Part shown: piece after piece, positions 1 to 64,000 of the stretch | Layout of the letters: each line of letters starts with the position of its first letter | How positions within the stretch are numbered: the stretch's first letter is position 1 | NCBI RefSeq assembly: GCF_004123845.1 | Contig: NZ_NBDP01000019.1 | Coordinates: forward strand, 496,001-560,000 | Source of the DNA: Allobosea sp. Tri-44 | Lineage (GTDB): Bacteria > Pseudomonadota > Alphaproteobacteria > Rhizobiales > Beijerinckiaceae | DNA: 64,000 bases | Direction of reading: 5' to 3' | The notes under the pieces: generated by a model | Database searches by the model: none | Seen by the model: the letters and a program-made list of their open reading frames with translations, nothing else | Told to the model about the DNA's origin: nothing | Translations under genes and position numbers: made by a program

Positions 1-1
1 G

Positions 2-76
2 CACCATTTCAGCATGCTCGACGGGTTGAATGGCAGCGCACTGCTCGATCTGGCGCTGGCGACGGCGGGGAGCTGA
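2..76 (+). CDS. C-terminal end of an upstream gene, possibly an alpha/beta hydrolase (partial)
   Basis: Only the last 24 codons are in the window. The reading frame starts HHFSMLDGL and ends at a TGA whose final base is the first base of the next ATG (a 4-base ATGA overlap). The His-Phe-Ser-x-Leu-Asp pattern near the C-terminus resembles the segment after the catalytic histidine of small alpha/beta hydrolases, but this is a weak match over a very short stretch. The overlap indicates translation coupled to the aspartate dehydrogenase-like gene. Confidence 0.4.
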   Translation, partial: HHFSMLDGLNGSALLDLALATAGS

Positions 77-897
77 TGACGAACCGCATGCGCAAGCCAC
101 TCCGGATCGCGCTCATAGGCTGGGGGGCGATCAGCAGGCGTGTCGCGGAACTACTGTCGAGCGCGCAGGACGCTCGGCACGTCGCCATCGTTGCTGTCGG
201 CGCCCGCTCTGGTACGCGCGCCCAGGATATCCCTGTTGGCGCGGTCCTTATCACCGATCCGGCACAGCTCGCCGGGCTCGACCTCGATCTCGTGGTGGAG
301 GCAGCCGGTCGGGACGCGGTCTCAGCCTGGGGCGAAGTTGCCCTGCGTTCAGCGCCGGCTTTCGCGATCGCATCGGCCAGCGCGCTGACCGATGCCGCAC
401 TGCTCGAGCGCCTCCTGGCGACGGCCGAGGCCAACGGCAGCCAGCTCATTCTCCCTCCCGGCGCGCTCGCCGGGGTCGACGCCATCGCGGCCGCATCGGC
501 ACTGCCGCTCGACGAGGTCGTCCACAGCATCGTCAAGCCGCCCGCGGCCTGGCGTGGCACGCCGGCGGAGGAGATGCTCGCGCTCGACGCGTTGACCGCG
601 CCCGTCACCTTCTTCACCGGCTCGGCGCGCGAGGCGGCCATCCGCTTTCCTCAGAATGCCAATGTCGCGGTGATCTCGGCGCTTGCCGGCATCGGCCTCG
701 ACAGAACCCGAATCGAGCTCGTCGCCGATCCCGGCATCGCCGCGAACTGCCATCGCCTGAGCGTCTCCGGCGCCTTCGGTCGTCTCGATGTGACGATCGA
801 GAACAGGCCGCTGGCCGGCAACCCGAAATCCTCGGAGATGGCGGCGCTCAGTCTCGTCAGGATGATCAGAAACAAGGTCGCCTTGCTTTCTCGATAG
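76..897 (+). CDS. L-aspartate dehydrogenase-like protein (NadX/DUF108 family)
   Basis: The 273-residue protein starts with an NAD(P)-binding Rossmann fold: a beta strand IALIGWGAIS at residues 10-19 supplies the glycine-rich loop. A conserved stretch LPPGALAGVDAI at about residues 133-144 and the C-terminal NANVAVISALAGIGLDRT are typical of the aspartate dehydrogenase family, which converts L-aspartate to iminoaspartate or oxaloacetate and can feed NAD synthesis. Length is usual for the family. It overlaps the preceding stop by 4 bases, so it is the distal gene of an operon that begins outside the window. Some homologues act in other amino-acid or amine catabolism, so the substrate is uncertain. 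Confidence 0.85.
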   Translation: MTNRMRKPLRIALIGWGAISRRVAELLSSAQDARHVAIVAVGARSGTRAQDIPVGAVLITDPAQLAGLDLDLVVEAAGRDAVSAWGEVALRSAPAFAIASASALTDAALLERLLATAEANGSQLILPPGALAGVDAIAAASALPLDEVVHSIVKPPAAWRGTPAEEMLALDALTAPVTFFTGSAREAAIRFPQNANVAVISALAGIGLDRTRIELVADPGIAANCHRLSVSGAFGRLDVTIENRPLAGNPKSSEMAALSLVRMIRNKVALLSR

Positions 898-1039
898 ATC
901 ACCCTAGGGCTCCCGGCGCATCTTAGCCGAGCCTGAAGAGCCATTCGTTGACGCGTCGATTGTCTCGGCTCAGCGCTCGCGGGCCTCGGGAGAGTCCAAC
1001 GCGTCTTTCGGCCAATTTTGAAGTGGGACGTAACAGAGC

Positions 1040-2950
1040 TTATTCGCGCGCTTCTGATTTGTTGCTGCTGCCTGGTTGGGCCAAGGCGGCCTTCGCCTCG
1101 GTGCACGCCTGCGAGGCCTCTTCAACCGAGCGAGTCGGACGCATCAGATATTGAGTCCGTGCTTCGGTAAAGTTGCTGAGCGGATCAGGGCTGGAGAACG
1201 AGCCGGCAATGGAGAAATCCCGAGATTGATCCGCCCCGAAAACGGACGTGATCGTTGCAGGAAAACGGAAGGGACCTTCGGGCTCGATCAGGAGCCAGGC
1301 ACGCGCGAGCTCCGGGCAGGCGACCCCTCTCAACACCTGGGTCGCCACGCGATTGCTGCCAGGCATCCCGGGGAAGTTCCCGATCAACCACGGCTGCCCG
1401 GTCGAACTCGCGCCCATGACATGCAGCGTTCCGGGCGAACGCCCGGTCAGGTCAATCACTGGCGTGCCCGCCTGAAAACCAGCTTGATCCACTGTTTTTC
1501 TTACAGCCTCGATGAATACCCCCGTGCTCGGGGCGACCCGCAGCGCGCCGCCGCGATCCCCGAGATCGACGAGATAGTCCGCTTTGCGCAAGGGACCGGG
1601 CTGATAATACGGCTTCTCGACGCCGAATAGGATCTGGCCTGCGGTGATGAACTGGGCGCCAAACGCAAAAGGTAGCAACAAGGCCATTGCGTTTGCCGGG
1701 GCAGGGCCTACTCGAATAAAGGTAACTCCGGATAGTACCCAAAAAAATCCCGAAAGACCGGCCATAAACCAATAATTATTTGCTGATCCAAATATAAATG
1801 CAAACGGCAATGACCCAATAAGGAGTGCTTTTGCGATCTTGCCTTCAATTTTTGGGTTAGATCGGTCGAATCTATTATAAACTAAAGCGAACAATCCCGC
1901 CGAGAGGCCAATTGAAGCCAGGAATAATTGCTGCCATAGGCCATAATCGTATGGGCCGCCCAATAGTCCAAAAACAAGCGACATTGCGAGGACGGCGCAT
2001 ATGATACTGCTGGCATATGAAATTGCTCGAAGCGCCCCGTTTCCTGAACTGACCAGGGATGCTGAGATGATCAGCGCCAAGCAGCCGAAGGTGAGCGCCC
2101 GGAGAGCTTCCCAATTGAAAGGTAGTGGATCTATTCTGACTATAGCTGAGAGCGTATGGCCCATTCCATAAGCGCCAGCCTTTTCAAGCCCGACCGAAAA
2201 CCTTTCTACAAAGCCGAACAGGGAACCGTCGAGTAGCAGAGCGGCTGTCACAAGGAGGCTGCAAAAGAGCAGGGCCACCACGGCGACAAGCCCAACGCTT
2301 AATTTCCTGGTTACAACAAGATACACAAGCGAGAGCAATCCCGCGATTGCAGCCGTTGTTGGCTTTGCCATGAATGCCAGCCAGCCTCCAAACGCAATCA
2401 ACGTCCAGCCGACCGCGCTGGTGCGGCCAAACGTTCTTTGCGATATCAGCAGTCCAATGGCCGTCACCATCAAGGCTTGAAGAGCAAGCCAATTATAGCT
2501 GGGCGTTGGCAGCCACAGGCGGAGTATGGCGAGAGATGTCGTGCCCAGCGCCGCGGCAACGATCAGGCGCGGCAGCCGCTCCCTCGCCTGGCTTTGCAGG
2601 GGGGCGGCTAATGCGAGCCATGCGAGAGTCGATGCTAAGGCGAATGTAATTAATATATTCAATTGCCTCAGCGTCGAAATACTATGCCCCGAGATTTCAT
2701 ATAATATGTAGTAAACAAGTCCGAATTGCGAAAGGTTGTTTTTGTACTTAAGTGGTTCTGCGATAGTTGCTAGATAATACCCCTCATCAATTAAATCTAT
2801 GCCTTTGGCAGCATTGAGCAGAGTCGCTCCCAGTATTGCTATCGAACAAACAGCTGAGGCAACTAGCGTAATTCGGCTCAAGGCGAAGCGCTTCAAAGAA
2901 ATATTGTTCATCCATGCGATCCGATCAGGAACTGCCGTATTAAGCGACAA
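1040..2950 (-). CDS. Polytopic membrane protein, GT39-like glycosyltransferase candidate
   Basis: The 636-residue protein has about a dozen hydrophobic segments from residue 25 to about 440 and a soluble C-terminal part. Shortly after the first membrane segment lies GIDLIDEGYYLA, the acidic Asp-Glu-Gly-Tyr loop seen in dolichyl-phosphate-mannose mannosyltransferase/ArnT-like enzymes, which use polyprenyl-phosphate sugars on the outer face of the inner membrane. I infer a sugar transferase role from this and from the polysaccharide genes next to it. Base composition is clearly more AT-rich than in the neighbours (for example around 1750-2900), suggesting separate acquisition. The start at 2950 is a TTG; an ATG at 2911 is an alternative. 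Confidence 0.7.
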   Translation of the reverse strand: MSLNTAVPDRIAWMNNISLKRFALSRITLVASAVCSIAILGATLLNAAKGIDLIDEGYYLATIAEPLKYKNNLSQFGLVYYILYEISGHSISTLRQLNILITFALASTLAWLALAAPLQSQARERLPRLIVAAALGTTSLAILRLWLPTPSYNWLALQALMVTAIGLLISQRTFGRTSAVGWTLIAFGGWLAFMAKPTTAAIAGLLSLVYLVVTRKLSVGLVAVVALLFCSLLVTAALLLDGSLFGFVERFSVGLEKAGAYGMGHTLSAIVRIDPLPFNWEALRALTFGCLALIISASLVSSGNGALRAISYASSIICAVLAMSLVFGLLGGPYDYGLWQQLFLASIGLSAGLFALVYNRFDRSNPKIEGKIAKALLIGSLPFAFIFGSANNYWFMAGLSGFFWVLSGVTFIRVGPAPANAMALLLPFAFGAQFITAGQILFGVEKPYYQPGPLRKADYLVDLGDRGGALRVAPSTGVFIEAVRKTVDQAGFQAGTPVIDLTGRSPGTLHVMGASSTGQPWLIGNFPGMPGSNRVATQVLRGVACPELARAWLLIEPEGPFRFPATITSVFGADQSRDFSIAGSFSSPDPLSNFTEARTQYLMRPTRSVEEASQACTEAKAALAQPGSSNKSEARE

Positions 2951-3140
2951 TCACCGTGAATTTTCACCGTGCGCCGGGCGGATATGGGTCATAACGCGCT
3001 CCTGCCTCGCCCGTTCGCCGCTGAGCATCCGCTGAAGGGCGGCGTAGATCGCAGGAATCTGCGTCAACTGATAGAAGCCGGACGTCGTCTGAACCATCAT
3101 GGGCTCCATCGGCTGAGCAGCCGCTTGTTGGCTGGCAAGG

Positions 3141-3521
3141 TCAGGAACTCAGATAACCCAGCCATACAGCCCCGATTGCGATCCAGGCGATCGCCGCCAG
3201 CTTTTCAGGCGGAAGGCTTTCGCCAAGCCAAAAATACGCTCCTATTGCGGTCATGGGCGCAATCAAGCTCGCTATGGGCAGCATAAAGCTGAGCGGCAGT
3301 TTGATCATGGCCGAGTACCAACATGCGGCACCGACAGCGACCATCAGCCCGGCCACCCAGAAGAGCGGGTCGACAAGGAGTCGGGAGAGCCCGGTGAGTA
3401 TTGGGCTTCCCGATCCGGAGACTTCGCCGATCTGCATCATACGCGTCTTGAACAAGAGCTGCGAGCCTGCGACCGAGATCAGGCTGACGGCGAAAAGAAG
3501 CAGAGCTGTCAACTGGGGCAC
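3141..3521 (-). CDS. EamA/SMR-type small membrane transporter, ArnE-like flippase candidate
   Basis: A 126-residue protein with four predicted membrane helices (about residues 4-22, 50-68, 72-92 and 105-124). The last helix pair, with PLSFMLPIASLIAPMTAI and a Gly-Glu-Ser-Leu-Pro turn, matches the half-size members of the drug/metabolite superfamily. These include EmrE-like exporters and the ArnE/ArnF subunits that flip undecaprenyl-phosphate sugars. The start is a GTG at 3521 with GGAGG seven bases upstream. Its place among polysaccharide genes, with a polyprenyl-phosphate glycosyltransferase and a GT39-like protein nearby, favours lipid-linked sugar flipping, but this is inference. Confidence 0.75.
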   Translation of the reverse strand: MPQLTALLLFAVSLISVAGSQLLFKTRMMQIGEVSGSGSPILTGLSRLLVDPLFWVAGLMVAVGAACWYSAMIKLPLSFMLPIASLIAPMTAIGAYFWLGESLPPEKLAAIAWIAIGAVWLGYLSS

Positions 3522-3534
3522 TCATCTGCCTCCT

Positions 3535-4593
3535 TTAAGAAGATCTTGCGGCTTTGGGCTCCGCAATTTTTGAATCGTGCTGCAAGCGCATGATCATTGG
3601 CGAGGCGAGCCCCGCCGGCAGTTTCTCGAGCAACCCAAGAAGGCCGAGCGCCCTTGCCGTCGACTGCACCTTGCCGGCCAACCCGCCTTGCCGCTCCCTG
3701 AACAGGGGATCCTGATCAAAGCGGCGCATTGCTGCTGCAAGGACACCGCGATCGAAGGAGATCGACAGCCGGTTGGTGCGGGCGAGACGTTTGACCCGGG
3801 ATGCCGTGATGAAGTTCAGTTCTTCCCAGATCCCTGGCAGCTTCTTTACGGTCTCCCGATAGAGATAGGCCGTGGCTCGTGGAAGGAAGGGAACCAATGG
3901 AATGCCGAAATGCGGCTCGTACGGCACCGCGTAGTTGGGGCACAGGTGAACCATAGTTCCTCCAGGTGCCAGGACACTGGCCATGCCGCGGAAGGCGCCT
4001 GCGAGGTCGGGAATATGTTCAAGTACGTTCGTCGAGTAGATCAGGTCGAATTGCCCGTGTCTGGCGGGGTCGAGCTGTTCTGCGCCAATACCTAGCCATT
4101 CTGCGCGATAGGTGTCGGGCAGGCGGCGCAGGATCGCCGCGCCGATTTCGGGCATGAAGCCAAAGCCCGAGGCTCCGGGTTCGAGGCCTGTGATGTCCAC
4201 GCCGGATTGGCGCAGAAAACTGGCGAGAAGCCCGATTCCACAACCAACCTCGAGGACACGCATACCGGGGCGCAGCAACGGGACGACGAGTTCGAGCCCG
4301 ACGCCGGCCTCGTTGGCATAGGTCGCGAGCAATTGGGTCGCTTCTTCCGGGCCGAGGCCGCAACGCTGCGCCACGGCTGCGATGTCCGGAGTGGCGAGTA
4401 CGGCCTCCGAGAAAGTCTTGAACTCAGCAGCCACTGGCGAAACGTCGGGCATCAAGAGAGATTCGCGCCAATACCGACGGGTGCCCGGCCAGGCCACAGC
4501 GCGCAACATGCCTACCGACAGAGTCGAACTCTCCCGTTGCGTCCATGGTCTCCCGTCTGCACATTGTTCCGGCGTTTCCATCGCGGCGCCCAA
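3535..4593 (-). CDS. Class I SAM-dependent methyltransferase
   Basis: The core contains the SAM-binding glycine loop VLEVGCGIGLLASFL followed by an acidic residue in GLEP, and a later LIYSTNVLEHIPDL motif IV region, all of the Methyltransf_11/23 type. The 352-residue frame is long for the fold. The first 28-47 residues look unlike protein, so translation may really begin at the ATG at 4509 or 4452. Only 13 bases separate it from the EamA-like gene, so the two are probably cotranscribed. The substrate is likely a sugar or lipid-linked sugar of the surface polysaccharide, inferred from context only. Confidence 0.8.
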   Translation of the reverse strand: MGAAMETPEQCADGRPWTQRESSTLSVGMLRAVAWPGTRRYWRESLLMPDVSPVAAEFKTFSEAVLATPDIAAVAQRCGLGPEEATQLLATYANEAGVGLELVVPLLRPGMRVLEVGCGIGLLASFLRQSGVDITGLEPGASGFGFMPEIGAAILRRLPDTYRAEWLGIGAEQLDPARHGQFDLIYSTNVLEHIPDLAGAFRGMASVLAPGGTMVHLCPNYAVPYEPHFGIPLVPFLPRATAYLYRETVKKLPGIWEELNFITASRVKRLARTNRLSISFDRGVLAAAMRRFDQDPLFRERQGGLAGKVQSTARALGLLGLLEKLPAGLASPMIMRLQHDSKIAEPKAARSS

Positions 4594-4707
4594 TCGCCGA
4601 CGCGGTTGCTAATGCACCAACCCGCGCGCTGCGCGCAAGTGAGCTCTATGCCACCCGCAAGATGGGAGAGGGACGGCTATTCACCACCCATGCCGCAACT
4701 CCCCGGT

Positions 4708-5418
4708 TTAGGCCGAGACGATAGCGCGGGTCTGATCGAGGCCGAGGTTTAGAAGCGTGTCGACAATTGAAACGCCCGGGACAAAATCGCCCCAGACTTG
4801 CGGATATGGCTCCCCGAACCGGCCATAGTCCAGCCACTCTACCTGCATGCCGAGCGCTTTGAACTCTTGTTCGTCCAGATAACTCTTGGCCGAGGGACCG
4901 GACAGGTAGATCTGGGCACCTACGGCGGCCGAAAGTTTCACCAATCGCTCTGTTGGCTGCATTGCCGCCATGGCTTCCCGGGGCAGCAGATCGACGTCGC
5001 GGAGGAAGCGCGTCTCGATCTGCAGCGCTCTGCACAGGGCCGTGATCATGCCTTGGTTGACTTGCGACAGCGTCGGCAAATCCGCGACTGACTCGAACAG
5101 GCCCCGGACAACCGGAAATGCATCCTGGAAATGGGCCGCGCGGCGGTAAGACAGCTCGATGCTCTTCAGATGAGACTGCCACCAGCCTGGATCGGCAATG
5201 CGGATGCTGTCGATCGGCGCTTGGAAGTTGCCTTTCTGCTGAACGGGCACGGACAGCCAGTGAATGCCCTGAGGCGTCTTGATGGCATTGCGCGTGCGCC
5301 AGTCGCGCCGGGTGAACTGGACGCTGTCGAAGAACACGAACGTTTCACAAAGGGCGATGGCGGCGAAGAAACCTCGCCACGGTATATAGCCCGATTGAAT
5401 GATTGCGACGCGCTTCAT
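4708..5418 (-). CDS. WbqC family protein
   Basis: The N-terminus MKRVAIIQSGYIPWRGFFAA and the following VFFDSVQFTRRDWRTRN stretch are diagnostic of the WbqC family, whose members sit in O-antigen and exopolysaccharide loci and are thought to act in sugar modification, probably as N-acyl or glycine transfer enzymes. The protein is 236 residues, the normal length. It starts directly after the stop of the upstream sugar aminotransferase with no intergenic base. This pairing of an amino-sugar maker with WbqC is common and suggests WbqC acts on the amino sugar made by its neighbour. Confidence 0.85.
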   Translation of the reverse strand: MKRVAIIQSGYIPWRGFFAAIALCETFVFFDSVQFTRRDWRTRNAIKTPQGIHWLSVPVQQKGNFQAPIDSIRIADPGWWQSHLKSIELSYRRAAHFQDAFPVVRGLFESVADLPTLSQVNQGMITALCRALQIETRFLRDVDLLPREAMAAMQPTERLVKLSAAVGAQIYLSGPSAKSYLDEQEFKALGMQVEWLDYGRFGEPYPQVWGDFVPGVSIVDTLLNLGLDQTRAIVSA

Positions 5419-6573
5419 TCAGAGGGGGCGTCCGAAATAGTCAAAGATGGCTCGCACCACCCTGTCCACCTCGCTGTCGTCGAGGGTATAGTAGAGCGGC
5501 AAACGTAAAAGCCGGTTGCTGACCCGGTCGGTGACGGCCAGATCTCCCGACACACGTCCGTACTTGCGGCCGGCCGGAGCCGAATGGAGCGGCACGTAGT
5601 GAAAAACGGCGTTGATGTCGCGCGCCTGCAGATGCCGGATCAGATCGGCCCGTACGGCTTCCGACTCGAGCAGGAGCCAAAAGATATGGCCGTTGACATC
5701 GGTTCCCGTAGCGCTGGGCAGCGTCACGGTACCGTCCTCCGCCAGAGGCGCCAGGCGTTCGCGGTAGAGGTCATAGATGGCTCGCCGGCGCGCGCAGATG
5801 ATGTCGGCCTGTTCGAGTTGAGCCATGAGAAAGGCGCTGACGATCTCGCCCGGGCAATAGGACGAGCCGATATCCTGCCAGGTGTATTTGTCGACCTGGC
5901 CGCGGAAGAAGCGGCTACGGTCCGTGCCTTTTTCGCGAATGACCTCGGCGCGGTCGAGCAGGCGCTCATTGTTGAGAATGAGGGCGCCACCCTCTCCTGA
6001 GATGACATTCTTGGTCTCATGGAAGGACAGGCAACCGAGGTCGCCGATCGTTCCGAGAGGCTTGCCTTTGAACGTCGAGAGATGGGCTTGCGCTGCATCT
6101 TCCACCACCAGCAGATCGTGTCGGCGGGCGATGGCCATGATTGCGTCCATATCGCAGGCGAGGCCCGCGTAGTGAACTGGGACGACAACCTTGGTCCGCT
6201 CGGTGATGGCCGGTTCGATGCGAGCCGGATCGATATTGAGGGTGTCCTGCTCGATATCGACGAAAACGACGGTGGCGCCGCGCAGAACAAAGGCCGTCGC
6301 CGTGGCGGAGAAGGTGAACGACGGCATGATCACCTCGTCCCCCGGCCCGACCTCGGACAACATCGCGGCCATCTCGAGTGCCGCGGTGCAGGAGTGGGTC
6401 ATCAGCACGCGGCGGGCTGACAGCGCCTGCTCCAGCCACGTCTCGCAGCGCCGCATGAACGGCCCTCCGCCAGCGATGGTGCCGTTCTGGATAGCCTGAG
6501 CGATATACTCGAGTTCTTTCCCGACGATTGCAGGCCGACCGAAGGGTATCTTCTCGCTTCGAAGGTTGTTCAC
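5419..6573 (-). CDS. wecE: dTDP-4-amino-4,6-dideoxygalactose transaminase
   Basis: A 384-residue PLP-dependent aminotransferase of the DegT/DnrJ/EryC1 family. PLP would form a Schiff base with Lys188 in SFHETKNV, and Asp159 in VVEDAAQAH contacts the pyridine ring. The opening IPFGRPAIVGKELEYI and HSCTAALEMAAML are characteristic of WecE/RffA, which converts dTDP-4-keto-6-deoxyglucose to dTDP-4-amino-4,6-dideoxygalactose. It is followed without a gap by the WbqC gene. It starts close to and divergently from the methyltransferase at 6719. Members of this family with other amino-sugar specificity cannot be excluded. Confidence 0.88.
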   Translation of the reverse strand: MNNLRSEKIPFGRPAIVGKELEYIAQAIQNGTIAGGGPFMRRCETWLEQALSARRVLMTHSCTAALEMAAMLSEVGPGDEVIMPSFTFSATATAFVLRGATVVFVDIEQDTLNIDPARIEPAITERTKVVVPVHYAGLACDMDAIMAIARRHDLLVVEDAAQAHLSTFKGKPLGTIGDLGCLSFHETKNVISGEGGALILNNERLLDRAEVIREKGTDRSRFFRGQVDKYTWQDIGSSYCPGEIVSAFLMAQLEQADIICARRRAIYDLYRERLAPLAEDGTVTLPSATGTDVNGHIFWLLLESEAVRADLIRHLQARDINAVFHYVPLHSAPAGRKYGRVSGDLAVTDRVSNRLLRLPLYYTLDDSEVDRVVRAIFDYFGRPL

Positions 6574-6718
6574 AGTTTCGCTTTCAGAGTGCGCGGAAGC
6601 CGGCTCCCCAGCCCCCAGATGGGCCTGCGAGCCTAGGCTCGCGGGTTGTTTTGGCAGCCCGTGCTGGCTATGTCTACTTGCATCACGGGGCTTCTCCCGC
6701 TGTTCTCAGGACGCTGTT

Positions 6719-7876
6719 TTGGCCGACCAAATCGATTGCCACCGCAGGGATGATTGCCCAGCCTGCGGCAGCCAAGACTTCGTCGCTCTTCCGAGCCCGT
6801 CAGGCGACAGATCCGTCCTGAGCGATGGTCGCATCATGCCGCGCAGATTGGACAAGGTGGGGTGCCCGGCTTGTGGGCTCATTCGTCATCGCGTACCGCT
6901 CGCATCTGCCGAAGTGGCGGCGATATACGATGAGAACTACGCCTTGCCCGGCCAGTCGAGCCTTGCCGACGATGCCCGTGGTGAGGCTTACGCGCGCGTG
7001 GTGGCCGGCGCCCTCGCCGGAATGCCCGATCTCGGCCGCCTGCTCGAAATCGGCTGTGGCTCTGGTGCGACTGCCCGTTTCCTGGCCGGCATGTTGCCGG
7101 CTCACGAGATCCGGGGTGTCGATCCGGCCCTCCCGGGCGAGTTCTTGGGAGCCGTTGGCAAGGTCACGCTGGCGAGAGGGCTGCTCGAGGATCAAACGGG
7201 GCCGGCTTGGTGCGATTTCGATGCGGTGGTGTCGATCAATACGATCGAACATACGCCCGATCCCGCCGGCTTTCTGACGGCGATTGCCGCGCGCCTTCGC
7301 CCTGACGGCAAGGCGGTTGTAATCTGCCCAGTCGCGAACCCCGCGAATTGCGAACTGCTGTTCTTCGATCACCTGTGGACGTTATCGCGTGCTGCGTTTC
7401 ATGCATTCGCGGCTGCAGCAGGGCTCCGGGTCGCAAAGACGCTTGCCCTCGACAAGGACCTCACCTGTTTCCAGGTCTTCGTGATGGAGAAAGGGGACGG
7501 CGCTCGGGAGCCGGTGGCGGTGGCGAACCCCGACGATGCAGCCCGATACCTGGCCGCCTGGCGAGAGCTCGATGACCTTTGGTGTGATCGACTCGACGTC
7601 CTCGGTGGCCGTGTTCAGATCTTTGGTGCAGGGCAAATGGCCGCGGTCATCCGAGCCTATGCTCCGCGTACCTGGGCCCGCGCCGAGCGGCTTGTCGTCG
7701 ACGATCCAGTTGATGCCTGGGATCTTGGTCGGGTCGAGCGCTATGTCGCGGAGGATCATGCCCACGGTTACCGCACGATCGTGGCGGTCAACCCGCTGGT
7801 AAAGGCAGTCATCGCCGAGCGGATACGGCGAGACGGCGGCGAGCCCGTTGTCATGCCGGATACCATTCAGTTCTAG
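6719..7876 (+). CDS. Class I SAM methyltransferase with zinc-binding head and C-methyltransferase-type tail
   Basis: Three parts are visible: an N-terminal cysteine pair set (CPACGSQDF and CPACGLIRH) typical of the putative zinc-binding domain of sugar C-methyltransferases, a SAM-binding loop LLEIGCGSGATARFL followed by a VSINTIEHTPDP region, and a C-terminal Rossmann-like segment VQIFGAGQMAAVI. This layout is that of NDP-hexose C-methyltransferases or related enzymes. The open frame extends upstream to 6566, but I prefer the TTG at 6719, which has AGGA about seven bases upstream. The longer frame would overlap the divergent aminotransferase gene. It probably modifies a nucleotide sugar for the surface polysaccharide. 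Confidence 0.8.
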   Translation: MADQIDCHRRDDCPACGSQDFVALPSPSGDRSVLSDGRIMPRRLDKVGCPACGLIRHRVPLASAEVAAIYDENYALPGQSSLADDARGEAYARVVAGALAGMPDLGRLLEIGCGSGATARFLAGMLPAHEIRGVDPALPGEFLGAVGKVTLARGLLEDQTGPAWCDFDAVVSINTIEHTPDPAGFLTAIAARLRPDGKAVVICPVANPANCELLFFDHLWTLSRAAFHAFAAAAGLRVAKTLALDKDLTCFQVFVMEKGDGAREPVAVANPDDAARYLAAWRELDDLWCDRLDVLGGRVQIFGAGQMAAVIRAYAPRTWARAERLVVDDPVDAWDLGRVERYVAEDHAHGYRTIVAVNPLVKAVIAERIRRDGGEPVVMPDTIQF

Positions 7877-8133
7877 GAGCGCCATGGCCATCAACGCACT
7901 GTTCTGCGTCGATGATTTCACATTCGAGACGGCGCGACGATCGTCCTGCCGGCCCTTCTCGGCCAATCCTTCACAGAAGATCAGGACGTGCGCCAGCTAC
8001 TGGCTACGGAGTCAAGATGCCGCGGTCCTTGAATGAGCATTTCGCCTCCCGCCGCCGCTAACGGCCGGACCGCGCTCTCGCAGCTACGAGGGCGGGTTCG
8101 CTCGCCCTGGCGTAGCCCGCCTTTCGCAGTGGT

Positions 8134-9126
8134 TCAGCCGTGCGACTTGGTGGCCGGGCCGCGGTGAATTCGGCGCACGACCGCATAGGGACGGCGCTTG
8201 GTCTCCGAAAATATATTCGCGATATAGATTCCAAGAATTCCGAGGATAAGGGTCGTCAATCCGCCGAAGAAGCAGATCGCGACGATCAAGGACGCCCAGC
8301 CGTCAGCCGCTACGCCCGTCCAAAGATAGCGCGCGACAATGTAAAGGACAGCCGCGCCAGATAAAACAGCCGTCCCCAATCCAAGATAAAGGATCATGTA
8401 GAGGAGTTTGGTCGAGGTGGTCGTAACGTACTTCACCAGCATCTCGACTCGCTTCGCTACCGAATAGGACGTCGGCGACAAAGTCAGCTTTGAAACTGTG
8501 AGCGGCTCCTGACGAAAGCCCGTCAACAACCAAAGATGTGCGATGAAGAATTCGCGGTCACGATGGCGGATCAGCTCGCGCACATATTGGCGCGTCATCA
8601 GGCGTGCGGTGACGAGGTTACGCGGCAGCTTCTGGTCGCTCAGCTTGTCAACGAGCCAGAAGAACGTGTTTCCTGTCACCCGCTCGAACCAACCGCCACG
8701 GCGAGCCTCCTGGACGCCATAAACGACGTCGCAGTCGCCTATATGGAAGCGGTTCCAAAAGCTGGTCAGGAGTTCGGGCTCCTCCTCCAAGTCACTGTCG
8801 ATCAAGAAGACGTAGTCGCCCGACGCGATCGTCAGCCCGGTCATCATCGCCTTGTGATGACCAAAATTGCGAGACAGATCGACCACGATGACGCGGGAAT
8901 CCCTGTCCTTCAGGTCGAGCGCGCGAGCCAGACTGTCATCGGGCGAGCCGTCATTGACCAACACCAGTTCAATGTCCTGACAGAGACCGGCAGCAGCGGC
9001 CATGCAGCGTTCATAGAATGGCTCAATTGTATCCGCCGACCGATAGAGAGTGGAAACGATCGAGAGCTTTATCCGGGGCCTGTCCATATCAACCGAAATC
9101 ATCTGAGTGGCTCGCACGATGCGCAC
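8134..9126 (-). CDS. Polyprenyl-phosphate glycosyltransferase (GT2, GtrB/DPM1-like)
   Basis: The protein has an N-terminal GT-A domain (LSIVSTLYRSADTIEPF, VLVNDGSPDDSL and the LIDSDLEEEPE metal-binding region) and two C-terminal membrane helices around residues 235-262 and 275-305. This is the architecture of undecaprenyl-phosphate sugar synthases such as GtrB and ArnC, which load a sugar onto the lipid carrier on the cytoplasmic side. With the EamA-like small transporter and the GT39-like membrane protein, it would complete a charge-flip-transfer set for decorating a polysaccharide. An internal start at Met9 or Met14 is possible because the first residues are poorly conserved in kind. Confidence 0.85.
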   Translation of the reverse strand: MRIVRATQMISVDMDRPRIKLSIVSTLYRSADTIEPFYERCMAAAAGLCQDIELVLVNDGSPDDSLARALDLKDRDSRVIVVDLSRNFGHHKAMMTGLTIASGDYVFLIDSDLEEEPELLTSFWNRFHIGDCDVVYGVQEARRGGWFERVTGNTFFWLVDKLSDQKLPRNLVTARLMTRQYVRELIRHRDREFFIAHLWLLTGFRQEPLTVSKLTLSPTSYSVAKRVEMLVKYVTTTSTKLLYMILYLGLGTAVLSGAAVLYIVARYLWTGVAADGWASLIVAICFFGGLTTLILGILGIYIANIFSETKRRPYAVVRRIHRGPATKSHG

Positions 9127-9236
9127 CCGTCATGACATTGTCGGTCGTGGTGCTGTCAACTCTCCAAGCGCCTCTGATTTTGAGGGAGTCCGATACGGTG
9201 TCCATCGAAACTGGTGACCCGGTTCGGTCAGCTCGT

Positions 9237-9548
9237 CGCCGAGACCATTTGACGTTGCCCCTCGGCGTTGATGCCGATTGGGTCTTGCGTCGCCTTGTTG
9301 AAGAGGCCGAGGCCGATCTGGCGGACCTCTATGACGACGAGGGCGATCTCCGGCCGATTGCGGACTGGCCTGCGATCTGGCGACGCGGCCTTGTCCAAGG
9401 TGTTGAGGTTGAGACTCTGTATGAGGGGCGAGGCCAAGGTCGCATTGAAATCGGCAGGGTCAAAAAGATCAGGCTCGATAACCGCGTTCGTCACTTGGAG
9501 TTTATCGGCAAGCACGTCCGCGTGAATGCCTTTCAACAGCAATGGCCG
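9237..9548 (+). pseudogene. Remnant of a phage terminase small subunit
   Basis: One frame reads VDADWVLRRLVEEAEADLAD, then a DLYDDEGDLRPIADWP-like acidic segment, GLVQGVEVETLYEGRGQ and finally RHLEFIGKHVRVNAFQQQ. This succession (helix after the HTH, acidic insert, GVEVE, basic strand, LGKH motif) is the C-terminal half of small terminases of tailed phages and gene transfer elements. No HTH-bearing N-terminus precedes it, and the frame runs into unrelated sequence after the final motif, so the gene is truncated at both ends. It marks a decayed prophage between the polysaccharide and sugar-uptake loci. Confidence 0.65.
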
Positions 9549-10043
9549 TGGCCGTGCGGATGGGCTGGCCGAAAGGCTCAATCGCGCTCTGCGGGCGCGT
9601 GCTGCGGCTCCTGCCATCATCGACGCGTCATCGTAGCCCAGGGTGAACGAGCGCGTCGGCCGCCTTGCCTGCCGCGCCCTGTGCACACCGCCGCTCTGCC
9701 CCTCGCCGCACCCGTTCCCGCGATCAGCGACCAACGCCGAAGAACTCGGCGCCGCGCTGGCTAAGGCGTTCGCATACCGATGGTTCTTGCCTGATCGATA
9801 TCATGTCGAGTCGATCGCCGACCGCGTGCCGCCATTCTATTCATGGCTCGCGCAGCGAGGCAAAGATCCGCTCAGCATTGAGGCCAATGAAGCGCGCTAC
9901 GTTGAGCGATCGCAAAAGCGCTGAGATGGCGGTACGGCCTCCGTCAACCCAGCGCCAACTCGGGCCATTGGGCCGCTGACCGGAAGCGGACGTCAGGCGC
10001 GTTGCTGACCTGCCACTCTCGGCGACACGCACCGAGGCGCGGC
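9549..10043. other. Intergenic stretch with possible decayed phage sequence
   Basis: No intact gene is seen. A forward frame from 9643 to 9924 ends with AYRWFLPDRYHVESIADR and YSWLAQRGKDPLSIEANEAR, which has protein-like composition and could be the start of a lost reading frame, but I cannot assign it to a family. It follows the terminase remnant and probably belongs to the same decayed element. Confidence 0.4.
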
Positions 10044-10424
10044 TCAGCCCACGGCTTCATCCTCATGGCTAACGGCCGTGCGCTTACCCGAGGAGAAGAC
10101 GATCAACGCGAAGAGCGGCTCCGGCCCGAGGCTGCGAGCCCAGTGCCTCACATTGCGCGGAATGCGGATGGCGTCACCAGGACCCAACTGATGGAGAGCA
10201 TCGCCGAGCTTGTGCTCGCAGGCGCCGGAGACGACGTAGAGGATCTCCTCGCAATCGGGATGCGAGTGCAGGCCGTTGCGCTCGCCCGGATTGATCCGGC
10301 AGGTGCCGAACGTCATCTCGGCGCCGGGCACGGCCTCGTCGCTGATCTTCCAGTTGAGTTCACCCCAGGAGGTCGGCATGATCTCGCCTTCCAGGCGTTT
10401 CGAGACGGGATTGGTTACGGTCAT
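10044..10424 (-). CDS. Cupin domain protein
   Basis: A 126-residue single-domain cupin. Cupin motif 1 is visible as GERNGLHSHPDCEEILYVVSG (two histidines and a glutamate that bind the metal) and motif 2 as PGDAIRIPRNVRHWARS. Such small cupins act as sugar isomerases, epimerases, dioxygenases or ligand sensors. It is the last gene of the sugar-uptake operon, 18 bases after the Gfo/Idh/MocA oxidoreductase, so it most likely processes the imported sugar or its oxidised product. The specific reaction cannot be read from the sequence. Confidence 0.85.
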   Translation of the reverse strand: MTVTNPVSKRLEGEIMPTSWGELNWKISDEAVPGAEMTFGTCRINPGERNGLHSHPDCEEILYVVSGACEHKLGDALHQLGPGDAIRIPRNVRHWARSLGPEPLFALIVFSSGKRTAVSHEDEAVG

Positions 10425-10442
10425 GTCGCCTGCCTTCGGCTT

Positions 10443-11534
10443 TCAGAGGTTGGTGGTGACGCCGGCGTCGCTGCGCCGGTAGAATTCGAACAGCTTCATG
10501 ATCTCGTGCGCGATCGAGAGCGTCCCCTTGCTGATCGCGCCTTCCCCAAGGATGGCGTCGGTCAGGTGGAGGATCTCGGGGACGTAGCCGAGGTAGAACA
10601 GGTTGTTGTTGTAGAGCTGGCCGAGCGAGTGCTCCGGCTCGTAGGACAGCGCCGCATCCTCGTCTGGCTGGATGAAACTCGCCGCCCGGCCGTAGCTCGG
10701 CAGCCCGGCCTTGCGGTAGACGGTCAGCCTGGTGCCGTTCTCGACGATGGCGTTGGCGCCCTCGCCGATGATCTCGACGCGCTCGAAGGGGCTGCCGCCC
10801 GACTGGCCGGCCGCCAGGTGCAGCGTGCCGATCGCCCCGGAGCGGAAGCGCAGATTGGTGACGGTCGCTCCCGTCGCCGCTTCCCATTCATAGCTCGCCC
10901 GCTCGATCGGCCCGCCGAGGAAATTGAGGATCGCCCCCGGATGGTAGATGTGGTCGAGGAAGCTCTGCATCCTGACCAGGTCGCCGCGCTCCTCCGGCGG
11001 CGGCAGGCTCTGCGGATAGCGCAGATTGATCGAGGTCAGCCGCCCGAAGCCGGGCGCGTCGATCAGGTCCTTCAGCTTCTCGATCGTCGGGAAGAAAGTC
11101 TTCTTCAGCCCGGTCATCACCATCTTGCCGACCGCCGCGCTGGCGGCCTGCAGTTGCTCGATCTCGGCGAGGCTCGCCGCCGTCGGCTTCTCCATCCAGA
11201 CATGGGCGCCGGCCGCGAGCGCCTCGAGCGCGAGCTCGGTCGCCTGCACGCGCCCGTCGGGATGATAGGCGGTGACGAGGAAGACGAGCTCGGGCTTCTC
11301 CCGCGCGAGCATCTCGCGGTGATCGCAATAGGCGCGCTCCGCCCCGAAGAGCCTGGCGAACTGGCTCGCCCGGCCGAGGTCGAGATCGCAGATGCCGAGG
11401 AGCTCGACCGGAGCGTAGCGCAGCGCCGGATAGACATTGCGATAAGCATGGCCGCCGGCGCCGATGAAGCAGGCTCTGATCCGGCGCTCGAACTCGAAAT
11501 TATAGCGGATCTCCCGCTGGACGTGATGCGGCAT
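10443..11534 (-). CDS. Gfo/Idh/MocA family oxidoreductase
   Basis: The 363-residue protein begins with a dinucleotide-binding fold (CFIGAGGHAYRNVYPAL, then ELLGICDLD with the acidic residue that selects NAD) and has the family hallmark HVWMEKPTA, whose Glu-Lys-Pro positions the catalytic lysine. The C-terminal beta-sheet domain is complete. Enzymes of this family oxidise or epimerise sugars, inositols and sugar acids. It lies two bases behind the second permease gene, so it is translationally linked to the transporter and probably acts on the incoming sugar. Confidence 0.88.
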   Translation of the reverse strand: MPHHVQREIRYNFEFERRIRACFIGAGGHAYRNVYPALRYAPVELLGICDLDLGRASQFARLFGAERAYCDHREMLAREKPELVFLVTAYHPDGRVQATELALEALAAGAHVWMEKPTAASLAEIEQLQAASAAVGKMVMTGLKKTFFPTIEKLKDLIDAPGFGRLTSINLRYPQSLPPPEERGDLVRMQSFLDHIYHPGAILNFLGGPIERASYEWEAATGATVTNLRFRSGAIGTLHLAAGQSGGSPFERVEIIGEGANAIVENGTRLTVYRKAGLPSYGRAASFIQPDEDAALSYEPEHSLGQLYNNNLFYLGYVPEILHLTDAILGEGAISKGTLSIAHEIMKLFEFYRRSDAGVTTNL

Positions 11535-11536
11535 GC

Positions 11537-12360
11537 TCAGCCCTTGATTGCGCCCTGGGTCAGCCCTTCGGTGAAGCGCCGCTGGGTCAGGATGTAGAGG
11601 AGGATGATCGGCAGGCAGGAAATGACGGTGCCGGAGAAGACCAACCGGTATTCGGAGGCATAGGTTCCGGCGAAACGCACGAGCCCGAGCGGCAAGGTCT
11701 GGATGTCGGGGCTGATCAGCACGACGAGCGGCAGGAAGAAGTCGTTCCAGGTCGACAGCGCACTGATGACGATGAGTGCCTGTAGCGCCGGCAGCGAGAT
11801 CGGCAGGAAGATCCTGGTCAGGATCTGGAAATGGTTCGCGCCATCGATCTTGCCGGCCTCGACCAGTTCATCCGGCACGCTCATGAAGAAGCTGCGCATC
11901 AGGAAGATGCCGAAGGGGATGCCGTTGCTGACCTGGGCGAGGACGATGCCGGTCAGCGTGTCGATCAGCCGGAGCCCGAACAGCACCTGATAGAGCGGAA
12001 TGATGATGGCCTGGATCGGGATGGTGAGCCCGAAGATGAAGGCGTAGAACAGCCATTCACGCCCCGGGAACCGCATCTTGGCAAGGGCGTAGCCCGCCGG
12101 GGCGCAGGTCGCGAGCATCAGCGCCACGACCCCGGCCAGGTTCATCAGGCTGTTGCCGACCAGCTCGCCGAAGCCGCCGATCCGCCAGGCATCGGCGTAG
12201 TTGCGCCACATCAGGTCGGCCGGCCATTGGAACGGGTCGCCCCGGCCGATCTCGGCTTCGGTCTTGAGGCTCGAAACCATCAGCCAGGCAAAAGGGGCCA
12301 GGACGAGGACGAGCACGGGGACGAGCGCCAGTGCGGTCGGCCATTCGCGATTGCGCCGGT

Positions 12361-12364
<4 letters not shown>
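11537..12364 (-). CDS. Carbohydrate ABC transporter permease, MalG type
   Basis: The frame is open to 12742, but the gene start is the ATG at 12364, which overlaps the stop of the first permease gene by four bases. The resulting 275-residue protein begins MNRRNREWPTALALV, has six membrane helices, and carries the EAA loop LVEAGKIDGANHFQILTRIFLP that contacts the ATPase. It is the second inner-membrane permease of a CUT1 sugar importer. It needs the partner permease, the binding protein and an ATPase; the ATPase is not encoded here. Confidence 0.9.
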
Positions 12365-13290
<926 letters not shown>

Positions 13291-13316
13291 AAGGGCTGAT
13301 TTTCCGGCGGACAAGG

Positions 13317-14570
13317 CTATTTCGCCTCGCTCATCTTGGCCTGAATCTGCTTCATACCCTCTTCGCCGCTGATCTGCGCCGAGATCAGGCCCTGGATCAC
13401 CTGGAAATAGGTGTCGAGCACAGAGCCGGGCAGATAGACGCTCGGATTGTAACCGACGCCACCGGCCGCGACCGCGAAGATTTCCTTGAGCACGAGCGTC
13501 GGCGGTTCGATACCTTTGAGTTCGCGCGGATAGAGCATGGTGCTCGCCACATGCTGCGCGCGCTTGCGCATGACCGCGTCGGAGAGGATGAAGTCGATCC
13601 ATTTCAGCGCGAGCTCGGGCTGCCGGGAATTCACCGGGACCAGCCAGCTCCAGCCGACGCCCCCGGTCGGCACTGTCTCGCCGGGGAGGTCGGAGGGCAT
13701 GGCGGCGAAGCCGGCATTGGCCAGGTCGTAGCCGGCCTTGCGGGCATTGGCAGTGAACCACGGGCCGGCGACGAACATCGCGGCACGCTTGGAGAACCAG
13801 AGCCGCGAGGCGCCCTCGAGATCGAGCCCCGCCATCCGCTTCTGGATGAAGCCGGCCTCGACCAGATCGCGCAGCCGGGCGGCGCCGGCGACCATCGTCC
13901 TGTCGTCCCAGGCGAGCTCGCCGCGCAGCGCCTTGCCGACGGCCTCGCGCCCGCTCGCCGCCTGCAGGAGATTGCCGAAGAGATGCCCGGCGCTGCCGGT
14001 GGTGCGCGGCCCGATGGCGAGCGGCTGCATGCCCGCGGTCTGCATCGCCTGCATCAGCGCCGCGAACTCTTTCCAGGTCGCCGGAATCTTCCAGCCCTGC
14101 TCGGCGAACATGTCCTTGTGGTACCAGATGCCGAGCGCATCGAGCCCGTCCGGCACCTCGTAGATCTCGCCGCCGAACTGGCGCTGCAATTCGCTGTAGA
14201 GCCAGGGATAGATCTTGTCCTTCCAGCGGCGCTTTTCGTACTCGCCGGTCAGCGCGACGACCTGTCTGGCGTTCCTGACCACGGCGATGCGGCCGATTCC
14301 GGAATTGGTCAGGATCACGTCCGGGCCGACGCCCGACTGGATCGCCGCCTGCACCGCGCCGTTGCTGATCGTGCCGGTCGGCGGGATGAACTCCACCTTG
14401 ACGCCGGGATTGGCGGCCTCGAACTCAGCCTTGATGCCGTTCCAGAGCTCCGCGATCAGCGGTTCGGTGATCTGTTCTGGGCCCCACATCCGCAGGGTCT
14501 GGGCGCCGGCGGCAGAACTCGCGGCGATGACGATGGCGAGCGCCGCCATGCGGATAAGCTGCTTGACCAT
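13317..14570 (-). CDS. Sugar ABC transporter substrate-binding protein
   Basis: The ATG at 14570 is preceded by GGAGGAAACC and starts a clear Sec signal peptide (MVKQLIRMAALAIVIAASSA, cleavage after AGA before QTLRMWGP). The mature part is a type I sugar-binding protein of about 395 residues, with the usual WNGIKAEFEAANPGVKVEF start and a later LGIWYHKDMFAEQGW signature. It binds the sugar in the periplasm and delivers it to the two permeases encoded just downstream. The reading frame remains open upstream to 14681, but that part lacks a start signal. Confidence 0.92.
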   Translation of the reverse strand: MVKQLIRMAALAIVIAASSAAGAQTLRMWGPEQITEPLIAELWNGIKAEFEAANPGVKVEFIPPTGTISNGAVQAAIQSGVGPDVILTNSGIGRIAVVRNARQVVALTGEYEKRRWKDKIYPWLYSELQRQFGGEIYEVPDGLDALGIWYHKDMFAEQGWKIPATWKEFAALMQAMQTAGMQPLAIGPRTTGSAGHLFGNLLQAASGREAVGKALRGELAWDDRTMVAGAARLRDLVEAGFIQKRMAGLDLEGASRLWFSKRAAMFVAGPWFTANARKAGYDLANAGFAAMPSDLPGETVPTGGVGWSWLVPVNSRQPELALKWIDFILSDAVMRKRAQHVASTMLYPRELKGIEPPTLVLKEIFAVAAGGVGYNPSVYLPGSVLDTYFQVIQGLISAQISGEEGMKQIQAKMSEAK

Positions 14571-14663
14571 GGTTTCCTCCCTCGGGCTTGCCGTTGGCCG
14601 GCGCCGTCGTTCTTGTCGCGGGAGAGGCTCGCCCTCCCTTCCTTCGACCGGCCAGAGCCGGAT

Positions 14664-14690
14664 CCGATCAGGTTGAATCAACCTGATCGG
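14664..14690. promoter_or_regulatory. 27-bp perfect palindrome upstream of the binding-protein gene
   Basis: Two 13-base arms, CCGATCAGGTTGA and its exact reverse complement, flank one central base. The site lies 93 bases upstream of the substrate-binding protein start and just after the stop of the regulator gene. It could be an operator for the GntR protein, a transcription terminator for gntR (no T-run follows), or a copy of a dispersed intergenic palindrome common in this group of bacteria. I cannot decide among these from one copy. Confidence 0.5.
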
Positions 14691-14708
14691 TGAATCCGTC
14701 TCTCGCTT

Positions 14709-15377
14709 TTATTCCAGAGCCGGCTTCTCCTGCGGGAAGCGCGCGAGCACGGCTTCCTGGACGTCGCTGATATGGAGGCGCATGAGCGCGGCGGCGCGCG
14801 GGATGTCGCGCGCCTTGAAAGCGGCGAGGATCTCGTCGCGTTCCTGTGCGGCCCGCTCGGCGAGGTCGCTGTTTTCATTGGCGATGGTCCGGCAGAGCTG
14901 AATCTGGAGGGCCAGCCGCGCCAGGGTCTCGATCAGCGCCGCATTGTCCGAATGCTCGGCGATGGTCTCGTGGAACTCCTTGTCGCGCGCGCCATAGGTT
15001 GCCATGTCGCGCCGGCGCAGCGCCGCCACCGCCTCGTCGAGAATGCGCTCGAACTGCGCGATGTCGCGATCGCTCATCCGCGGGACGGCGAGCTCGACGG
15101 CGAAACATTCGAGCGTCTTGCGCAGCTCGTAGAGGTCCTCGATCTCCTTGCGCGAGAAACTGCGCACGAAGAAGCCGCGATAAGGCCGGATCTCGATCAG
15201 CCCCTCCTTGGCGAGCGTGCCGATCGCCTCGCGAAACGGTGTCCGGCTGACCTGGAGCTTTTCGGTCAACGACTTCTCGTCGATGGAAACCCCACTCGGC
15301 AGGTCGCCCGACACGATCAGCCGAACGATCTCCTCGTAGATCCGCTCGCGAAGGGTGAGGTGGCGTGGGGCGTTCAT
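14709..15377 (-). CDS. GntR family transcriptional regulator (FCD subfamily)
   Basis: The 222-residue protein has an N-terminal winged helix (LRERIYEEIVRLIVSGDLPSG, then LTEKLQVSRTPFREAIGTLA) and an all-helical FCD effector domain with the metal-ligand pattern YELRKTLE, DKEFHETIAEHS and LRLHISDVQ. FCD regulators usually repress sugar-acid or amino-acid catabolic genes and release DNA on binding the substrate. It is placed between the importer operon and a divergent enzyme pair and most likely controls both, and itself. Confidence 0.9.
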   Translation of the reverse strand: MNAPRHLTLRERIYEEIVRLIVSGDLPSGVSIDEKSLTEKLQVSRTPFREAIGTLAKEGLIEIRPYRGFFVRSFSRKEIEDLYELRKTLECFAVELAVPRMSDRDIAQFERILDEAVAALRRRDMATYGARDKEFHETIAEHSDNAALIETLARLALQIQLCRTIANENSDLAERAAQERDEILAAFKARDIPRAAALMRLHISDVQEAVLARFPQEKPALE

Positions 15378-15407
15378 GTCGGATCCATCTGGGCTTGACA
15401 GGCATAG

Positions 15408-15437
15408 TATGCAATATGCGAAAGAATATACAATATG
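15408..15437. promoter_or_regulatory. Direct repeats in the divergent gntR promoter region
   Basis: The 126-base gap between gntR and the Tm-1-like gene contains TATGCAATATG at 15408-15418 and TATACAATATG at 15427-15437, two near-identical 11-mers spaced 19 bases apart, i.e. on similar faces of the helix. A TTGACA hexamer is at 15395-15400. The AT-rich repeats are plausible GntR binding sites in an otherwise GC-rich stretch, but no operator consensus was tested. Confidence 0.4.
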
Positions 15438-15503
15438 GAAAAATGAGATTTCCGACGTCGCGGCGGGCTCCCGCGCAACGGCCCGGCAGGGGAGAGGGAA
15501 CGA

Positions 15504-16700
15504 ATGGGAAAGGTCTATGTGGTCGGCACGCTCGACACGAAAGAGGCCGAGCTCGCCTATGCCAGGCAGGCGGTTCTCGCCGCCGGCGCGGAGGCGCTCC
15601 TCGTCGATGTCGGCACGGGGAAGCCCGGTGGCTCACCCGATGTCTCCGCGGCTGAGATCGCCGCCTACCACCCCGGCGGTGCCTCGGCGGTGCTCGGCCT
15701 GACCGATAGGGGCCAGGCGGTATCGGCCATGGCCAGGGCGCTGACGGGCTTCCTGGTGACGCGGAACGACATCGGCGCGGTGCTCGGCCTCGGCGGCACG
15801 GGCAACACGGCGCTGGTCAGCGAGGCCATGCGGGCCCTGCCGATCGGCGTGCCGAAGCTGATGGTCTCGACCATCGCCTCCGGCAACACCGCGCCGTATG
15901 TCGGCCCCAACGACATCGCCATGATGTATTCGGTCGTCGACGTCGCCGGACTCAACGCGATCTCGCGCAAGATCATCGGAAACGCCGCGCATGCGGCGGC
16001 TGGCATGGCGCTGAACGAGGTCTTGGCCACCCGCGCCGACAAGCCGGGCCTCGGCATGACCATGTTCGGCGTGACCACGCGCTGCGTCACGCAGGTCCGC
16101 GAGGCGATGGAAAGGACGCATGAGGTCTACGTCTTCCATGCGACCGGCGTCGGCGGCCGCTCCATGGAGAAGCTCGCCGATTCAGGCCTGGTCGCAGGCC
16201 TGATCGACGCGACCACCACGGAGGTGCCGGACCTGCTCTTCGGCGGCGTCTTCCCGGCGACGGAGGACAGGTTCGGCGCAGTGATCCGGACGAGGCTGCC
16301 CTATGTCGGCTCGGTCGGCGCCGTCGACATGGTCAATTTCGGCGCGCGGGAAACCGTCCCGGCCGCCTGCAGGGACCGAAGACTGCATGTCCACAATGCG
16401 CAGGTCACCCTGATGCGCACGACGCCGGAGGAGAACCGGCGCATCGGCGGCTTCATCGTCGAGCGGCTTAACCGGATGGAGGGGCCGGTGCGCTTCCTCC
16501 TGCCCTTGCGCGGCGTCTCGGCCATCGATGCGCCGGGCCAGCCCTTCCACGATCCGGATGCCGACGAGGCGCTGTTCTCGACCATCCGCGCCGGCTGGGA
16601 GGATGCGCCGAACCGGCGTCTCGTCGAGATCGACGCCCATGTCAACGATCCCGCCTTCGCCGCGGCGCTGGTCGACAATTTTCACGCCATCTCGGCCTAG
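15504..16700 (+). CDS. Tm-1-like ATP-binding protein (UPF0261)
   Basis: The 398-residue protein starts GKVYVVGTLDTKEAELAYA, the hallmark of the UPF0261/Tm-1 family, and continues with the GLGGTGNTALVSEAM and VSTIASGNTAPYVGPNDI stretches. The founding plant member binds ATP and a viral helicase; bacterial members have no settled function but almost always pair with a PEP-hydrolase-family protein. That partner follows here nine bases downstream. AGGGAGAGGG lies upstream of the ATG at 15504. Divergent transcription from the regulator suggests control by it. Confidence 0.88.
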   Translation: MGKVYVVGTLDTKEAELAYARQAVLAAGAEALLVDVGTGKPGGSPDVSAAEIAAYHPGGASAVLGLTDRGQAVSAMARALTGFLVTRNDIGAVLGLGGTGNTALVSEAMRALPIGVPKLMVSTIASGNTAPYVGPNDIAMMYSVVDVAGLNAISRKIIGNAAHAAAGMALNEVLATRADKPGLGMTMFGVTTRCVTQVREAMERTHEVYVFHATGVGGRSMEKLADSGLVAGLIDATTTEVPDLLFGGVFPATEDRFGAVIRTRLPYVGSVGAVDMVNFGARETVPAACRDRRLHVHNAQVTLMRTTPEENRRIGGFIVERLNRMEGPVRFLLPLRGVSAIDAPGQPFHDPDADEALFSTIRAGWEDAPNRRLVEIDAHVNDPAFAAALVDNFHAISA

Positions 16701-16709
16701 GAGAACGCC

Positions 16710-17537
16710 ATGAACCGCCCGACCCGCTCGGACATCCTGCGCAAGCTCAACGACAAGATCGCCGCCGGACTGCCGATCATCGGCGGCGGCGCCGGCACCG
16801 GCCTCTCCGCCAAATGCGAGGAGGCCGGCGGCATCGACCTGATCGTGATCTATAATTCCGGCCGCTACCGCATGGCGGGGCGCGGCTCGCTCGCCGGCCT
16901 GCTCGCCTATGGCAACGCCAACGAGATCGTCAAGGAAATGGCCCGCGAGGTGCTGCCTGTCGTCCGCCGCACCCCGGTTCTCGCAGGCGTCAATGGCACC
17001 GACCCGTTCATGCTGCCCGACCTGTTCCTCGACGAACTCAAGGCGCTCGGCTTCGCCGGCATCCAGAACTTCCCGACCGTCGGGCTGATCGACGGCACCT
17101 TCCGTGCCAATCTCGAAGAGACAGGCATGGGTTTCGATCTCGAGGTCGACATCATCGCCCGCGCCCATGCCAAGGACATGCTGACCACACCCTATGTCTT
17201 CTCGGCAGAGGACGCCGCCGCGATGGTGAAGGCCGGAGCCGACATTGTCGTCTGTCATCTCGGGCTGACGACGGGCGGCTCGATCGGCGCCGAAACCGCG
17301 CTGACGCTCGACACTTGCATCGACAGGATCGGCGCATGGTCGGATGCCGCCCGGTCGGTCCGGAAGGACGTGATCGTGCTCTGCCATGGCGGGCCGATCG
17401 CCACTCCCGACGATGCAGCCTATGTGCTGGAGCGCGCCGGCGGGTGCGATGGTTTCTATGGCGCGAGCTCGATGGAGCGACTGCCGACCGAGGGCGCGAT
17501 CGAGAAGCAGGTCCGGCAGTTCGCCGCCATCCGCTGA
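16710..17537 (+). CDS. Phosphoenolpyruvate hydrolase family TIM-barrel protein
   Basis: A 275-residue protein with [20 protein letters not shown] at the N-terminus and [20 protein letters not shown] next to it, a signature of the TIM-barrel family annotated as phosphoenolpyruvate hydrolase-like. Later motifs are [25 protein letters not shown] and the phosphate-loop-like [11 protein letters not shown]. It follows the Tm-1-like gene closely. In many fungi and bacteria the two domains are fused or adjacent, so they likely act together, perhaps on a product of the sugar degraded by this locus. The reaction is not established. Confidence 0.85.
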
Positions 17538-17580
17538 CGCTGCGCTCCAAGTCTCTTCGGCAAGAGCGCTGCAAGTCTAT

Positions 17581-17612
17581 CGCTGCCGCCCGACTGCTAT
17601 GCGGCGGCAGCG
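17581..17612 (+). terminator. Strong hairpin after the Tm-1-like/PEP-hydrolase operon
   Basis: CGCTGCCGCC pairs perfectly with GGCGGCAGCG across a 12-base loop, 43 bases after the stop at 17537. The GC-rich stem fits a terminator, but no T-run follows, so it could be a Rho-assisted or mRNA-stabilising structure. Confidence 0.5.
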
Positions 17613-18140
17613 CCACTTGCCCGGACGGCCATCTGGACCATATCCCGCGAAAATGACGTTTGCGATGCGGCCCCTTGATCAGCGCGACGCAGCTCAGTCC
17701 ACACATGCACCAACGACGAAACGCGCCAACGCTCGCCGTTTCTGCTGCCGGGATGAGCCAGTTGGGGGCATTGAGCGGCCACCTGAAAGCGGACAGCGAG
17801 AAGGTCGTCGCCGCGAGCATGCTGGATGCAATAGCGCCCAGCACATTGTCGACCGCATCGGCGCCGTCCCGCAAAAAGTGAAGCTCCTCTTCCGGGCTGA
17901 AAGCGTGCGCCGAATCCGTGCATTCGGATCCACGCCCTTCATCCCCCGCCAGCCCATCTGAAATCAGAACGGGCAGCCTCAGCGAAATCGGCCCAAGGGC
18001 GAACTGGCCCGCCGTTTGACCTACCTCAGCTGCGCCCGCGACTACTCCCAATGCCAATCCGCTGGCCCGTAGATCCGTGCGATTGAGCAAGGAAGATCGA
18101 CCCGCTCGGCAGGATTGCCTTTAGTCTTTGCGGAGGCGAC
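17613..18140. other. Intergenic region upstream of the RTX protein, no confident gene
   Basis: A reverse frame covers most of this stretch (starting at 18090), but it continues antisense into the PEP-hydrolase gene and loses protein-like character there, so I do not call it. A short forward frame around 17660-17881 is equally unconvincing. The last 30 bases carry GGAGG for the RTX gene at 18141. The region probably contains the promoter of that gene. Confidence 0.4.
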
Positions 18141-21100
18141 ATGGCTACTCTCACTAGCTTCGATCTGAACGGTTCCGGCACGGGACTCAACGAGAGCAGA
18201 ACCTTTCAGGAGGGGGCGTCCGCCATTCTCCTCGCACCGAGCGCCGCGCTCAGCGCAAGCGGCAATTTCAATGGGCAGTCACTGCGCCTGTCGGGCCTCC
18301 TGGCCGAGGCGCAGATCGGGTTTGCGAGCGGGGTCAGTCTTGCGGGCACGAGCGTTCGCGTCGGCGGCGTCACGGTCGGCTCCGTCAGCGGCGGCACGAA
18401 TGGCGCCGACTTCGTGATCGCGTTCAACAGCAATGCGACGGCCAGCCGGGTTCAGACCGTGCTGCGCAATCTCACCTATACCGATGCGAGCGACACGCCG
18501 ACGCCGAACCAGACAATCAGCTTCAATCTCGCCGGCACGGTTCGGACCGACGCGATCACGGTCGTGCCGGTGAATGATCGACCGGTACTCGACCTGAACG
18601 GCGCCGCCTCGGGCACCAGCTCGTCGGCTTCCTTCATCGAGAACCGTTCCGTCGCCGTCTCACCGAATGCGACCCTGACAGACCCGGATACGAGCAGCCT
18701 CGTCTCGCTCACGGCAACGCTCCTTGCCCTGCCGGACGGCAACGCCCTCGAGCGGCTCAGCCTGGATGCCGCTGCAGCGAGCGCCGCTGCGGCCGCCGGG
18801 CTCTCCGTCACCTATTCGGCTTCCACCGGCGCGCTCAGCATCGACGGCAGCGCGTCGGCGGCGACCTATCAGGCCATCCTGCGCGGCATCCTGTACGAGA
18901 ACGGAAGCGATCAGCCCTCCACGGCGACCAGAACGGTCCGTGTGTCGGTGAGCGACGGCACCGACGCTAGTCTCGTACGGGATGCGAGCATCTCGATCAC
19001 CCGCGTCAACGATGCGCCGCTGCTGGATCTCAACGGCGTGGCGGCTGGAACGGGCGTGACTTTGTCGTATCGGACCGGCGACGCGCCCGCGAAGTTCTCC
19101 GCTGCGGCGACTGTTGCCGACATCGACTCGGCGAATTTCGGCGGCGGGTCCTTGCGCATCGGCTTCATGGCGAACGGCTCCGCCGGCGACCAGCTCCTGA
19201 TCATCACCGACGCGACCGTGACGATCAGCGGGACCACCGTGCGGGTCAATGGAACCAGCATCGGGACGGTGTCCGGAGGAACCAACGGCAACGATCTCGT
19301 GGTGAGCCTCAACACCAGCGCGACGCCTGCAGCCGTCCAGACACTTCTCCAGCATGTCGGCTTCTCGACGGGCGCGGGCAGCCCGACCTCGCCGCGCGAA
19401 GTGACGTTCACGCTCAACGATGGCGACGGGACGGCCAATGGCGGCCAGGCCGTCGCAAGCGCCGTCGCTACGATCGAACTCACGGCTGGCCAGGGTAACG
19501 TGGCCCCGACGCTGATCGGCGACCTGCAGGCGACGATCGCCAATGCCAGCACCTACCAGTTCACCACCAGCGATTTCTTCTACACAGATCCGGACGACGG
19601 GCCGGCCGGCATCACCTTCTCGGTCAGCAACATCGACAACGGCTTTGTCCGTCGCAACGGCACGGCGGTGTCGAGTTTCACGGCCGAGCAGCTCGCGGCA
19701 GGCCAGATCACCTATTGGCACGACGGGACGGAGCCGGTCGGCAGCTTCAGGATCGCGGTCGAGGACGGCAATGAGGACGGCTCCACGCCGGTCGCGCAGA
19801 ACTTCGTCTTCAACGTCACGACCGGGCAGGTGAACACGCCGCCGACGCTGACGGGCGACCTGCAGGCCACGATCGCCAATGGCAGCACCTACCAGTTCAC
19901 CACCAGCGACTTCTTCTACACAGATCCGGACGATGGTCCGGCCGGCATCGCCTTCTCGGTCAGCAACATCGACAACGGCTTTGTCCGTCGCAACGGCACG
20001 GCGGTGTCGAGTTTCACGGCCGAGCAGCTCGCAGCCGGGCAGATCACCTATTGGCACGACGGGACGGAGCCCGTCGGCAGCTTCAGGATCGCGGTCGAGG
20101 ACGGCAACGAGGACGGCTCCACGCCGGTCGCGCAGAACTTCGTCTTCAACATCACGACCGGGCAGGTGAACACGCCGCCGACGCTGACCGGCGACCTGCA
20201 GGCGACGATCGCCAATGCCAGCACCTACCAGTTCACCACCAGCGATTTCTTCTACACCGACCCGGACGATGGTCCGGCCGGCGTCACCTTCTCGGTCAGC
20301 AACCTCGACAACGGCTTTGTCCGCCGCAACGGCACGGCGGTGTCGAGCTTCACGGCCGAGCAGCTCGCGGCCGGCCAGATCACCTATTGGCACGACGGGA
20401 CGGAGCCCGTCGGCAGCTTCAGGATCGCGGTCGAGGACGGCAACGAGGACGGCTCCACGCCGGTCGCGCAGAACTTCGTCTTCAACGTCACGACCGGGCA
20501 GGTGAACACCCCGCCGACGCTGACCGGCGACCTGAGAGCCACCATCGCCAGCGGCGGCAGCTATGTGCTGAGCCAAGCCGATCTCTTCTATTCCGACCCC
20601 GACGACAGCGCGACGGGTGTCGCCTTCACCGCCTCTGGGGTCACTGGCGGCACGCTCCTGGTCGCCGGGGCCGCCGCCATGAGTTTCACGCCGCAGCAGC
20701 TCACCAATGGCCTGGTCGCCTTCCGGCACGATGGCTCGTCCACGGCGCCATCCTTCTCCGTCTCGGTGGAGGATGGGAACGAGGATGGCTCGACACCAGT
20801 TGCGCAGAGTTTCATCCTCGACATCGGAACGGGAGGAAGTTCTGCGCTCGATCTCTCGGGCGCCGTACGCGGGGTCAGGGTCGACCTTGGCGCCGCGCAA
20901 TGGGTGCTCGCCACGAAGGTGATGGCGCTCGGCGATTCGATCACCAATGGCGACTCCCCTCCCGGACAGGACGAGCATGGCTATCGCGGCTTCCTCTACC
21001 AGAATCTGGTCGAGGCAGGGCGCCTCGTCGACCTGGTTGGGCCCAACAGCAACGGCCAGGTCCCCGATCCCCAGCATGCCGGTTATCCCGGCGAGACCGG

Positions 21101-21914
21101 CGACGACATCCAGGCGCTCCTTCCCAACCTCCTCGCCACCTATACACCGAGCGCCATCCTGCTCATGGTCGGCACCAACGACGTGCTCCAGAAGAGCAAT
21201 CCGCAAAACGCCGTCAGCGCCGAGATCGCTGGCATGCTGAACCATGTCGCGCAGGCAAGCCCGGCGACACATGTCTATGTCGCGACGCTGCTGCCGCTGG
21301 CGGGCCATGATACCCAGATTGCCAATGTGAACGCCGCGATCCGAAGCGTCGTCGCGGACGCCGTGGGGCGCGGTCAGAATGTCAGTCTCGTCGAGATGCC
21401 GAGCGTCGCGCTGTCCGATCTGTTCGATGGCATACACCCGAACGATACCGGCTATCGCGAGATGGCCGGCTACTGGACCACGGCCTTTCTGGCCAAGCCG
21501 CCCGCAGCCGGCATGGGCACGGCGATCGATGCTGCGGTGACTAACGTCACCGGAAGCTCCCACAACGATCTTCTGATCGGCGACGGCCGGGCCAACGAGC
21601 TTTCAGGCGGCGCCGGGGCCGACTGGATTCGGGGGGAAGCTGGCAACGACCTTCTCACAGGCGGCGCTGGCCGGGACGTTTTCGTCTTCGCGCCCGGCTT
21701 CGGCCAGGATACGGTTCGCGACTTCGTCCGCGGCGAGGATCTCCTGGATTTCAAGGCTTTCGCTTTGAATGTCGGCGATTTCGCGTCCTGGCGCCAGGAC
21801 CATATCTCGGCTTCAGGCGCCGACGCGATCGTGACGATCGAGCCCGGACACTCCGTGACGCTCACGGGTGTCTCCGCCACCGCGCTGCAGGCAAGCGATT
21901 TCCTGTTCATCTGA
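18141..21914 (+). CDS. RTX-type secreted protein with CSPG/cadherin-like repeats and an SGNH esterase domain
   Basis: A 1257-residue protein with no Sec signal. Residues 1 to about 450 hold three diverged Ig-like repeats. Residues 453-788 are three near-identical 112-residue CSPG/cadherin-like units (TYQFTTSDFFYTDPDD, ITYWHDGTEPVGSFRIAVED), and a fourth diverged unit follows. Residues about 925-1115 form an SGNH/GDSL hydrolase with Ser933 in GDSITNGD, Gly1011 to Asp1014 in GTND and the Asp1096/His1099 pair in DGIHPND. Two to three RTX calcium-binding nonapeptide motifs (GGAGADWIRGEAGNDLLTGG) and a C-terminal beta-rich segment, the usual type I signal region, close it. It is convergent with type I secretion genes 170 bases away and is their likely substrate. 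The esterase may act on acylated polysaccharide. Confidence 0.88.
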   Translation: MATLTSFDLNGSGTGLNESRTFQEGASAILLAPSAALSASGNFNGQSLRLSGLLAEAQIGFASGVSLAGTSVRVGGVTVGSVSGGTNGADFVIAFNSNATASRVQTVLRNLTYTDASDTPTPNQTISFNLAGTVRTDAITVVPVNDRPVLDLNGAASGTSSSASFIENRSVAVSPNATLTDPDTSSLVSLTATLLALPDGNALERLSLDAAAASAAAAAGLSVTYSASTGALSIDGSASAATYQAILRGILYENGSDQPSTATRTVRVSVSDGTDASLVRDASISITRVNDAPLLDLNGVAAGTGVTLSYRTGDAPAKFSAAATVADIDSANFGGGSLRIGFMANGSAGDQLLIITDATVTISGTTVRVNGTSIGTVSGGTNGNDLVVSLNTSATPAAVQTLLQHVGFSTGAGSPTSPREVTFTLNDGDGTANGGQAVASAVATIELTAGQGNVAPTLIGDLQATIANASTYQFTTSDFFYTDPDDGPAGITFSVSNIDNGFVRRNGTAVSSFTAEQLAAGQITYWHDGTEPVGSFRIAVEDGNEDGSTPVAQNFVFNVTTGQVNTPPTLTGDLQATIANGSTYQFTTSDFFYTDPDDGPAGIAFSVSNIDNGFVRRNGTAVSSFTAEQLAAGQITYWHDGTEPVGSFRIAVEDGNEDGSTPVAQNFVFNITTGQVNTPPTLTGDLQATIANASTYQFTTSDFFYTDPDDGPAGVTFSVSNLDNGFVRRNGTAVSSFTAEQLAAGQITYWHDGTEPVGSFRIAVEDGNEDGSTPVAQNFVFNVTTGQVNTPPTLTGDLRATIASGGSYVLSQADLFYSDPDDSATGVAFTASGVTGGTLLVAGAAAMSFTPQQLTNGLVAFRHDGSSTAPSFSVSVEDGNEDGSTPVAQSFILDIGTGGSSALDLSGAVRGVRVDLGAAQWVLATKVMALGDSITNGDSPPGQDEHGYRGFLYQNLVEAGRLVDLVGPNSNGQVPDPQHAGYPGETGDDIQALLPNLLATYTPSAILLMVGTNDVLQKSNPQNAVSAEIAGMLNHVAQASPATHVYVATLLPLAGHDTQIANVNAAIRSVVADAVGRGQNVSLVEMPSVALSDLFDGIHPNDTGYREMAGYWTTAFLAKPPAAGMGTAIDAAVTNVTGSSHNDLLIGDGRANELSGGAGADWIRGEAGNDLLTGGAGRDVFVFAPGFGQDTVRDFVRGEDLLDFKAFALNVGDFASWRQDHISASGADAIVTIEPGHSVTLTGVSATALQASDFLFI
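19497..20504 (+). repeat. Three tandem 336-bp near-identical coding repeats
   Basis: The units begin at 19497, 19833 and 20169, each exactly 336 bases (112 codons), and differ by only a few mostly silent substitutions. A fourth, strongly diverged unit begins at 20505. High nucleotide identity points to recent duplication or ongoing gene conversion, so the copy number may vary between strains and the region is prone to assembly collapse. Confidence 0.95.
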
Positions 21915-22057
21915 TGCGGTAGCAAGGGCTGCGTTGCCGAGACCTTGAATTCTTGGTTTCGTCGTCCTGCAGATTGGCGGGGCGGCGCGATCACGGGCGA
22001 GTGGACGGCGGCGCATGAAGGAAGGGCTGATCGGCGGCGAGGGCTTCTCCAAATGCG

Positions 22058-22079
22058 GACACTCTGCACGCCGAGTGTC
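22058..22079 (-). terminator. Weak hairpin downstream of the type I secretion adaptor gene
   Basis: GACACTC at 22058-22064 pairs with GAGTGTC at 22073-22079 over an eight-base loop, six bases after the adaptor stop codon on the minus strand. It sits between two convergent genes and could terminate either. The stem is short and lacks a clear T-run. Confidence 0.35.
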
Positions 22080-22085
22080 TGAAGC

Positions 22086-23405
22086 TCACCGCTCCTTGAA
22101 AGATTTGGCCATTTGATCTTTGAGCGGCTTCAGAATGTATTCGAGCGGGCTGCGTTCCTCGGTCTCGACGAAGACATCAGCCTGCATGCCAGCGCCGATA
22201 CGATGAGGTGCGAGACGAGCGAGTTCCTCAGGCTCGACATTGACCCGAATCGTATAGAACGCGGTGCCGGTTTGCTGGTCGCGGCTGATATCAGCCGAGA
22301 TGCGAGAAACTTTGCCCTTCAGCTCCGGCGTTGTGCGTTGGTTGAATGCGTGGATCTTCACCTGCGCGGATCGCCCAAGGACCAATTGGTCGATGTCGGA
22401 CGGCAGGATGCGGGCTTCGATTTCCAAGCCGTCCTCGACAGGAACGATCATCATGAGCGGTTCGGCTGGCGTGATCACACCGCCGACAGTATGGACCGCC
22501 AGTTGATGCACGAAACCGGTGCTCGGCGACCTTATCTCGACGCGCTTCAGTTGATCCTCGGCCGCAACGCGGCGTTCGACCAGCTCTGCACTCCGCGCTT
22601 GTATCTCGCGCAGTTCCTTCATCACCTCCTCGCGCAACGCATCCTCGACCTGGATGATCTGGAGTTGTGTTTCGCCGATTCTGCTTTCAGCCTGAGCGAC
22701 CGCGGCCAGCAGTTGCCCCTTCTGACCCTCTAGGTTTGCAGCTTCTCGTTCCAGAACGGCCTTTCGGCTCAGGGAGACGAGGTTCTTCTCATACAGCCCC
22801 CTGACGCCCAGAAGTTCCTCTTCGATCAGGGTAGCCTGGCGATCCCTTGCCTCCTGCTGCGCCCGGTGACCGACGATCAGATCCTGAAGCTGGCCGACGC
22901 GCTTGACGAGTTGCGCCTTCTGCCCTTCGCGCGATGAGCGTCGCGCCTCGAACAGGGCCTGCTCGGCCGCGACGAGCTCGGCGATCTCAGGCTCATGCAG
23001 CCGGCCGGCCAGATCCGGCGCGACGACGATCGCGCCACGGCGGTCCCGCTCGGCCTGGAGGCGGCCGCGACGTGCCGCGAATTCGTCGAGCTGCTTGGTG
23101 ATGACCTGCAGATTGGCGCGGGTGACGGTGTCGTCCAGGCGGATCAGGACGGCGTTCCGCTCGACACGCGCACCCTCGCGAACCAGGATCTCGCCGACGA
23201 CGCCGCCGGTCGGGTGCTGCACCTTCCTGACATTGCCGTCGACCACGAACTGGCCCGTCGTGACGACCGCGCCGGAGAGAGTGGTTGCAACGGCCCAGAC
23301 GCCGACCGTTCCGGCGAAGAGGGCGATGCTGGCGCCGCCGATCGTGGCGAGCCGCCCCAGCGCTTGCCGGAAATCCGCTTGGTCCTGTCCGTTGGGCTTC
23401 GTCAT
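22086..23405 (-). CDS. Type I secretion periplasmic adaptor (HlyD/PrtE family)
   Basis: The 439-residue protein has a single N-terminal membrane helix (about residues 24-44), a lipoyl-like hairpin half (VVDGNVRKVQHPTGGVVGEILVR), a long alpha-helical coiled-coil from about residue 100 to 290, and the returning IRSPSTGFVHQLAVHTVGGV barrel segment. This is the membrane-fusion subunit that links the ABC exporter to an outer-membrane TolC-like channel. Its ATG overlaps the stop of the ABC gene by four bases. No TolC-like gene lies in the window, so a general TolC is probably shared. Confidence 0.92.
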   Translation of the reverse strand: MTKPNGQDQADFRQALGRLATIGGASIALFAGTVGVWAVATTLSGAVVTTGQFVVDGNVRKVQHPTGGVVGEILVREGARVERNAVLIRLDDTVTRANLQVITKQLDEFAARRGRLQAERDRRGAIVVAPDLAGRLHEPEIAELVAAEQALFEARRSSREGQKAQLVKRVGQLQDLIVGHRAQQEARDRQATLIEEELLGVRGLYEKNLVSLSRKAVLEREAANLEGQKGQLLAAVAQAESRIGETQLQIIQVEDALREEVMKELREIQARSAELVERRVAAEDQLKRVEIRSPSTGFVHQLAVHTVGGVITPAEPLMMIVPVEDGLEIEARILPSDIDQLVLGRSAQVKIHAFNQRTTPELKGKVSRISADISRDQQTGTAFYTIRVNVEPEELARLAPHRIGAGMQADVFVETEERSPLEYILKPLKDQMAKSFKER

Positions 23406-25141
23406 GACGCCATCGTCTGCCGTTGCGCGCTTGGCAGCCCGCCTTGCTTGAGAACCCGCTGCAGGATTTCCTTCTTCGGGCCGATGGCCTGGATGCGGCC
23501 TTCAGCGATCATCGCGATCTGATCGACGCCTGCGATCGCGGTCGGGCGATGCGTCACGACGATGACGATCCCGCCGCGGGCGCGAATGCCTTTGACAGCC
23601 ACGGTTAACGCCTCATCGCCGTCATGGTCGAGGTTGGAATTGGGTTCATCCAGCACAATGAGGAATGGCTCGCCGAACAGCGCCCGCGCCAGGGCGATCC
23701 GCTGGCGCTGGCCGCCCGACAGGGCGGAGCCTGCCTCGCCGATGCGGGTGTCGTAGCCATTTTCGAGTTTGAGGATCAGCTCATGCGCTCCAGCGGCGCG
23801 CGCCGCAGCGACGATCGCCTCATCCGAGGCGTCGGCCTGGAAGCGGGCGATGTTCTCGGCGACGGAGCCGTCGAGGAGTTCGATATCCTGCGGCAGATAG
23901 CCGATATGCTGCCCGAGCTCGCTCCGGTTCCACTGATCGAGATCGGCACCGTCCAGCCGGACCGTCCCCCTGAGCGGTCGCCAGACACCGACTAAAGTAC
24001 GCACCAAGGTCGACTTGCCGGAGGCGCTCGGCCCGATGATGCCGAGGCCCTGGCCGGCCTCGAGCTTCAGCGAAACGCCTTGCAGGATCGGCGCCTGCTG
24101 GCCGGGCGCCGCCACCAGCAGGCCCTCCGCCGAGAGTTCGCGCCGCGGCTGCGGCAGCGCCGTATGCTCTCGCACGGCAAAGGCAGGAGAATTCAGCACT
24201 TGCCCAAGATGCTTGAGCCCCTGACGGGCTGCGACGAACCCCTTCCAGTGTGCGACCGCGATCTCGATCGGAGCCAGAGCGCGCGCGGTCAGGATCGAAG
24301 CGGCGATCATCGCTCCGCCGGAGATTTCGCCATGGATGGCGAGATAGGCGCCGAGGCCGAGCACGGCCGATTGCAGGACCATGCGGAAGATCTTGGCGAA
24401 GGCGCCGATCCCGCCGATCGCGTCCGCTCCGGCCAGCCAGTCGCCGATATGACGACGACTGGCCTCCCGCCATCGGCGCTCGAAGGCCGGCCCCATGCCC
24501 ATCGCGGCAAGGGCCTCGGCATTGCGCCGGCTGGATTCGGCGATCATCTCCCGCCCCACGCCGCTGGCCTGCTGCGCTGCAGCCGTCAGGCGGCTCTTAC
24601 GCTCCGCCAGTGCCGTCAGCCCGAGGATGACGGCGCCCCCCGCAATGGCGAGCCAGCCGAGCCAGGGATGCAGCAGGAAGCAGCCGGCGAAGAAGAGCGG
24701 CATCCACGGCATGTCGAACAGGGCGGTGGGGCCCAGCGAGGCCAGGAAGGCACGGATCTGGTCGAGGTCGCGGATCGGCCGCAGCGCCTGCTCCGGACGA
24801 TAGCCCAGCAGTGGCATCCGCTGTGCCGCCGCAAAGGCGGATGGCGAGACCTGCTCGTCGAAACGCGCGCCGATCCGGGACAGCATCCTGACCCGGATCG
24901 CATCGAGAACGCCCTGCAGGGCGTAGGCGGCGAGCAGGAGTAGGGAAAGCCCGATCAGGGTCGGCACGCTGCGCGAGGTCAGGACCCGGTCATAGAGCTG
25001 CAGCATGTAGAATGAGCCCGACAGCATCAGGAGATTGATGCAGCCGGAAAACACGCCGACCGCCGCAAAGGCTCCGCGACAGGACGACAGGGCGGAGGCG
25101 ACGACCGAGACTGCTGGCGCGGGAGAAGCTGAACGCATCAT
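23402..25141 (-). CDS. Type I secretion ABC exporter, permease-ATPase (PrtD family)
   Basis: An N-terminal domain with about six membrane helices (GVFSGCINLLMLSGSFYMLQ, LYDRVLTSRSVPTL is the PrtD signature) is fused to an ATPase with Walker A GPSASGKSTL, signature LSGGQRQRIALARAL, Walker B FLIVLDEPNSNLD and switch VVTHRP. No C39 peptidase or CLD domain is present, which fits RTX substrates. I choose the ATG at 25141, with GGAGAG seven bases upstream, rather than the GTG at 25159. With the overlapping adaptor it forms the export machine for the convergent RTX protein. Confidence 0.92.
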   Translation of the reverse strand: MMRSASPAPAVSVVASALSSCRGAFAAVGVFSGCINLLMLSGSFYMLQLYDRVLTSRSVPTLIGLSLLLLAAYALQGVLDAIRVRMLSRIGARFDEQVSPSAFAAAQRMPLLGYRPEQALRPIRDLDQIRAFLASLGPTALFDMPWMPLFFAGCFLLHPWLGWLAIAGGAVILGLTALAERKSRLTAAAQQASGVGREMIAESSRRNAEALAAMGMGPAFERRWREASRRHIGDWLAGADAIGGIGAFAKIFRMVLQSAVLGLGAYLAIHGEISGGAMIAASILTARALAPIEIAVAHWKGFVAARQGLKHLGQVLNSPAFAVREHTALPQPRRELSAEGLLVAAPGQQAPILQGVSLKLEAGQGLGIIGPSASGKSTLVRTLVGVWRPLRGTVRLDGADLDQWNRSELGQHIGYLPQDIELLDGSVAENIARFQADASDEAIVAAARAAGAHELILKLENGYDTRIGEAGSALSGGQRQRIALARALFGEPFLIVLDEPNSNLDHDGDEALTVAVKGIRARGGIVIVVTHRPTAIAGVDQIAMIAEGRIQAIGPKKEILQRVLKQGGLPSAQRQTMAS

Positions 25142-26482
25142 TGCAGGCTCTCCGAGCACCCTCGAGGGGGGTACGGCAACGTATCGAGGACATCGCGATT
25201 CGTGTGCATCTCCGGCACCGCGGCGAATGTCAGCAGATCAAGCCGGAGTACCGTGACCGACGCCGGCAGCTCGTCACAAAATGCGCCGATCCAAGGCCAG
25301 CAGGAATGTCGCACGGATGAGCCGCGCCATCGCCGCGTCCTCCCCCGCTCCCTTAGGTCATATCCCAGTAGAGTATCTTGGCATCAGCGGATTCAATGTC
25401 GAAGACGAAGTAACCCATCGTATCCAGCATCGTACCCCGCCATCGCGCCGTCTGCGGCGGCGAGGTCAGACAGGTCATCCTGCTACTGTCCGAGAGCCAG
25501 ATCAGCGCCAGGAGCGGAAGTTGGTGCACCGCCCGGGAGCAGACGTTCAATGCCGCACTTAAATGCGCAAGGACACTCAAACATCAGCCTCGGAGGTGCC
25601 GAAGCTGAGTTACCGATCATGTCGCATAATCAGACCATCGCCGGTGGCTGGGTCTACATCTGCGCCGTATGGTCTCTCAGTTCCGCCGAGTATGCGCGCA
25701 GGTGACGTCGCTTTCGTGTTCGTGTCAGCCACATATCGAATATGAAAGGTAGCAAGGCGCTCGCAGCGAGCGGCCCTGCGTAACGGAAAGCTGGACACCG
25801 TAGCATTTCCCGAAGCCCCACACGGCGACCGCGAAAAGGCAAACGTTAATGAGGCCGTAAGTCAGCGTCGAACCAACGGGCGCGGGAGCTTAGGCAGAGG
25901 CCGCAATTTTGGCGCCGACGCTCCGCTGATGAAGGTCGGTCTCATATGGGTCGCTGACCTCCCAGTCGGCAGGGGTAGAAAAAATAATAATCGGCTATAC
26001 CTCTGTAAAACAAACAATAACTGTATTATATCAGCTCATTATGTCCTTTTTGGTAGAAAATAATCTAATTATAATCGACTAAGATTCACTATTTTCGTGC
26101 CCTTGCAAAATAAATCTGCTTCCATGTCTTATATTCGCTTAAGTTGATCCTATATCCGAGCTTGAACGAATCGCGGTGAAATCGCTGATCGTGAGCGTCG
26201 GACTACGCCGTCTGGAACGCCTTCTCGACGATTAAAAATCTTTCTCGGCTCCGGCGGGGGTAGACCCCTTCGTCGAAAATTTCTGATGCTTCAAGGTCGG
26301 CCCGTTTGCGAAGGAGGCGCCTTGAGCAATCGCATTACGCAGATCTCCGTCTCGAACTGACTCGCCCACCTAGGGCACAGAGTCTGCAAAAGGCGACTTC
26401 GTCCACGCCTTGCCGGCCCCGCCGTCGCGTCGTTCGACAATCCCGTCGAGCCTGTCAAAGCCCGGCGACTTTGGAGTTCGCC
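25142..26482. other. 1.3-kb intergenic region with an AT-rich core
   Basis: No convincing gene is present. Small frames on both strands (for example a reverse frame ending at 25353) lack recognisable features. From about 25978 to 26150 the sequence becomes strikingly AT-rich, with runs such as AAAATAATAAT and TATTATATCAG, quite unlike the GC-rich surroundings. It lies upstream of the mannose-6-phosphate isomerase gene and could hold its promoter, a nucleoid-protein-bound silencer or a foreign insertion scar. Confidence 0.5.
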
Positions 26483-27442
26483 ATGGCTCTCGAACCGGCT
26501 CGCTTGCAGGCCGTACCTAAACCGTGGGGCTCACGCGACCTCCTGCCCTGGAGCGGAACCGATCATCACGGTGCCGCCATCGGAGAAATCTGGTTGCAGC
26601 GCCACGATCCCGATGCGCTCGAGCCTGACTTGCTACTCAAGCTGCTGTTCACGCGGGAAGCTCTGTCGATCCAGGTGCATCCGGACGACGATGCGGCACG
26701 AACCATGGGGCTTCCGCGCGGCAAGACCGAAGCCTGGTACGTGCTCTCCGCCGAGCCGGACGCCACGGTAGGTGTTGGGCTCAAATCGGCATTGACGGGC
26801 GCGCAATTGCGGGCGGCGATTGCCGATGGCTCCATTGCCACGCAGGTCTCCTGGCGAACCGCCGCGGCGGGAGATGTCATCTTCGTCCCTGCCGGGACGA
26901 TCCATGCGATCGGCCCCGGTCTCGTGCTCGCCGAGATTCAGCAGCGCAGCGACACAACCTTCCGCCTGTTCGATCACGGCCGCGGCCGTGAACTCCACGT
27001 CGAAGCCGGCATTGCCGCTGCCAATGCCGGCCCGGCTGCGGAGCAGGCGCCACCGCGGCGGCTCGGTAACGCCAGGACCCTGCTCGTGGCCAGCGTCTTC
27101 TTCGTGCTCGAACGGCTGGAGCTCGCACCAGGATCGTTGTGGAAACTGCGTGCCCGTTCTGAGACCTGGTTGCTGGTGATCGCCGGCGATGGGCGGCTCG
27201 GCCCGACGCAGGCTGGTATCGGCGAGGGCTGCTTCGCCCAGGACGAGACCCTATCCGTTGAGGCAGGAGCGGCAGGCCTCACCTGCCTCATAGCCTACGC
27301 CGCCGCAGCGCCCAGCGGCGACCTTCTTCGTCCCCTCGCGGCGAATGATGCCCTCACATCGATGAGCGCCGTATCTCGCCGACGCCTCATGCTTGCCGCA
27401 CCGGCAGATCCGCAAATTCCCCCTATGGAGGCACGACCTTGA
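26483..27442 (+). CDS. manA: Class I mannose-6-phosphate isomerase
   Basis: The frame is open from 26306, but the ATG at 26483 has GGAG nine bases upstream and begins the conserved part. The 319-residue protein shows KPWGSRDLLPW, the zinc-site motifs QVHPDDDAA and KTEAWYVL, and PAGTIHAIG, which together supply the metal-binding Gln, His, Glu and His of type I phosphomannose isomerases. It interconverts fructose-6-phosphate and mannose-6-phosphate in the cytoplasm. It overlaps the start of the following glycosyltransferase gene by four bases, so it probably supplies mannose-6-phosphate for a mannosyl compound made by this operon. Confidence 0.88.
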   Translation: MALEPARLQAVPKPWGSRDLLPWSGTDHHGAAIGEIWLQRHDPDALEPDLLLKLLFTREALSIQVHPDDDAARTMGLPRGKTEAWYVLSAEPDATVGVGLKSALTGAQLRAAIADGSIATQVSWRTAAAGDVIFVPAGTIHAIGPGLVLAEIQQRSDTTFRLFDHGRGRELHVEAGIAAANAGPAAEQAPPRRLGNARTLLVASVFFVLERLELAPGSLWKLRARSETWLLVIAGDGRLGPTQAGIGEGCFAQDETLSVEAGAAGLTCLIAYAAAAPSGDLLRPLAANDALTSMSAVSRRRLMLAAPADPQIPPMEARP

Positions 27443-29721
27443 ACTCGCTTCACCAGATCGCCTTCATCGGCAACTCGCTGCCGCGCCGCTGCGGCATCGC
27501 GACCTTCACCACGGACCTGCAGCAGGCGGTCGCCGCATCGGACCCCGATCTGGCAACCTCTATCGTGGCAATGAACGATGGTGAGGGTTACGACTATCCG
27601 GGCTCCGTCGGCTTCCAGATCCAGGACGATCAGGCACAGGATTATGCGCGCGCTGCCGACTTCCTGAATGACGGCCGGTTCGACGTCGTCTCCCTGCAGC
27701 ACGAATTCGGCATCTTCGGCGGCGAGGCGGGCGCGCATGTCGCTGGATTGTTGTCGCGACTGACGATGCCGGTCGTTACCACGCTCCATACCGTCTTGTC
27801 GGAGCCGAGCCCGGCACAGCGCAGCGTCATGGAGCGGATCGTCGATGCCTCCTCCCGGGTCGTCGTCATGGCCGAGAAAGGGCGCGACCTGCTGCGCACG
27901 ATCTATCGGCTTCCCGCCGACAAGATCGAGGTGATCGCGCATGGCATTCCCGATTTTGCCTTCGTCGAGCCGGACGATGCCAAGGCCAAACACGGCTTCG
28001 CCGGCCGCTCGGTGGTCCTGACCTTCGGTCTGCTGTCGCCCAACAAGGGCATCGAGGTGATGATCGATGCGATGCCCTCGATCCTGAGGCGGCGGCCCGA
28101 TGCCGTCTATGTCATCCTGGGTGCCACGCACCCCCATCTCGTCCGCGAGCAGGGCGAAGCCTATCGCACCGGCCTGCAGAAGCGTGTCCATGAGCTCGGC
28201 ATCGAGAATCATGTCGTCTTCCTCGACCAGTTTGTCGATCGCGAGACGCTGCTCGGCTTCATCTCCATGTGCGACGTCTACGTCACGCCTTATCTCAACG
28301 AGGCGCAGATGACCTCGGGCACGCTGGCCTACAGCTTCGGGCTCGGAAAGGCGGTCGTCTCGACGCCCTATTGGCACGCCCAGGAACTGCTCGCCGACGG
28401 CCGCGGCGTCATGGTGCCGTTCGGCGACGTCGTGGCAACCGGCAATGAGATCGCAGGATTGCTGACGGACGCTGCCAGGCGACAGGCCATGCGGCGACGC
28501 GCTTATGCCAGCAGCCGCTCCATGACCTGGGAACAGACCGCAAAGCGCTACCTCGCCACCTTCGAGACGGCACGCCGCGGCCGTTTGCTGAACATGGTTG
28601 CCGGGGCGGCGCAGGCAAGGCCGTTCCTTCAGCCATCCGCACCGCCGGAACTGCGAACCGGCCACCTCCATTGCATGTGCGACGACACCGGCCTGTTCCA
28701 GCATGCGGTTCATTCCGTGCCCGATCGCACGCATGGCTACTGCGTCGACGATAATGCCCGCGCGCTGCTCCTCTCCTGCGCGCTGGGCGGAGCCGGCGAG
28801 CAGCGCTTGCCCGAGGCGATGAGCGCGCGGTTCGCTTCCTTCGTCCAGCACGCCTGGAACCCGCAGGCGCAGCGCTTCCGCAATTTCATGAGCTTCGATC
28901 GACGCTGGCTCGAGGAGGTCGGCTCGGAAGACAGCCATGGTCGGACGCTCTGGGCTCTTGGCGAGTGCGCGCGCAGCGACACCAGCCCGTCGCGGCGGCG
29001 CTGGGCGACTGCGCTGTTCGCCGAGGCCCTGCCAGTCGTCGAGAGCTTCGGCTCGCCCCGTGCCTGGAGTTTCGCGCTGCTTGGCCTGGACGCCTACTGC
29101 GCCGTGGTCGCGGCGCCGTCCTCCACCATCCGTCTGCGCTCCTTGCTGGCGGACCGCCTGCTCGACCTGCTGTCGACGGTCGAGACGCCGGATTGGGTCT
29201 GGTTCGAGGAGGGCCTCTCCTACGACAATGCCCGGCTGCCCCAGGCACTGATCGCCACCGGGCTTTCGATGCAGGCTCCCGCCTATGTCGAGGCCGGCCT
29301 GCGCTCCCTGCGCTGGCTGATCGGGGTGCAGAGCACGCCTGCAGGCCTGTTCCGGCCGGTGGGCTCGGACAGTTTCAGCGACAGGCTCAGCCCGCCGAAG
29401 GCATTCGACCAGCAGCCTCTGGAAGCCACGGCGACCATCTCGGCCTGCCTCGCCGCCTGGCGCGCCGATGGCGACGCACAATGGCGGGCGGAAGCGCTGC
29501 GCGCTTTCGCCTGGTTCATGGGCGAGAACGATCTGTCGACACCGCTGGTCGATCTCGACACCGGCGCCTGCCGCGACGGCCTGCATCGCGACCGGCCCAA
29601 TGAGAACCGCGGCGGTGAATCCGTGGTATCCTACCTTCTCAGCCTCGCCGAGATTCGCCAGCTCTCCCGCATGAGTGGGGACCGCCCGAAACTGGCGCCG
29701 CTTCGGGTCTTGCACGCCTGA
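27439..29721 (+). CDS. Glycosyltransferase family 4 fused to an alpha-helical glycosidase-like domain
   Basis: Translation starts at a TTG (27439) with GGAGG upstream; the TTGA overlaps the manA stop. Residues about 1-385 form a GT-B fold: FIGNSLPRRCGIATFTTDL, VSLQHEFGIFGGEAG, the donor-site start LTFGLLSPNKGIEVMI, and YLNEAQMTSGTLAYSFGLGK. Residues about 405-755 are helix-rich with repeats such as YCVDDNARALLLS, GRTLWALGECARSD and RGGESVVSYLLSLAEI, resembling an alpha/alpha toroid of glycosidases. The fusion would make and trim, or phosphorolyse, a glycoside. Context (manA, GH130) suggests a mannosyl product. Confidence 0.8.
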   Translation: MNSLHQIAFIGNSLPRRCGIATFTTDLQQAVAASDPDLATSIVAMNDGEGYDYPGSVGFQIQDDQAQDYARAADFLNDGRFDVVSLQHEFGIFGGEAGAHVAGLLSRLTMPVVTTLHTVLSEPSPAQRSVMERIVDASSRVVVMAEKGRDLLRTIYRLPADKIEVIAHGIPDFAFVEPDDAKAKHGFAGRSVVLTFGLLSPNKGIEVMIDAMPSILRRRPDAVYVILGATHPHLVREQGEAYRTGLQKRVHELGIENHVVFLDQFVDRETLLGFISMCDVYVTPYLNEAQMTSGTLAYSFGLGKAVVSTPYWHAQELLADGRGVMVPFGDVVATGNEIAGLLTDAARRQAMRRRAYASSRSMTWEQTAKRYLATFETARRGRLLNMVAGAAQARPFLQPSAPPELRTGHLHCMCDDTGLFQHAVHSVPDRTHGYCVDDNARALLLSCALGGAGEQRLPEAMSARFASFVQHAWNPQAQRFRNFMSFDRRWLEEVGSEDSHGRTLWALGECARSDTSPSRRRWATALFAEALPVVESFGSPRAWSFALLGLDAYCAVVAAPSSTIRLRSLLADRLLDLLSTVETPDWVWFEEGLSYDNARLPQALIATGLSMQAPAYVEAGLRSLRWLIGVQSTPAGLFRPVGSDSFSDRLSPPKAFDQQPLEATATISACLAAWRADGDAQWRAEALRAFAWFMGENDLSTPLVDLDTGACRDGLHRDRPNENRGGESVVSYLLSLAEIRQLSRMSGDRPKLAPLRVLHA

Positions 29722-29758
29722 GCCTCCGGCGATCCGCACAAACCGAATTGGGGCCGCC

Positions 29759-31102
29759 TTGCCGCTAGCCACCTTCCTGAACCGGCAGGCCTTGCACCTG
29801 CGTCCGGATCCCGCACGGGTCGTAGTCCGCCGCTTCGGACCCTCGCCCGATCCGCGCGACATGAATCCCACCGACAAGCTGCGTGCGAACCACATCGTCG
29901 CTCGTGTGACGGGACTGGACCAGGAGGCGGCGGCTAGCCAGCTCGCCGAGGTGCTGGAGAACTTCAACGGCCGGCACCGGAACCTGCTGGAACGCTTCGA
30001 GGCGCGCGCCGACGAGATGGAGGAAGTGTTCACGGAACATGGCGCGTTCACCCGGACGCAGCGCCAGCTGGTCGGATCCTATTTCCTGCACGAGTATTCG
30101 TTCGAGGCGGCGGCGCTCTTCAACCCGAGCATCGTCTCGCACCCCGACCAGTCCGGCGCTCCGCCGGGCGGGCGTCGCTTCGTCCTCAGCGTGCGCGCGG
30201 TCGGCGAAGGGCATATCTCATCCCTGACGTTCCGGTCCGGTACGATCGCCGCCGACGGCAGTCTGAGCGTCGATCCGACCTCGCGCCTTGCGACGATCGC
30301 GACCTTCCGCAATCGCATGGTGCGCCTCGATGGCGATGACGTCGAGGTGGTGTTCTCACCGGACGGTGACATCAGCGAGCGCGTGATCTTTCCGATCACG
30401 GCCTCGCAGTCGAATGGGATCGAGGACGCGCGCTTCGTCGAGTTCGACGAGGGCGGGCGGACCGTGTTCCGCGCCACCTACACGGCCTATGATGGCAGGG
30501 GGATACGTTCCGAGCTGATCGAGACCACCGACTTCCTGTCGTTCCGGATGTCGCCGCTGCGAGGCAGCGCTGCCGTGAACAAGGGTATGGCCCTGTTTCC
30601 GCGCAAGATCGGCGGCCGCTACGCCATGATCGCGCGGCAGGACAACGAGAACCTCTATCTCGTCTATTCGGACGATCTCATGAACTGGGACGGGGGCGTC
30701 GCGATCCTGAAGCCGCAATATCCCTGGGAGTTCATCCAGATCGGGACCTGTGGTTCGCCGATCGAACTCGACGAAGGCTGGCTGCTGTTCACCCATGGCG
30801 TCGGACCCGTGCGACGCTATGCGATCGGCGCTGTCCTTCTCGACAAACAGGATCCCTCGAGGGTGCTTGCGCGCTCACGCGAACCTCTGGTCCGGCCGGA
30901 GCCGTCCGAGCGCGAGGGCTACGTTCCCAACGTCGTCTACACCTGCGGCGCGATGCGCCACGGCGGGCAGATCGTCCTGCCCTACGCGGTCTCCGACACC
31001 TACTGCAATTTCGCGACGATCAGGATCGGGGCGCTGCTGCAAGCCCTGGATCCGGTTGCTGCGGAAGAGACGCATGATCTGCGGCGGGCCGCCTCTCCGT
31101 GA
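29759..31102 (+). CDS. Glycoside hydrolase family 130 protein (beta-mannoside phosphorylase type)
   Basis: A five-bladed beta-propeller of the GH130 family is indicated by GIEDARFV, the phosphate/substrate strand YTAYDGRGIRSELIETTDFLSF, NKGMALFPRKIGGRYAMIAR and the late GSPIELDEGWLLFTHGV. GH130 enzymes reversibly phosphorolyse beta-mannosides such as mannobiose or mannosyl-glucose, giving mannose-1-phosphate. I choose the TTG at 29759 with a G-rich stretch upstream; the open frame begins at 29675. It follows the glycosyltransferase fusion within 40 bases, giving an isomerase-transferase-phosphorylase set for a beta-mannoside. Confidence 0.85.
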   Translation: MPLATFLNRQALHLRPDPARVVVRRFGPSPDPRDMNPTDKLRANHIVARVTGLDQEAAASQLAEVLENFNGRHRNLLERFEARADEMEEVFTEHGAFTRTQRQLVGSYFLHEYSFEAAALFNPSIVSHPDQSGAPPGGRRFVLSVRAVGEGHISSLTFRSGTIAADGSLSVDPTSRLATIATFRNRMVRLDGDDVEVVFSPDGDISERVIFPITASQSNGIEDARFVEFDEGGRTVFRATYTAYDGRGIRSELIETTDFLSFRMSPLRGSAAVNKGMALFPRKIGGRYAMIARQDNENLYLVYSDDLMNWDGGVAILKPQYPWEFIQIGTCGSPIELDEGWLLFTHGVGPVRRYAIGAVLLDKQDPSRVLARSREPLVRPEPSEREGYVPNVVYTCGAMRHGGQIVLPYAVSDTYCNFATIRIGALLQALDPVAAEETHDLRRAASP

Positions 31103-31116
31103 AAAGGAACATCAAA

Positions 31117-31356
31117 ATGACCCAACATGAGCCCGTGATCCAACGCTCGATCGCGCTTGGGGACGTGGTCCGGCTGTCCTTCGGCTTCGCCGATCAATCC
31201 GGTACTGGTGAGTATGAGGTCGTGCGGATCATGCCGACGCGGGCGAGCGGCGAGCGCGAATACCGCGTTCGCGGCGCCGATGGTTTTGAACGGGCGATCG
31301 GGCACGACCAGATTGTTTCGGACAGCCTCGAATCGGTGCGCAGCCCCGTCGGGTGA
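31117..31356 (+). CDS. Small hypothetical protein
   Basis: A 79-residue protein starting at the ATG 31117 with AAGGAA upstream; an in-frame ATG-like start at 31099 overlaps the GH130 stop. It has a beta-rich pattern (DVVRLSFGFADQSGTGEYEVVRIMP, REYRVRG) that would suit a small barrel, and no signal or membrane segment. I do not recognise a family. Position, 14 bases after the GH130 stop, suggests cotranscription. Confidence 0.6.
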   Translation: MTQHEPVIQRSIALGDVVRLSFGFADQSGTGEYEVVRIMPTRASGEREYRVRGADGFERAIGHDQIVSDSLESVRSPVG

Positions 31357-31411
31357 CGCTCGCTGCGAGGTCAATCTCATACCGCAAGCCGACATCCTCC
31401 GGAGAAGACAC

Positions 31412-31636
31412 TTGGCTGAGAACTCGAAATCCCGCGTGACGGCAGATGCCGCGTTCCTGAGGACGCAAACCCAATCATTGACGCGCAACCGCGTCCTTTC
31501 CGAAACGGAGACCATCACCCAGGCGCGCGACGCCAACACGGCGCGCCTGAAAGAACTCCGGCTGCAGAAGGAGGCCGCTGACCGCGCCGCTGCGGCATCC
31601 GCGCCACCGACGCCCAAGCGCAAACGGACGGTTTGA
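31412..31636 (+). CDS. Small basic hypothetical protein
   Basis: A 74-residue frame beginning at a TTG (31412) with GGAG eight bases upstream. The sequence is largely one charged helix (VLSETETITQARDANTARLK) ending in an Ala/Pro segment and PKRKRTV. The basic tail could bind nucleic acid. No family recognised. It shares the use of a TTG start and a well-placed ribosome site with the next small gene, supporting both as real. Confidence 0.55.
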   Translation: MAENSKSRVTADAAFLRTQTQSLTRNRVLSETETITQARDANTARLKELRLQKEAADRAAAASAPPTPKRKRTV

Positions 31637-31745
31637 CTGGCTCAATGTCCATTTCCGGGGGGCTCGACGATAAAACCACTGTTCTGACTGGTTGAAGCCG
31701 CACCTTGAGCCCGCCGGATTGCGGGCTCCGACCAACGGAGTTCGC

Positions 31746-32006
31746 TTGGATATCGATGTCACGCAGAAGCCGGATGGAACGGCCTGGTTGCTGACCGATC
31801 TGCTCGGCCGCGACATGGGATATATCGAGGACAGAGCAGAGGGCGAGTTTATGATCTATCCGGCAGGCCAGGCACTGCACACGATGGAGGCCATGCGCCG
31901 GGGGCCCTTCAAATCCCTTGATGATGCGCTTGCCGAGATCGAGCGCTTTACGCGAGGCACCTGCCGGCGCCAGCCCGCGGATGAAGGCCCCGCTGCCGAT
32001 GGCTGA
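31746..32006 (+). CDS. Small hypothetical protein
   Basis: An 86-residue protein starting at a TTG (31746) with GGAG seven bases upstream. It reads LDIDVTQKPDGTAWLLTDLL at the N-terminus and ends with an acidic helix SLDDALAEIERFTRG and a proline/alanine-rich tail. Composition is protein-like and soluble. No family recognised. It belongs to a run of small genes between the GH130 and GH13 genes. Confidence 0.55.
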   Translation: MDIDVTQKPDGTAWLLTDLLGRDMGYIEDRAEGEFMIYPAGQALHTMEAMRRGPFKSLDDALAEIERFTRGTCRRQPADEGPAADG

Positions 32007-32037
32007 GCAAAGCCGATCGGCGCCGCTCCGGCGCAGG

Positions 32038-32397
32038 CTAGGCCGAGCCGGATTCGTCGGCCCTGCCGGGTCGCTTGGGCGGGGTGCCGTTCGGCAGGTC
32101 GATCAGCCTTGCTTTGCGCGAGGCCTTGGCCTGATCGGAGATCGGAAGCCCCGAAAGCGCTTCGTCGATATGGCTGCCTGCCACCGAGCGCGCCTTCCGC
32201 TGCTGCCGCTTCCTGACGATATTGCGCGGCGCATCTGCGGGGAGCGACAGCTCCATGTCGTGATCGACGGACGGTGGGGACGGGATGGTCGTGGAAATGG
32301 TCATAACAAGCCAACCGCCACCGGAGTCCTTTTGTTCCAGCCTGCGGCGATAGTTTCGGCGCGGAGCCGGTTCGGCGGAGAGGGGAAGAGAGTTCAC
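32038..32397 (-). CDS. Small basic hypothetical protein
   Basis: A 119-residue protein on the minus strand. I choose a GTG at 32397 because GGAGGAGG lies seven bases upstream; ATG alternatives are at 32304 and 32463. The sequence is rich in Arg, Lys, Ser and Pro (NIVRKRQQRKARSVAGSHID), with no membrane segment, and is probably partly disordered. It is divergent from the GH13 gene. Function unknown. Confidence 0.5.
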   Translation of the reverse strand: MNSLPLSAEPAPRRNYRRRLEQKDSGGGWLVMTISTTIPSPPSVDHDMELSLPADAPRNIVRKRQQRKARSVAGSHIDEALSGLPISDQAKASRKARLIDLPNGTPPKRPGRADESGSA

Positions 32398-32450
32398 GCT
32401 CGTGCCTCCTCCGGCTCTCATGCGCCGCGCCCGCATGCGATGGCGCGGCG

Positions 32451-34055
32451 ATGACCGTGCCATGGTGGCAGAGCGGCGTGATCTACCAGATCTACCCGCG
32501 CTCGTTCCAGGACAGCGACAGCGACGGGGTCGGCGACCTCAAGGGCATTACGCGACGGCTGGGCTACCTCGCCGAGCTCGGCATCGACGCGATCTGGATT
32601 TCGCCGATCTATCCCTCGCCGATGGCCGATTTCGGCTACGACGTCTCCGATTATTGCAACGTCGATCCCCGCTTCGGCAGTCTCGCCGATTTCGACGATC
32701 TGCTGGCACAGGCTCATGCGCGTGGGCTCAAGGTCTTGCTGGATTTCGTACCGAACCACACCTCCGACCGGCATCCTTGGTTCGCGGAGAGTCGCTCCTC
32801 GCGCAGCAATCCGAAACGGGATTGGTATCTCTGGCGCGACCCCGCCGCCGGGGGCGGGCCGCCCAACAACTGGATCAGCGATTTCGGCGGCCCGGCCTGG
32901 GAATGGGACGAGGCCAGTGGCCAGTATTACTACCATGCCTTCCTGAAGCAGCAGCCGGACCTCAACTGGCGCAATCCGGCGGTGCGGGCGGCGATGCACG
33001 ACGTGCTGCGCTTCTGGTTCGACCGCGGCGTCGACGGTTTCCGCATTGATGTGCTCTGGCACCTGGTCAAGGCCGCCGACTTCCCCGACAACCCGCCGAA
33101 CCCGGCCTATCGGCCTGCGCTCGACGAGAAGGACCGGTTGATCCAGCTACATTCGACCGACCAGCCCGAGATCCATGGCATCGCAGCCGACATGCGCGCC
33201 CTTGCCGATGAGTATCAGGCCACGGGGCAGGGCGAGCGCCTGCTGATCGGGGAAATCTACCTGCCGGTCGACCGGCTCATGCGCTATTACGGCGAGGACC
33301 GGGCGGGCGTGCACCTGCCCTTCAATTTCCAGCTGATCGAGGCGCCCTGGCAGGCAAGATCGCTGGCCGAGCTCATCGCCGCTTACGAGGCGGCGCTGCC
33401 GCCCGGCGGCTGGCCGAACTGGGTGCTCGGCAATCACGACCGCCCGCGCGTCGCGACCAGAGTCGAGGAAAGCCAGGCACGGGTCGCAGCGATGCTGCTG
33501 CTGACCCTGCGCGGCACGCCCACCCTCTATTATGGTGACGAACTCGGCCTCAGCGACGTGCCGATCCCGCCCGATCAGGTCCGGGATCCGCGCGAGCTAC
33601 GCCAGCCGGGAAAGGGCCTCGGGCGCGATCCGGTCCGCACCCCGATGCCGTGGGACGACAGCGTACATGCTGGCTTCAGCACGGCTCGGCCCTGGCTGCC
33701 GCTCAACGCCGACTGGCCGGTGCGCAACGTGGCACGAGAGCTAGCCGAACCAGGCTCGATACTGGCGCTGCATCGCCGGCTGCTCGCGGCCCGGCGCGCC
33801 CATCCTGCCCTGGCGATCGGTGATTTCGCGCTGCTGGAGACTGACGGCGACGTACTTGCCTATGAGCGTCGGCATGATGCGGACCGGCTGATCGTGGCGC
33901 TCAATCTTGGCGAGCGGCTGCAACGTCTGGCCTTGCCGGAATGGGCACACGATTGCCGGCCACTCCTGTCCACGCTCGCCGATCTGACGCTGGTTCAGGA
34001 CGGCGCATTGCTGCTGAGGCCCGATGAGGGCGTGATCCTAACGCTCGCCGACTGA
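32451..34055 (+). CDS. GH13 alpha-glucosidase / alpha-amylase family protein
   Basis: The 534-residue protein has the four GH13 regions: DFVPNHTSDRHPWF (I), GFRIDVLWHL with the nucleophile Asp (II), LLIGEIY with the acid/base Glu (III) and VLGNHDRPRVATRV (IV). The start WWQSGVIYQIYPRSFQDSDS is typical of oligo-1,6-glucosidases, trehalose synthase-like enzymes and sucrose-type transglucosidases. It hydrolyses or transfers alpha-glucosyl residues in the cytoplasm (no signal peptide). It is followed after 20 bases by a GT4 gene, so both may act on the same glucoside. Confidence 0.9.
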   Translation: MTVPWWQSGVIYQIYPRSFQDSDSDGVGDLKGITRRLGYLAELGIDAIWISPIYPSPMADFGYDVSDYCNVDPRFGSLADFDDLLAQAHARGLKVLLDFVPNHTSDRHPWFAESRSSRSNPKRDWYLWRDPAAGGGPPNNWISDFGGPAWEWDEASGQYYYHAFLKQQPDLNWRNPAVRAAMHDVLRFWFDRGVDGFRIDVLWHLVKAADFPDNPPNPAYRPALDEKDRLIQLHSTDQPEIHGIAADMRALADEYQATGQGERLLIGEIYLPVDRLMRYYGEDRAGVHLPFNFQLIEAPWQARSLAELIAAYEAALPPGGWPNWVLGNHDRPRVATRVEESQARVAAMLLLTLRGTPTLYYGDELGLSDVPIPPDQVRDPRELRQPGKGLGRDPVRTPMPWDDSVHAGFSTARPWLPLNADWPVRNVARELAEPGSILALHRRLLAARRAHPALAIGDFALLETDGDVLAYERRHDADRLIVALNLGERLQRLALPEWAHDCRPLLSTLADLTLVQDGALLLRPDEGVILTLAD

Positions 34056-34075
34056 CCGCAGGGAGGGACGAACGC

Positions 34076-35083
34076 TTGCGCATTGCCATGCTGGCGCCGA
34101 TCTCCTGGCGCACGCCGCCGCGTCATTATGGCCCATGGGAGCTGGTGACGAGCCTGCTGACCGAGGCGCTGGTGGCGCGCGGCGTCGATGTCACCCTGTT
34201 CGCCACAAGAGACAGTCATACGGCGGGGACCTTGGCCGGCGTCTGCCCTGCACCCTATTCCGAGGATCCGACGATCGACGCCAAGGTCTGGGAGCTGCTG
34301 CATGTCGCCCATGTCTTCGAGCGTGCCGGCGAGTTCGACCTCATCCACAACCAGGCCGATTTCGTGCCGCTCGCCTTCTCGCGTCTGGTCGATACGCCAG
34401 TGGTGACGACGATCCACGGCTTCTCCTCGCCACGCATCCTGCCGGCCTTCAAGGCCCATGAGGACCGCGTCCACTATGTCGCGATCAGCGCCGCCGACCG
34501 GCATCCCGATCTGCGCTATGCGGCGACGATCCACCACGGCATCCGGATCGAGGATTTCCCGTTCGATCCGGTCGGAAGCGACGACCTGCTCTTCTTCGGC
34601 CGCATCCACCCCGACAAGGGCGCAGCTGAGGCGATCGCCACGGCGCGCGGCGCCGGGCGGCGGCTGGTCATGGCCGGCATCGTCCAGGACCAAGGCTATC
34701 ACGACGCGCAGGTCGCCTCCGCTCTCGCCGGCGAGGACGTCGTCTATCTCGGTCCCGTCGGCGGCAGCGCGCGCACGCATGCGCTCGGTTCGGCCAAGGC
34801 GCTGCTGCATCTGATCAATTTCGAGGAGCCGTTCGGATTGTCGGTCATCGAGGCGCTTGCCTGCGGAACGCCCGTCATCGCCTCCAGGCGCGGTTCGATG
34901 CCGGAACTGATCGAGCACGGCGTCACCGGCTTCCTGGTCGACAGTGTCGACGAGGCCGTGGCGGCGATCGCGCGCCTCTCCGAGATCGACCGCGCCGCCT
35001 GCCGGGCAGCGGTCGCCGCGCGCTTCACCGTCGACCACATGGCCGATCGTTATCTCGAGCTGTATCGCTCCATCCTCGGATGA
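34076..35083 (+). CDS. Glycosyltransferase family 4
   Basis: A 335-residue GT-B enzyme starting at a TTG with GGGAGGG upstream. The N-terminal domain reads RIAMLAPISWRTPPRHYGPW, and the donor-binding domain carries LLFFGRIHPDKGAAEAI and the E-x7-E motif in FEEPFGLSVIEALACG. Such enzymes use nucleotide or phospho-sugar donors with retention of configuration. It is 20 bases behind the GH13 gene and ends the glycoside cluster. The acceptor is unknown. Confidence 0.88.
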   Translation: MRIAMLAPISWRTPPRHYGPWELVTSLLTEALVARGVDVTLFATRDSHTAGTLAGVCPAPYSEDPTIDAKVWELLHVAHVFERAGEFDLIHNQADFVPLAFSRLVDTPVVTTIHGFSSPRILPAFKAHEDRVHYVAISAADRHPDLRYAATIHHGIRIEDFPFDPVGSDDLLFFGRIHPDKGAAEAIATARGAGRRLVMAGIVQDQGYHDAQVASALAGEDVVYLGPVGGSARTHALGSAKALLHLINFEEPFGLSVIEALACGTPVIASRRGSMPELIEHGVTGFLVDSVDEAVAAIARLSEIDRAACRAAVAARFTVDHMADRYLELYRSILG

Positions 35084-35402
35084 GGACCATGTGCTCCCGG
35101 CGGACCGCGACGCGCCGGCCCAACGGGCAGCCGCAAAAGAAACAGCGTGCGCTGTCCTCGGCCCTGGCCTAGGCTGCGCTTCTGCTTCGACATGACTTGC
35201 CTGGATTCGTTCCCAGGCAGCCGCGGCAGCTGCTAGCCGGCCGCGCTGACACGAGCACCTGCTCGCTACCCCTTGCATGACATCTGCGCCCGCAACCACG
35301 CATGCGCATCGCGATGGGCAACTGCCCCGCGAAGCGCCCAGTTCCGGCCGGTACGACCCGAGAGATCGCGCTCCGCGATCTCCGAACGAGGACTAGAACG
35401 GC
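35084..35402. other. Intergenic region with a perfect hairpin at 35362-35382
   Basis: No gene found. GAGATCGCG and CGCGATCTC form a 9-bp perfect inverted repeat around CTC, ending 20 bases before a small basic protein gene. It may be an operator or a 5' leader hairpin. The rest shows nothing I can name. Confidence 0.4.
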
Positions 35403-35534
35403 ATGTCAAAAGGCGAACGACGCGGGAACCGCGAGACCAAAAAGCCGAAGCAGGAAAAGCCGAAAGTTGCAGTCGCAGCTCCCGCCAGCCTTGCCGCTTC
35501 GGTCGTGAAGGCCGCAGCTCCGAAAAGGAAGTAG
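35403..35534 (+). CDS. Very small lysine-rich protein of a rhizobial type
   Basis: A 43-residue protein beginning MSKGERRGNRETKKPKQEKP and ending AAAPKRK. Very similar short Lys/Arg-rich proteins with the GNRE-KKPK-KEKPK pattern occur in many Hyphomicrobiales, where they are left as hypothetical. It has GAGGA upstream of its ATG. The charge suggests nucleic-acid binding; this is inference. The gene is easily missed because of its length. Confidence 0.65.
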   Translation: MSKGERRGNRETKKPKQEKPKVAVAAPASLAASVVKAAAPKRK

Positions 35535-35609
35535 CGGTTTGTGCCCTAGGGCAATGGTCCCTTGGGGTGAGACGCATGCTGCGAGCTTCGACCAACCGAC
35601 AGGACAGTG

Positions 35610-35801
35610 ATGATCCGCTTCAAGACGATCGAGCCCAAGCCGGCCGCAAACACCAACAAGCCGGTTATTGCCCCGCAAACGGCAGTCGCGCCGACCGAAC
35701 CGGTGCCGGCTGGCGACGATCGAAAGATCGCAATGCAACGACTACGGGACCCGGAGAAGTCCGCGAATCTGCCGTCGGCAGAAAAGCTCGAGCACGACTA
35801 G
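35610..35801 (+). CDS. Small hypothetical protein
   Basis: A 63-residue proline- and alanine-rich sequence (MIRFKTIEPKPAANTNKPVI) with an acidic/basic C-terminal helix. It starts at an ATG preceded by AGGACAGTG and ends with a 4-base convergent overlap with the DUF1488 gene. No family recognised. Confidence 0.5.
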   Translation: MIRFKTIEPKPAANTNKPVIAPQTAVAPTEPVPAGDDRKIAMQRLRDPEKSANLPSAEKLEHD

Positions 35802-36061
35802 AAATCGGAAGCCGTCAATCGATGGTAGCTCTGGCGCTTGCGGGAATAAGCTGCCCCGGCGGCCTTCTGAATGGCAGCAAGATGCCCATCATACGCTCTC
35901 AGGGTCGACGCTTCGTCCGGACCGGCTGAAGCGTCGATGCCGTGCAGCGCCGCGAGCTCGACCTCGAATGCAATCTCCAGAGCGGAATCGGAACCCCAGA
36001 AACAGACGCAGTTCCGCGCGGCGTCATACCGTCGGATCGGATTGGGGAAATGGAGGCTCAT
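35798..36061 (-). CDS. DUF1488 family protein
   Basis: An 87-residue protein starting MSLHFPNPIRRYDAARNCV, followed by FWGSDSALEIAFEVE and a C-terminal SRKRQSYHRLTASDF. This pattern (FPN..R.YD, W..D......F.V, final Y.L...D) matches DUF1488, small proteins common in alphaproteobacteria, often near stress genes. No biochemical function is established. Confidence 0.8.
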   Translation of the reverse strand: MSLHFPNPIRRYDAARNCVCFWGSDSALEIAFEVELAALHGIDASAGPDEASTLRAYDGHLAAIQKAAGAAYSRKRQSYHRLTASDF

Positions 36062-36198
36062 AGGATCATCCTCGATGGGGGCTGATCGAATTCAGGCATA
36101 TCGTCGGTAGGTTGCGATCTTTGTCGCGCGACGCTGAGAACGCATTTCGCGCGACAAGAAACCGCCCGGTCTCAGTGCCGCGCGACTGGCGAGCAATC

Positions 36199-36552
36199 TT
36201 AGGTTTTCGGAATGCCGAGAGCTGCCGCGCAGGCCTTGGCTACATCCGAATCGGGTGATGAGCTGCCCGGCATCGTCGCCCAGCCGCCTTTCGCGATGAA
36301 ATCACCCTGTTGCCAGGAGCTGATCTTCTTGAGTTCGACGAGCTGTTCGGTCGCATTGTTCTGCTGCTGGAACCTCACCACGCAGATCGGCGAGAGAGCC
36401 GCAACAAGGGCGGTATTCGAGCGTGCCTTGGCTTCTCGTTCCGCTGTGCTCTGTGTCACCCAGCCGCCCCAGGTGAAACCGATGACGGCGAGTGCAACAG
36501 CCCCGCCGACGGCGCCCCAGGCGGCCGGTTTCAGTTCTGCTGGAATTTTCAT
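36199..36552 (-). CDS. Hypothetical membrane-anchored protein
   Basis: A 117-residue protein from the ATG at 36552 (GGAAAG upstream); the longer open frame to 36762 is not protein-like. One membrane helix is seen at about residues 10-31 (AAWGAVGGAVALAVIGFTWG), followed by a periplasmic part with TLS-type ALSPICVVRFQQQNNATEQL and a late Cys-Ala-Ala-Ala-Leu. I recall similar proteins in other rhizobia without assigned function. A role in the envelope is inferred from topology alone. Confidence 0.65.
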   Translation of the reverse strand: MKIPAELKPAAWGAVGGAVALAVIGFTWGGWVTQSTAEREAKARSNTALVAALSPICVVRFQQQNNATEQLVELKKISSWQQGDFIAKGGWATMPGSSSPDSDVAKACAAALGIPKT

Positions 36553-37004
36553 GATGTCGGACTTTCCGAACCGGAAGAAAATCTTCCGAAGAGCACGATA
36601 ACATATTCCGGATGAGGGGCGGTTATATTTTAATCGAGTTCCATTTATGCCTCGCCAGAGTCGAAATTCGAGAAATCGAGGAAGTTGTGATGTTTTACTT
36701 TGTGCCAGATACCCCCTCATCCGGCGTTCCGGCTTATGGTGTGCGCCACAAGCGAGACGCACCGCTTAATCAGACTGCCGGAAAGCGGACCTTCGTAACG
36801 TCGGGAAAGGGCCAAATGTGTTGAAAAAGCCGCCGCAATACCTCGGGCGAAATCAATCGGCTCGGGCGTAGAAATTTGGTCTCCAATGCGAAGGACTCAT
36901 TGGCTTGCGAGAGCGTTTCCTGGGATTGTGAGGAATTTCCTTCTCCACCGGGTGATGCTGCTGCTTGATTTTCTCGCCACTCGGGGTTTCCGAGCAGAAC
37001 GCAA
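36553..37004. other. Intergenic region, no gene seen
   Basis: A 70-codon forward frame (36612-36824) has no protein-like pattern and is rejected. The sequence around 36560-36700 is AT-richer and probably holds the promoter of the membrane-anchored protein gene. Confidence 0.35.
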
Positions 37005-37169
37005 GGCCCCCGGTTCCACGCCCAAAGCCCCTGCGATCTGGCCAGTATGACGCTAGCGGAGACGTCCGCCCGCTCGATCGCCCCTGCGTAGGGACCCGCT
37101 CATGCCGGCGCACTCGGCAAGTTTCTCCTGCGTCAGCCGGCACACGCTCTGCAAACGCCGCAAATCAAC
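37005..37169 (-). pseudogene. Frameshifted remnant of an XRE-type HTH regulator
   Basis: Three reading frames in succession on the minus strand encode VDLRRLQSVCRLTQEKLAEC then AGMS, a shifted YAGAIERADVSAS, and a second shift to QIAGALGVEPGA. Together they match the order of a Cro/C1-type HTH (LTQE-LAE-AG-S...I-SERG-...LA-ALGV). The gene is destroyed by at least two frameshifts. It lies just outside the island next to the tRNA gene and may be a relic of an earlier insertion. Confidence 0.6.
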
Positions 37170-37305
37170 GCAAGAAAATCCAGATCATGCACACGCGCCG
37201 GTCGAATTTTTTCTCTGCCCTGTCGAGCCCGTGCTGAACCAATAGCGCCGCGCGATCCTTCGTGCCGACGGCGCTTTTATAAAGCATTGGTTTATCTCGG
37301 TAAAA

Positions 37306-37382
37306 TGGCGCGCCCGACACGATTCGAACGTGTGACCTTTGCCTTCGGAGGGCAACGCTCTATCCAGCTGAGCTACGGGCGC
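37306..37382 (-). tRNA. tRNA-Arg (anticodon CCG)
   Basis: A complete cloverleaf reads on the minus strand: acceptor GCGCCCG pairing with CGGGCGC, D-arm GCTC/GAGC, anticodon stem TTGCC/GGCAA with loop CTCCGAA (anticodon CCG), variable AGGTC, T-arm ACACG/CGTGT with TTCGAAT, and encoded CCA at 37308-37306. Its 5' half lies inside the 65-bp repeat that bounds the genomic island, while its 3' half is outside. Confidence 0.97.
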
Positions 37383-37407
37383 TTTCCGTGGAGGCTGGAT
37401 AGCTGAT
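37343..37407. repeat. Left attachment site (attL) of the genomic island
   Basis: A 65-bp sequence identical to 57596-57660. It spans from the anticodon loop to the 5' end of tRNA-Arg(CCG) and 25 bases of its upstream flank, including the -10 region. The tRNA here is intact because its 3' half continues outside the island. Weaker similarity to the other flank continues to about 37436, consistent with the island carrying a homologous tRNA promoter from another strain. Confidence 0.93.
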
Positions 37408-37424
37408 CCCAGCTGCTTCGGCAA
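37396..37424 (-). promoter_or_regulatory. tRNA-Arg promoter, partly supplied by the island
   Basis: On the minus strand, TTGCCG (37424-37419) and TATCCA (37401-37396) are spaced by 17 bases, and the tRNA starts 13 bases later. The -10 box is within the 65-bp repeat but the -35 box is island DNA. The same pair with the same spacing is at the right end (57677-57649). Confidence 0.6.
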
Positions 37425-37460
37425 CGAGGGAATTTGCGACGAAGCGAAGATGGGTCAGGT

Positions 37461-37494
37461 AAAGGTCGCGCGTTCGAATCGTGTCGGGTGCGCC
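37461..37494 (+). other. Inverted tRNA-Arg 3'-half-like fragment
   Basis: These 34 bases, read on the plus strand, match the variable loop, T-arm and acceptor end of the adjacent tRNA-Arg with about four differences (AAAGGTC..., GTTCGAATCGTGTCGGG, GCGCC). The orientation is opposite to the tRNA gene, and no 5' half precedes it. It is probably a relic of a displaced tRNA end carried by the element. Confidence 0.75.
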
Positions 37495-37555
37495 GCGGCT
37501 GTGGCTGGGCTCCGAAGCTACTCGGGTGGCGAACCCGCAGGCCGTCGCGACGTTG

Positions 37556-38482
37556 CTATCTCCACCTATCCCCGCGTGGTTCATAAGGCTTCATCCAGCT
37601 ATTGCCCGGAGAGACTTTCAAACCGTCGGCCTGATAACCCTGTAAACGGAAGGCCTCGCGGTTCTGCTTGGCTATTTCCCGAGCGGCAGACCAGCGGCCT
37701 CCTTCGAGCAACCGCCAAATTTCCGGGTGTATAGAGATCTCAACGTCGGCTAGCTCCGCTTCGGATGCCATTGGGCCCGATGAAGACTCGGTTGCGAGGC
37801 TTAAAGCAGGCTCATAGTAATATCGCCACTCCCCGTCTGGTCGCGGCAATTCAATTGGTATCGCTGTCTTCGGGTCTGGATCCTTCCAGAAAAACTCAAG
37901 AACATCAGGATTGAAGAAAGCGAAAGAACCGATATTCATTGAGCAATTCTGATTTCCAATTGAAATTAACCTCAAAGCCTGAAATTTTGCTTTATTTTTA
38001 TCTGATTGTGATGGTGCAGCTGAGCGCCCTTTGCTCTCGAAGGCGTGCCAGCGCCCGCTAACATCTTCACCTACGAGATCCGGCCGGGACCTGCCAAGAA
38101 TCGCAGGGTTAAGGTGCTCGCGGAATACGTCTAGATGTAGCAGCCAAGGCGTGGCTAGAAGCCTCGAAGCGAAAAGCTTGCAAAGCGTCATGCCCAGGAA
38201 GTAGCTCACCATGCCCTTCTCGGTCGGATCGAGTGCGGCAAAGGCGTCCGTGCGCCTCAGGTGCAAACTCCAATCCTGCTCCACCGCCATTCGGATTAGC
38301 GCTAAGCGGAAGATGGCCTCGTGAAAGGACGAGGGGCCATGCCGAAACACATGGTAGGCGCTAGGGCGGCCGAGTGTGATCGCAGCCCAGAGAATTTCGC
38401 TCCAGGATGTTTCCAAGGTTCCACAGCGAAAGGTGTATGAGGTTGGAAACGCCTGGCTGGTGAATTCGATCCGCAGCGTCAC
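37556..38482 (-). CDS. PD-(D/E)xK-like protein linked to the type I restriction operon
   Basis: A 308-residue protein whose start overlaps the hsdS stop by four bases (ATGA), so it is the fourth gene of the hsd operon. Residues 133-153 contain RPDLVGEDVSGRWHAFESKG: Pro134-Asp135 and, 14 residues on, Glu149-Ser-Lys151, flanked by hydrophobic strands, which is the layout of a PD-(D/E)xK nuclease core. The N-terminal part is helical (SSFHEAIFRLALIRMAVEQD). I recognise no named family. It may be an accessory nuclease or a structural subunit. The gene is more AT-rich than hsdS. Confidence 0.7.
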   Translation of the reverse strand: MTLRIEFTSQAFPTSYTFRCGTLETSWSEILWAAITLGRPSAYHVFRHGPSSFHEAIFRLALIRMAVEQDWSLHLRRTDAFAALDPTEKGMVSYFLGMTLCKLFASRLLATPWLLHLDVFREHLNPAILGRSRPDLVGEDVSGRWHAFESKGRSAAPSQSDKNKAKFQALRLISIGNQNCSMNIGSFAFFNPDVLEFFWKDPDPKTAIPIELPRPDGEWRYYYEPALSLATESSSGPMASEAELADVEISIHPEIWRLLEGGRWSAAREIAKQNREAFRLQGYQADGLKVSPGNSWMKPYEPRGDRWR

Positions 38483-39948
38483 TCTGCAGCCTCGAGGCGG
38501 CTTGCTTCTCCGGGCATCAGCGCTTCAGCCAGCAGCGCGTCCAACAGCTGACGACGGTGGCCGACGACGGAGGCTAAGCCCCCCTCTAGTCGGTCGCAGA
38601 GTGCCATCAGTGCACCGACCTTGGCGACGATGCGGTGCTGGTCGGCGAGTGGTGGAACGAAAATTTTGGCCGCCTCAACCTGCTTCGAGGAAATATGCGG
38701 AACGCCGTTGCTGCGGCCGGGGTCTATCTGGTCGTTGAAGTGCGGAGAGTTGATCCAGAGGAACAGGTAGTCGTCATCGAGACCTGGCGAGGCCTCGATG
38801 AACCTGCCCACGCGTTGAAGCAGAAGCGAGGGCAGGTCGTCAGCACTTACGCGGGCCACCTTTGTTCCGGTTGTGATGAAAGGTCTGTCTAGCGTTAGCA
38901 CTATGTCGCCTTCGTTGAGCCTAAAGCGCCCGAACTCGGATAGGCGAGCTTCTGGCAGGTGGACAACGTCGTTCCAGCGGATTTCGTCGTGTCCAATGTT
39001 CGCATTGCGGAGAAGGCGCACGCCCGATTTTGAGAACCAACTGCTTTTGAAGGCGTAGCCGTTTTGGAGCGTTCGATAATCGCCAACCGAAGCAGCTTTG
39101 GCCGTCGTGCCCTCTACCAGTTTGCCGCGCACGGCGAGGTTGAGAATGGTCTGGCGCAGCGCCTTGATCTGGTCGGGACGCACCGTCAGCGCCGGCACCG
39201 CGTCAAGGGCGAAGCGGGCATCGGCCTGAAAGGTCTCGGGATCGGGCGCGTTGAGGCGGGAGAAGGTCGCCGCCGCCAGCCGATCCCGCGTCGCCTCGCG
39301 GCTTGTCCGCGCCGCCTCCAGCCGATCGCACAGGCCCATCAACTCATCGACCTTGGCGGCGATGCGGTGCTGTTCGGCGAGCGGTGGGAGGGCGATGATC
39401 TGATCGTATGCCTCAGAACGGCTTAAGCCGGGTTTCACGCCCTTTCCGAGCTTATCCAGATCGAGAGCCGCAAGCGCGTTCAACATAAACCGAAGATCGA
39501 GAAATGAAGGGGCTTCGACGAAGTAGGCAACGTCAGTTGTCCACGATGGGCCGTCGCAAAGGTTCAAGGCACCAGCCGATCCCTTGCGACCTACGATGAT
39601 CGAAGGACGCATTGTCAGGGGTTCAACCGTGAACCCGACGATCCCATTTGAACCGAACACAGGCACCGGGCCTTCTTCCGATCGTTCGGCCGCCTTTAAG
39701 CCCTTGCCGTATTGAAACTCTAGAATCGAACCGATCTTGGCCCGACGCCATCCTTGCGGCAGACCGACTTGGTCCAGCTTCACGTTGGCGATCCGTTTCA
39801 GCAGTTCCGATGCCAGTTCGTCGTTCGGGTCTTGCGGCACGAGTTTGCCGCGCACCGCCAGATCGAGAATGAAGCGGCGTAGCCTCCCGATCGCGTCGGG
39901 CGCGTCGGCGACCTTCTCGTAATGCGCCAGCAGCCGTTCGGCGTTCAT
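38479..39948 (-). CDS. hsdS: Type I restriction-modification specificity subunit
   Basis: The ATG at 39948 overlaps the hsdM stop; the open frame continues to 40176 but without protein character. The 489-residue protein has the two-target-domain layout: two similar conserved helices (LRRFILDLAVRGKLVPQ near residue 25 and LRQTILNLAVRGKLV near 255) each precede a target recognition domain that ends in LPPLAEQHRIAAKVDELMGL or PPLADQHRIVAKVGALMAL. The protein reads the bipartite DNA target for both methylation and cleavage. The second half is more AT-rich, suggesting exchange of the second recognition domain. Confidence 0.92.
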   Translation of the reverse strand: MNAERLLAHYEKVADAPDAIGRLRRFILDLAVRGKLVPQDPNDELASELLKRIANVKLDQVGLPQGWRRAKIGSILEFQYGKGLKAAERSEEGPVPVFGSNGIVGFTVEPLTMRPSIIVGRKGSAGALNLCDGPSWTTDVAYFVEAPSFLDLRFMLNALAALDLDKLGKGVKPGLSRSEAYDQIIALPPLAEQHRIAAKVDELMGLCDRLEAARTSREATRDRLAAATFSRLNAPDPETFQADARFALDAVPALTVRPDQIKALRQTILNLAVRGKLVEGTTAKAASVGDYRTLQNGYAFKSSWFSKSGVRLLRNANIGHDEIRWNDVVHLPEARLSEFGRFRLNEGDIVLTLDRPFITTGTKVARVSADDLPSLLLQRVGRFIEASPGLDDDYLFLWINSPHFNDQIDPGRSNGVPHISSKQVEAAKIFVPPLADQHRIVAKVGALMALCDRLEGGLASVVGHRRQLLDALLAEALMPGEASRLEAAE

Positions 39949-41399
39949 CGTGCCAGCGCCTCGGCGAGGATCGCCTTCAACTGGTCGCGATACGTCGCCG
40001 TCTCGGCTTCGGCGGCGGCGAGGTCGGCCAGCAGCATTTCCGGGTCGCCGTGATCGTCGGCCACTGCGTGCGGGTTCTTGATGTCGAGATTGTAACGGCG
40101 CGCCTTCACCTCCTCGGCGGTGACGCGCCAGGCTTGCGGCGTCTCCTCGCGGCCCTTTCGCTCCTTGCCGCCCCACCAGTCGATGCAGCCCTGGAAATGC
40201 TCCAGCCGGATCGGCTTAGTCATCGAATAAGCTTTCTGGCCGTCCGGCACGCGGTGCTCGTAGAACCAGATGTCGCGCGTGGGCGCGCCCTTCTCGAAGA
40301 ACAGCAAATTGGTGCCAATCGAGGCATAGGGCTTGAACACGGAGTTGGGCAGGCGGACGATGGTGTGGAGGTTGCACTCCTCCATCAGGTGCTCCTTCAG
40401 CCGCGTCTTGACGCCCTCGCCGAACAGCGTGCCATCCGGCAGCACCACGGCGGCGCGGCCGTCGCTTTTGAGGAGGCGCACGATCAACGCCAGGAACAGA
40501 TCGGCAGTTTCTTTGGTGCGGAAGGTCGGGAAATTGTTCTCGATCCCATCTTCCTCGCGCCCGCCGAAGGGCGGGTTGGTGACGACGACATCGACGCGTT
40601 CGTCCTTGCTCCACGAAATCAGCGGCCGCGCCAGCGTGTTGTCGTGGCGCACGAAACTTGGGTCCTCGATGCCGTGCAGCAGCATGTTGGTGACGCAGAG
40701 CATGTGCGGAAGCTGCTTCTTCTCCACCGCGCGCAATGCCCCCTGCATGGCCTCGCGCTGTTTCGGCGTGCGGATGTATTTCTTCTCCATGTGATTGATG
40801 GCACAGGTCAGGAAGCCACCCGTGCCGCAGGCCGGATCGAACAGGATTTCACCCGGGCGCGGGTCGATGCGGTCGACCATGAAGGCGGTCACGGCGCGCG
40901 GCGTGTAATATTCGCCGGCATTGCCGGCCGATTGTAGGTCGTTGAGCAGCTGCTCGTAGAACTCACCGAAGTGGCGCCGCTCGTCGAGATTGTTGAAATC
41001 GACGTCGTTGATCTTGTTGACCACCTGCCGCAGCAACTGGCCGGATTTCATGTAGTTATAGGCATCCTCGAACACGTCGCGCACCACGCGGCGGCGATCG
41101 CCGGGCTGGAGCGAAACCTGCAAGCCCTTCAGCGCCGGGAACAGTTCGTCGTTGATGAAATCCAGTAGCGCCTGCCCGGTGATGCCCTCCGGGTCTGCGG
41201 CCCAGTTGCGCCATTGGAATTTTTCAGAGATTGGCGCCCGGTAGCCATCCCTTGTCAGTTCGAGTTCCTGATCCTGGTCGTCGATGATCTTGAGGAAGAA
41301 CAGCCAGGTGAGCTGACTGATGCGCTGCGCATCCCCATCGACACCCACGTCCTGGCGCATGATGTCCTGAATGGATTTGACGGTGGGTCGGACGATCAT
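39945..41399 (-). CDS. hsdM: Type I restriction-modification DNA methyltransferase subunit
   Basis: A 484-residue N6-adenine methyltransferase. The N-terminal HsdM helical domain (DIMRQDVGVDGDAQRISQLT) precedes the SAM site FDPACGTGGF at residues 187-196 and the catalytic NPPFGG at residues 275-280. It modifies the host DNA at sites chosen by HsdS and forms the core of the restriction complex. It starts two to three bases after hsdR ends and overlaps hsdS by four bases. Confidence 0.95.
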   Translation of the reverse strand: MIVRPTVKSIQDIMRQDVGVDGDAQRISQLTWLFFLKIIDDQDQELELTRDGYRAPISEKFQWRNWAADPEGITGQALLDFINDELFPALKGLQVSLQPGDRRRVVRDVFEDAYNYMKSGQLLRQVVNKINDVDFNNLDERRHFGEFYEQLLNDLQSAGNAGEYYTPRAVTAFMVDRIDPRPGEILFDPACGTGGFLTCAINHMEKKYIRTPKQREAMQGALRAVEKKQLPHMLCVTNMLLHGIEDPSFVRHDNTLARPLISWSKDERVDVVVTNPPFGGREEDGIENNFPTFRTKETADLFLALIVRLLKSDGRAAVVLPDGTLFGEGVKTRLKEHLMEECNLHTIVRLPNSVFKPYASIGTNLLFFEKGAPTRDIWFYEHRVPDGQKAYSMTKPIRLEHFQGCIDWWGGKERKGREETPQAWRVTAEEVKARRYNLDIKNPHAVADDHGDPEMLLADLAAAEAETATYRDQLKAILAEALAR

Positions 41400-41402
41400 A
41401 GG

Positions 41403-43847
41403 CTATGCGGTCTCCTGATAGATCGCGTCCTGCATTTCGTGGACGGCCTTCTCGAAGCCCTCCCTGCCGCCGAACGCCTTGATGAGTTGCACGACGCTGC
41501 CCATCGCGGTGAAGGGCGTCACCTTCAGCACGTTGGCGTCGTCGAGATTGAGCACGCCCTCGTCGCGATACTTGTCGAGCAGCGCGTCGAGCACGGCACG
41601 CGCCTGAGGCCCGTATTTTGTGAACACATCGCGCTTCCTGACGTTCTCGGCCCGCTCCCGGCGGGTGAGCGGCTTCTGGTCGAAGGCGATATGGCAGATC
41701 AGATCGAAAGGATCGAGGATTTTGCCAAGCTCGTCCGCGACTGAATCCAGCGCCAGGCCCTCTGCTTCCAGCTCCTCGATGATCGCCTGCTTGCGTTCTG
41801 CCGATTTCCAGCGCTTGAGGAAATCGTCGAGGCTAGCGAAGCGCTTCTTCAGCTCTGTCTTGGTGAAGTCGCGCAGGGATTCGGTGACGAGCTTGCCGTT
41901 CTCGTCGAGATATTCGACGCGCTCGGCGACGATGCGGGCGCCGACGCCATCGACGTAGATCTTGCGGACTGGTCCGCCGGTTTGCTGCGGCGGACCTGGC
42001 TGATCGACCACGGTTTCGCCCTCACCGGGCTCGTATGGCCTCTGCTCATTTTCACCGAAGCCATCTGGCGTGTCATCGGGCGGCGTGATCGGATCGCCTT
42101 CGCTCGGCTCGTAAATCTGCACGGGATCGCCGTCGAAGTCAGGGTCGGCGAAATGGCCGGTCGCGCCGCGAAAATCGATTAGCGTGAAGAAGAATTTCTT
42201 CGTGTCCTCGTGAACACGGGTGCCGCGTCCCACTATTTGCTTGAACTCGGTCATCGAGCCAACCGCACGATCGAGCACGATCAGCCGGCAGGTTTGTGCA
42301 TCGACCCCGGTCGATAAGAGCCGAGAGGTCGTCACCAGGACGGGGTATTTCGATTCCGGGTCGATGAAGTTGCCAAGCTGATCCTGGCCTTCCTTATCGC
42401 TGCCGGTGATGCGCATGACGTAGCGCTGATTCTGCGAGACCAGATCGGCGTTCTCGTTGACGAGTGCCTGCCGCATCCGCGCCGCGTGCTCCTCATCGAC
42501 GCAGAAGACGATGGTCTTCTGGAAGCGGTCGCCGTTTTCCTTCAGGAACTCGGTAATCTTCTTCGCAGTGAGCAGCGTGCGGTCGTCTAGAACGATATTC
42601 CGGTCGAAATCCTTGACGTTGTAGATTCGGTCTTCGACCTCGTTGCCGGCACGGTCGAGCTGGCCGAGTTTCGGCCGGTAGCCTTCCACGTCGCGATCGA
42701 TGTGAACCTTGATCACCTTGTAGGGCGCGAGAAAGCCGTCGCTAATCCCCTGCTTCAACGAATAGGTGAAGACCGGTTCGCTGAAATAGTCGGTATTGGA
42801 CACATATTCGGTTTCCTTGGGCGTGGCAGTGAGGCCGATCTGCGTTGCGCCGGAAAAATGCGTCAGGATTTCCCGCCAGGCCGAATCCTCGGCCGCGCTG
42901 CCGCGATGGCATTCGTCGATGACGATCAGATCGAAGAAGCCGGGCGAGAATTCGCGATAGAGCTTCTGCCGTTCTTCCGGGCCGGTGATCGCCTGATAGA
43001 GCCCGAGATAGACCTCGAAGGCCGTGTCGATCCGCCGTTTCCTGTCGAGCGCCAAGGCCAGATCGACCGTGGTGCCGTCGTAGCGCTCGATCGTCTTAGC
43101 GTTGGTCGAGAGCTTCGCCATCGCCGCGCCGAACGGGCGGAAGTCGTTGACCATCGTCTGGTCGATCAGCACGTTGCGATCTGCTAGGAACAGGATGCGC
43201 TTCTTGCGGCCGGCCTTCCACAGGCGCCAGATGATCTGAAACGCCGTGTAGGTCTTGCCAGTGCCCGTCGCCATGACGAGCAGCACGCGGTCGCGGCCCT
43301 TGGCGATTGCCTCGATCGCGGCGTTGACAGCGTTCACCTGATAATAGCGCGGGGCCTTGCCGCTGCCGTCGTCGAAATAGTCCTGAAGCACGATCTGTTC
43401 GGCCTCGGCGTCGAGCCCCTTCCAGGCGCGATAGCGCGCCCACAGATCGGCCGGGGACGGAAAGGCGTCAAGGCCGAGGTTCGTTTCGATTGGAACGCTC
43501 CGGCCGGTGCGGTCGTGGAACACGAAGCCGTCGCCGTTCGAGGAGAAAACGAAGGGGACGTCCAGCGTCGCGGCATAGTCGAGCCCCTGCTGGATGCCGT
43601 GACCGACGCTGTGTGAGTTGTCCTTGGCCTCGATCAGCGCGATCGGGATGTTCGGCTTGTAGTAGAGAACGAAGTCGGCCTTCTTCGCCTTGCCGCGCGT
43701 CACCAGCTTGCCGCGCACAATGATCCGGCCTTTGGTGAAATAGACCTCCTCCCGAACCTGCACCATCTCGTCCCATCCGGCGCGCTTAATGGCCGGGAGG
43801 ATGAATTTCGTGCAGATGTCGCGTTCGGTGAGCGCGTGCTTATCCAT
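41403..43847 (-). CDS. hsdR: Type I restriction endonuclease motor subunit
   Basis: An 814-residue HsdR. An N-terminal PD-(D/E)xK nuclease is seen at Asp58 (KKADFVLYY) and Glu73-Ala-Lys75 with a following QQGLDYA (Q-x3-Y motif). The SF2 translocase has Walker A ATGTGKT at residues 193-199, DECH at 311-314, and later helicase motifs including TSRLLSTGVD and QIVGRGTR. A C-terminal EcoEI_R-type helical domain finishes it. It translocates and cuts unmodified DNA together with HsdM and HsdS. It is the first gene of the operon. Confidence 0.95.
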   Translation of the reverse strand: MDKHALTERDICTKFILPAIKRAGWDEMVQVREEVYFTKGRIIVRGKLVTRGKAKKADFVLYYKPNIPIALIEAKDNSHSVGHGIQQGLDYAATLDVPFVFSSNGDGFVFHDRTGRSVPIETNLGLDAFPSPADLWARYRAWKGLDAEAEQIVLQDYFDDGSGKAPRYYQVNAVNAAIEAIAKGRDRVLLVMATGTGKTYTAFQIIWRLWKAGRKKRILFLADRNVLIDQTMVNDFRPFGAAMAKLSTNAKTIERYDGTTVDLALALDRKRRIDTAFEVYLGLYQAITGPEERQKLYREFSPGFFDLIVIDECHRGSAAEDSAWREILTHFSGATQIGLTATPKETEYVSNTDYFSEPVFTYSLKQGISDGFLAPYKVIKVHIDRDVEGYRPKLGQLDRAGNEVEDRIYNVKDFDRNIVLDDRTLLTAKKITEFLKENGDRFQKTIVFCVDEEHAARMRQALVNENADLVSQNQRYVMRITGSDKEGQDQLGNFIDPESKYPVLVTTSRLLSTGVDAQTCRLIVLDRAVGSMTEFKQIVGRGTRVHEDTKKFFFTLIDFRGATGHFADPDFDGDPVQIYEPSEGDPITPPDDTPDGFGENEQRPYEPGEGETVVDQPGPPQQTGGPVRKIYVDGVGARIVAERVEYLDENGKLVTESLRDFTKTELKKRFASLDDFLKRWKSAERKQAIIEELEAEGLALDSVADELGKILDPFDLICHIAFDQKPLTRRERAENVRKRDVFTKYGPQARAVLDALLDKYRDEGVLNLDDANVLKVTPFTAMGSVVQLIKAFGGREGFEKAVHEMQDAIYQETA

Positions 43848-43985
43848 CGGCGGCGGCAGTCTCGTGTTTGGCGTGAGGCTGCGCCGACCAGGCGCCAGGA
43901 AGGATCAGCATGATGCTTGAACGAGACAAGCAAACAGTCGTCAGTATGCTCGTCACATGAGGCATGTCCAGCCGGGGCAATCGGA

Positions 43986-44998
43986 ATGCGAGCATCATTG
44001 ACCTCTGAGGCGGTCCACCACTCCATTGCAGAATTCAACGCCCTCGGCCGGGAGGCTTTTCTCCGCACCCACGGCTTCGGCACGGCCAAGGACTACATGC
44101 TCTTGGTCGACGGTAAGGAATACGACTCGAAGGCGATCGTCGCAGTCGCGCACAAATACCTTGCAGGCGATGGACGTCCGCTGAGACACGATGAACTATC
44201 GGGTGGTGTGGCCGACGCCGTCCGGAAGCTATCGGATTTGAACTTCCAGGTCGTCCGGCACTCCGACCGCGTGGACTGGACTTGGGACGAGCATGTGCTC
44301 GCTCTGGAGCTCTATTTCCTCAACCCCGCGTCCCCTCCTGGCAAGGCTAGCGCAGAGGTTCTGGCGCTGTCCCAATTGCTGCAGCATTTTGGCGACCGGA
44401 GAGGCATCGAGCGCGGCGAGACCTACGTAACGCCAACGGCGTCTACATGAAGATGATGAACTTCCGCCGGCTCGACCCAGCGTTCCAGGCGGCAGGCAAG
44501 GTCGGCTTGTCCCAGGGAAACAGGCTCGAGGAAGAGGTTTGGCTCACGTTCGCGAACGACCGTGAGGGATTGGCTCGGGCGGCCGCTGCAATCCGGACGG
44601 CAATCAATGACGATGCGGTCAGCGTTAGGGATGACGCCTACGAGGCCGAGGAGGGCGGTCTGATCCTGCGCCTGCATCTGTCCCGAGAGCGGAACAGGGC
44701 GTTGGTGCAACGGAAGCGGGACCAGGCTCGCGGGCGGCATGGACTCCTGGTCTGCGAGGCGTGCGAGTTCGACTTCTCGACGGTGTATGGCGAGCTTGGC
44801 TTCGGCTTCATCGAGGTGCACCATCGAAAGCCGGTCGCGTCGTTGCAACCAGGCGACAGGACGAAGTTGGAGGACCTCGCTCTCGTCTGCGCCAATTGTC
44901 ATCGCATGCTGCACCGTCGTAGCGCGCTGCTCAGCGTCGAAGATCTTCGGATGATCGTCGGCCAGCAGCGCGGGCGGCTGAATGCGGATGCAGCATAG
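43986..44998 (+). pseudogene. McrA-like HNH endonuclease interrupted by a one-base frameshift
   Basis: The first frame (43917 or 43986 to 44450) encodes a ScoMcrA-type N-terminal domain (HGFGTAKDYMLLVDGKEYDSKAIV, WTWDEHVLALELYFLNPASP). The second frame (44447-44998) continues the same protein and carries the HNH centre: CEACEFDF, GFIEVHHRKPV and CANCHRMLH. The conserved junction, which in relatives reads RN-NGVYMK-MNFR, is split: the text near 44427 would read YRNANGVYMKMMNF if one C were restored. Type IV enzymes of this kind cut modified DNA. Either it is a recent pseudogene or a sequencing error. Confidence 0.8.
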
Positions 44999-45087
44999 GA
45001 AGCGCAGAGGCGCTTGCTAGCTTGATCCGTCGTTTGCGACGAGGCTGACTAGCTCAGCCGTGCCGAGCCAGCGGGTGAGCGCCTGGC
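44983..45087 (+). repeat. Diverged direct repeat, copy 1
   Basis: This 105-base segment aligns without gaps to 45643-45747, exactly 660 bases downstream, with about 76% identity by hand count. It begins at the 3' end of the HNH gene (TGCGGATGC, CATAGGA) and contains small inverted repeats (AAGCGC/GCGCTT and CGTCG/CGACG). Confidence 0.8.
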
Positions 45088-45129
45088 GTGGCGAAGACGG
45101 CTGATCACCGGACGCGCGGGGCGAAAGAG

Positions 45130-45576
45130 ATGCCATCGACACGGAGGAAGCCGGGAGGAGTTCACTTTCCCCATGTCATCACGGGCGACTGGATCGGTGA
45201 GCTTGGCCCCGCCACGAGCGTGCATTTTGGACAAGTCGTTCAGCCCGGCCCCCCAAGGCGATCGATCGAGCTCTCCTACTTGATCGCCCCTGCGACTCTG
45301 CTGATGCCGGACAAGAAGTCCCGATGGCCAGGGGTTGTGACTTTTTGGGTGCCTACACCTATGAAAACGCAGTTCCCCGATGCGGGGTTGATGTTCAAGT
45401 CCGGGCCAATGCCCTCGCTCCATCTCTCGCTTGAGGTAACGCGGCCTCAATTCTCTGACATGATGCGGTTTCTCGAGGCCGGGCGCTTCAAGGAGTTCCA
45501 CTTCACAATTGAGGACGGTGCCGATGACACTTGGCCAATCCACAGCTGGGGCATGATGACCGAGATCCGTAGCTGA
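45130..45576 (+). CDS. Hypothetical protein between two direct repeats
   Basis: A 148-residue protein from the ATG at 45130 (GGGGCGAAAGAG upstream); an upstream in-frame start at 45088 is possible. It is beta-rich and lacks a signal (GVHFPHVITGDWIGELGPAT, SLHLSLEVTRPQFSDMMRFL, WPIHSWGMM). No family recognised. Copies of a 105-base repeat flank it on both sides, giving a gene-plus-repeat unit that could move or duplicate as a cassette. Confidence 0.65.
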   Translation: MPSTRRKPGGVHFPHVITGDWIGELGPATSVHFGQVVQPGPPRRSIELSYLIAPATLLMPDKKSRWPGVVTFWVPTPMKTQFPDAGLMFKSGPMPSLHLSLEVTRPQFSDMMRFLEAGRFKEFHFTIEDGADDTWPIHSWGMMTEIRS

Positions 45577-45642
45577 ATCTACGTCCCGCGCTACGATAAT
45601 GCCGCCGTGACGATCTACGCCGCCGTTGAGCGTTTGCTCTCC

Positions 45643-45747
45643 TGCGGATGCTTCATAGGAAGCGCTCAGACGCTCACTGGTGCGACCCGTCGTTAACAAC
45701 GAGGCTGACTTGCTCGGTGGTGTCGAGCCAGCCAGCGAGTTCCTGGC
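45643..45747 (+). repeat. Diverged direct repeat, copy 2
   Basis: Partner of 44983-45087. Its central inverted repeat is TCGTT/AACGA where copy 1 has CGTCG/CGACG, so the potential to form a stem is kept while the bases differ. It sits after the stop of the 45130 gene. Confidence 0.8.
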
Positions 45748-45796
45748 TCAGGCTCTCTCGATCCAGGCTGCTCGCGACGAAGCCGCTCTGGAAGAA

Positions 45797-46222
45797 CTAG
45801 CGCGACAGGCGCCGTTCGAGCTCGTCGAGATCGTCCTTCAGCATGTTCGCGCTGCCGCGCATCAACACGACGACCTGCTGCGTGCAGGGTCCGCTGCCGA
45901 AGAGCTTGTATTGGACCTCCGTCTGATCACGGACCTGGATGAGCACCCGGGCCATGAACTTCCCGTCCCGCTTCATCAGAATGTTGGTGAGCCGGTGCCG
46001 GTCACTGGCAGGTGGCGTCACGTCGCAAATTGCCTGTGTCGCTGACAGAACGCCCTGAGAATGGGCGATCGACCTGATCAGATCTTCGATGGCAGCATCC
46101 TGTGCCTGGACGCTCGTAATCATCAGGGCCGCAGCGGCAGCGAGCAAGCTTCGTGTCGGAAGCTGTCGCTGGAGCGCATCACTGCCACTGCGACGAGCCG
46201 GAAGACTTCCAAGAAGAAGCAT
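45797..46222 (-). CDS. Exported hypothetical protein
   Basis: A 141-residue frame with an internal signal-like segment (LPTRSLLAAAAALMITSVQA, likely cleavage before QDAAIEDL). If that is the signal, the real start is one of the codons shortly before residue 20. The mature part has one Cys pair (AICDVTPP, GSGPCTQQ) and an acidic helical end. No family recognised. It would be periplasmic. Confidence 0.6.
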   Translation of the reverse strand: MLLLGSLPARRSGSDALQRQLPTRSLLAAAAALMITSVQAQDAAIEDLIRSIAHSQGVLSATQAICDVTPPASDRHRLTNILMKRDGKFMARVLIQVRDQTEVQYKLFGSGPCTQQVVVLMRGSANMLKDDLDELERRLSR

Positions 46223-46346
46223 GATGTCTCCGTGCGCACTGCCATCGAAATAGCCGCACGAAAGGGAACCCCTCCGTCATAGCGCGACACTCACAGCCGG
46301 TGCGTCGCTAACCCTCTGGGATCTCGAGGCTCAGCTCAGCCGGTCA

Positions 46347-46433
46347 ACAGAAATCCCCGCCCGGACAAAAGGGTTCCTTTCTGTCAAGGCGGGGACGGGT
46401 ATCATCGCATTGATTTTGAACCGGAATTTCTGT
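46347..46433. promoter_or_regulatory. Possible resolvase binding sites (res-like)
   Basis: Three copies of TTTCTGT occur upstream of the resolvase gene: on the minus strand at 46347-46353 and on the plus strand at 46378-46384 and 46427-46433. Resolvases of this family usually bind three sites next to their own gene. No full 28-bp res consensus was identified, so this is tentative. Confidence 0.35.
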
Positions 46434-46444
46434 GACAGGCTTTG

Positions 46445-47002
46445 ATGCGACGGATTGGATACGCGCGGGTCTCGACTTACGAGCAGAATCTCGATCTCCA
46501 GCTCACCGCGCTGCGGGATGCTGGGTGCAGAGAGATATTCACCGACCAGGGCATCTCCGGGGCATCGTTTGATCGACCTGGGCTCTCAGACCTTCTCGCT
46601 GCCCTCAAGCCGTCCGACATGCTGGTCGTCTGGCGGCTCGACCGCCTAGGACGGTCGCTGGTTGAGCTCGTGCGTCTCGTCAGTCAGCTCGGAGAGCGGC
46701 AGGTCGAGTTCCGCTCGCTAAACGAAGCCATCGATACATCGTCGCCGGGAGGACGCCTCCTATTTCATCTGCTGGCTGCCATGGCGGAGTTCGAGCGCTC
46801 TCTCATCAGCGAACGAACCCGAGCGGGCATGGCTGCGGCCCAGGCGCGCGGAAAGCACATCGGCCGCCAGCCAGCGCTGAACATCGAGCAGCGCCGGGCA
46901 GCTCGCTTCGAAATTGAGAAGCCCGGAGCGGACCTGGCAGCAATAGCCAACCGATATGGTGTCCATCCTCGAACGCTCCGGCGCGTCGTCAAGCAGTGTT
47001 GA
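46445..47002 (+). CDS. Small serine recombinase (resolvase/invertase family)
   Basis: A 185-residue protein with the catalytic Ser10 in IGYARVSTYEQN, Arg residues in VVWRLDRLGRSL, the EFERSLISERTRAGM helix that leads into the DNA, and a C-terminal HTH (LAAIANRYGVHPRTLRRVVK). It is of the Tn3 resolvase/Hin type. Inside an island with other recombinases it may resolve cointegrates or invert a segment. The ATG at 46445 is preferred over a TTG three bases earlier. Confidence 0.92.
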   Translation: MRRIGYARVSTYEQNLDLQLTALRDAGCREIFTDQGISGASFDRPGLSDLLAALKPSDMLVVWRLDRLGRSLVELVRLVSQLGERQVEFRSLNEAIDTSSPGGRLLFHLLAAMAEFERSLISERTRAGMAAAQARGKHIGRQPALNIEQRRAARFEIEKPGADLAAIANRYGVHPRTLRRVVKQC

Positions 47003-47017
47003 AGGTCATGCGTTGCG

Positions 47018-47335
47018 CTACATCTGGCTAGAGTCCTGCATCGCAGCGGTAATCGTGATCCGAGGCTTCGGCAGCACGCCACCCTCGGCCCTGAACCTGT
47101 CCAGCCATTCGCGCGGCGTCATGCTCTTGGGCCGGGGATAGATCGGCGTGGGAGGAGACAGCTCCACCTCGAGATGACGAAGGTCTTCGGTTATATGGCG
47201 CCGGATCTTCGTCGCGAGCTCAAGCAACTCGACGGCTTGTTCAGATGCGTGCGCCTCCTTGATCATGGAGGCGATCTCCATGTCGAGCTGCTGCAGGTGC
47301 GAGGGATACTCAAACTCGGGGAAGATGATGGCCAT
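47018..47335 (-). CDS. Hypothetical protein
   Basis: A 105-residue soluble protein. The N-terminal half is a charged helix (LQQLDMEIASMIKEAHASEQ, VELLELATKIRRHITEDLRH) and the C-terminal half has PRPKSMTPREWLDRFRAEGG. The frame converges with the resolvase gene. No family recognised. Confidence 0.6.
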   Translation of the reverse strand: MAIIFPEFEYPSHLQQLDMEIASMIKEAHASEQAVELLELATKIRRHITEDLRHLEVELSPPTPIYPRPKSMTPREWLDRFRAEGGVLPKPRITITAAMQDSSQM

Positions 47336-47494
47336 TGTGAAGGAGCTCGCTTTCGGTCAGCCACGTGCTGATGATTCAGTTATAGCGAGGAGCCGGACGG
47401 ACTGCGGTCGATCGTGAGCGCGATCGACGAGCGACAGCTAGACGCTGTCGGCCGGTAGCTGTAGCTGCGGCCAGCACCTGGAAAGACAGCCGCG

Positions 47495-47971
47495 ATGCCG
47501 AAGCCTCAGAAGCGCGACAACACTTACTATCTCGACAGGCTGAAGCGCGATCACCCGAAGATCCACGCGGACTACCTCGCCGGCAAGTTCTTGTCCGCTC
47601 TGCAGGCGTTTGAGGCTGCGGGACTTAAGAAGCGTCGGTCTCGGCTGCAGGAGCTCAAGAGCGCTTGGCAGGCTGCGTCCTCTGCTGAGAAGGTAGAATT
47701 TCTACGCTGGTTGAAGATCGCGGCCGGAACTCCGACGGTCGCCACATCGTCTCCTCCGATAGCTATCGACGGCCTGCTGCAGCCTTGGGCAAAAGCGCGC
47801 ATCCGGGAGATCGTGAAAGCGAAATGCCTCACGTCTGCCGACCTGATGCAGGAGTTGGGCTTCGAGCGGCACGATACCTCGCTCTTTCGAGCGCTAGCGA
47901 GAGAGAATCGGATCACCCCGGACCTGGTGATCGCGCTCGATAAGTGGCTTGTCGTTCACGCTGGCCTATGA
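47495..47971 (+). CDS. Hypothetical protein
   Basis: A 158-residue protein that is basic and helical in its first half (RDNTYYLDRLKRDHPKIHAD, AAGLKKRRSRLQELKSAWQA) and has an HTH-like end (LTSADLMQELGFERHDTSLF). This suits a small DNA-binding protein. I recall similar proteins on alphaproteobacterial plasmids and islands, without an assigned function. It overlaps the next gene, on the other strand, by six bases. Confidence 0.65.
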   Translation: MPKPQKRDNTYYLDRLKRDHPKIHADYLAGKFLSALQAFEAAGLKKRRSRLQELKSAWQAASSAEKVEFLRWLKIAAGTPTVATSSPPIAIDGLLQPWAKARIREIVKAKCLTSADLMQELGFERHDTSLFRALARENRITPDLVIALDKWLVVHAGL

Positions 47972-48496
47972 GGCGCCAGCTCCCGCCGACCGAACCTTCT
48001 GGAGCGCCTGCAGCTGGTCCCACCGCTTCTGCCGCTCGGCGGATGCCTCGCGCGCCCGACGCTTCTCGCGGCGGAATTGGTCGACGCTGATGCCGCGAGC
48101 ATCAGCCTGCTCGGCTTCTCTCACGAGAAAGCGGGCCTGCCGCTGATTGGTTTTGTCCCTCTTGATGGCCGTCCCAACGTAGAAGCGCGCGAGGCCCAAC
48201 ATTTTGCGACGGCTCTCGAACTTTTGGATCTGATCCAGCTTGGCATCCGGCGCGGGCCGATCAAGATGGGGAAATTTCTGTTTGTTCTCCCGCTCCCACT
48301 GAGCAAGCCCCCAGACGGTGTGCCGGAGGCTCAGCTTCAGCAACTCGTCGAGGAACTCTTCCAGTTCCGGCGATATCCGAATGGGCGGCTTCTTCTTCCT
48401 GGCACGCTCACGCTGCTTCCGGGACGTCGCCTGCCGGCGTTTATGAGCGGCCTTCTCTTCAGGCGAGAGATGCTTCAAGGACAGGCGCTTGGCCAT
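47966..48496 (-). CDS. Hypothetical basic coiled-coil protein
   Basis: A 176-residue, strongly basic protein: the N-terminus is KHLSPEEKAAHKRRQATSRK and the C-terminal half is mostly charged helix (RREKRRAREASAERQKRWDQ). The central part contains PELEEFLDELLKLSLRHTVW. No membrane segment. It could bind nucleic acid. No family recognised. Confidence 0.6.
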   Translation of the reverse strand: MAKRLSLKHLSPEEKAAHKRRQATSRKQRERARKKKPPIRISPELEEFLDELLKLSLRHTVWGLAQWERENKQKFPHLDRPAPDAKLDQIQKFESRRKMLGLARFYVGTAIKRDKTNQRQARFLVREAEQADARGISVDQFRREKRRAREASAERQKRWDQLQALQKVRSAGAGAS

Positions 48497-48586
48497 GACT
48501 TTCTCCGGAGACCGAGTTGTATGCGTTACTTATAGCGGCCGGAGAGTTGGACTGCAGAAACTTCCTGGGAAGGGCAGCGAGACATT

Positions 48587-48678
48587 TAAGCGTGACAGAG
48601 ATTGCGTTGTAGCTTCTAATTAGATTCTCTTCTTCAAAGAGTATAATAATAGACTGAACGCTGTTCTGGTCACGCTTA
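48587..48678. repeat. 10-bp inverted repeat around an AT-rich core
   Basis: TAAGCGTGAC at 48587-48596 and its exact complement GTCACGCTTA at 48669-48678 enclose 72 AT-rich bases with an internal TCTCTT/AAAGAG-like pairing. It might be a miniature mobile element, a large hairpin or a regulator site. No target-site duplication was recognised. Confidence 0.4.
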
Positions 48679-49382
48679 TATGGATGCCCCGGCAACTCGG
48701 GCGCTATGCGCCCTCGCATGCGCGGCCTCCGGCCTTGCGCGCGCCTTCGGCGCGGCCGCAAGTCTTCTCGTCGCCGGTGAGGGGGCAGGGCTCCCGGCGT
48801 CGGTGAAGTTCCTCCGGTTTGAAGCACAGCTGCGGACCTGGGAGGATAGGACGGGGAAGTGCGCCCGAGCAGGGAAGGCACTCCCATCAGCTCACTTGAA
48901 TTTCTCTAGGACTTCGACATCGCTCCGGTGCGTCGGCGATGTCGTGCTCGCACTGTGAGAGGAGGATGGGCGGCACCGGCGCTCGCCCGACAGAATGATC
49001 TCGGCGCTTCCAGACCTATCATCTCCAACCGCTCTGGCTGACAGCGCAATCTGACCGGCAGTCGGACATCGATCGCGGTGGTGGCTCAACCCGAGTTCCC
49101 AGCGTGTAGTCGTGGCGCTGGCGCTCGGCGTTGGCGATCGGGTCTGCCGTCCCGCTGAGCTGCTCGGATATGTTTCCGGACTCGACCTGATCAAGCTTCT
49201 TGCTGCGCGTCGACCAGGAGCTCGGTGAGCTAAGTCCACTGCTTTGGGTGCTATCGGTGGGCGTCTGTCGCTGCGCTCGATCCCTGTGAGCTCCTGAAGC
49301 CGCTCACTTTCATTGGCTCGATCCGTCGCAAGTTGACACTTTTGGGAAAAAGCCGATTTCGGGTCGGATCTGTCAACTTTAT

Positions 49383-49540
49383 GTAAACCCTCGGGTAACG
49401 TTGGGGGCATTTTTCGGTGTTTTGATAGCGTTTCAGGTTGCGCCATGACAACCTTCTGGACGTCGGGGAATGCCTATTTTCGGTGTTTTTCAGGGTCGAG
49501 GTTGACGGATGCAACCTGGGTGTAAACGTTCGGCAACCTG
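49383..49540. repeat. Cluster of short repeats downstream of the integrase gene
   Basis: GTAAAC occurs at 49383-49388 and 49522-49527; TTTTCGGTGTTTT at 49411-49423 and 49477-49489; and GGTTG-n-CAACC pairs lie near 49437-49453 and 49501-49515. The roughly symmetrical order is reminiscent of integrase arm sites or plasmid iterons. It lies about 180 bases beyond the 3' end of the integrase gene. Confidence 0.5.
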
Positions 49541-49717
49541 GCTCACCCCATTCTTGCTAAATGGGGAGGCGCTGCTCCGGGCGAATTCCCAGATGCCGAT
49601 CAAGCGGCGCTGGTGCTGATGGACAACCGCTCAGACGGCAAATTCGGGCGAATCGTCGTCACGCGCAAGCTCGACCTAAAGTCCGGCTCGGTCATGCGCC
49701 GAGCGTTCTCAACCCCA

Positions 49718-50713
49718 TTACCCCAGTCGGCTGACGAGATCGGTCGCTCGGAGGTGAGCGTAGCGGCTGAGCATGCGCAGCTCTTTGTGTCCGGAGATCG
49801 TAGATACCTCTACAACGTTTAGCCCTTTCTCGAACAAGCGTGAGACGGCTTCGTGGCGCAGGTCGTGGAAGTGCAAAGCGGTGATGCCCGCGCGGCCACA
49901 CAGATGGCCCCAGGCTTGAACGACCGCGCTCTCGCTGGTTGGCAGCGCTCGACCTGCTGAAGGGCTTCCTTGGCCCTCCCAGAGTCCCTGGAGCACGGCG
50001 CGCGCTCGCGACGACAGAGGGACGTCACGGGACTCGCCGTTCTTGGTCATCGGTAGGTGCGCGATCTGCGTCTCCAGGTCGACGTGCTGCCAGTCGAGCG
50101 ATAGCAGCTCGCCGCGCCGCATGCCGGTTTCGATCGCGAGCACGATGAGGTCGCGCATATAGAGATTTCTACCGCTATCGGCAGCAGAGAGCAGCCGCTG
50201 CTCCTCGTCGTCGCGCAGCCGGCGATTGCGCCCTCGAGGCGGGCTCGGACGGCGCACGAGCTTGCAAGGGTTCCGGTGCAGATAGATGTCCCAATCACGC
50301 ATCGCGGTGTCGATCGCATGGCTGATCGTGTTGAGCTCGCGGATCACTGTCGATGGCGACACAGTCCGAAGCCGTTCGTCGCGATACGTGGCGAGATCCG
50401 AGGTCGACAGCAGCGCCAACGTCCGGTGACAGAGCGGACGACGCAGCAGCGCCTTGATCCGCGAGATCTCGGTGTGGGCGCTGCGCTTCCTGGGCGATAT
50501 TTCGACCACGTAGCGCTCAAGGATCGACCGTAGAGTCGTAGATTCAGCTACGCGCGTATCCGGCAGCATTCCGCAGCGATCGAGCTCGGACTCCAGTGAC
50601 CGCGCCCACTTCTCGGCGTCGGCCTTCTGGTCGAAGCTCTTGGCACGAGGCGCCATGCCGCGCCGTCGCACTTGTGCCTGCCATCTGCCCCGGAGTTTCC
50701 GGATAGTCGCCAT
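49718..50713 (-). CDS. Tyrosine-type site-specific integrase
   Basis: A 331-residue integrase with the full catalytic set: Arg199 in TGMRRGEL, Lys224 in MTKNGES, His283-x-x-Arg286 in HFHDLRHEA, His309 in SGHKELR and the nucleophile Tyr318 in LSRYAH. The N-terminal part has an arm-binding segment (IRKLRGRWQAQVRRRGMAPR) and a SAM-like core-binding domain. It starts 195 bases from a diverged tRNA-Arg-like site at 50908-50948, the arrangement expected of an element whose integrase sits at its att end. It is the best candidate for integration into tRNA-Arg. Confidence 0.93.
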   Translation of the reverse strand: MATIRKLRGRWQAQVRRRGMAPRAKSFDQKADAEKWARSLESELDRCGMLPDTRVAESTTLRSILERYVVEISPRKRSAHTEISRIKALLRRPLCHRTLALLSTSDLATYRDERLRTVSPSTVIRELNTISHAIDTAMRDWDIYLHRNPCKLVRRPSPPRGRNRRLRDDEEQRLLSAADSGRNLYMRDLIVLAIETGMRRGELLSLDWQHVDLETQIAHLPMTKNGESRDVPLSSRARAVLQGLWEGQGSPSAGRALPTSESAVVQAWGHLCGRAGITALHFHDLRHEAVSRLFEKGLNVVEVSTISGHKELRMLSRYAHLRATDLVSRLG

Positions 50714-50907
50714 TGCGGATCAGTCCTGTTCGTCCAATGACTACAGGACGCCCAGGCAGTCCCGCCAAGGAGGTTTCCGGAGCGGGGCAAGGAATTCCGA
50801 GCTGGATGTGGCCCTGGTGTGCCGATCGCCGGTCGGGGAGCTCGACCGGGTATCAGGATACCTGGTTCATCAAAGGGTTCCGAAGATCCCGCTCTCCGCC
50901 TGGATCC

Positions 50908-50948
50908 GCCTTCGGTAGGCAGTGCTCTTAGATCAGCGCTACGGGCGC
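50908..50948 (-). repeat. Third, diverged tRNA-Arg-like attachment site inside the island
   Basis: Read on the minus strand, this is GCGCCCGTAGC, then a diverged D-arm, then the anticodon stem-loop with the anticodon CCG kept and GAAGGC after it. Against the tRNA it has 11 of 11 matches at the 5' end and 16 of 20 at the anticodon end, with a one-base deletion between. It has the same orientation as both outer sites. The stop codon of the RloC-like gene lies within it. Confidence 0.7.
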
Positions 50949-53335
50949 CGAGTGAACGCCAGCGTTCGCTGCGAAAACCGAACCAGCTCTTGATCATTTA
51001 TGATCTCCACCTGCCAGGCAGGGTTGGAGTCATGGTGAAACCGGTTCCCAAACACTCGAAGGTCGTCGAGCTCGTTGATGTCGGCCTGAGTGAGTATCTC
51101 ATTAGGACCGCCCAAGTCCGTGCGACACCGGCCGATAAAGCCTCCAAGCATTGTTCCTGGCGGAAAGTGCGCTGGATATGCAACCCGTAAGAAAGCTTCG
51201 AGAATGGGGCGTATAGCTGTCGCGACCTCGCGCTCCTGCGCAGGGTTGTTGGCTCTCAAATAAGCCGAAATGACTTCATGGCGCTTATCGTGAACCGTTA
51301 TGGAGTCTTGCCTGATATCCCATGGGGCGAGAGTTGAGCCTTGTCCATCGCGGGCAATTCGAATCGCGACAGGAGAATGCCGATCTGACGCATCCGACAG
51401 TTGGCACAGAAATGCTTTAGAATGCGATAAAATAATTACTTGGCCAACGCGGTCGACAAGGCGATTTAATTCTTGAATGGTAGCCAGTGATCGATGTTCA
51501 TCAAGGCTAGTCATAGGATCATCGATAATAACAATTTTGTTAGCAATGCCAGGGTCGCTTTCGAGCGCCGAAAAGAAAAACGCAAGAGCTAATGTATTTC
51601 TATCTCCCGCGCTCAAGGTGTTCCTAAAGCTAGGCGCGCCAGCATTTGCGCCCAATCCAACGGGGATGTTATTTATAACAACATTGTAATTTGCAGAAGA
51701 TCCGGCTCGATTATTGACAGGCGACACGGCACCAAGGCGGAATCCCGCATTAAACCTAATCAAATGTGCGTTGATGGACGCTTCGTAGGCTGGAAATACA
51801 TTTTGGCGATACTGATCCAGCGCTTGCCTCGCTTGATCGCGTTGCCCTTCTGTCACTGCCTTCGCCGACTTCTCCGTCAGATAGACCTCGCACAGTAACG
51901 AGATCTCCTGCGAGTGCCGTGCATCAATTGCCTTCAACCTGGCGAGATCAGCGGCGAGAGCGTCAACGTTTGCGGCGGCAGCCTGCTCCTTCGCAAGAGC
52001 GATCTGAGGGTTAGCGCCCATAGTGGCTTCGACAGAAGCATTGAATGCCTGGCGCTCTCGCTCGTAGGTCTCGAGCGCTAAAGTGACATCGGGGGGCAAC
52101 ACAAGCGGGTCGAGAGGGGCGCCTTGCTTCCTGGCTAGCAATTGTAAGACCGCGTCCCTCGCAGCGCGCCATGCACGCGCAATGGCGGCGGTATCAAGCT
52201 GAAGCCCTGGCAGACGTATAAATTGACGCCAGAACTGCCGCCGCTCCTCCAGAATGCGCACATTCCGCTCGAACGCTGCTGGAATTTCGCCGGCGTGGGC
52301 GGCATTGATGCCTTCGCGCTGTGCGGCCAGTGCCTGCCGCAGCAGAGCATACGCCTCACTAAAAAAGGCGCGATAATGATCAATCACCGGCGATGCGACG
52401 AGGCCTTGTTCGCAGAATGGGCATATCTCCTGATCGTGACCTTGCGAAGCCGGCCCGATTCTTGAGATGCCGTCGGCAATCCAGCTCTCTCCGCCGCGTC
52501 CCAGCTTCGCTAGATGACTCTGGACGTGTGCGGCTGCTGCCTGCTCGAGCTCGGGCAAGCCCTGTCGCAAAAGAGCGCTAATAGCGGCGACATCGAAGCT
52601 CGGGAGGCTCACAGCCTCGAATTCTAGGCCGTTCTGAATCTCGTGTCCCGCGCGAGCAGCGGCCAAGCGTCGCTCGGCGTCGGAGATCAGTTCCGGCAAT
52701 CCAGGGAGTAGCTCAAGGGCGGAGAAGGCATCGACGCTCAGCACACCTCTTATAGCCGGCGGGATCGCATCGCCCTTTGCACGAAGCTCCTGATTATGAG
52801 CCTCGATGCGATCCACATGGCTCTGTAGCGCCGAATTAAGGGCAACTCCCTGTGCCCCCAAAATCAGCTCGTGCAAATTCTGACGATGTTGGGCGCCGAT
52901 CTCGATCCCAGAACATACATTCTGCGCAACAAAGACATCGTCGAAGATGGCAAGCTGCGATAGTGGAGCAGACCATCTGCCTTGCTGAAACACATGGGCG
53001 ACCCCGGCTGCCAAAATGACGATCTGCGCTGGATCTTGAGTCCCTAGTCGTTGTCTTTCGACAACCATTACGGCGTCATTAGTCTGAAGAGAGCGCAGCA
53101 ACGAAGCTAGCGTCGTTTTTCCGCGACCGTTCTCTGCGTAAATCAAGTTCAGCTTCGCTAAGGGTAACTGTGCACCTGCTGTAACATTCTCGAATTGTCC
53201 AATATTTCGCAGATGCCGAAATTGCTCGATCACGTGCTTCCCCCGGGTGTTTTTTCTCGCTGAACCATCCAATTTTCGCGGATCACCGGCAAGCGCAAAG
53301 CGCAGAGGCCAGTCCGGATCCTCATGGCGGCTCAT
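50939..53335 (-). CDS. RloC/PrrC-like AAA (ABC-type) ATPase, possible anticodon nuclease
   Basis: A 798-residue protein with an ABC/SMC-type ATPase split by a long insert: Walker A AENGRGKTTL at residues 67-76, signature NTLSAGDRNTLALAF, Walker B KIVIIDDPMTSLD and switch ILSHSKAF. The insert is helical with a CPFC zinc-hook-like pair (Cys305, Cys308). After the ATPase, Arg709-x3-Glu713 (RPILE) and His767/His768 (NRFHHD) recall the Arg-Glu-His set of the anticodon nucleases PrrC and RloC. Such enzymes guard restriction systems by cutting tRNA. The ATG at 53335 overlaps an upstream small frame; a GTG at 53233 has a better ribosome site. The last codons and stop fall in a tRNA-like att site. Confidence 0.8.
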   Translation of the reverse strand: MSRHEDPDWPLRFALAGDPRKLDGSARKNTRGKHVIEQFRHLRNIGQFENVTAGAQLPLAKLNLIYAENGRGKTTLASLLRSLQTNDAVMVVERQRLGTQDPAQIVILAAGVAHVFQQGRWSAPLSQLAIFDDVFVAQNVCSGIEIGAQHRQNLHELILGAQGVALNSALQSHVDRIEAHNQELRAKGDAIPPAIRGVLSVDAFSALELLPGLPELISDAERRLAAARAGHEIQNGLEFEAVSLPSFDVAAISALLRQGLPELEQAAAAHVQSHLAKLGRGGESWIADGISRIGPASQGHDQEICPFCEQGLVASPVIDHYRAFFSEAYALLRQALAAQREGINAAHAGEIPAAFERNVRILEERRQFWRQFIRLPGLQLDTAAIARAWRAARDAVLQLLARKQGAPLDPLVLPPDVTLALETYERERQAFNASVEATMGANPQIALAKEQAAAANVDALAADLARLKAIDARHSQEISLLCEVYLTEKSAKAVTEGQRDQARQALDQYRQNVFPAYEASINAHLIRFNAGFRLGAVSPVNNRAGSSANYNVVINNIPVGLGANAGAPSFRNTLSAGDRNTLALAFFFSALESDPGIANKIVIIDDPMTSLDEHRSLATIQELNRLVDRVGQVIILSHSKAFLCQLSDASDRHSPVAIRIARDGQGSTLAPWDIRQDSITVHDKRHEVISAYLRANNPAQEREVATAIRPILEAFLRVAYPAHFPPGTMLGGFIGRCRTDLGGPNEILTQADINELDDLRVFGNRFHHDSNPAWQVEIINDQELVRFSQRTLAFTRRP

Positions 53336-53589
53336 TTGCTCTGGAAACCAGCCCAGTCGGTTACCCCGTGGACAATGGGACGGTCGCTGAGGACGTCATC
53401 ACGATCGAAAGAGCGCGGAAATGCCGAGTATAATGACGTGGCAGCGACGCGGAAAGGCCAGTTAATCCCGCCTGGCTTAACACGGGCAATCATCTTTCGC
53501 TTAGCAAGTGCCGATTGCATTCGAACTCCGGCCGGTCGCGAGCACCAAAGCGTTAGCCCCAATACTCGCGTGCGGCGCAGATCAATCAA
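53332..53589 (-). CDS. Possible small coupled gene, unknown
   Basis: An 85-codon frame starting at a TTG that overlaps the RepB-like stop by four bases, and ending with a TGA that overlaps the ATG at 53335. This double overlap repeats the pattern of the neighbouring genes and is the only support. The sequence (GINWPFRVAATSLYSAFPRS, DRDDVLSDRPIVHGVTDWAG) has no recognised family. It may be spurious. Confidence 0.3.
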   Translation of the reverse strand: MIDLRRTRVLGLTLWCSRPAGVRMQSALAKRKMIARVKPGGINWPFRVAATSLYSAFPRSFDRDDVLSDRPIVHGVTDWAGFQSK

Positions 53590-54488
53590 GCCGCCTGGTC
53601 GGCGAAGGAGTTAGCATCGGCGATCGCCTGAAAATGCTCCAGGTATTCTGGGCGGTGCTGCAGGAGATAGCGCACAACGCGTGGGTTACCGAGAAGCTTG
53701 CCGAGATAGCCCTTCACGACGGTCAGCTGGAGATGCTCCTTGCCATAGGTCTCCTGGATCTCAACCATCGATTCCCGCAGCCTGGCGAGCTCCTTCTCCA
53801 TTTTTGCCATCGCCTCCGGTGTGACGCCGCGCACCTTTTTCGATTTCTTCTCGCCAGCGAGCTCATTCGTTGGCGTTCCCGCGAGAAGTGCGGTCGCATA
53901 GACCGCCGTGTAGTTATTTGCAGCAATCATCAGTTCGGTCGCCTCGATCTGGCGCAGCGGCTTCATTCGCTTAAGGATCTCAAACACGGCCATCGGGCAC
54001 ACCGTGTCCTTCAACATCGACACAACCTCATGGCAGACGCCATCAAGTAAGGTCGCCTTTCGTTTCACGCTGTTGACGTGCATCCCTAGCGCGCACGCGA
54101 TTTTCTCCTTTGATACCCCGCGGGCGATCGCCTTCAGGATCATGGCATGTTCTTGGACGGCCGAGAGTCGACTGATCCGCTTGTTAAAGGTGAAGCTCTC
54201 GTCGTCGGTCGATACGAGGCATTCTATCTCGGTCTTGCCAAGGTCCTTCAGGATCTCAATGCGGACGTGGCCGTCGAGAAGAAGGAAGCTGGCCGGATTG
54301 CCGTCGATCCTTGCTATCACTGGCGGCTCGACCAGGCCGATCTCAACCACTGAGGTTCGGATCTGCTGATACTTATGACTTGCTTTGACCGACGCCCGAG
54401 GCGGCCGAACGGGCAAGAGCGATGTGATCGGCACGGTGATGCACTCTGGCTCGAAGGCGATCCGTGTCTGGTTGAGTGTCTCGTTCAT
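53586..54488 (-). CDS. ParB/RepB-type partition-like protein (second copy)
   Basis: A 300-residue protein with a ParB/Srx-like N-terminal domain (VPITSLLPVRPPRASVKASH, VIARIDGNPASFLLLDGHVR), an HTH region (ALGMHVNSVKRKATLLDGV) and a RepB C-terminal helical domain with a coiled region (AMAKMEKELARLRESMVEIQ). It overlaps the preceding ParB-like gene by four bases. Paired proteins of this kind follow large serine recombinases in many rhizobial islands. Here there is no ParA, so a role in segregation is doubtful; a role in recombination or regulation is possible. Confidence 0.82.
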   Translation of the reverse strand: MNETLNQTRIAFEPECITVPITSLLPVRPPRASVKASHKYQQIRTSVVEIGLVEPPVIARIDGNPASFLLLDGHVRIEILKDLGKTEIECLVSTDDESFTFNKRISRLSAVQEHAMILKAIARGVSKEKIACALGMHVNSVKRKATLLDGVCHEVVSMLKDTVCPMAVFEILKRMKPLRQIEATELMIAANNYTAVYATALLAGTPTNELAGEKKSKKVRGVTPEAMAKMEKELARLRESMVEIQETYGKEHLQLTVVKGYLGKLLGNPRVVRYLLQHRPEYLEHFQAIADANSFADQAA

Positions 54489-55378
54489 GCCGGGACTCCT
54501 AAGATGCGGCTCTCCAGGTCTTTCGGCATCGAGTCGAGGCGCTCGGCCCGTAGCAGAGTTACGAAATTCTCATCGGCCCGCAGATTCTTGAGCGCTTCGA
54601 CCACGAAAAGCAGGCGGGTTTCCGTGACTTCGGCCTTCTTCACCAGGAGGCGCTGCTTATCGGCTTCTTGCTGAAAAATACGGACGAATGCCTCCGAAGA
54701 TCTGGCCCTGCTAAGTTTCTTTCCAAACGGGTTCGTCGACACGTGTTTGCCGCTTCGCGTCCGCTGCTCGATAAGGCGCCTCATCTTGATCAGCCGCGGG
54801 CCAGAGATTCTCCCCTCGGTATAAGCTTCGGCCAGCATCTGTTGGACGGTTTCGTCATCGGCGCGCGCAATTTCAATCGCGACCGAGATTGGAATTGTCC
54901 CCGCATCGACGGCCTCGATAAGGCGTTGCTCGCCCTTCTCGATAAGCGTGGCCATCAGGCTGACCCACTCTGGCGAGGTGCCAATTTTCTCGGCAATCTG
55001 GCGGTCGTTATAGCCGCGTTTGCGCAAAGTCGTGACGTCTTGAAGCAAGTCGATGGAACGATGCTGCCGGCGGGCGCAGTTCTCGACCAGGCTCATCAGA
55101 AGGCATTCCTCCTGCGTCGCCTCAGTTACAATGGCTGGGATGTCTGTTCGACCTAGCTCCCGAAATGCTTCAATACGGCCTTGGCCGCAGGCGAGGCCGT
55201 AGGAGCGTTGACCGTCTGGGCCACTCATAGTGTTGACGCGGATCGGGCGCTTTAGCCCGACCGTCTTAATGCTCTCGACCACCTCGAGGAACTTGCGTCG
55301 GTTCCGGACGCGGGGGTTCAGGATGATGATCCGGTCGATCGGGATCATCTCCACGCGGGTGTGCTTGGCTTCGGTCAT
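54485..55378 (-). CDS. ParB/RepB-type partition-like protein (first copy)
   Basis: A 297-residue ParB-like protein: PIDRIIILNPRVRNRRKFLE, the CTP-site motif GLACGQGRIEAFRELG, the ENCARRQHRSIDLL stretch, and an HTH (NDRQIAEKIGTSPEWVSLMA). A RepB-type C-terminal domain follows. It overlaps the recombinase stop and the second copy's start by four bases each, so three proteins are made from one message. The strict coupling suggests they act as one unit. Confidence 0.85.
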   Translation of the reverse strand: MTEAKHTRVEMIPIDRIIILNPRVRNRRKFLEVVESIKTVGLKRPIRVNTMSGPDGQRSYGLACGQGRIEAFRELGRTDIPAIVTEATQEECLLMSLVENCARRQHRSIDLLQDVTTLRKRGYNDRQIAEKIGTSPEWVSLMATLIEKGEQRLIEAVDAGTIPISVAIEIARADDETVQQMLAEAYTEGRISGPRLIKMRRLIEQRTRSGKHVSTNPFGKKLSRARSSEAFVRIFQQEADKQRLLVKKAEVTETRLLFVVEALKNLRADENFVTLLRAERLDSMPKDLESRILGVPA

Positions 55379-56946
55379 GCCGCCTCCTCGAATTGAGCTC
55401 GGGCCGCCAGGGAGAACAGGAAGTCCAGAGTCTCGAAGCGATAACCATCCAGTGACAGACCGTTGTTCTCGGCGAGCCGAAGCTTCGGCTCGGTCATGTC
55501 CAGGCGCGGGAGCAGGTAGTAGTCGAGCGGGGAGATGTTGCCGCGATCCATGCGCACGGCGATCGTGATGTCGGGAGCCAGGCCGGCGTCGAGCCGGATG
55601 CGCCAGCGTGGCGAGCCTCCTTGCGTCTCGCCGCAGCGTGCCACGACGACCGAGGCGGTGAACTCGCCGTTGACGTCGATCAGCCCCGAATCGGGATCGA
55701 CGAGAACCTCGCCGCCGGCGACGCGCAAGCCGCCGATCACCATGGAAACGACATCCGGGTGCATCGCCCGCAGGCGCCGGTTGATCTCGATGTAGCGGTA
55801 GTCCCGCCTCGGACTGTAGCCGACGAGGTGATAGGCGCGCAGCAAACTGCCGAAGCGGCTCCGATAGACGCTGCTCGACGGCATGTCCTCTCGCTCGTCG
55901 ATGACGAGGCTGGACAGCGCCCCCTGAGCCTCCAGCAGCGACCGCAGCAGGTCGATGAGCTCGGCGTCGTTCATCCTCCGGCTACGGTCCTCCACTATCC
56001 TGGCCGCGCGCTCGAAAGTGGCGATATCGACGACGGCGGTGAACACGCCGCGGGCGCGGACCCAGTGCTCCTGCGTGTTCACGACCCGGCGCATCTTCAG
56101 CTTGAAGCTGACTCGGTTGAACACGTTGTCGCCAATGTATTTCGGGTTGGTCAGGACCTGATGAACGGTGCCGCGCGTCCAGGGGCGCCCCAGGTCGGTG
56201 ACGATTCCCTCATGGTTTAGGCCGGCCGCGATCTGGGCCTCCTGCACGCCGAGATCGACGAAGAGGCGATAGATGCGCCGGACGACCTCCACCTCCTCGG
56301 GCGGACCGGGGATTAGGATCACGCGATCGGTCTGGAGACTCTTGCGCTCGCCGATCGAGAGCTCGGACTTGGGTTCGCCGTTCTCGTCGATCAGGAGCCG
56401 CCGCAGGCCGTAGCCGGCCATCCCGCCCTGACGATACCCTTTCTCGACTAGGCGGCACTGGCCGGCGAAGACCTTGACCGACAGCTCCCGGCTATATTCC
56501 CCCGCCATAACCCGCTTGACGGTCTTCAGTAGATTGGAACCGATGCTCCCGTCGTTCTCGAACTGCTCGGCGCAGTAATGGACGACAATGTCCGCGCGCG
56601 AGCAGAGGAACTCCAGGTGCGCTCCGTGGTCGGCATTCTGGAAGCGGCCCCAGCGGCTGACGTCGTAAACCAGGATGGTGCCGAAGTCTGCGGCGCCACG
56701 CTCCACGTCGGCGAGCAGGCGCTGAAAGGTGTCGCGACCCTCCAGGTTCAGGCCGCTCTTACCAGCGTCCTCGTAGACCCGGACGATCTCGATGTCGCGG
56801 GCCTCGGCGAAGCGCTTGATCGCGTCAAGCTGGTTCTCGGTCGAGTAGCGCTGGTGGTCGGTCGACATTCTGACGTAGGCAGCCGCCCGCCGTGACCTCT
56901 CCGGGCCGATCCGCGCAATCCGACTCGATCCTTCAGCGCTACTCAC
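55375..56946 (-). CDS. Large serine recombinase
   Basis: From the GTG at 56946 the protein has about 523 residues: a resolvase-type catalytic domain with the nucleophile Ser in AAYVRMSTDHQRYSTENQ and Arg in VYDVSRWGRF, a recombinase domain (GYGLRRLLIDENGEPKSELS, LNHEGIVTDLGRPWTRGTVH, LTNPKYIGDNVFNR), and a long unusual C-terminal part with no clear zinc ribbon. The open frame to 57141 lacks protein-like character and overlaps a divergent gene. It leads a three-gene coupled set with the two ParB-like proteins. Site preference is unknown. Confidence 0.88.
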   Translation of the reverse strand: MSSAEGSSRIARIGPERSRRAAAYVRMSTDHQRYSTENQLDAIKRFAEARDIEIVRVYEDAGKSGLNLEGRDTFQRLLADVERGAADFGTILVYDVSRWGRFQNADHGAHLEFLCSRADIVVHYCAEQFENDGSIGSNLLKTVKRVMAGEYSRELSVKVFAGQCRLVEKGYRQGGMAGYGLRRLLIDENGEPKSELSIGERKSLQTDRVILIPGPPEEVEVVRRIYRLFVDLGVQEAQIAAGLNHEGIVTDLGRPWTRGTVHQVLTNPKYIGDNVFNRVSFKLKMRRVVNTQEHWVRARGVFTAVVDIATFERAARIVEDRSRRMNDAELIDLLRSLLEAQGALSSLVIDEREDMPSSSVYRSRFGSLLRAYHLVGYSPRRDYRYIEINRRLRAMHPDVVSMVIGGLRVAGGEVLVDPDSGLIDVNGEFTASVVVARCGETQGGSPRWRIRLDAGLAPDITIAVRMDRGNISPLDYYLLPRLDMTEPKLRLAENNGLSLDGYRFETLDFLFSLAARAQFEEAA

Positions 56947-57019
56947 ACAAGGCCACTCCACACTCGACGTCTCGTAGGCCGGCGGACGTCGCCGGTCAGT
57001 CAAGCGCGGAGGCGGCGGA

Positions 57020-57421
57020 ATGTCCTTTCCGAATTCGGGCAACTCCTTGCCCAACGGCCGAGGGAAAGCGATCGGCCCTCCCGCTTTTGCCAAACTGGTC
57101 GCAACGGCGTTGAAAGCCGCGCTTCGAGGGCAGTCTTCCAAGATAAAGACGGTGGCGCTCTGGACCGGCGCGAACGATCGAACTGTAAAAAACTGGCTCT
57201 CCGGCGAGCGCGCTCCTAGCGGCGATCATTTTCTCGGACTGGCGGCCAATTGCCCTGCCGTCCTTGCCGCTTTCCTGGCGGCAATCCATCGGAACGACTG
57301 CCTGGTCATGGCCGACATCGAGGAAGCTCGCGCCAAGGTAGCTGCTGCGCTGGTAGCGCTGGAAGCTGTTCGAGCTGTCCAGTTGGGTAACGAAGAGCTG
57401 CAGCAAGGAGGCTTGGAATAA
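57020..57421 (+). CDS. Small HTH-like DNA-binding protein, probable regulator
   Basis: A 133-residue protein with an XRE-like helix-turn-helix pattern: KIKTVALWTGANDRTVKNWL followed by SGERAPSGDHFLGLAANCPA and a C-terminal helix. Related short proteins sit divergently from large serine recombinases in rhizobial islands. It starts 73 bases from the recombinase start, a likely shared promoter region, so it may repress or activate the recombinase operon. It is the last gene before attR. Confidence 0.7.
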   Translation: MSFPNSGNSLPNGRGKAIGPPAFAKLVATALKAALRGQSSKIKTVALWTGANDRTVKNWLSGERAPSGDHFLGLAANCPAVLAAFLAAIHRNDCLVMADIEEARAKVAAALVALEAVRAVQLGNEELQQGGLE

Positions 57422-57595
57422 GGTGCGCTTGGTCCCAAAATCTCAAGGGCGAGCGATCCCCTGCACCACCTCAGTTTGAGCGGTTGCGGCGCGGTCGTGC
57501 CGATCCAGCTCATGAGCGGTTTCATCGCAGTAATGCGATGCTTAGAACCTTGAAATATATAAGATTTTTAGTGACGCTCCGGGCGTGATTCCCAG

Positions 57596-57660
57596 CTTCG
57601 GAGGGCAACGCTCTATCCAGCTGAGCTACGGGCGCTTTCCGTGGAGGCTGGATAGCTGAT
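57596..57660. repeat. Right attachment site (attR) of the genomic island
   Basis: Identical over 65 bases to 37343-37407. Here only the 5' half of tRNA-Arg, from the anticodon loop outward, and its upstream flank are present, so this copy is a truncated tRNA. Beyond 57660 the DNA is chromosomal and represents the original upstream region of the tRNA gene. Confidence 0.93.
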
Positions 57661-57677
57661 TGGCGCCGCTTCGGCAA
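57649..57677 (-). promoter_or_regulatory. Orphaned original tRNA promoter
   Basis: TTGCCG (57677-57672) and TATCCA (57654-57649), 17 bases apart, repeat the promoter of the intact tRNA at the left end. It now drives a tRNA 5' half into the island end, towards the HTH gene on the opposite strand. Confidence 0.5.
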
Positions 57678-57761
57678 TGCGGGAATTACGGGGAGCGCAC
57701 TCCTTTGCGCGGAACCCGCCAAGTGCCGCAGGCGGGCGCGAAGGTGGATGCTCCGGCAAGT

Positions 57762-60700
57762 TTAGACCTGCTCCTCCTTGGGCCGGGTCGATGGCCGCAG
57801 GCGCTCGCGCAGGCCCTGGAAGACGACATAGAGCGCCGGGATCACGAAGATGCCGAGGAAGGACGCGAACAGCATGCCGCCGAAGACGGGCGTGCCGACA
57901 TCGCGCCTGGCGAGTTTCGACGGCCCTTCCGCGATCACGAGCGGCAGCAGGCCGAGGATGAAGGCGAAGGACGTCATCATCACCGGGCGGAAGCGCAGCC
58001 GCGCGCCTTCCGTCGCCGCATGCAGGAGTGGGTGTCCCTTCTCGCGCAGTTCCTTGGCGAACTCGACGATCAGGATGCCGTTCTTCGCCGCGAGGCCGAT
58101 CAGCACGACGATGCCGATCTGGGCATAGAGGTCGAGCGTCAACCCGGCGATGACGATCGCGACGAAGGCACCGAGCACAGCGACCGCCACCGAGAGCAGC
58201 ACGGGCACGGGGATAGTCCAGCTCTCATAGAGCGCGACCAGGAAGAGGTAGGCGAAGAGCAGGGCGAAGGCGAGGATCATCCCCGTCTGTCCCTCGGCCC
58301 GCTTCTCCTGGAAGGACACGTCGGTCCATTCGCCACGATAGCCCGTCGACAGTGTCTTGGCCGCGACCGTTTCCATCGCCTTCAGTGCCTGGCCCGAGGA
58401 GACGCCCGGCGCCGGCGAGCCCTGCAGCGTTACTGCGAGGCGGTTGTTGTAGCGGATCAGCGCTTGCGGGCCGACGACGACCTTGGCCTCGACGAAAGAG
58501 CGCAGTGGAACCATGTCGCCCGAGCGACTGCGGACATTGATGCGGTAGATGTCGTTGACCGAGGCACGATCGGTGCCCTCGGCCTGGACCTGAACCTGCC
58601 AGGTCCGGCCGAACAGATTCATGTCGTTGACGTAGTAGCCGCCGAGCGAGGCCTGCAGGGCCTGGAAGACGTCGCTCAGCGCGACGCCGAGGATCTGGAT
58701 CTTGTCGCGGTCGATGTCGAGATAGATCGAGGGTGCCGAATCCGAGAAGGTCGAGAACACCCGCCGCAATTGCGGGTCCTGGTTGGCGGCGATTGTGAGG
58801 CCGCGCAGCGTTCGGCCGAGCGCCTTGGGATCGGACGACCCCATGTCCATCAGGACGTAGCTGAAGCCGCCGCCACTGCCGAGACCGATGATCGGCGGGG
58901 GCGCGACCGGCACGACGGTGCCGTCGCGCACTGCGCGGAACTTCTGCGCCAACCGGGCGATGACCGCTGAAGCCGAGTCCTCTGCACCCTTGCGCTCGTC
59001 GAACGGCTTCAGCGTCACCACGAAGAAGCCGGCATTGGGCTGGGAATAGTTGTCGAGGAAGTTGAGGCCGATGATCGTGGAATAGTCCGCGATCGCCTTC
59101 TCGCTCTTCAGGATGCCCTCGACCTCGGCGGCGAGCGTCGATGTCCGCCCGATCGAAGCGCCGTCGGGCAATTGGGCGACGACGAAGAAGGCGCCCTGGT
59201 CGTCCTCCGGCAGGAAGCCGGTCGGCGTGATCCGCCCCATCGCATAGATGCCGGCGCCGAAGGCCGCGGTCAAAGCGATGCTTATGAGCGCGACGCGCAC
59301 GAGACGCGCCACGGCCGAGCCATAGCGGTCGCGCGTCCAGTCGATGCCGCGCATGACATAGCCGATCGGCCCGCGCCGCGGCCCGTGATGCGGCTTCAGC
59401 AGGATGGCGCAGAGCGCCGGCGACAGCGTCAGCGCGTTGATGGCGGACAGCACCATCGCGACCGCGACGGTGACCGCGAACTGCCGGAAGAGCTCGCCGG
59501 AAATGCCGGGGATGAAGGCGACCGGCACGAAGACCGAGAGCAGCACCAGCGTGATCGCGATGATCGGCGCGACGATCTCGCCCATGGCGCGCTTGGTCGC
59601 CTCGGCGGGCGTCAGCTCGGGATGCTCCTCCATCACGCGCTCGACATTCTCGATGACGACGATGGCGTCGTCGACGACGATGCCGATGGCGAGGACCACG
59701 GCGAGCAGCGAGACGGTGTTGGCGGAATAGCCGATGGCGTTGAGCACGATGAAGGCGCCGACGAGGCTCACCGGTACGGCGATGGTCGGGATCAGCGTCG
59801 CCCTCAGATTGCCGAGGAACAGATAGACGACGAGCACGACGAGGACGAAGGCCTCGATCAGCGTCTTCTGGACCTCGTGGATGGTGGCGGTGACGAAGGC
59901 GGTCGGGTCATAGGTGACCTTCCATTCGAGGCCTTCCGGGAAGGACTTCTGGAGGTCGCCGATCGTCTTCTTGACGGCGTCGAGGGCGGTGATCGCGTTG
60001 GCGCCGGGCGATTGGTAGACGCCGATCAGCACGGCGGGACCGCCGTTCAGCCTTGTGTCGCGATCAAGATTGGCGGCGCCGAGCTCGAGGCGCGCCACAT
60101 CCGAGAGCCGCAGCACCGAGCCGTCGGCATTGGTGCGCAGCACGATCTTGCCGAACTCCTCCGGCGTGCTCAGGCGGCCCTTGGTCTGGATATTGAGCTG
60201 CAATTGCTGATCGTCGGAGATAGGGCGGGCGCCGATGCGCCCGACGGCCGCCTGCGCGTTCTGGGCCTGGATCGCGGCGATGATGTCGCCGGTGGTCAGG
60301 TTCAGCCCGGTCAGGCTGTCGGTACGGATCCAGGCGCGGATGGCGTAGTCCTGCGCGCCGAACAGCGCGGCGTCGCCGACGCCCGGGGTCGAGCGGATCG
60401 CGTCGAGCAGGTTGATCGTGACGTAGTTCGAGACGAACAGGGTGTCGTAATTGCCCTTCGGCGCATAGACGGCGATGACGCCGAGCAGCGCCGACGACTT
60501 CTTCTTCACGACGATGCCGCTGCGCTGCGCTTCCTGCGGCAGCTTCGACAGGGCAATCTGGACGCGGTTGTTGACGTTGACGCTGTTGATGTCCGGGTTG
60601 GTGCCGAGCTCGAACGAGACCAGCAGCGAATAGCTGCCGTCATTGCCGCTGACGCTCTTCATGTAGAGCATCTTGTCGGTGCCGACGATCTGGGCCTCGA

Positions 60701-60896
60701 TCGGCTGTGCCACCGTCTGCTCGACCACGGCGGCCGAGGCGCCGGGATAGGAGGTCGTCACCGAAACCTGCGGCGGCACGATATCGGGATATTGCGCCAC
60801 CGGGATCGCAAATAGCGACAACAGACCCGCGATCGTGGTGACGAGCGCGATGACGATGGCCAGCCGCGGCCGGTCGACGAAGACGGAGCTCAGCAT
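57762..60896 (-). CDS. RND multidrug efflux permease (HAE1 family, AcrB/MexB-like)
   Basis: A 1044-residue protein of usual length with twelve membrane helices and two large periplasmic loops. The start [20 protein letters not shown], the TM4 proton-relay pair in [20 protein letters not shown], and [13 protein letters not shown] of the second loop are hallmarks of HAE1 exporters. It pumps drugs or other amphiphiles using the proton gradient, with the adaptor encoded four bases upstream and an outer-membrane channel that is not in the window. Confidence 0.95.
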
Positions 60897-60900
60897 CGGC

Positions 60901-62061
60901 TCAGCTCCGGCCGGCCGGCGGTGTCACGGGCGAAGCCAGCACAGGCACGCCCGGCCTCAGATTCTGCAGGCCCTGGATGACGATCTGCTCATTGCCTGCG
61001 AGCCCAGACTCGACGACGACATAGGAGCCGGCCTCCGCTCCGATCTTGACCCGCTTGGCCACCGCCTTGCCGTCCTCGACGGCGAAGACATAGGAGCCCT
61101 GCTGGTCGGCGATCAGCGCCGATTGCGGAACCAGCACCTTCTCCTCGCTCTTGTCGGCCTGGACTGCGACACGCACGAGCGTGCCGTCGAGGAGCTGGCC
61201 CGTCGGATTGGGCAGCGTGGCGCGCACCAGCACGGTATCGGTGGCGCGCTCGACCGAGACGTCGACGAAGTCGACGCGGCCCTTCTGGTCATAGGTCGAG
61301 CCATCGGAGAATTTGAGGCTGACGAGCGGGGCCGAGCCATCGGTGGGCAGCCGGTTCGTCTTCAGCGCCAGGAACTCGCGCTGGCTGACCGGGAAGATGA
61401 CATACATCGGATCGTCGCTGACGATCTGCGCCAGTACGCCGCTGTCGGGCCCGACGACATTGCCCTTGGTCAGCTTGGTGCGGCCGATGCGGCCGGCGAT
61501 CGGTGCCTTGATCTCGGTGTAGCCGAGATTGATCTGCGCCGTCTTCAGATTGGCGGCGGCGGTGGTCTCGTCACCCTGCGCGCCCTTTTCCTCGGCGACG
61601 CGCTGGTCGCGGACCGCGACCGAGCCGGCATTGGTGCGCAGCAGGTCCTCGGCGCGCTGGCGCTGCAGGCTGGCGTTCTGCAGGGTGCCCTGAGCCCGCT
61701 CCAGCGCACCCTGCGCCTGCTCGACGGCGGCTTCGAACGGCGCGCGCTCGATGCGGAAAAGCGGCGTGCCTTCTGTGACGGTCGCGCCATCCTTGAACAG
61801 AACGTCATCGAGATAGCCGGTGATGCGGGCGCGGATGTCGACGCGATTGACGGCTTCGATGCGCCCGACGAAATCAGCCGATTGCGTGATGGCGCGCTTT
61901 TCGGCGGTGACGGTGCCGACCGGGACGGCTGCGGGTGCAGGCTGCTGGGCGAGGGAACTTGTTGCTGGTCCGAAGGCGAAAGCGGCCGCAAGCGCCATGA
62001 CGGGGAGATGCAAGGCCGAAGAGATCCGCTTCACGCGCGCCATCCGTGAAAGCTCAGACAT
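60901..62061 (-). CDS. RND efflux periplasmic adaptor (AcrA/MexA-like)
   Basis: A 386-residue membrane-fusion protein with a signal peptide ([19 protein letters not shown] after a basic start; no lipobox cysteine is seen). Conserved segments are [20 protein letters not shown] (lipoyl half), a helical hairpin with [20 protein letters not shown], then [20 protein letters not shown]. It bridges the RND pump to the outer-membrane channel. It is the first gene of the pair; no local repressor gene is present. Confidence 0.93.
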
Positions 62062-62297
62062 AGGCCACTCCTCTTCGCCGCCAACGCACTGCCGCGGTCG
62101 TCAACTGCAGCGCACACAACCCTATCCCGCGTCGATACTGAGCATTTTCCGCCGGGAACGCTACGGTCCTGTTACAGAATTGCGATGTGCGTCGGTTGTC
62201 TTTCTTGTGGTTGCGTGAATGCGCCCGCGACAATCCACCGAACCTGCCGGCACGGGCGTAACTCAGTTGGGCGGTTGGGTCATGCTCGGTGTTCCCG

Positions 62298-62426
62298 CTA
62301 GAGCAGGATGCGAAAAAGTGGGAACCGGTTTTTCGCTGTGATCCTGCTCTAACTCTTTGATGAGAGACGGATTCAGATTTCAGATGGAAGCGCCTTGCGA
62401 TTCCATCTGAAATCATCCGGCTCTAG
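62298..62426. repeat. Intergenic repeat with two hairpins
   Basis: The first hairpin has AGAGCAGGAT and ATCCTGCTCT arms around a GCGAAAAA/TTTTTCGC inner pairing; the second has GATTTCAGATGGAA and TTCCATCTGAAATC arms. The layout, beginning and ending CTAG-AGC-like, is that of dispersed palindromic elements abundant in rhizobial genomes. The end overlaps the stop codon of the next gene. The bases 62062-62297 before it hold nothing I recognise beyond the likely promoter of the efflux operon. Confidence 0.7.
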
Positions 62427-63430
62427 GCATGGCCATAGGCATCGGCACCATCCTCGCCCGCCGGCTCCTGCCGGTCGAAGGCTTTGAGCCAGTGCGACAG
62501 GCCAGGTGGGGGAGAAGCCGCCCGCAACTGCCGCAATGCGACGCGAACCGTATGGCGGGCGAACTTGTTCGCCGGCTCCCGGAAGTCGGCCGGGTCTGAG
62601 CCTGAGCGGATCGCATCCAGAAGCTTGCGCTTCAGCGCCGCGAGTTCGGGATCGCCATTGGCGGCGAGGAGCGTCTGAAAGCGCTCATGCGCCGCGCCAT
62701 CCCATGGCCTCGATCGGGCCATCGCATCCTTTAGCGGGTGGGCCGGGACGAGATGGGCGACGGGAACCCAGCCTTCCGGAACAGGCTCGGTCGCCGCATG
62801 GGTGCGCCCGCTGCGCAGCAATTGCGGCAGCACATGGGTATGCGGGCCTTCGGGGCTCTTGCCGTCGGCCGGCGGGATCGGCTGGTAGACCTCGCAGCGG
62901 CCGGCGCGCGTGATGAAGACGCGATGCGGTCCGGCCGCGACGATCGCTGCCATCGCCGGATTGTCGGCTTCGAACAAGCTCCGGCCGCCGACCGAGCGCA
63001 AGGTCGCGATCAGCGCGGGATCTTCGGTGCGGATGCAGATATCGACTTGCAGCGTGCCGAGGCCCATGTCGAACAGGATGCTGGCGCGGTCCTTTGCTCG
63101 CAGCGCCGCTTCGTCGGGACCGAGCTCGGTCAGGGCCGTGCGCCGGTTCATCGCGCAGGCCGCTTCCGGCAGGCAGAGCGCGACGCGATGGCTCCAGCCC
63201 TGACCGACCGCGGTCTCGGAGGCGAAGAGCCTGACCTCGGAGAGGTCGTCGAAGCCGATGCCGCCGCGATTCGTGACGGCCAAGAGGTGGCCCGGACCGT
63301 TGTCGAGCACGACCGGCTCTTCGGGATCGCGCATGAACTCGGCGATGGCGCCGAAGGTGCCGAGATTCCACTGCGTTGTCACTGTGGCGAGTTCCGCGCG
63401 GATCAGGCTGGTCACGTCGTCTGCCGTCAT
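62423..63430 (-). CDS. Conserved protein of unknown function next to an iron-type ABC transporter
   Basis: A 335-residue soluble protein starting TADDVTSLIRAELATVTTQW and NLGTFGAIAEFMRDPEEPVV. I believe it belongs to a family labelled DUF6925, but this is from memory. Later it has GPHTHVLPQLLRSGRTHAAT and a basic C-terminal helix. It overlaps the upstream ABC ATPase stop by four bases, so it belongs to that operon and may handle the imported metal compound, for example as a binding or storage protein. Confidence 0.65.
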   Translation of the reverse strand: MTADDVTSLIRAELATVTTQWNLGTFGAIAEFMRDPEEPVVLDNGPGHLLAVTNRGGIGFDDLSEVRLFASETAVGQGWSHRVALCLPEAACAMNRRTALTELGPDEAALRAKDRASILFDMGLGTLQVDICIRTEDPALIATLRSVGGRSLFEADNPAMAAIVAAGPHRVFITRAGRCEVYQPIPPADGKSPEGPHTHVLPQLLRSGRTHAATEPVPEGWVPVAHLVPAHPLKDAMARSRPWDGAAHERFQTLLAANGDPELAALKRKLLDAIRSGSDPADFREPANKFARHTVRVALRQLRAASPPPGLSHWLKAFDRQEPAGEDGADAYGHA

Positions 63431-64000
63431 CGGCCGGTTTCTCCATGGTTCAGCGCCTGCCAGGGCAGCACGAAGTCCTTGCCATCGCGGCTGCCGCGCG
63501 TGACTTCGATGCCGAAGGCGCGGGCGAGATTGCCGTCATTGAGCACGGCGGCGGGCGGGCCATCAGCGAGGATGCGTCCGTCATCGAGAAGGACGAGTCG
63601 GTCGCAGAAGCGGCCGGCGAGCGAGAGGTCGTGCAGCACGACGACGACACCGGTGCCGCTGGTGGCGATGCGCCGGAACAGCGCCATCGCCTCGAGCTGA
63701 TGGCGTGGGTCGAGCCCGACCAGCGGCTCGTCGGCGAGCAGCATCTCCGCCTCGACGGCCAGTGCCCGCGCCAGCAGGACCCGCATGCGCTCGCCGCCGG
63801 AGAGGCTATCGAGGCTGCGCGCGCGGAAGGCGCTCGTATCGGTCGCGGCGAAGGCGTTAGTGATCGCAGCCTTGTCGGCTGCGGTGAGGTCGGCGAAGGG
63901 GCGCCGATGCGGCAGGCGGCCGAGTGCGACGACGGCTTCCGCCCGCATCTGCCATTGCACGTTGCCGCCCTGGGCGAGGAAGGCAAGGCGCTGTGCCAGT
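63427..64000 (-). CDS. ABC transporter ATPase of the siderophore/haem/cobalamin type (partial)
   Basis: The gene enters from beyond the right edge, so Walker A is not visible. Present are the signature LSGGERMRVLLARAL, Walker B MLLADEPLVGLD, the switch VVVLHDLSLAGRFCDRLVLL and the closing GRILADGPPAAVLNDGNLA, typical of FecE/FhuC/BtuD-family ATPases that energise uptake of iron chelates, haem or vitamin B12. The frame continues upstream of the ATG at 63960 with QRLAFLAQGGNVQWQMRAEA, which is normal for the family, so the real start lies outside. Confidence 0.88.
   Translation of the reverse strand, partial: LAQRLAFLAQGGNVQWQMRAEAVVALGRLPHRRPFADLTAADKAAITNAFAATDTSAFRARSLDSLSGGERMRVLLARALAVEAEMLLADEPLVGLDPRHQLEAMALFRRIATSGTGVVVVLHDLSLAGRFCDRLVLLDDGRILADGPPAAVLNDGNLARAFGIEVTRGSRDGKDFVLPWQALNHGETGR

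Follow-up and report, generated by a model that had tools for sequence, protein, structure and literature searches.

In the window (the whole 64,000-nucleotide stretch of DNA that was analysed), the element next to the sole tRNA gene, a tRNA-Arg(CCG) at 37306-37382, is a 5'-type tRNA island, and the promoter of the live gene is island-side DNA, as follows from a long repeat, the promoter boxes shared by its two copies, and the empty sites of relatives. We consider it likely that this site is a hotspot of 5'-type site-specific integration, at which a tyrosine integrase of the family encoded at 49718-50713 acts in the anticodon arm and gives rise to a tandem stack of modules. The features on which the analysis rests are:

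37306-37382, minus strand: live tRNA-Arg(CCG), with its 3' half (37306-37342) in host DNA and its 5' half (37343-37382) island-side
37343-37407, minus strand: left copy of the repeat, from the anticodon loop to the tRNA 5' end, with a further 25 bp from the promoter region
37396-37424, minus strand: live tRNA promoter, -10 TATCCA at 37396-37401 and -35 TTGCCG at 37419-37424
37457-37494, plus strand: inverted copy of the tRNA 3' half, then, up to 37505, GCGGCTGTGGC, a block that many left ends share
38479-43847, minus strand: type I restriction-modification genes hsdS, hsdM and hsdR, cargo
49574-49592, plus strand: putative core-less module right end, GCTCCGGGCGAATTCCCAG, resembling the end before 57596
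49718-50713, minus strand: tyrosine integrase (PF00589, E 9.7e-31), the site's most likely integrase
50910-50948, minus strand: decayed displaced core and 5' half upstream of the integrase, a putative internal module boundary
50939-53335, minus strand: AAA_13 ATPase (PADLOC PDC-S06), cargo, candidate anti-phage
53586-55378, minus strand: two RepB/ParB-like proteins
55375-57141, minus strand: large serine recombinase, the rival candidate for the integrase
57577-57595, plus strand: module right end, ...GTGATTCCCAG, abutting the core
57596-57660, minus strand: right copy of the repeat, a displaced tRNA-Arg 5' half whose own promoter reads into the island
57672-57677 and 57649-57654: -35 TTGCCG and -10 TATCCA of the displaced promoter at the right end
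57762-60896, minus strand: acrB-type RND pump, chromosomal flank common to empty-site strains

The two repeat copies are direct and identical at 65/65 positions; each extends from the 3' side of the anticodon loop past the tRNA 5' end and into the flank beyond it. A 5' fragment of the tRNA, oriented like the intact gene, lies upstream of it, and the PF00589 integrase is encoded between the copies. TTGCCG and TATCCA are found at both copies with a spacing of 17, and the left -35 box falls outside the perfect 65-bp repeat, on the island side. The sequence-only reading had described this extent of the repeat, the equal placement of the boxes and the island origin of the live -35 box, all of which hold. 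Similarity of the two copies extends further, to 92 bp at 92%; this extension, the inverted 3' half and the internal module boundaries had been overlooked there. The repeats are not an assembly artefact, a possibility raised at that stage, because displaced copies of the tRNA 5' half are present in at least 20 of 67 genomes of the soil bacterium Bosea.

Empty sites were found in two Bosea relatives (G085 and G073), where the tRNA is followed by approximately 100 bp and then acrB. When the empty site is predicted from the window, the prediction can be aligned through the junction to both (82% over 343 bp in G085, 80% in G073), the host 3' half being joined to the right flank. Together with the repeat, this confirms the proposed integration through the 5' half of the tRNA; the opposite arrangement, an empty site whose upstream region matches 37408 onwards, did not occur, since it is the island's right flank and not its left interior that runs into acrB in these strains. 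As for the attachment site that had been predicted, its right-flank junction is thus recovered in the two relatives, whereas the 3' flank was of no use for confirmation. Three further strains (G013, G035 and G005) are not clean empty sites, because their distance from tRNA to acrB exceeds that in the window's right flank by about 450 bp; for the G013 3' flank, the window's genome gave no match. The G+C content of the island (58-62%, versus 64-67% outside) fits foreign DNA, but by itself proves nothing.

Across Bosea, the promoter box pattern is intact in all 53 live copies and in 13 of the 23 displaced ones (Fisher p 1.2e-6, related copies being treated as independent; the counts omit L071 at 2013, L124 at 1854, L075 at 6670, L138, a duplicate of L061, L115-L118, which are not in the species table, and copies of less than 95 bp, such as L129). 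This comparison suggests that selection may maintain the live promoter. It also qualifies the earlier idea that the island brings the tRNA a promoter of its own: the live -35 box is indeed island-side, but control by a foreign promoter does not follow, since the boxes are those of the genus-wide tRNA promoter. With ties counted, the closest match of the displaced promoter is the live copy of its own genome in 12 of 19 cases, so that it is often not foreign, the window being an exception. The outer 27 bp upstream comprise alleles that occur on either side, and by eye the empty site of G073 has the window's left allele, letter for letter.

The element between the repeats is probably not one island, as the sequence-only reading had it for 37343-57660, but a stack with a minimum of two modules and likely three; the proposed entry through the 5' half stands. 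CCCAG immediately precedes the displaced 5' half in 16 of 26 rows, and the cargo differs among the modules sampled. Inside the window, the right end at 49574-49592 scored 15 against a maximum of 13 among about 2000 random island segments, and the decayed core and 5' half at 50910-50948 scored 19 against a maximum of 15 among 1966 such segments, both tests having been run after the two places were noticed. Sequence from upstream of the integrase reappears in another genome (L070) at the left end, which together with these internal boundaries led us to reject a single 20-kb island; the boundaries are supported, but less certain than the repeat, the empty site, the recurrent module ends and the decay of displaced promoters relative to live ones. 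A right-end weight matrix was too weak for scanning (true site 12.6, shuffled windows up to 16.1). In plasmid and phage collections, no record reached 80% coverage of the left end, and among the matches listed at most 30% was covered, mainly the tRNA 5' half.

In the mechanism that we propose, the integrase would exchange strands within the anticodon arm of tRNA-Arg(CCG) and join the host 3' half to the 5' half and promoter of the incoming module, while the host's own 5' half and promoter would be moved to the far end, free to decay. Successive rounds would shift older modules rightward, so that the window would represent a tandem stack of a restriction-modification module, an integrase module and a module with the ATPase, the RepB-like proteins and the serine recombinase. 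The integrase is encoded by an uninterrupted frame (331 aa, no stop) 12 kb from the live tRNA; the left end of its module is missing. PF00589 was searched for in 16 of the 20 listed genomes with displaced copies (G015, G016, G031 and G071 were left out): six carry a whole integrase inside the island, always reading toward the tRNA, two a partial one (G022 and G072), and in 8 of the 16 islands no tyrosine integrase of this family was found. Next to the integrase gene lies a sequence resembling an anticodon-arm attachment core, exactly 214 bp upstream of the start in 6/6 whole Bosea copies, with a variable loop (e.g. TATGCAA in G009). Elsewhere the family has for the most part the layout of ordinary 3'-type islands: 10 of 22 non-Bosea relatives have an intact tRNA 79-115 bp upstream that points its 3' end at the integrase, and all seven tRNAs found in 38 viral loci face the integrase in the same way, while the closest non-Bosea relatives, L157 (69%) and L158 (62%), have no recognisable tRNA upstream. 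We infer that the 49718-50713 integrase performed the integration, and the exact crossover bases assigned to it are likewise presumptive. The core beside the integrase (CTTCGGTAGG) differs from that at the cargo right ends (CTTCGGAGGG), and the cargo modules may therefore use another enzyme; those in which no integrase is present would either move in trans or have lost it.

Two other origins of the site have to be weighed. The repeats could have arisen when the region upstream of the tRNA was duplicated or underwent homologous recombination, instead of by site-specific integration: live and displaced copies usually are the same allele within a genome (median identity 0.98 in 19 pairs, versus 0.79 between genomes), which points to homogenisation or local capture. 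We nevertheless find this origin very unlikely, given a boundary that recurs at the anticodon core with a common right end, modules that carry different cargo, and empty sites that are precise. Alternatively, the large serine recombinase, which adjoins the right end (its start is 454 bp away), could be the integrase. It also occurs in the islands of G024 (92%) and G006 (87%), and other Bosea serine recombinases end within tRNA-Arg in antisense, so that such enzymes may use this gene. PF07508, however, is present in the island in just 3 of the 16 genomes (G000, G006 and G024), each of which has a tyrosine integrase too; it is absent from the G009 genome and lies on other contigs in G075 and G018, and a relative (68%; G002 C28, a draft genome) is on a contig other than that of the tRNA. 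The available text of the Islander study (PMC4383910) moreover notes that no serine integrase is known to use tRNA genes as targets, and we regard this assignment as unlikely.

At the live end, the inverted 3' half (37457-37494, 89% complementary to 37307-37344) invites functional readings of its own. It follows in 55 of the 82 copies examined, mostly at a near-fixed distance, a tally made without shuffles, with shuffle limits covering only part of the rows. Its geometry (3' half, 5' half with promoter, inverted 3' half) might make the promoter/5'-half segment an invertible switch, the tRNA being rebuildable on the element's own 3' half, and the inverted copy of L070 (6200-6235) matches the tRNA at 100% identity and retains the core. 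Against this, the crossover bases are poorly conserved, with a commonest-base share of 0.41-0.51 at loop positions 3-7 versus 0.84-0.92 at the next four (51 full-length copies with score of at least 17 and offset 38-44), the window's copy has lost the core, and none of 59 intact tRNA rows shows after the tRNA 3' end the GCGGNTGTGGC-like block expected of the inverted state; alignment and scan are without L138 and require at least 110 bp beyond the repeat. We judge such a switch extremely improbable. An RNA insulator, pairing with the tRNA 3' half in cargo read-through transcripts, would suit the orientation of all eight Pfam-matching island genes of the window, which read toward the tRNA, and the one case of the basal G064, where the inverted copy shares the altered T stem of the host tRNA; changes that preserve G-U pairing are not enriched, however (0.054 versus 0.079 per site in 46 copies, L115 and copies matching fewer than 26/36 being omitted as well), and this role too is improbable. 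Neither an inversion switch nor an RNA-pairing element is thus supported. Folding of the inverted half into a tRNA-like structure was rejected, T-stem pairing being broken by eye in several copies (e.g. L061 and L072). Among the titles and beginnings of abstracts listed by a broad-term search, we met no report of inverted tRNA fragments.

A wider reading, which we put forward as a tentative and rather doubtful possibility, is that of tRNA-anchored cassettes, in which recombinase-free cargo with shared ends would be loaded serially in trans by an anticodon-arm integrase, the inverted half being a working part of the attachment site and having to match the host tRNA. The left end would then consist of core, 5' half, promoter, inverted 3' half and GCGGNTGTGGC, and the right end of ...CCCAG. 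Tandem accretion at one attachment site, with cargo possibly mobilised in trans, is found in SCC-type elements and integron cassettes.

Ordinary 3'-type tRNA islands share the anticodon core with the Bosea site, and related integrases have that layout in other genera; such islands exchange the 3' half and do not affect the promoter, whereas at the Bosea site the 5' half and promoter are new. Fragments of the 3' half are present on the other side of the same tRNA gene in G008, G076 and G080. Islands of the 5' type are already documented but rare: as far as the available text of Islander (PMC4383910) goes, a 5' tDNA fragment occurs in 159 of 3919 islands, which resemble the window in the displaced 5' part upstream of an intact tRNA in the same orientation, the integrase aboard and the anticodon-centred crossover. 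The tandem modules, several of them without a detected integrase, and the inverted 3' half at the live end set Bosea apart from that description, the contrast being with the class and not feature by feature with the 159. The accessible parts of PMC10654092 and PMC11476347 add nothing on 5'-type sites. For the pTN3-like integrases of the archaeal Thermococcales, the portion of PMC8371274 at hand describes an attB in the tRNA 5' half, a split integrase gene and a tRNA expressed from the integrase promoter, on the element side. Bosea is alike in using the 5' half and in rebuilding the tRNA with an element-side promoter; unlike in pTN3, this promoter duplicates the tRNA promoter of the genus itself, and the integrase gene is unsplit and lies away from the live end. 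What is new here is the probable tandem stacking, the displaced 5' halves across Bosea, the inverted 3' half, the contrast in promoter decay and an integrase family that is mostly 3'-type. Within Bosea, empty, singly occupied and stacked sites form a natural series, a single tRNA has fragments of both the 3' and the 5' type, and one integrase family seems to include both layouts, so that the switch of an integrase between the gene halves it replaces becomes testable. While most tRNA islands retain the host promoter, each round of integration at this site would hand control of the tRNA to module-borne DNA.

The window holds the following elements:

37306-37382, minus strand: tRNA-Arg(CCG), the sole tRNA gene window-wide
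37343-37407: left copy of the repeat
37457-37494, plus strand: inverted copy of the tRNA 3' half
49574-49592: right end lacking a core
49718-50713, minus strand: tyrosine integrase (PF00589)
50910-50948: decayed core with 5' half
55375-57141, minus strand: large serine recombinase (PF07508)
57596-57660: right copy of the repeat
57762-60896, minus strand: acrB, chromosomal flank

The two repeat copies are identical over 65 bases, with similarity extending to 92 bases at 92%, and run from the 3' side of the anticodon loop past the 5' end of the tRNA; both ends carry TTGCCG and TATCCA at a spacing of 17 bases. The sequence-only reading, which had described 65-bp repeats over the tRNA 5' half with these boxes at both ends, is right in this observation, and chance is excluded.

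The predicted empty site, composed of the host 3' half and the right copy and right flank of the window, aligned over 343 columns to the Bosea genomes G085 (82%) and G073 (80%), in which acrB follows about 100 bases after the tRNA. The right flank is therefore the original one, and the left interior belongs to the island, as the proposed comparison with island-free relatives had predicted for this side. The 3' side cannot serve as attB proof, since the tRNA 3' flank varies by eye across most genomes, that of G013 has no match anywhere in the window's genome, and the homologue of window 36000-36649 lies 405 kb (G013) and 441 kb (G028) from the tRNA in opposite relative orientation. The position of this segment in both genomes points to a rearrangement that broke the sequence at the tRNA or close by. 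The tRNA with its 5' flank found some match in 66 of 67 Bosea genomes among the matches listed, paralogous tRNA genes counted.

Displaced copies, that is, 5' halves without a 3' half, occur in at least 20 of the 67 Bosea genomes. A 28-base right-end pattern matched seven stretches in named genomes, every one Bosea, which identifies the window's genus, and exact CCCAG precedes the displaced 5' half in 16 of 26 displaced rows read, the other ten (L067, L070, L071 at 2304, both L075 rows, L122, L123, L124 at 1854, L127 and L130) being mostly near variants. Past the repeat lies a promoter region; about 42 spacer bases then separate it from an inverted tRNA 3' half, which leads into GCGGNTGTGGC. 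The inverted half scored at least 17 in 55 of 82 rows (38 of 57 live, 17 of 25 displaced), at an offset of 40-44 in 51 of the 55, while 99% of shuffles, made for a subset of rows, scored 9 to 12. Its anticodon-loop bases are unconserved and the portion from GGCAAAGG on is conserved. It is absent from G085 and G073, whose empty sites are clean (score 6 each), and also from G013, G035 and G005, but these have about 450 extra bases ahead of acrB. In a single case, basal G064 (L115, 1818-1843), the inverted copy reproduces the alteration of the host T stem (ACAGG/CCTGT), which hints that it is renewed from, or obliged to match, the local tRNA.

Among copies long enough to judge, all 53 live ones (those within an intact tRNA) keep both boxes at 17-base spacing, against 13 of 23 displaced ones (Fisher p 1.2e-6, copies taken as independent despite their relatedness), a difference that supports the promoter reading and indicates which copy is the working one. 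In 12 of 19 cases, counting ties, no live copy is nearer to the displaced one than that of the same genome (median identity 0.98 within genomes, 0.79 between genomes); therefore, in most of these genomes, either the module promoter is not foreign or the copies were homogenised. The window is an exception (displaced-live identity 0.87, rank 6 of 53), and empty-site G073 has the window's left allele across the outer 27 bases.

A single island spanning 37343-57660 had also been proposed, and internal boundaries argue against it. In tests run after both places had been spotted, the decayed core and 5' half directly upstream of the integrase scored 19 (best of 1966 random segments, 15) and the core-less right end 15 (best of about 2000, 13). 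The window is best read as at least two modules, probably three: a restriction-modification module from 37343 to about 49592, an integrase module reaching 50909, and one with ATPase, RepB and serine recombinase at 50949-57595. Its cargo is a type I restriction-modification system and a PDC-S06 ATPase; modules at other loci carry a glycosyltransferase and an HlyD protein (L070), DUF892 and an exonuclease (L072), or an aminotransferase (L066). Window 53586-57141, with the serine recombinase and two RepB/ParB-like genes, is 92-97% similar in G024; the recombinase is 87% similar in G006 and has a 68% relative in G002, on a contig other than that of the tRNA.

Among 16 genomes with displaced copies, a PF00589 scan supplemented by tblastn found the window integrase whole within the island in six (G000, G006, G009, G018, G024, G075) and in part in two more, G022 and G072, but not in the remaining eight; integrase remnants adjoin left ends in G024 and G015, and only G000, G006 and G024 have PF07508 within the island. 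All six whole Bosea copies have an anticodon-arm-like core, GAGC(A)(T/C)TGCC plus loop, upstream of the integrase, with exactly 214 bp from the beginning of the core to the start of the gene, and the sequence past the core varies between genomes. The integrase has a match at 1e-40 or better in 23 of 397 genomes of the order, the window's own counted. Upstream sequence at 20 of the 22 non-Bosea loci (all but L174 and L177), inspected visually and with ARAGORN, holds an intact tRNA 79-115 bp away with its 3' end toward the integrase at ten and a tRNA with its 5' end toward it at two (L168, near-intact; L169, intact); a 3' half only occurs at L164, L171, L173 and L178, and nothing tRNA-like at L157, L158 and L172. 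L166, with a 5' half and core only, resembles a 5'-type end, in this case outside Bosea. A scan of 38 viral loci gave seven with a tRNA ahead of the integrase, in all seven with the 3' end toward it. The family therefore acts at tRNA anticodon arms, mostly in a 3'-type layout.

Other events touch tRNA-Arg in Bosea. At six loci (L261, L262, L263, L264, L060, L259), large serine recombinase genes 3' of tRNA-Arg end antisense within the tRNA, with C-termini WRARHDSNV or WRARKDSNL before the stop; the tRNA is CCG, but ACG in L259, and L060 is cut by a contig end. No clear displaced 3' fragment that would delimit a far end was seen in the stretches examined. Passages of the Islander paper state that tRNA genes are not known as serine-integrase targets (PMC4383910). 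Among the matches listed, G015 (L071; C1:548280-612166) has no full usual tRNA-Arg(CCG), but two 3' and two 5' halves scattered across 64 kb. A tRNA-Arg(CCG) gene of another kind stands about 245 bp from one displaced 5' half, which looks like takeover by a substitute tRNA. Also among the matches listed, 3'-half fragments including some anticodon-core bases lie about 18-30 kb off on the tRNA 3' side in G008, G076 and G080 (L131, L132, L136), G008 having 5'-type copies on the 5' side too; G015 has further 3'-half fragments, as does G071, there on a contig other than that of the tRNA.

At title and abstract level in the open-licence literature, no description of modules in tandem that carry inverted 3' halves was met. 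The 5'-type insertion itself is a kind already known, since the Islander passages count 159 islands with a 5' tDNA fragment beside 3760 with a 3' one (PMC4383910), and, according to sections of a review of archaeal recombinases (PMC8371274, citing Williams 2002), pTN3-like integrases use the tRNA 5' half, a use rarely encountered in bacteria; there the tRNA is afterwards expressed from the integrase promoter (PMC8371274).
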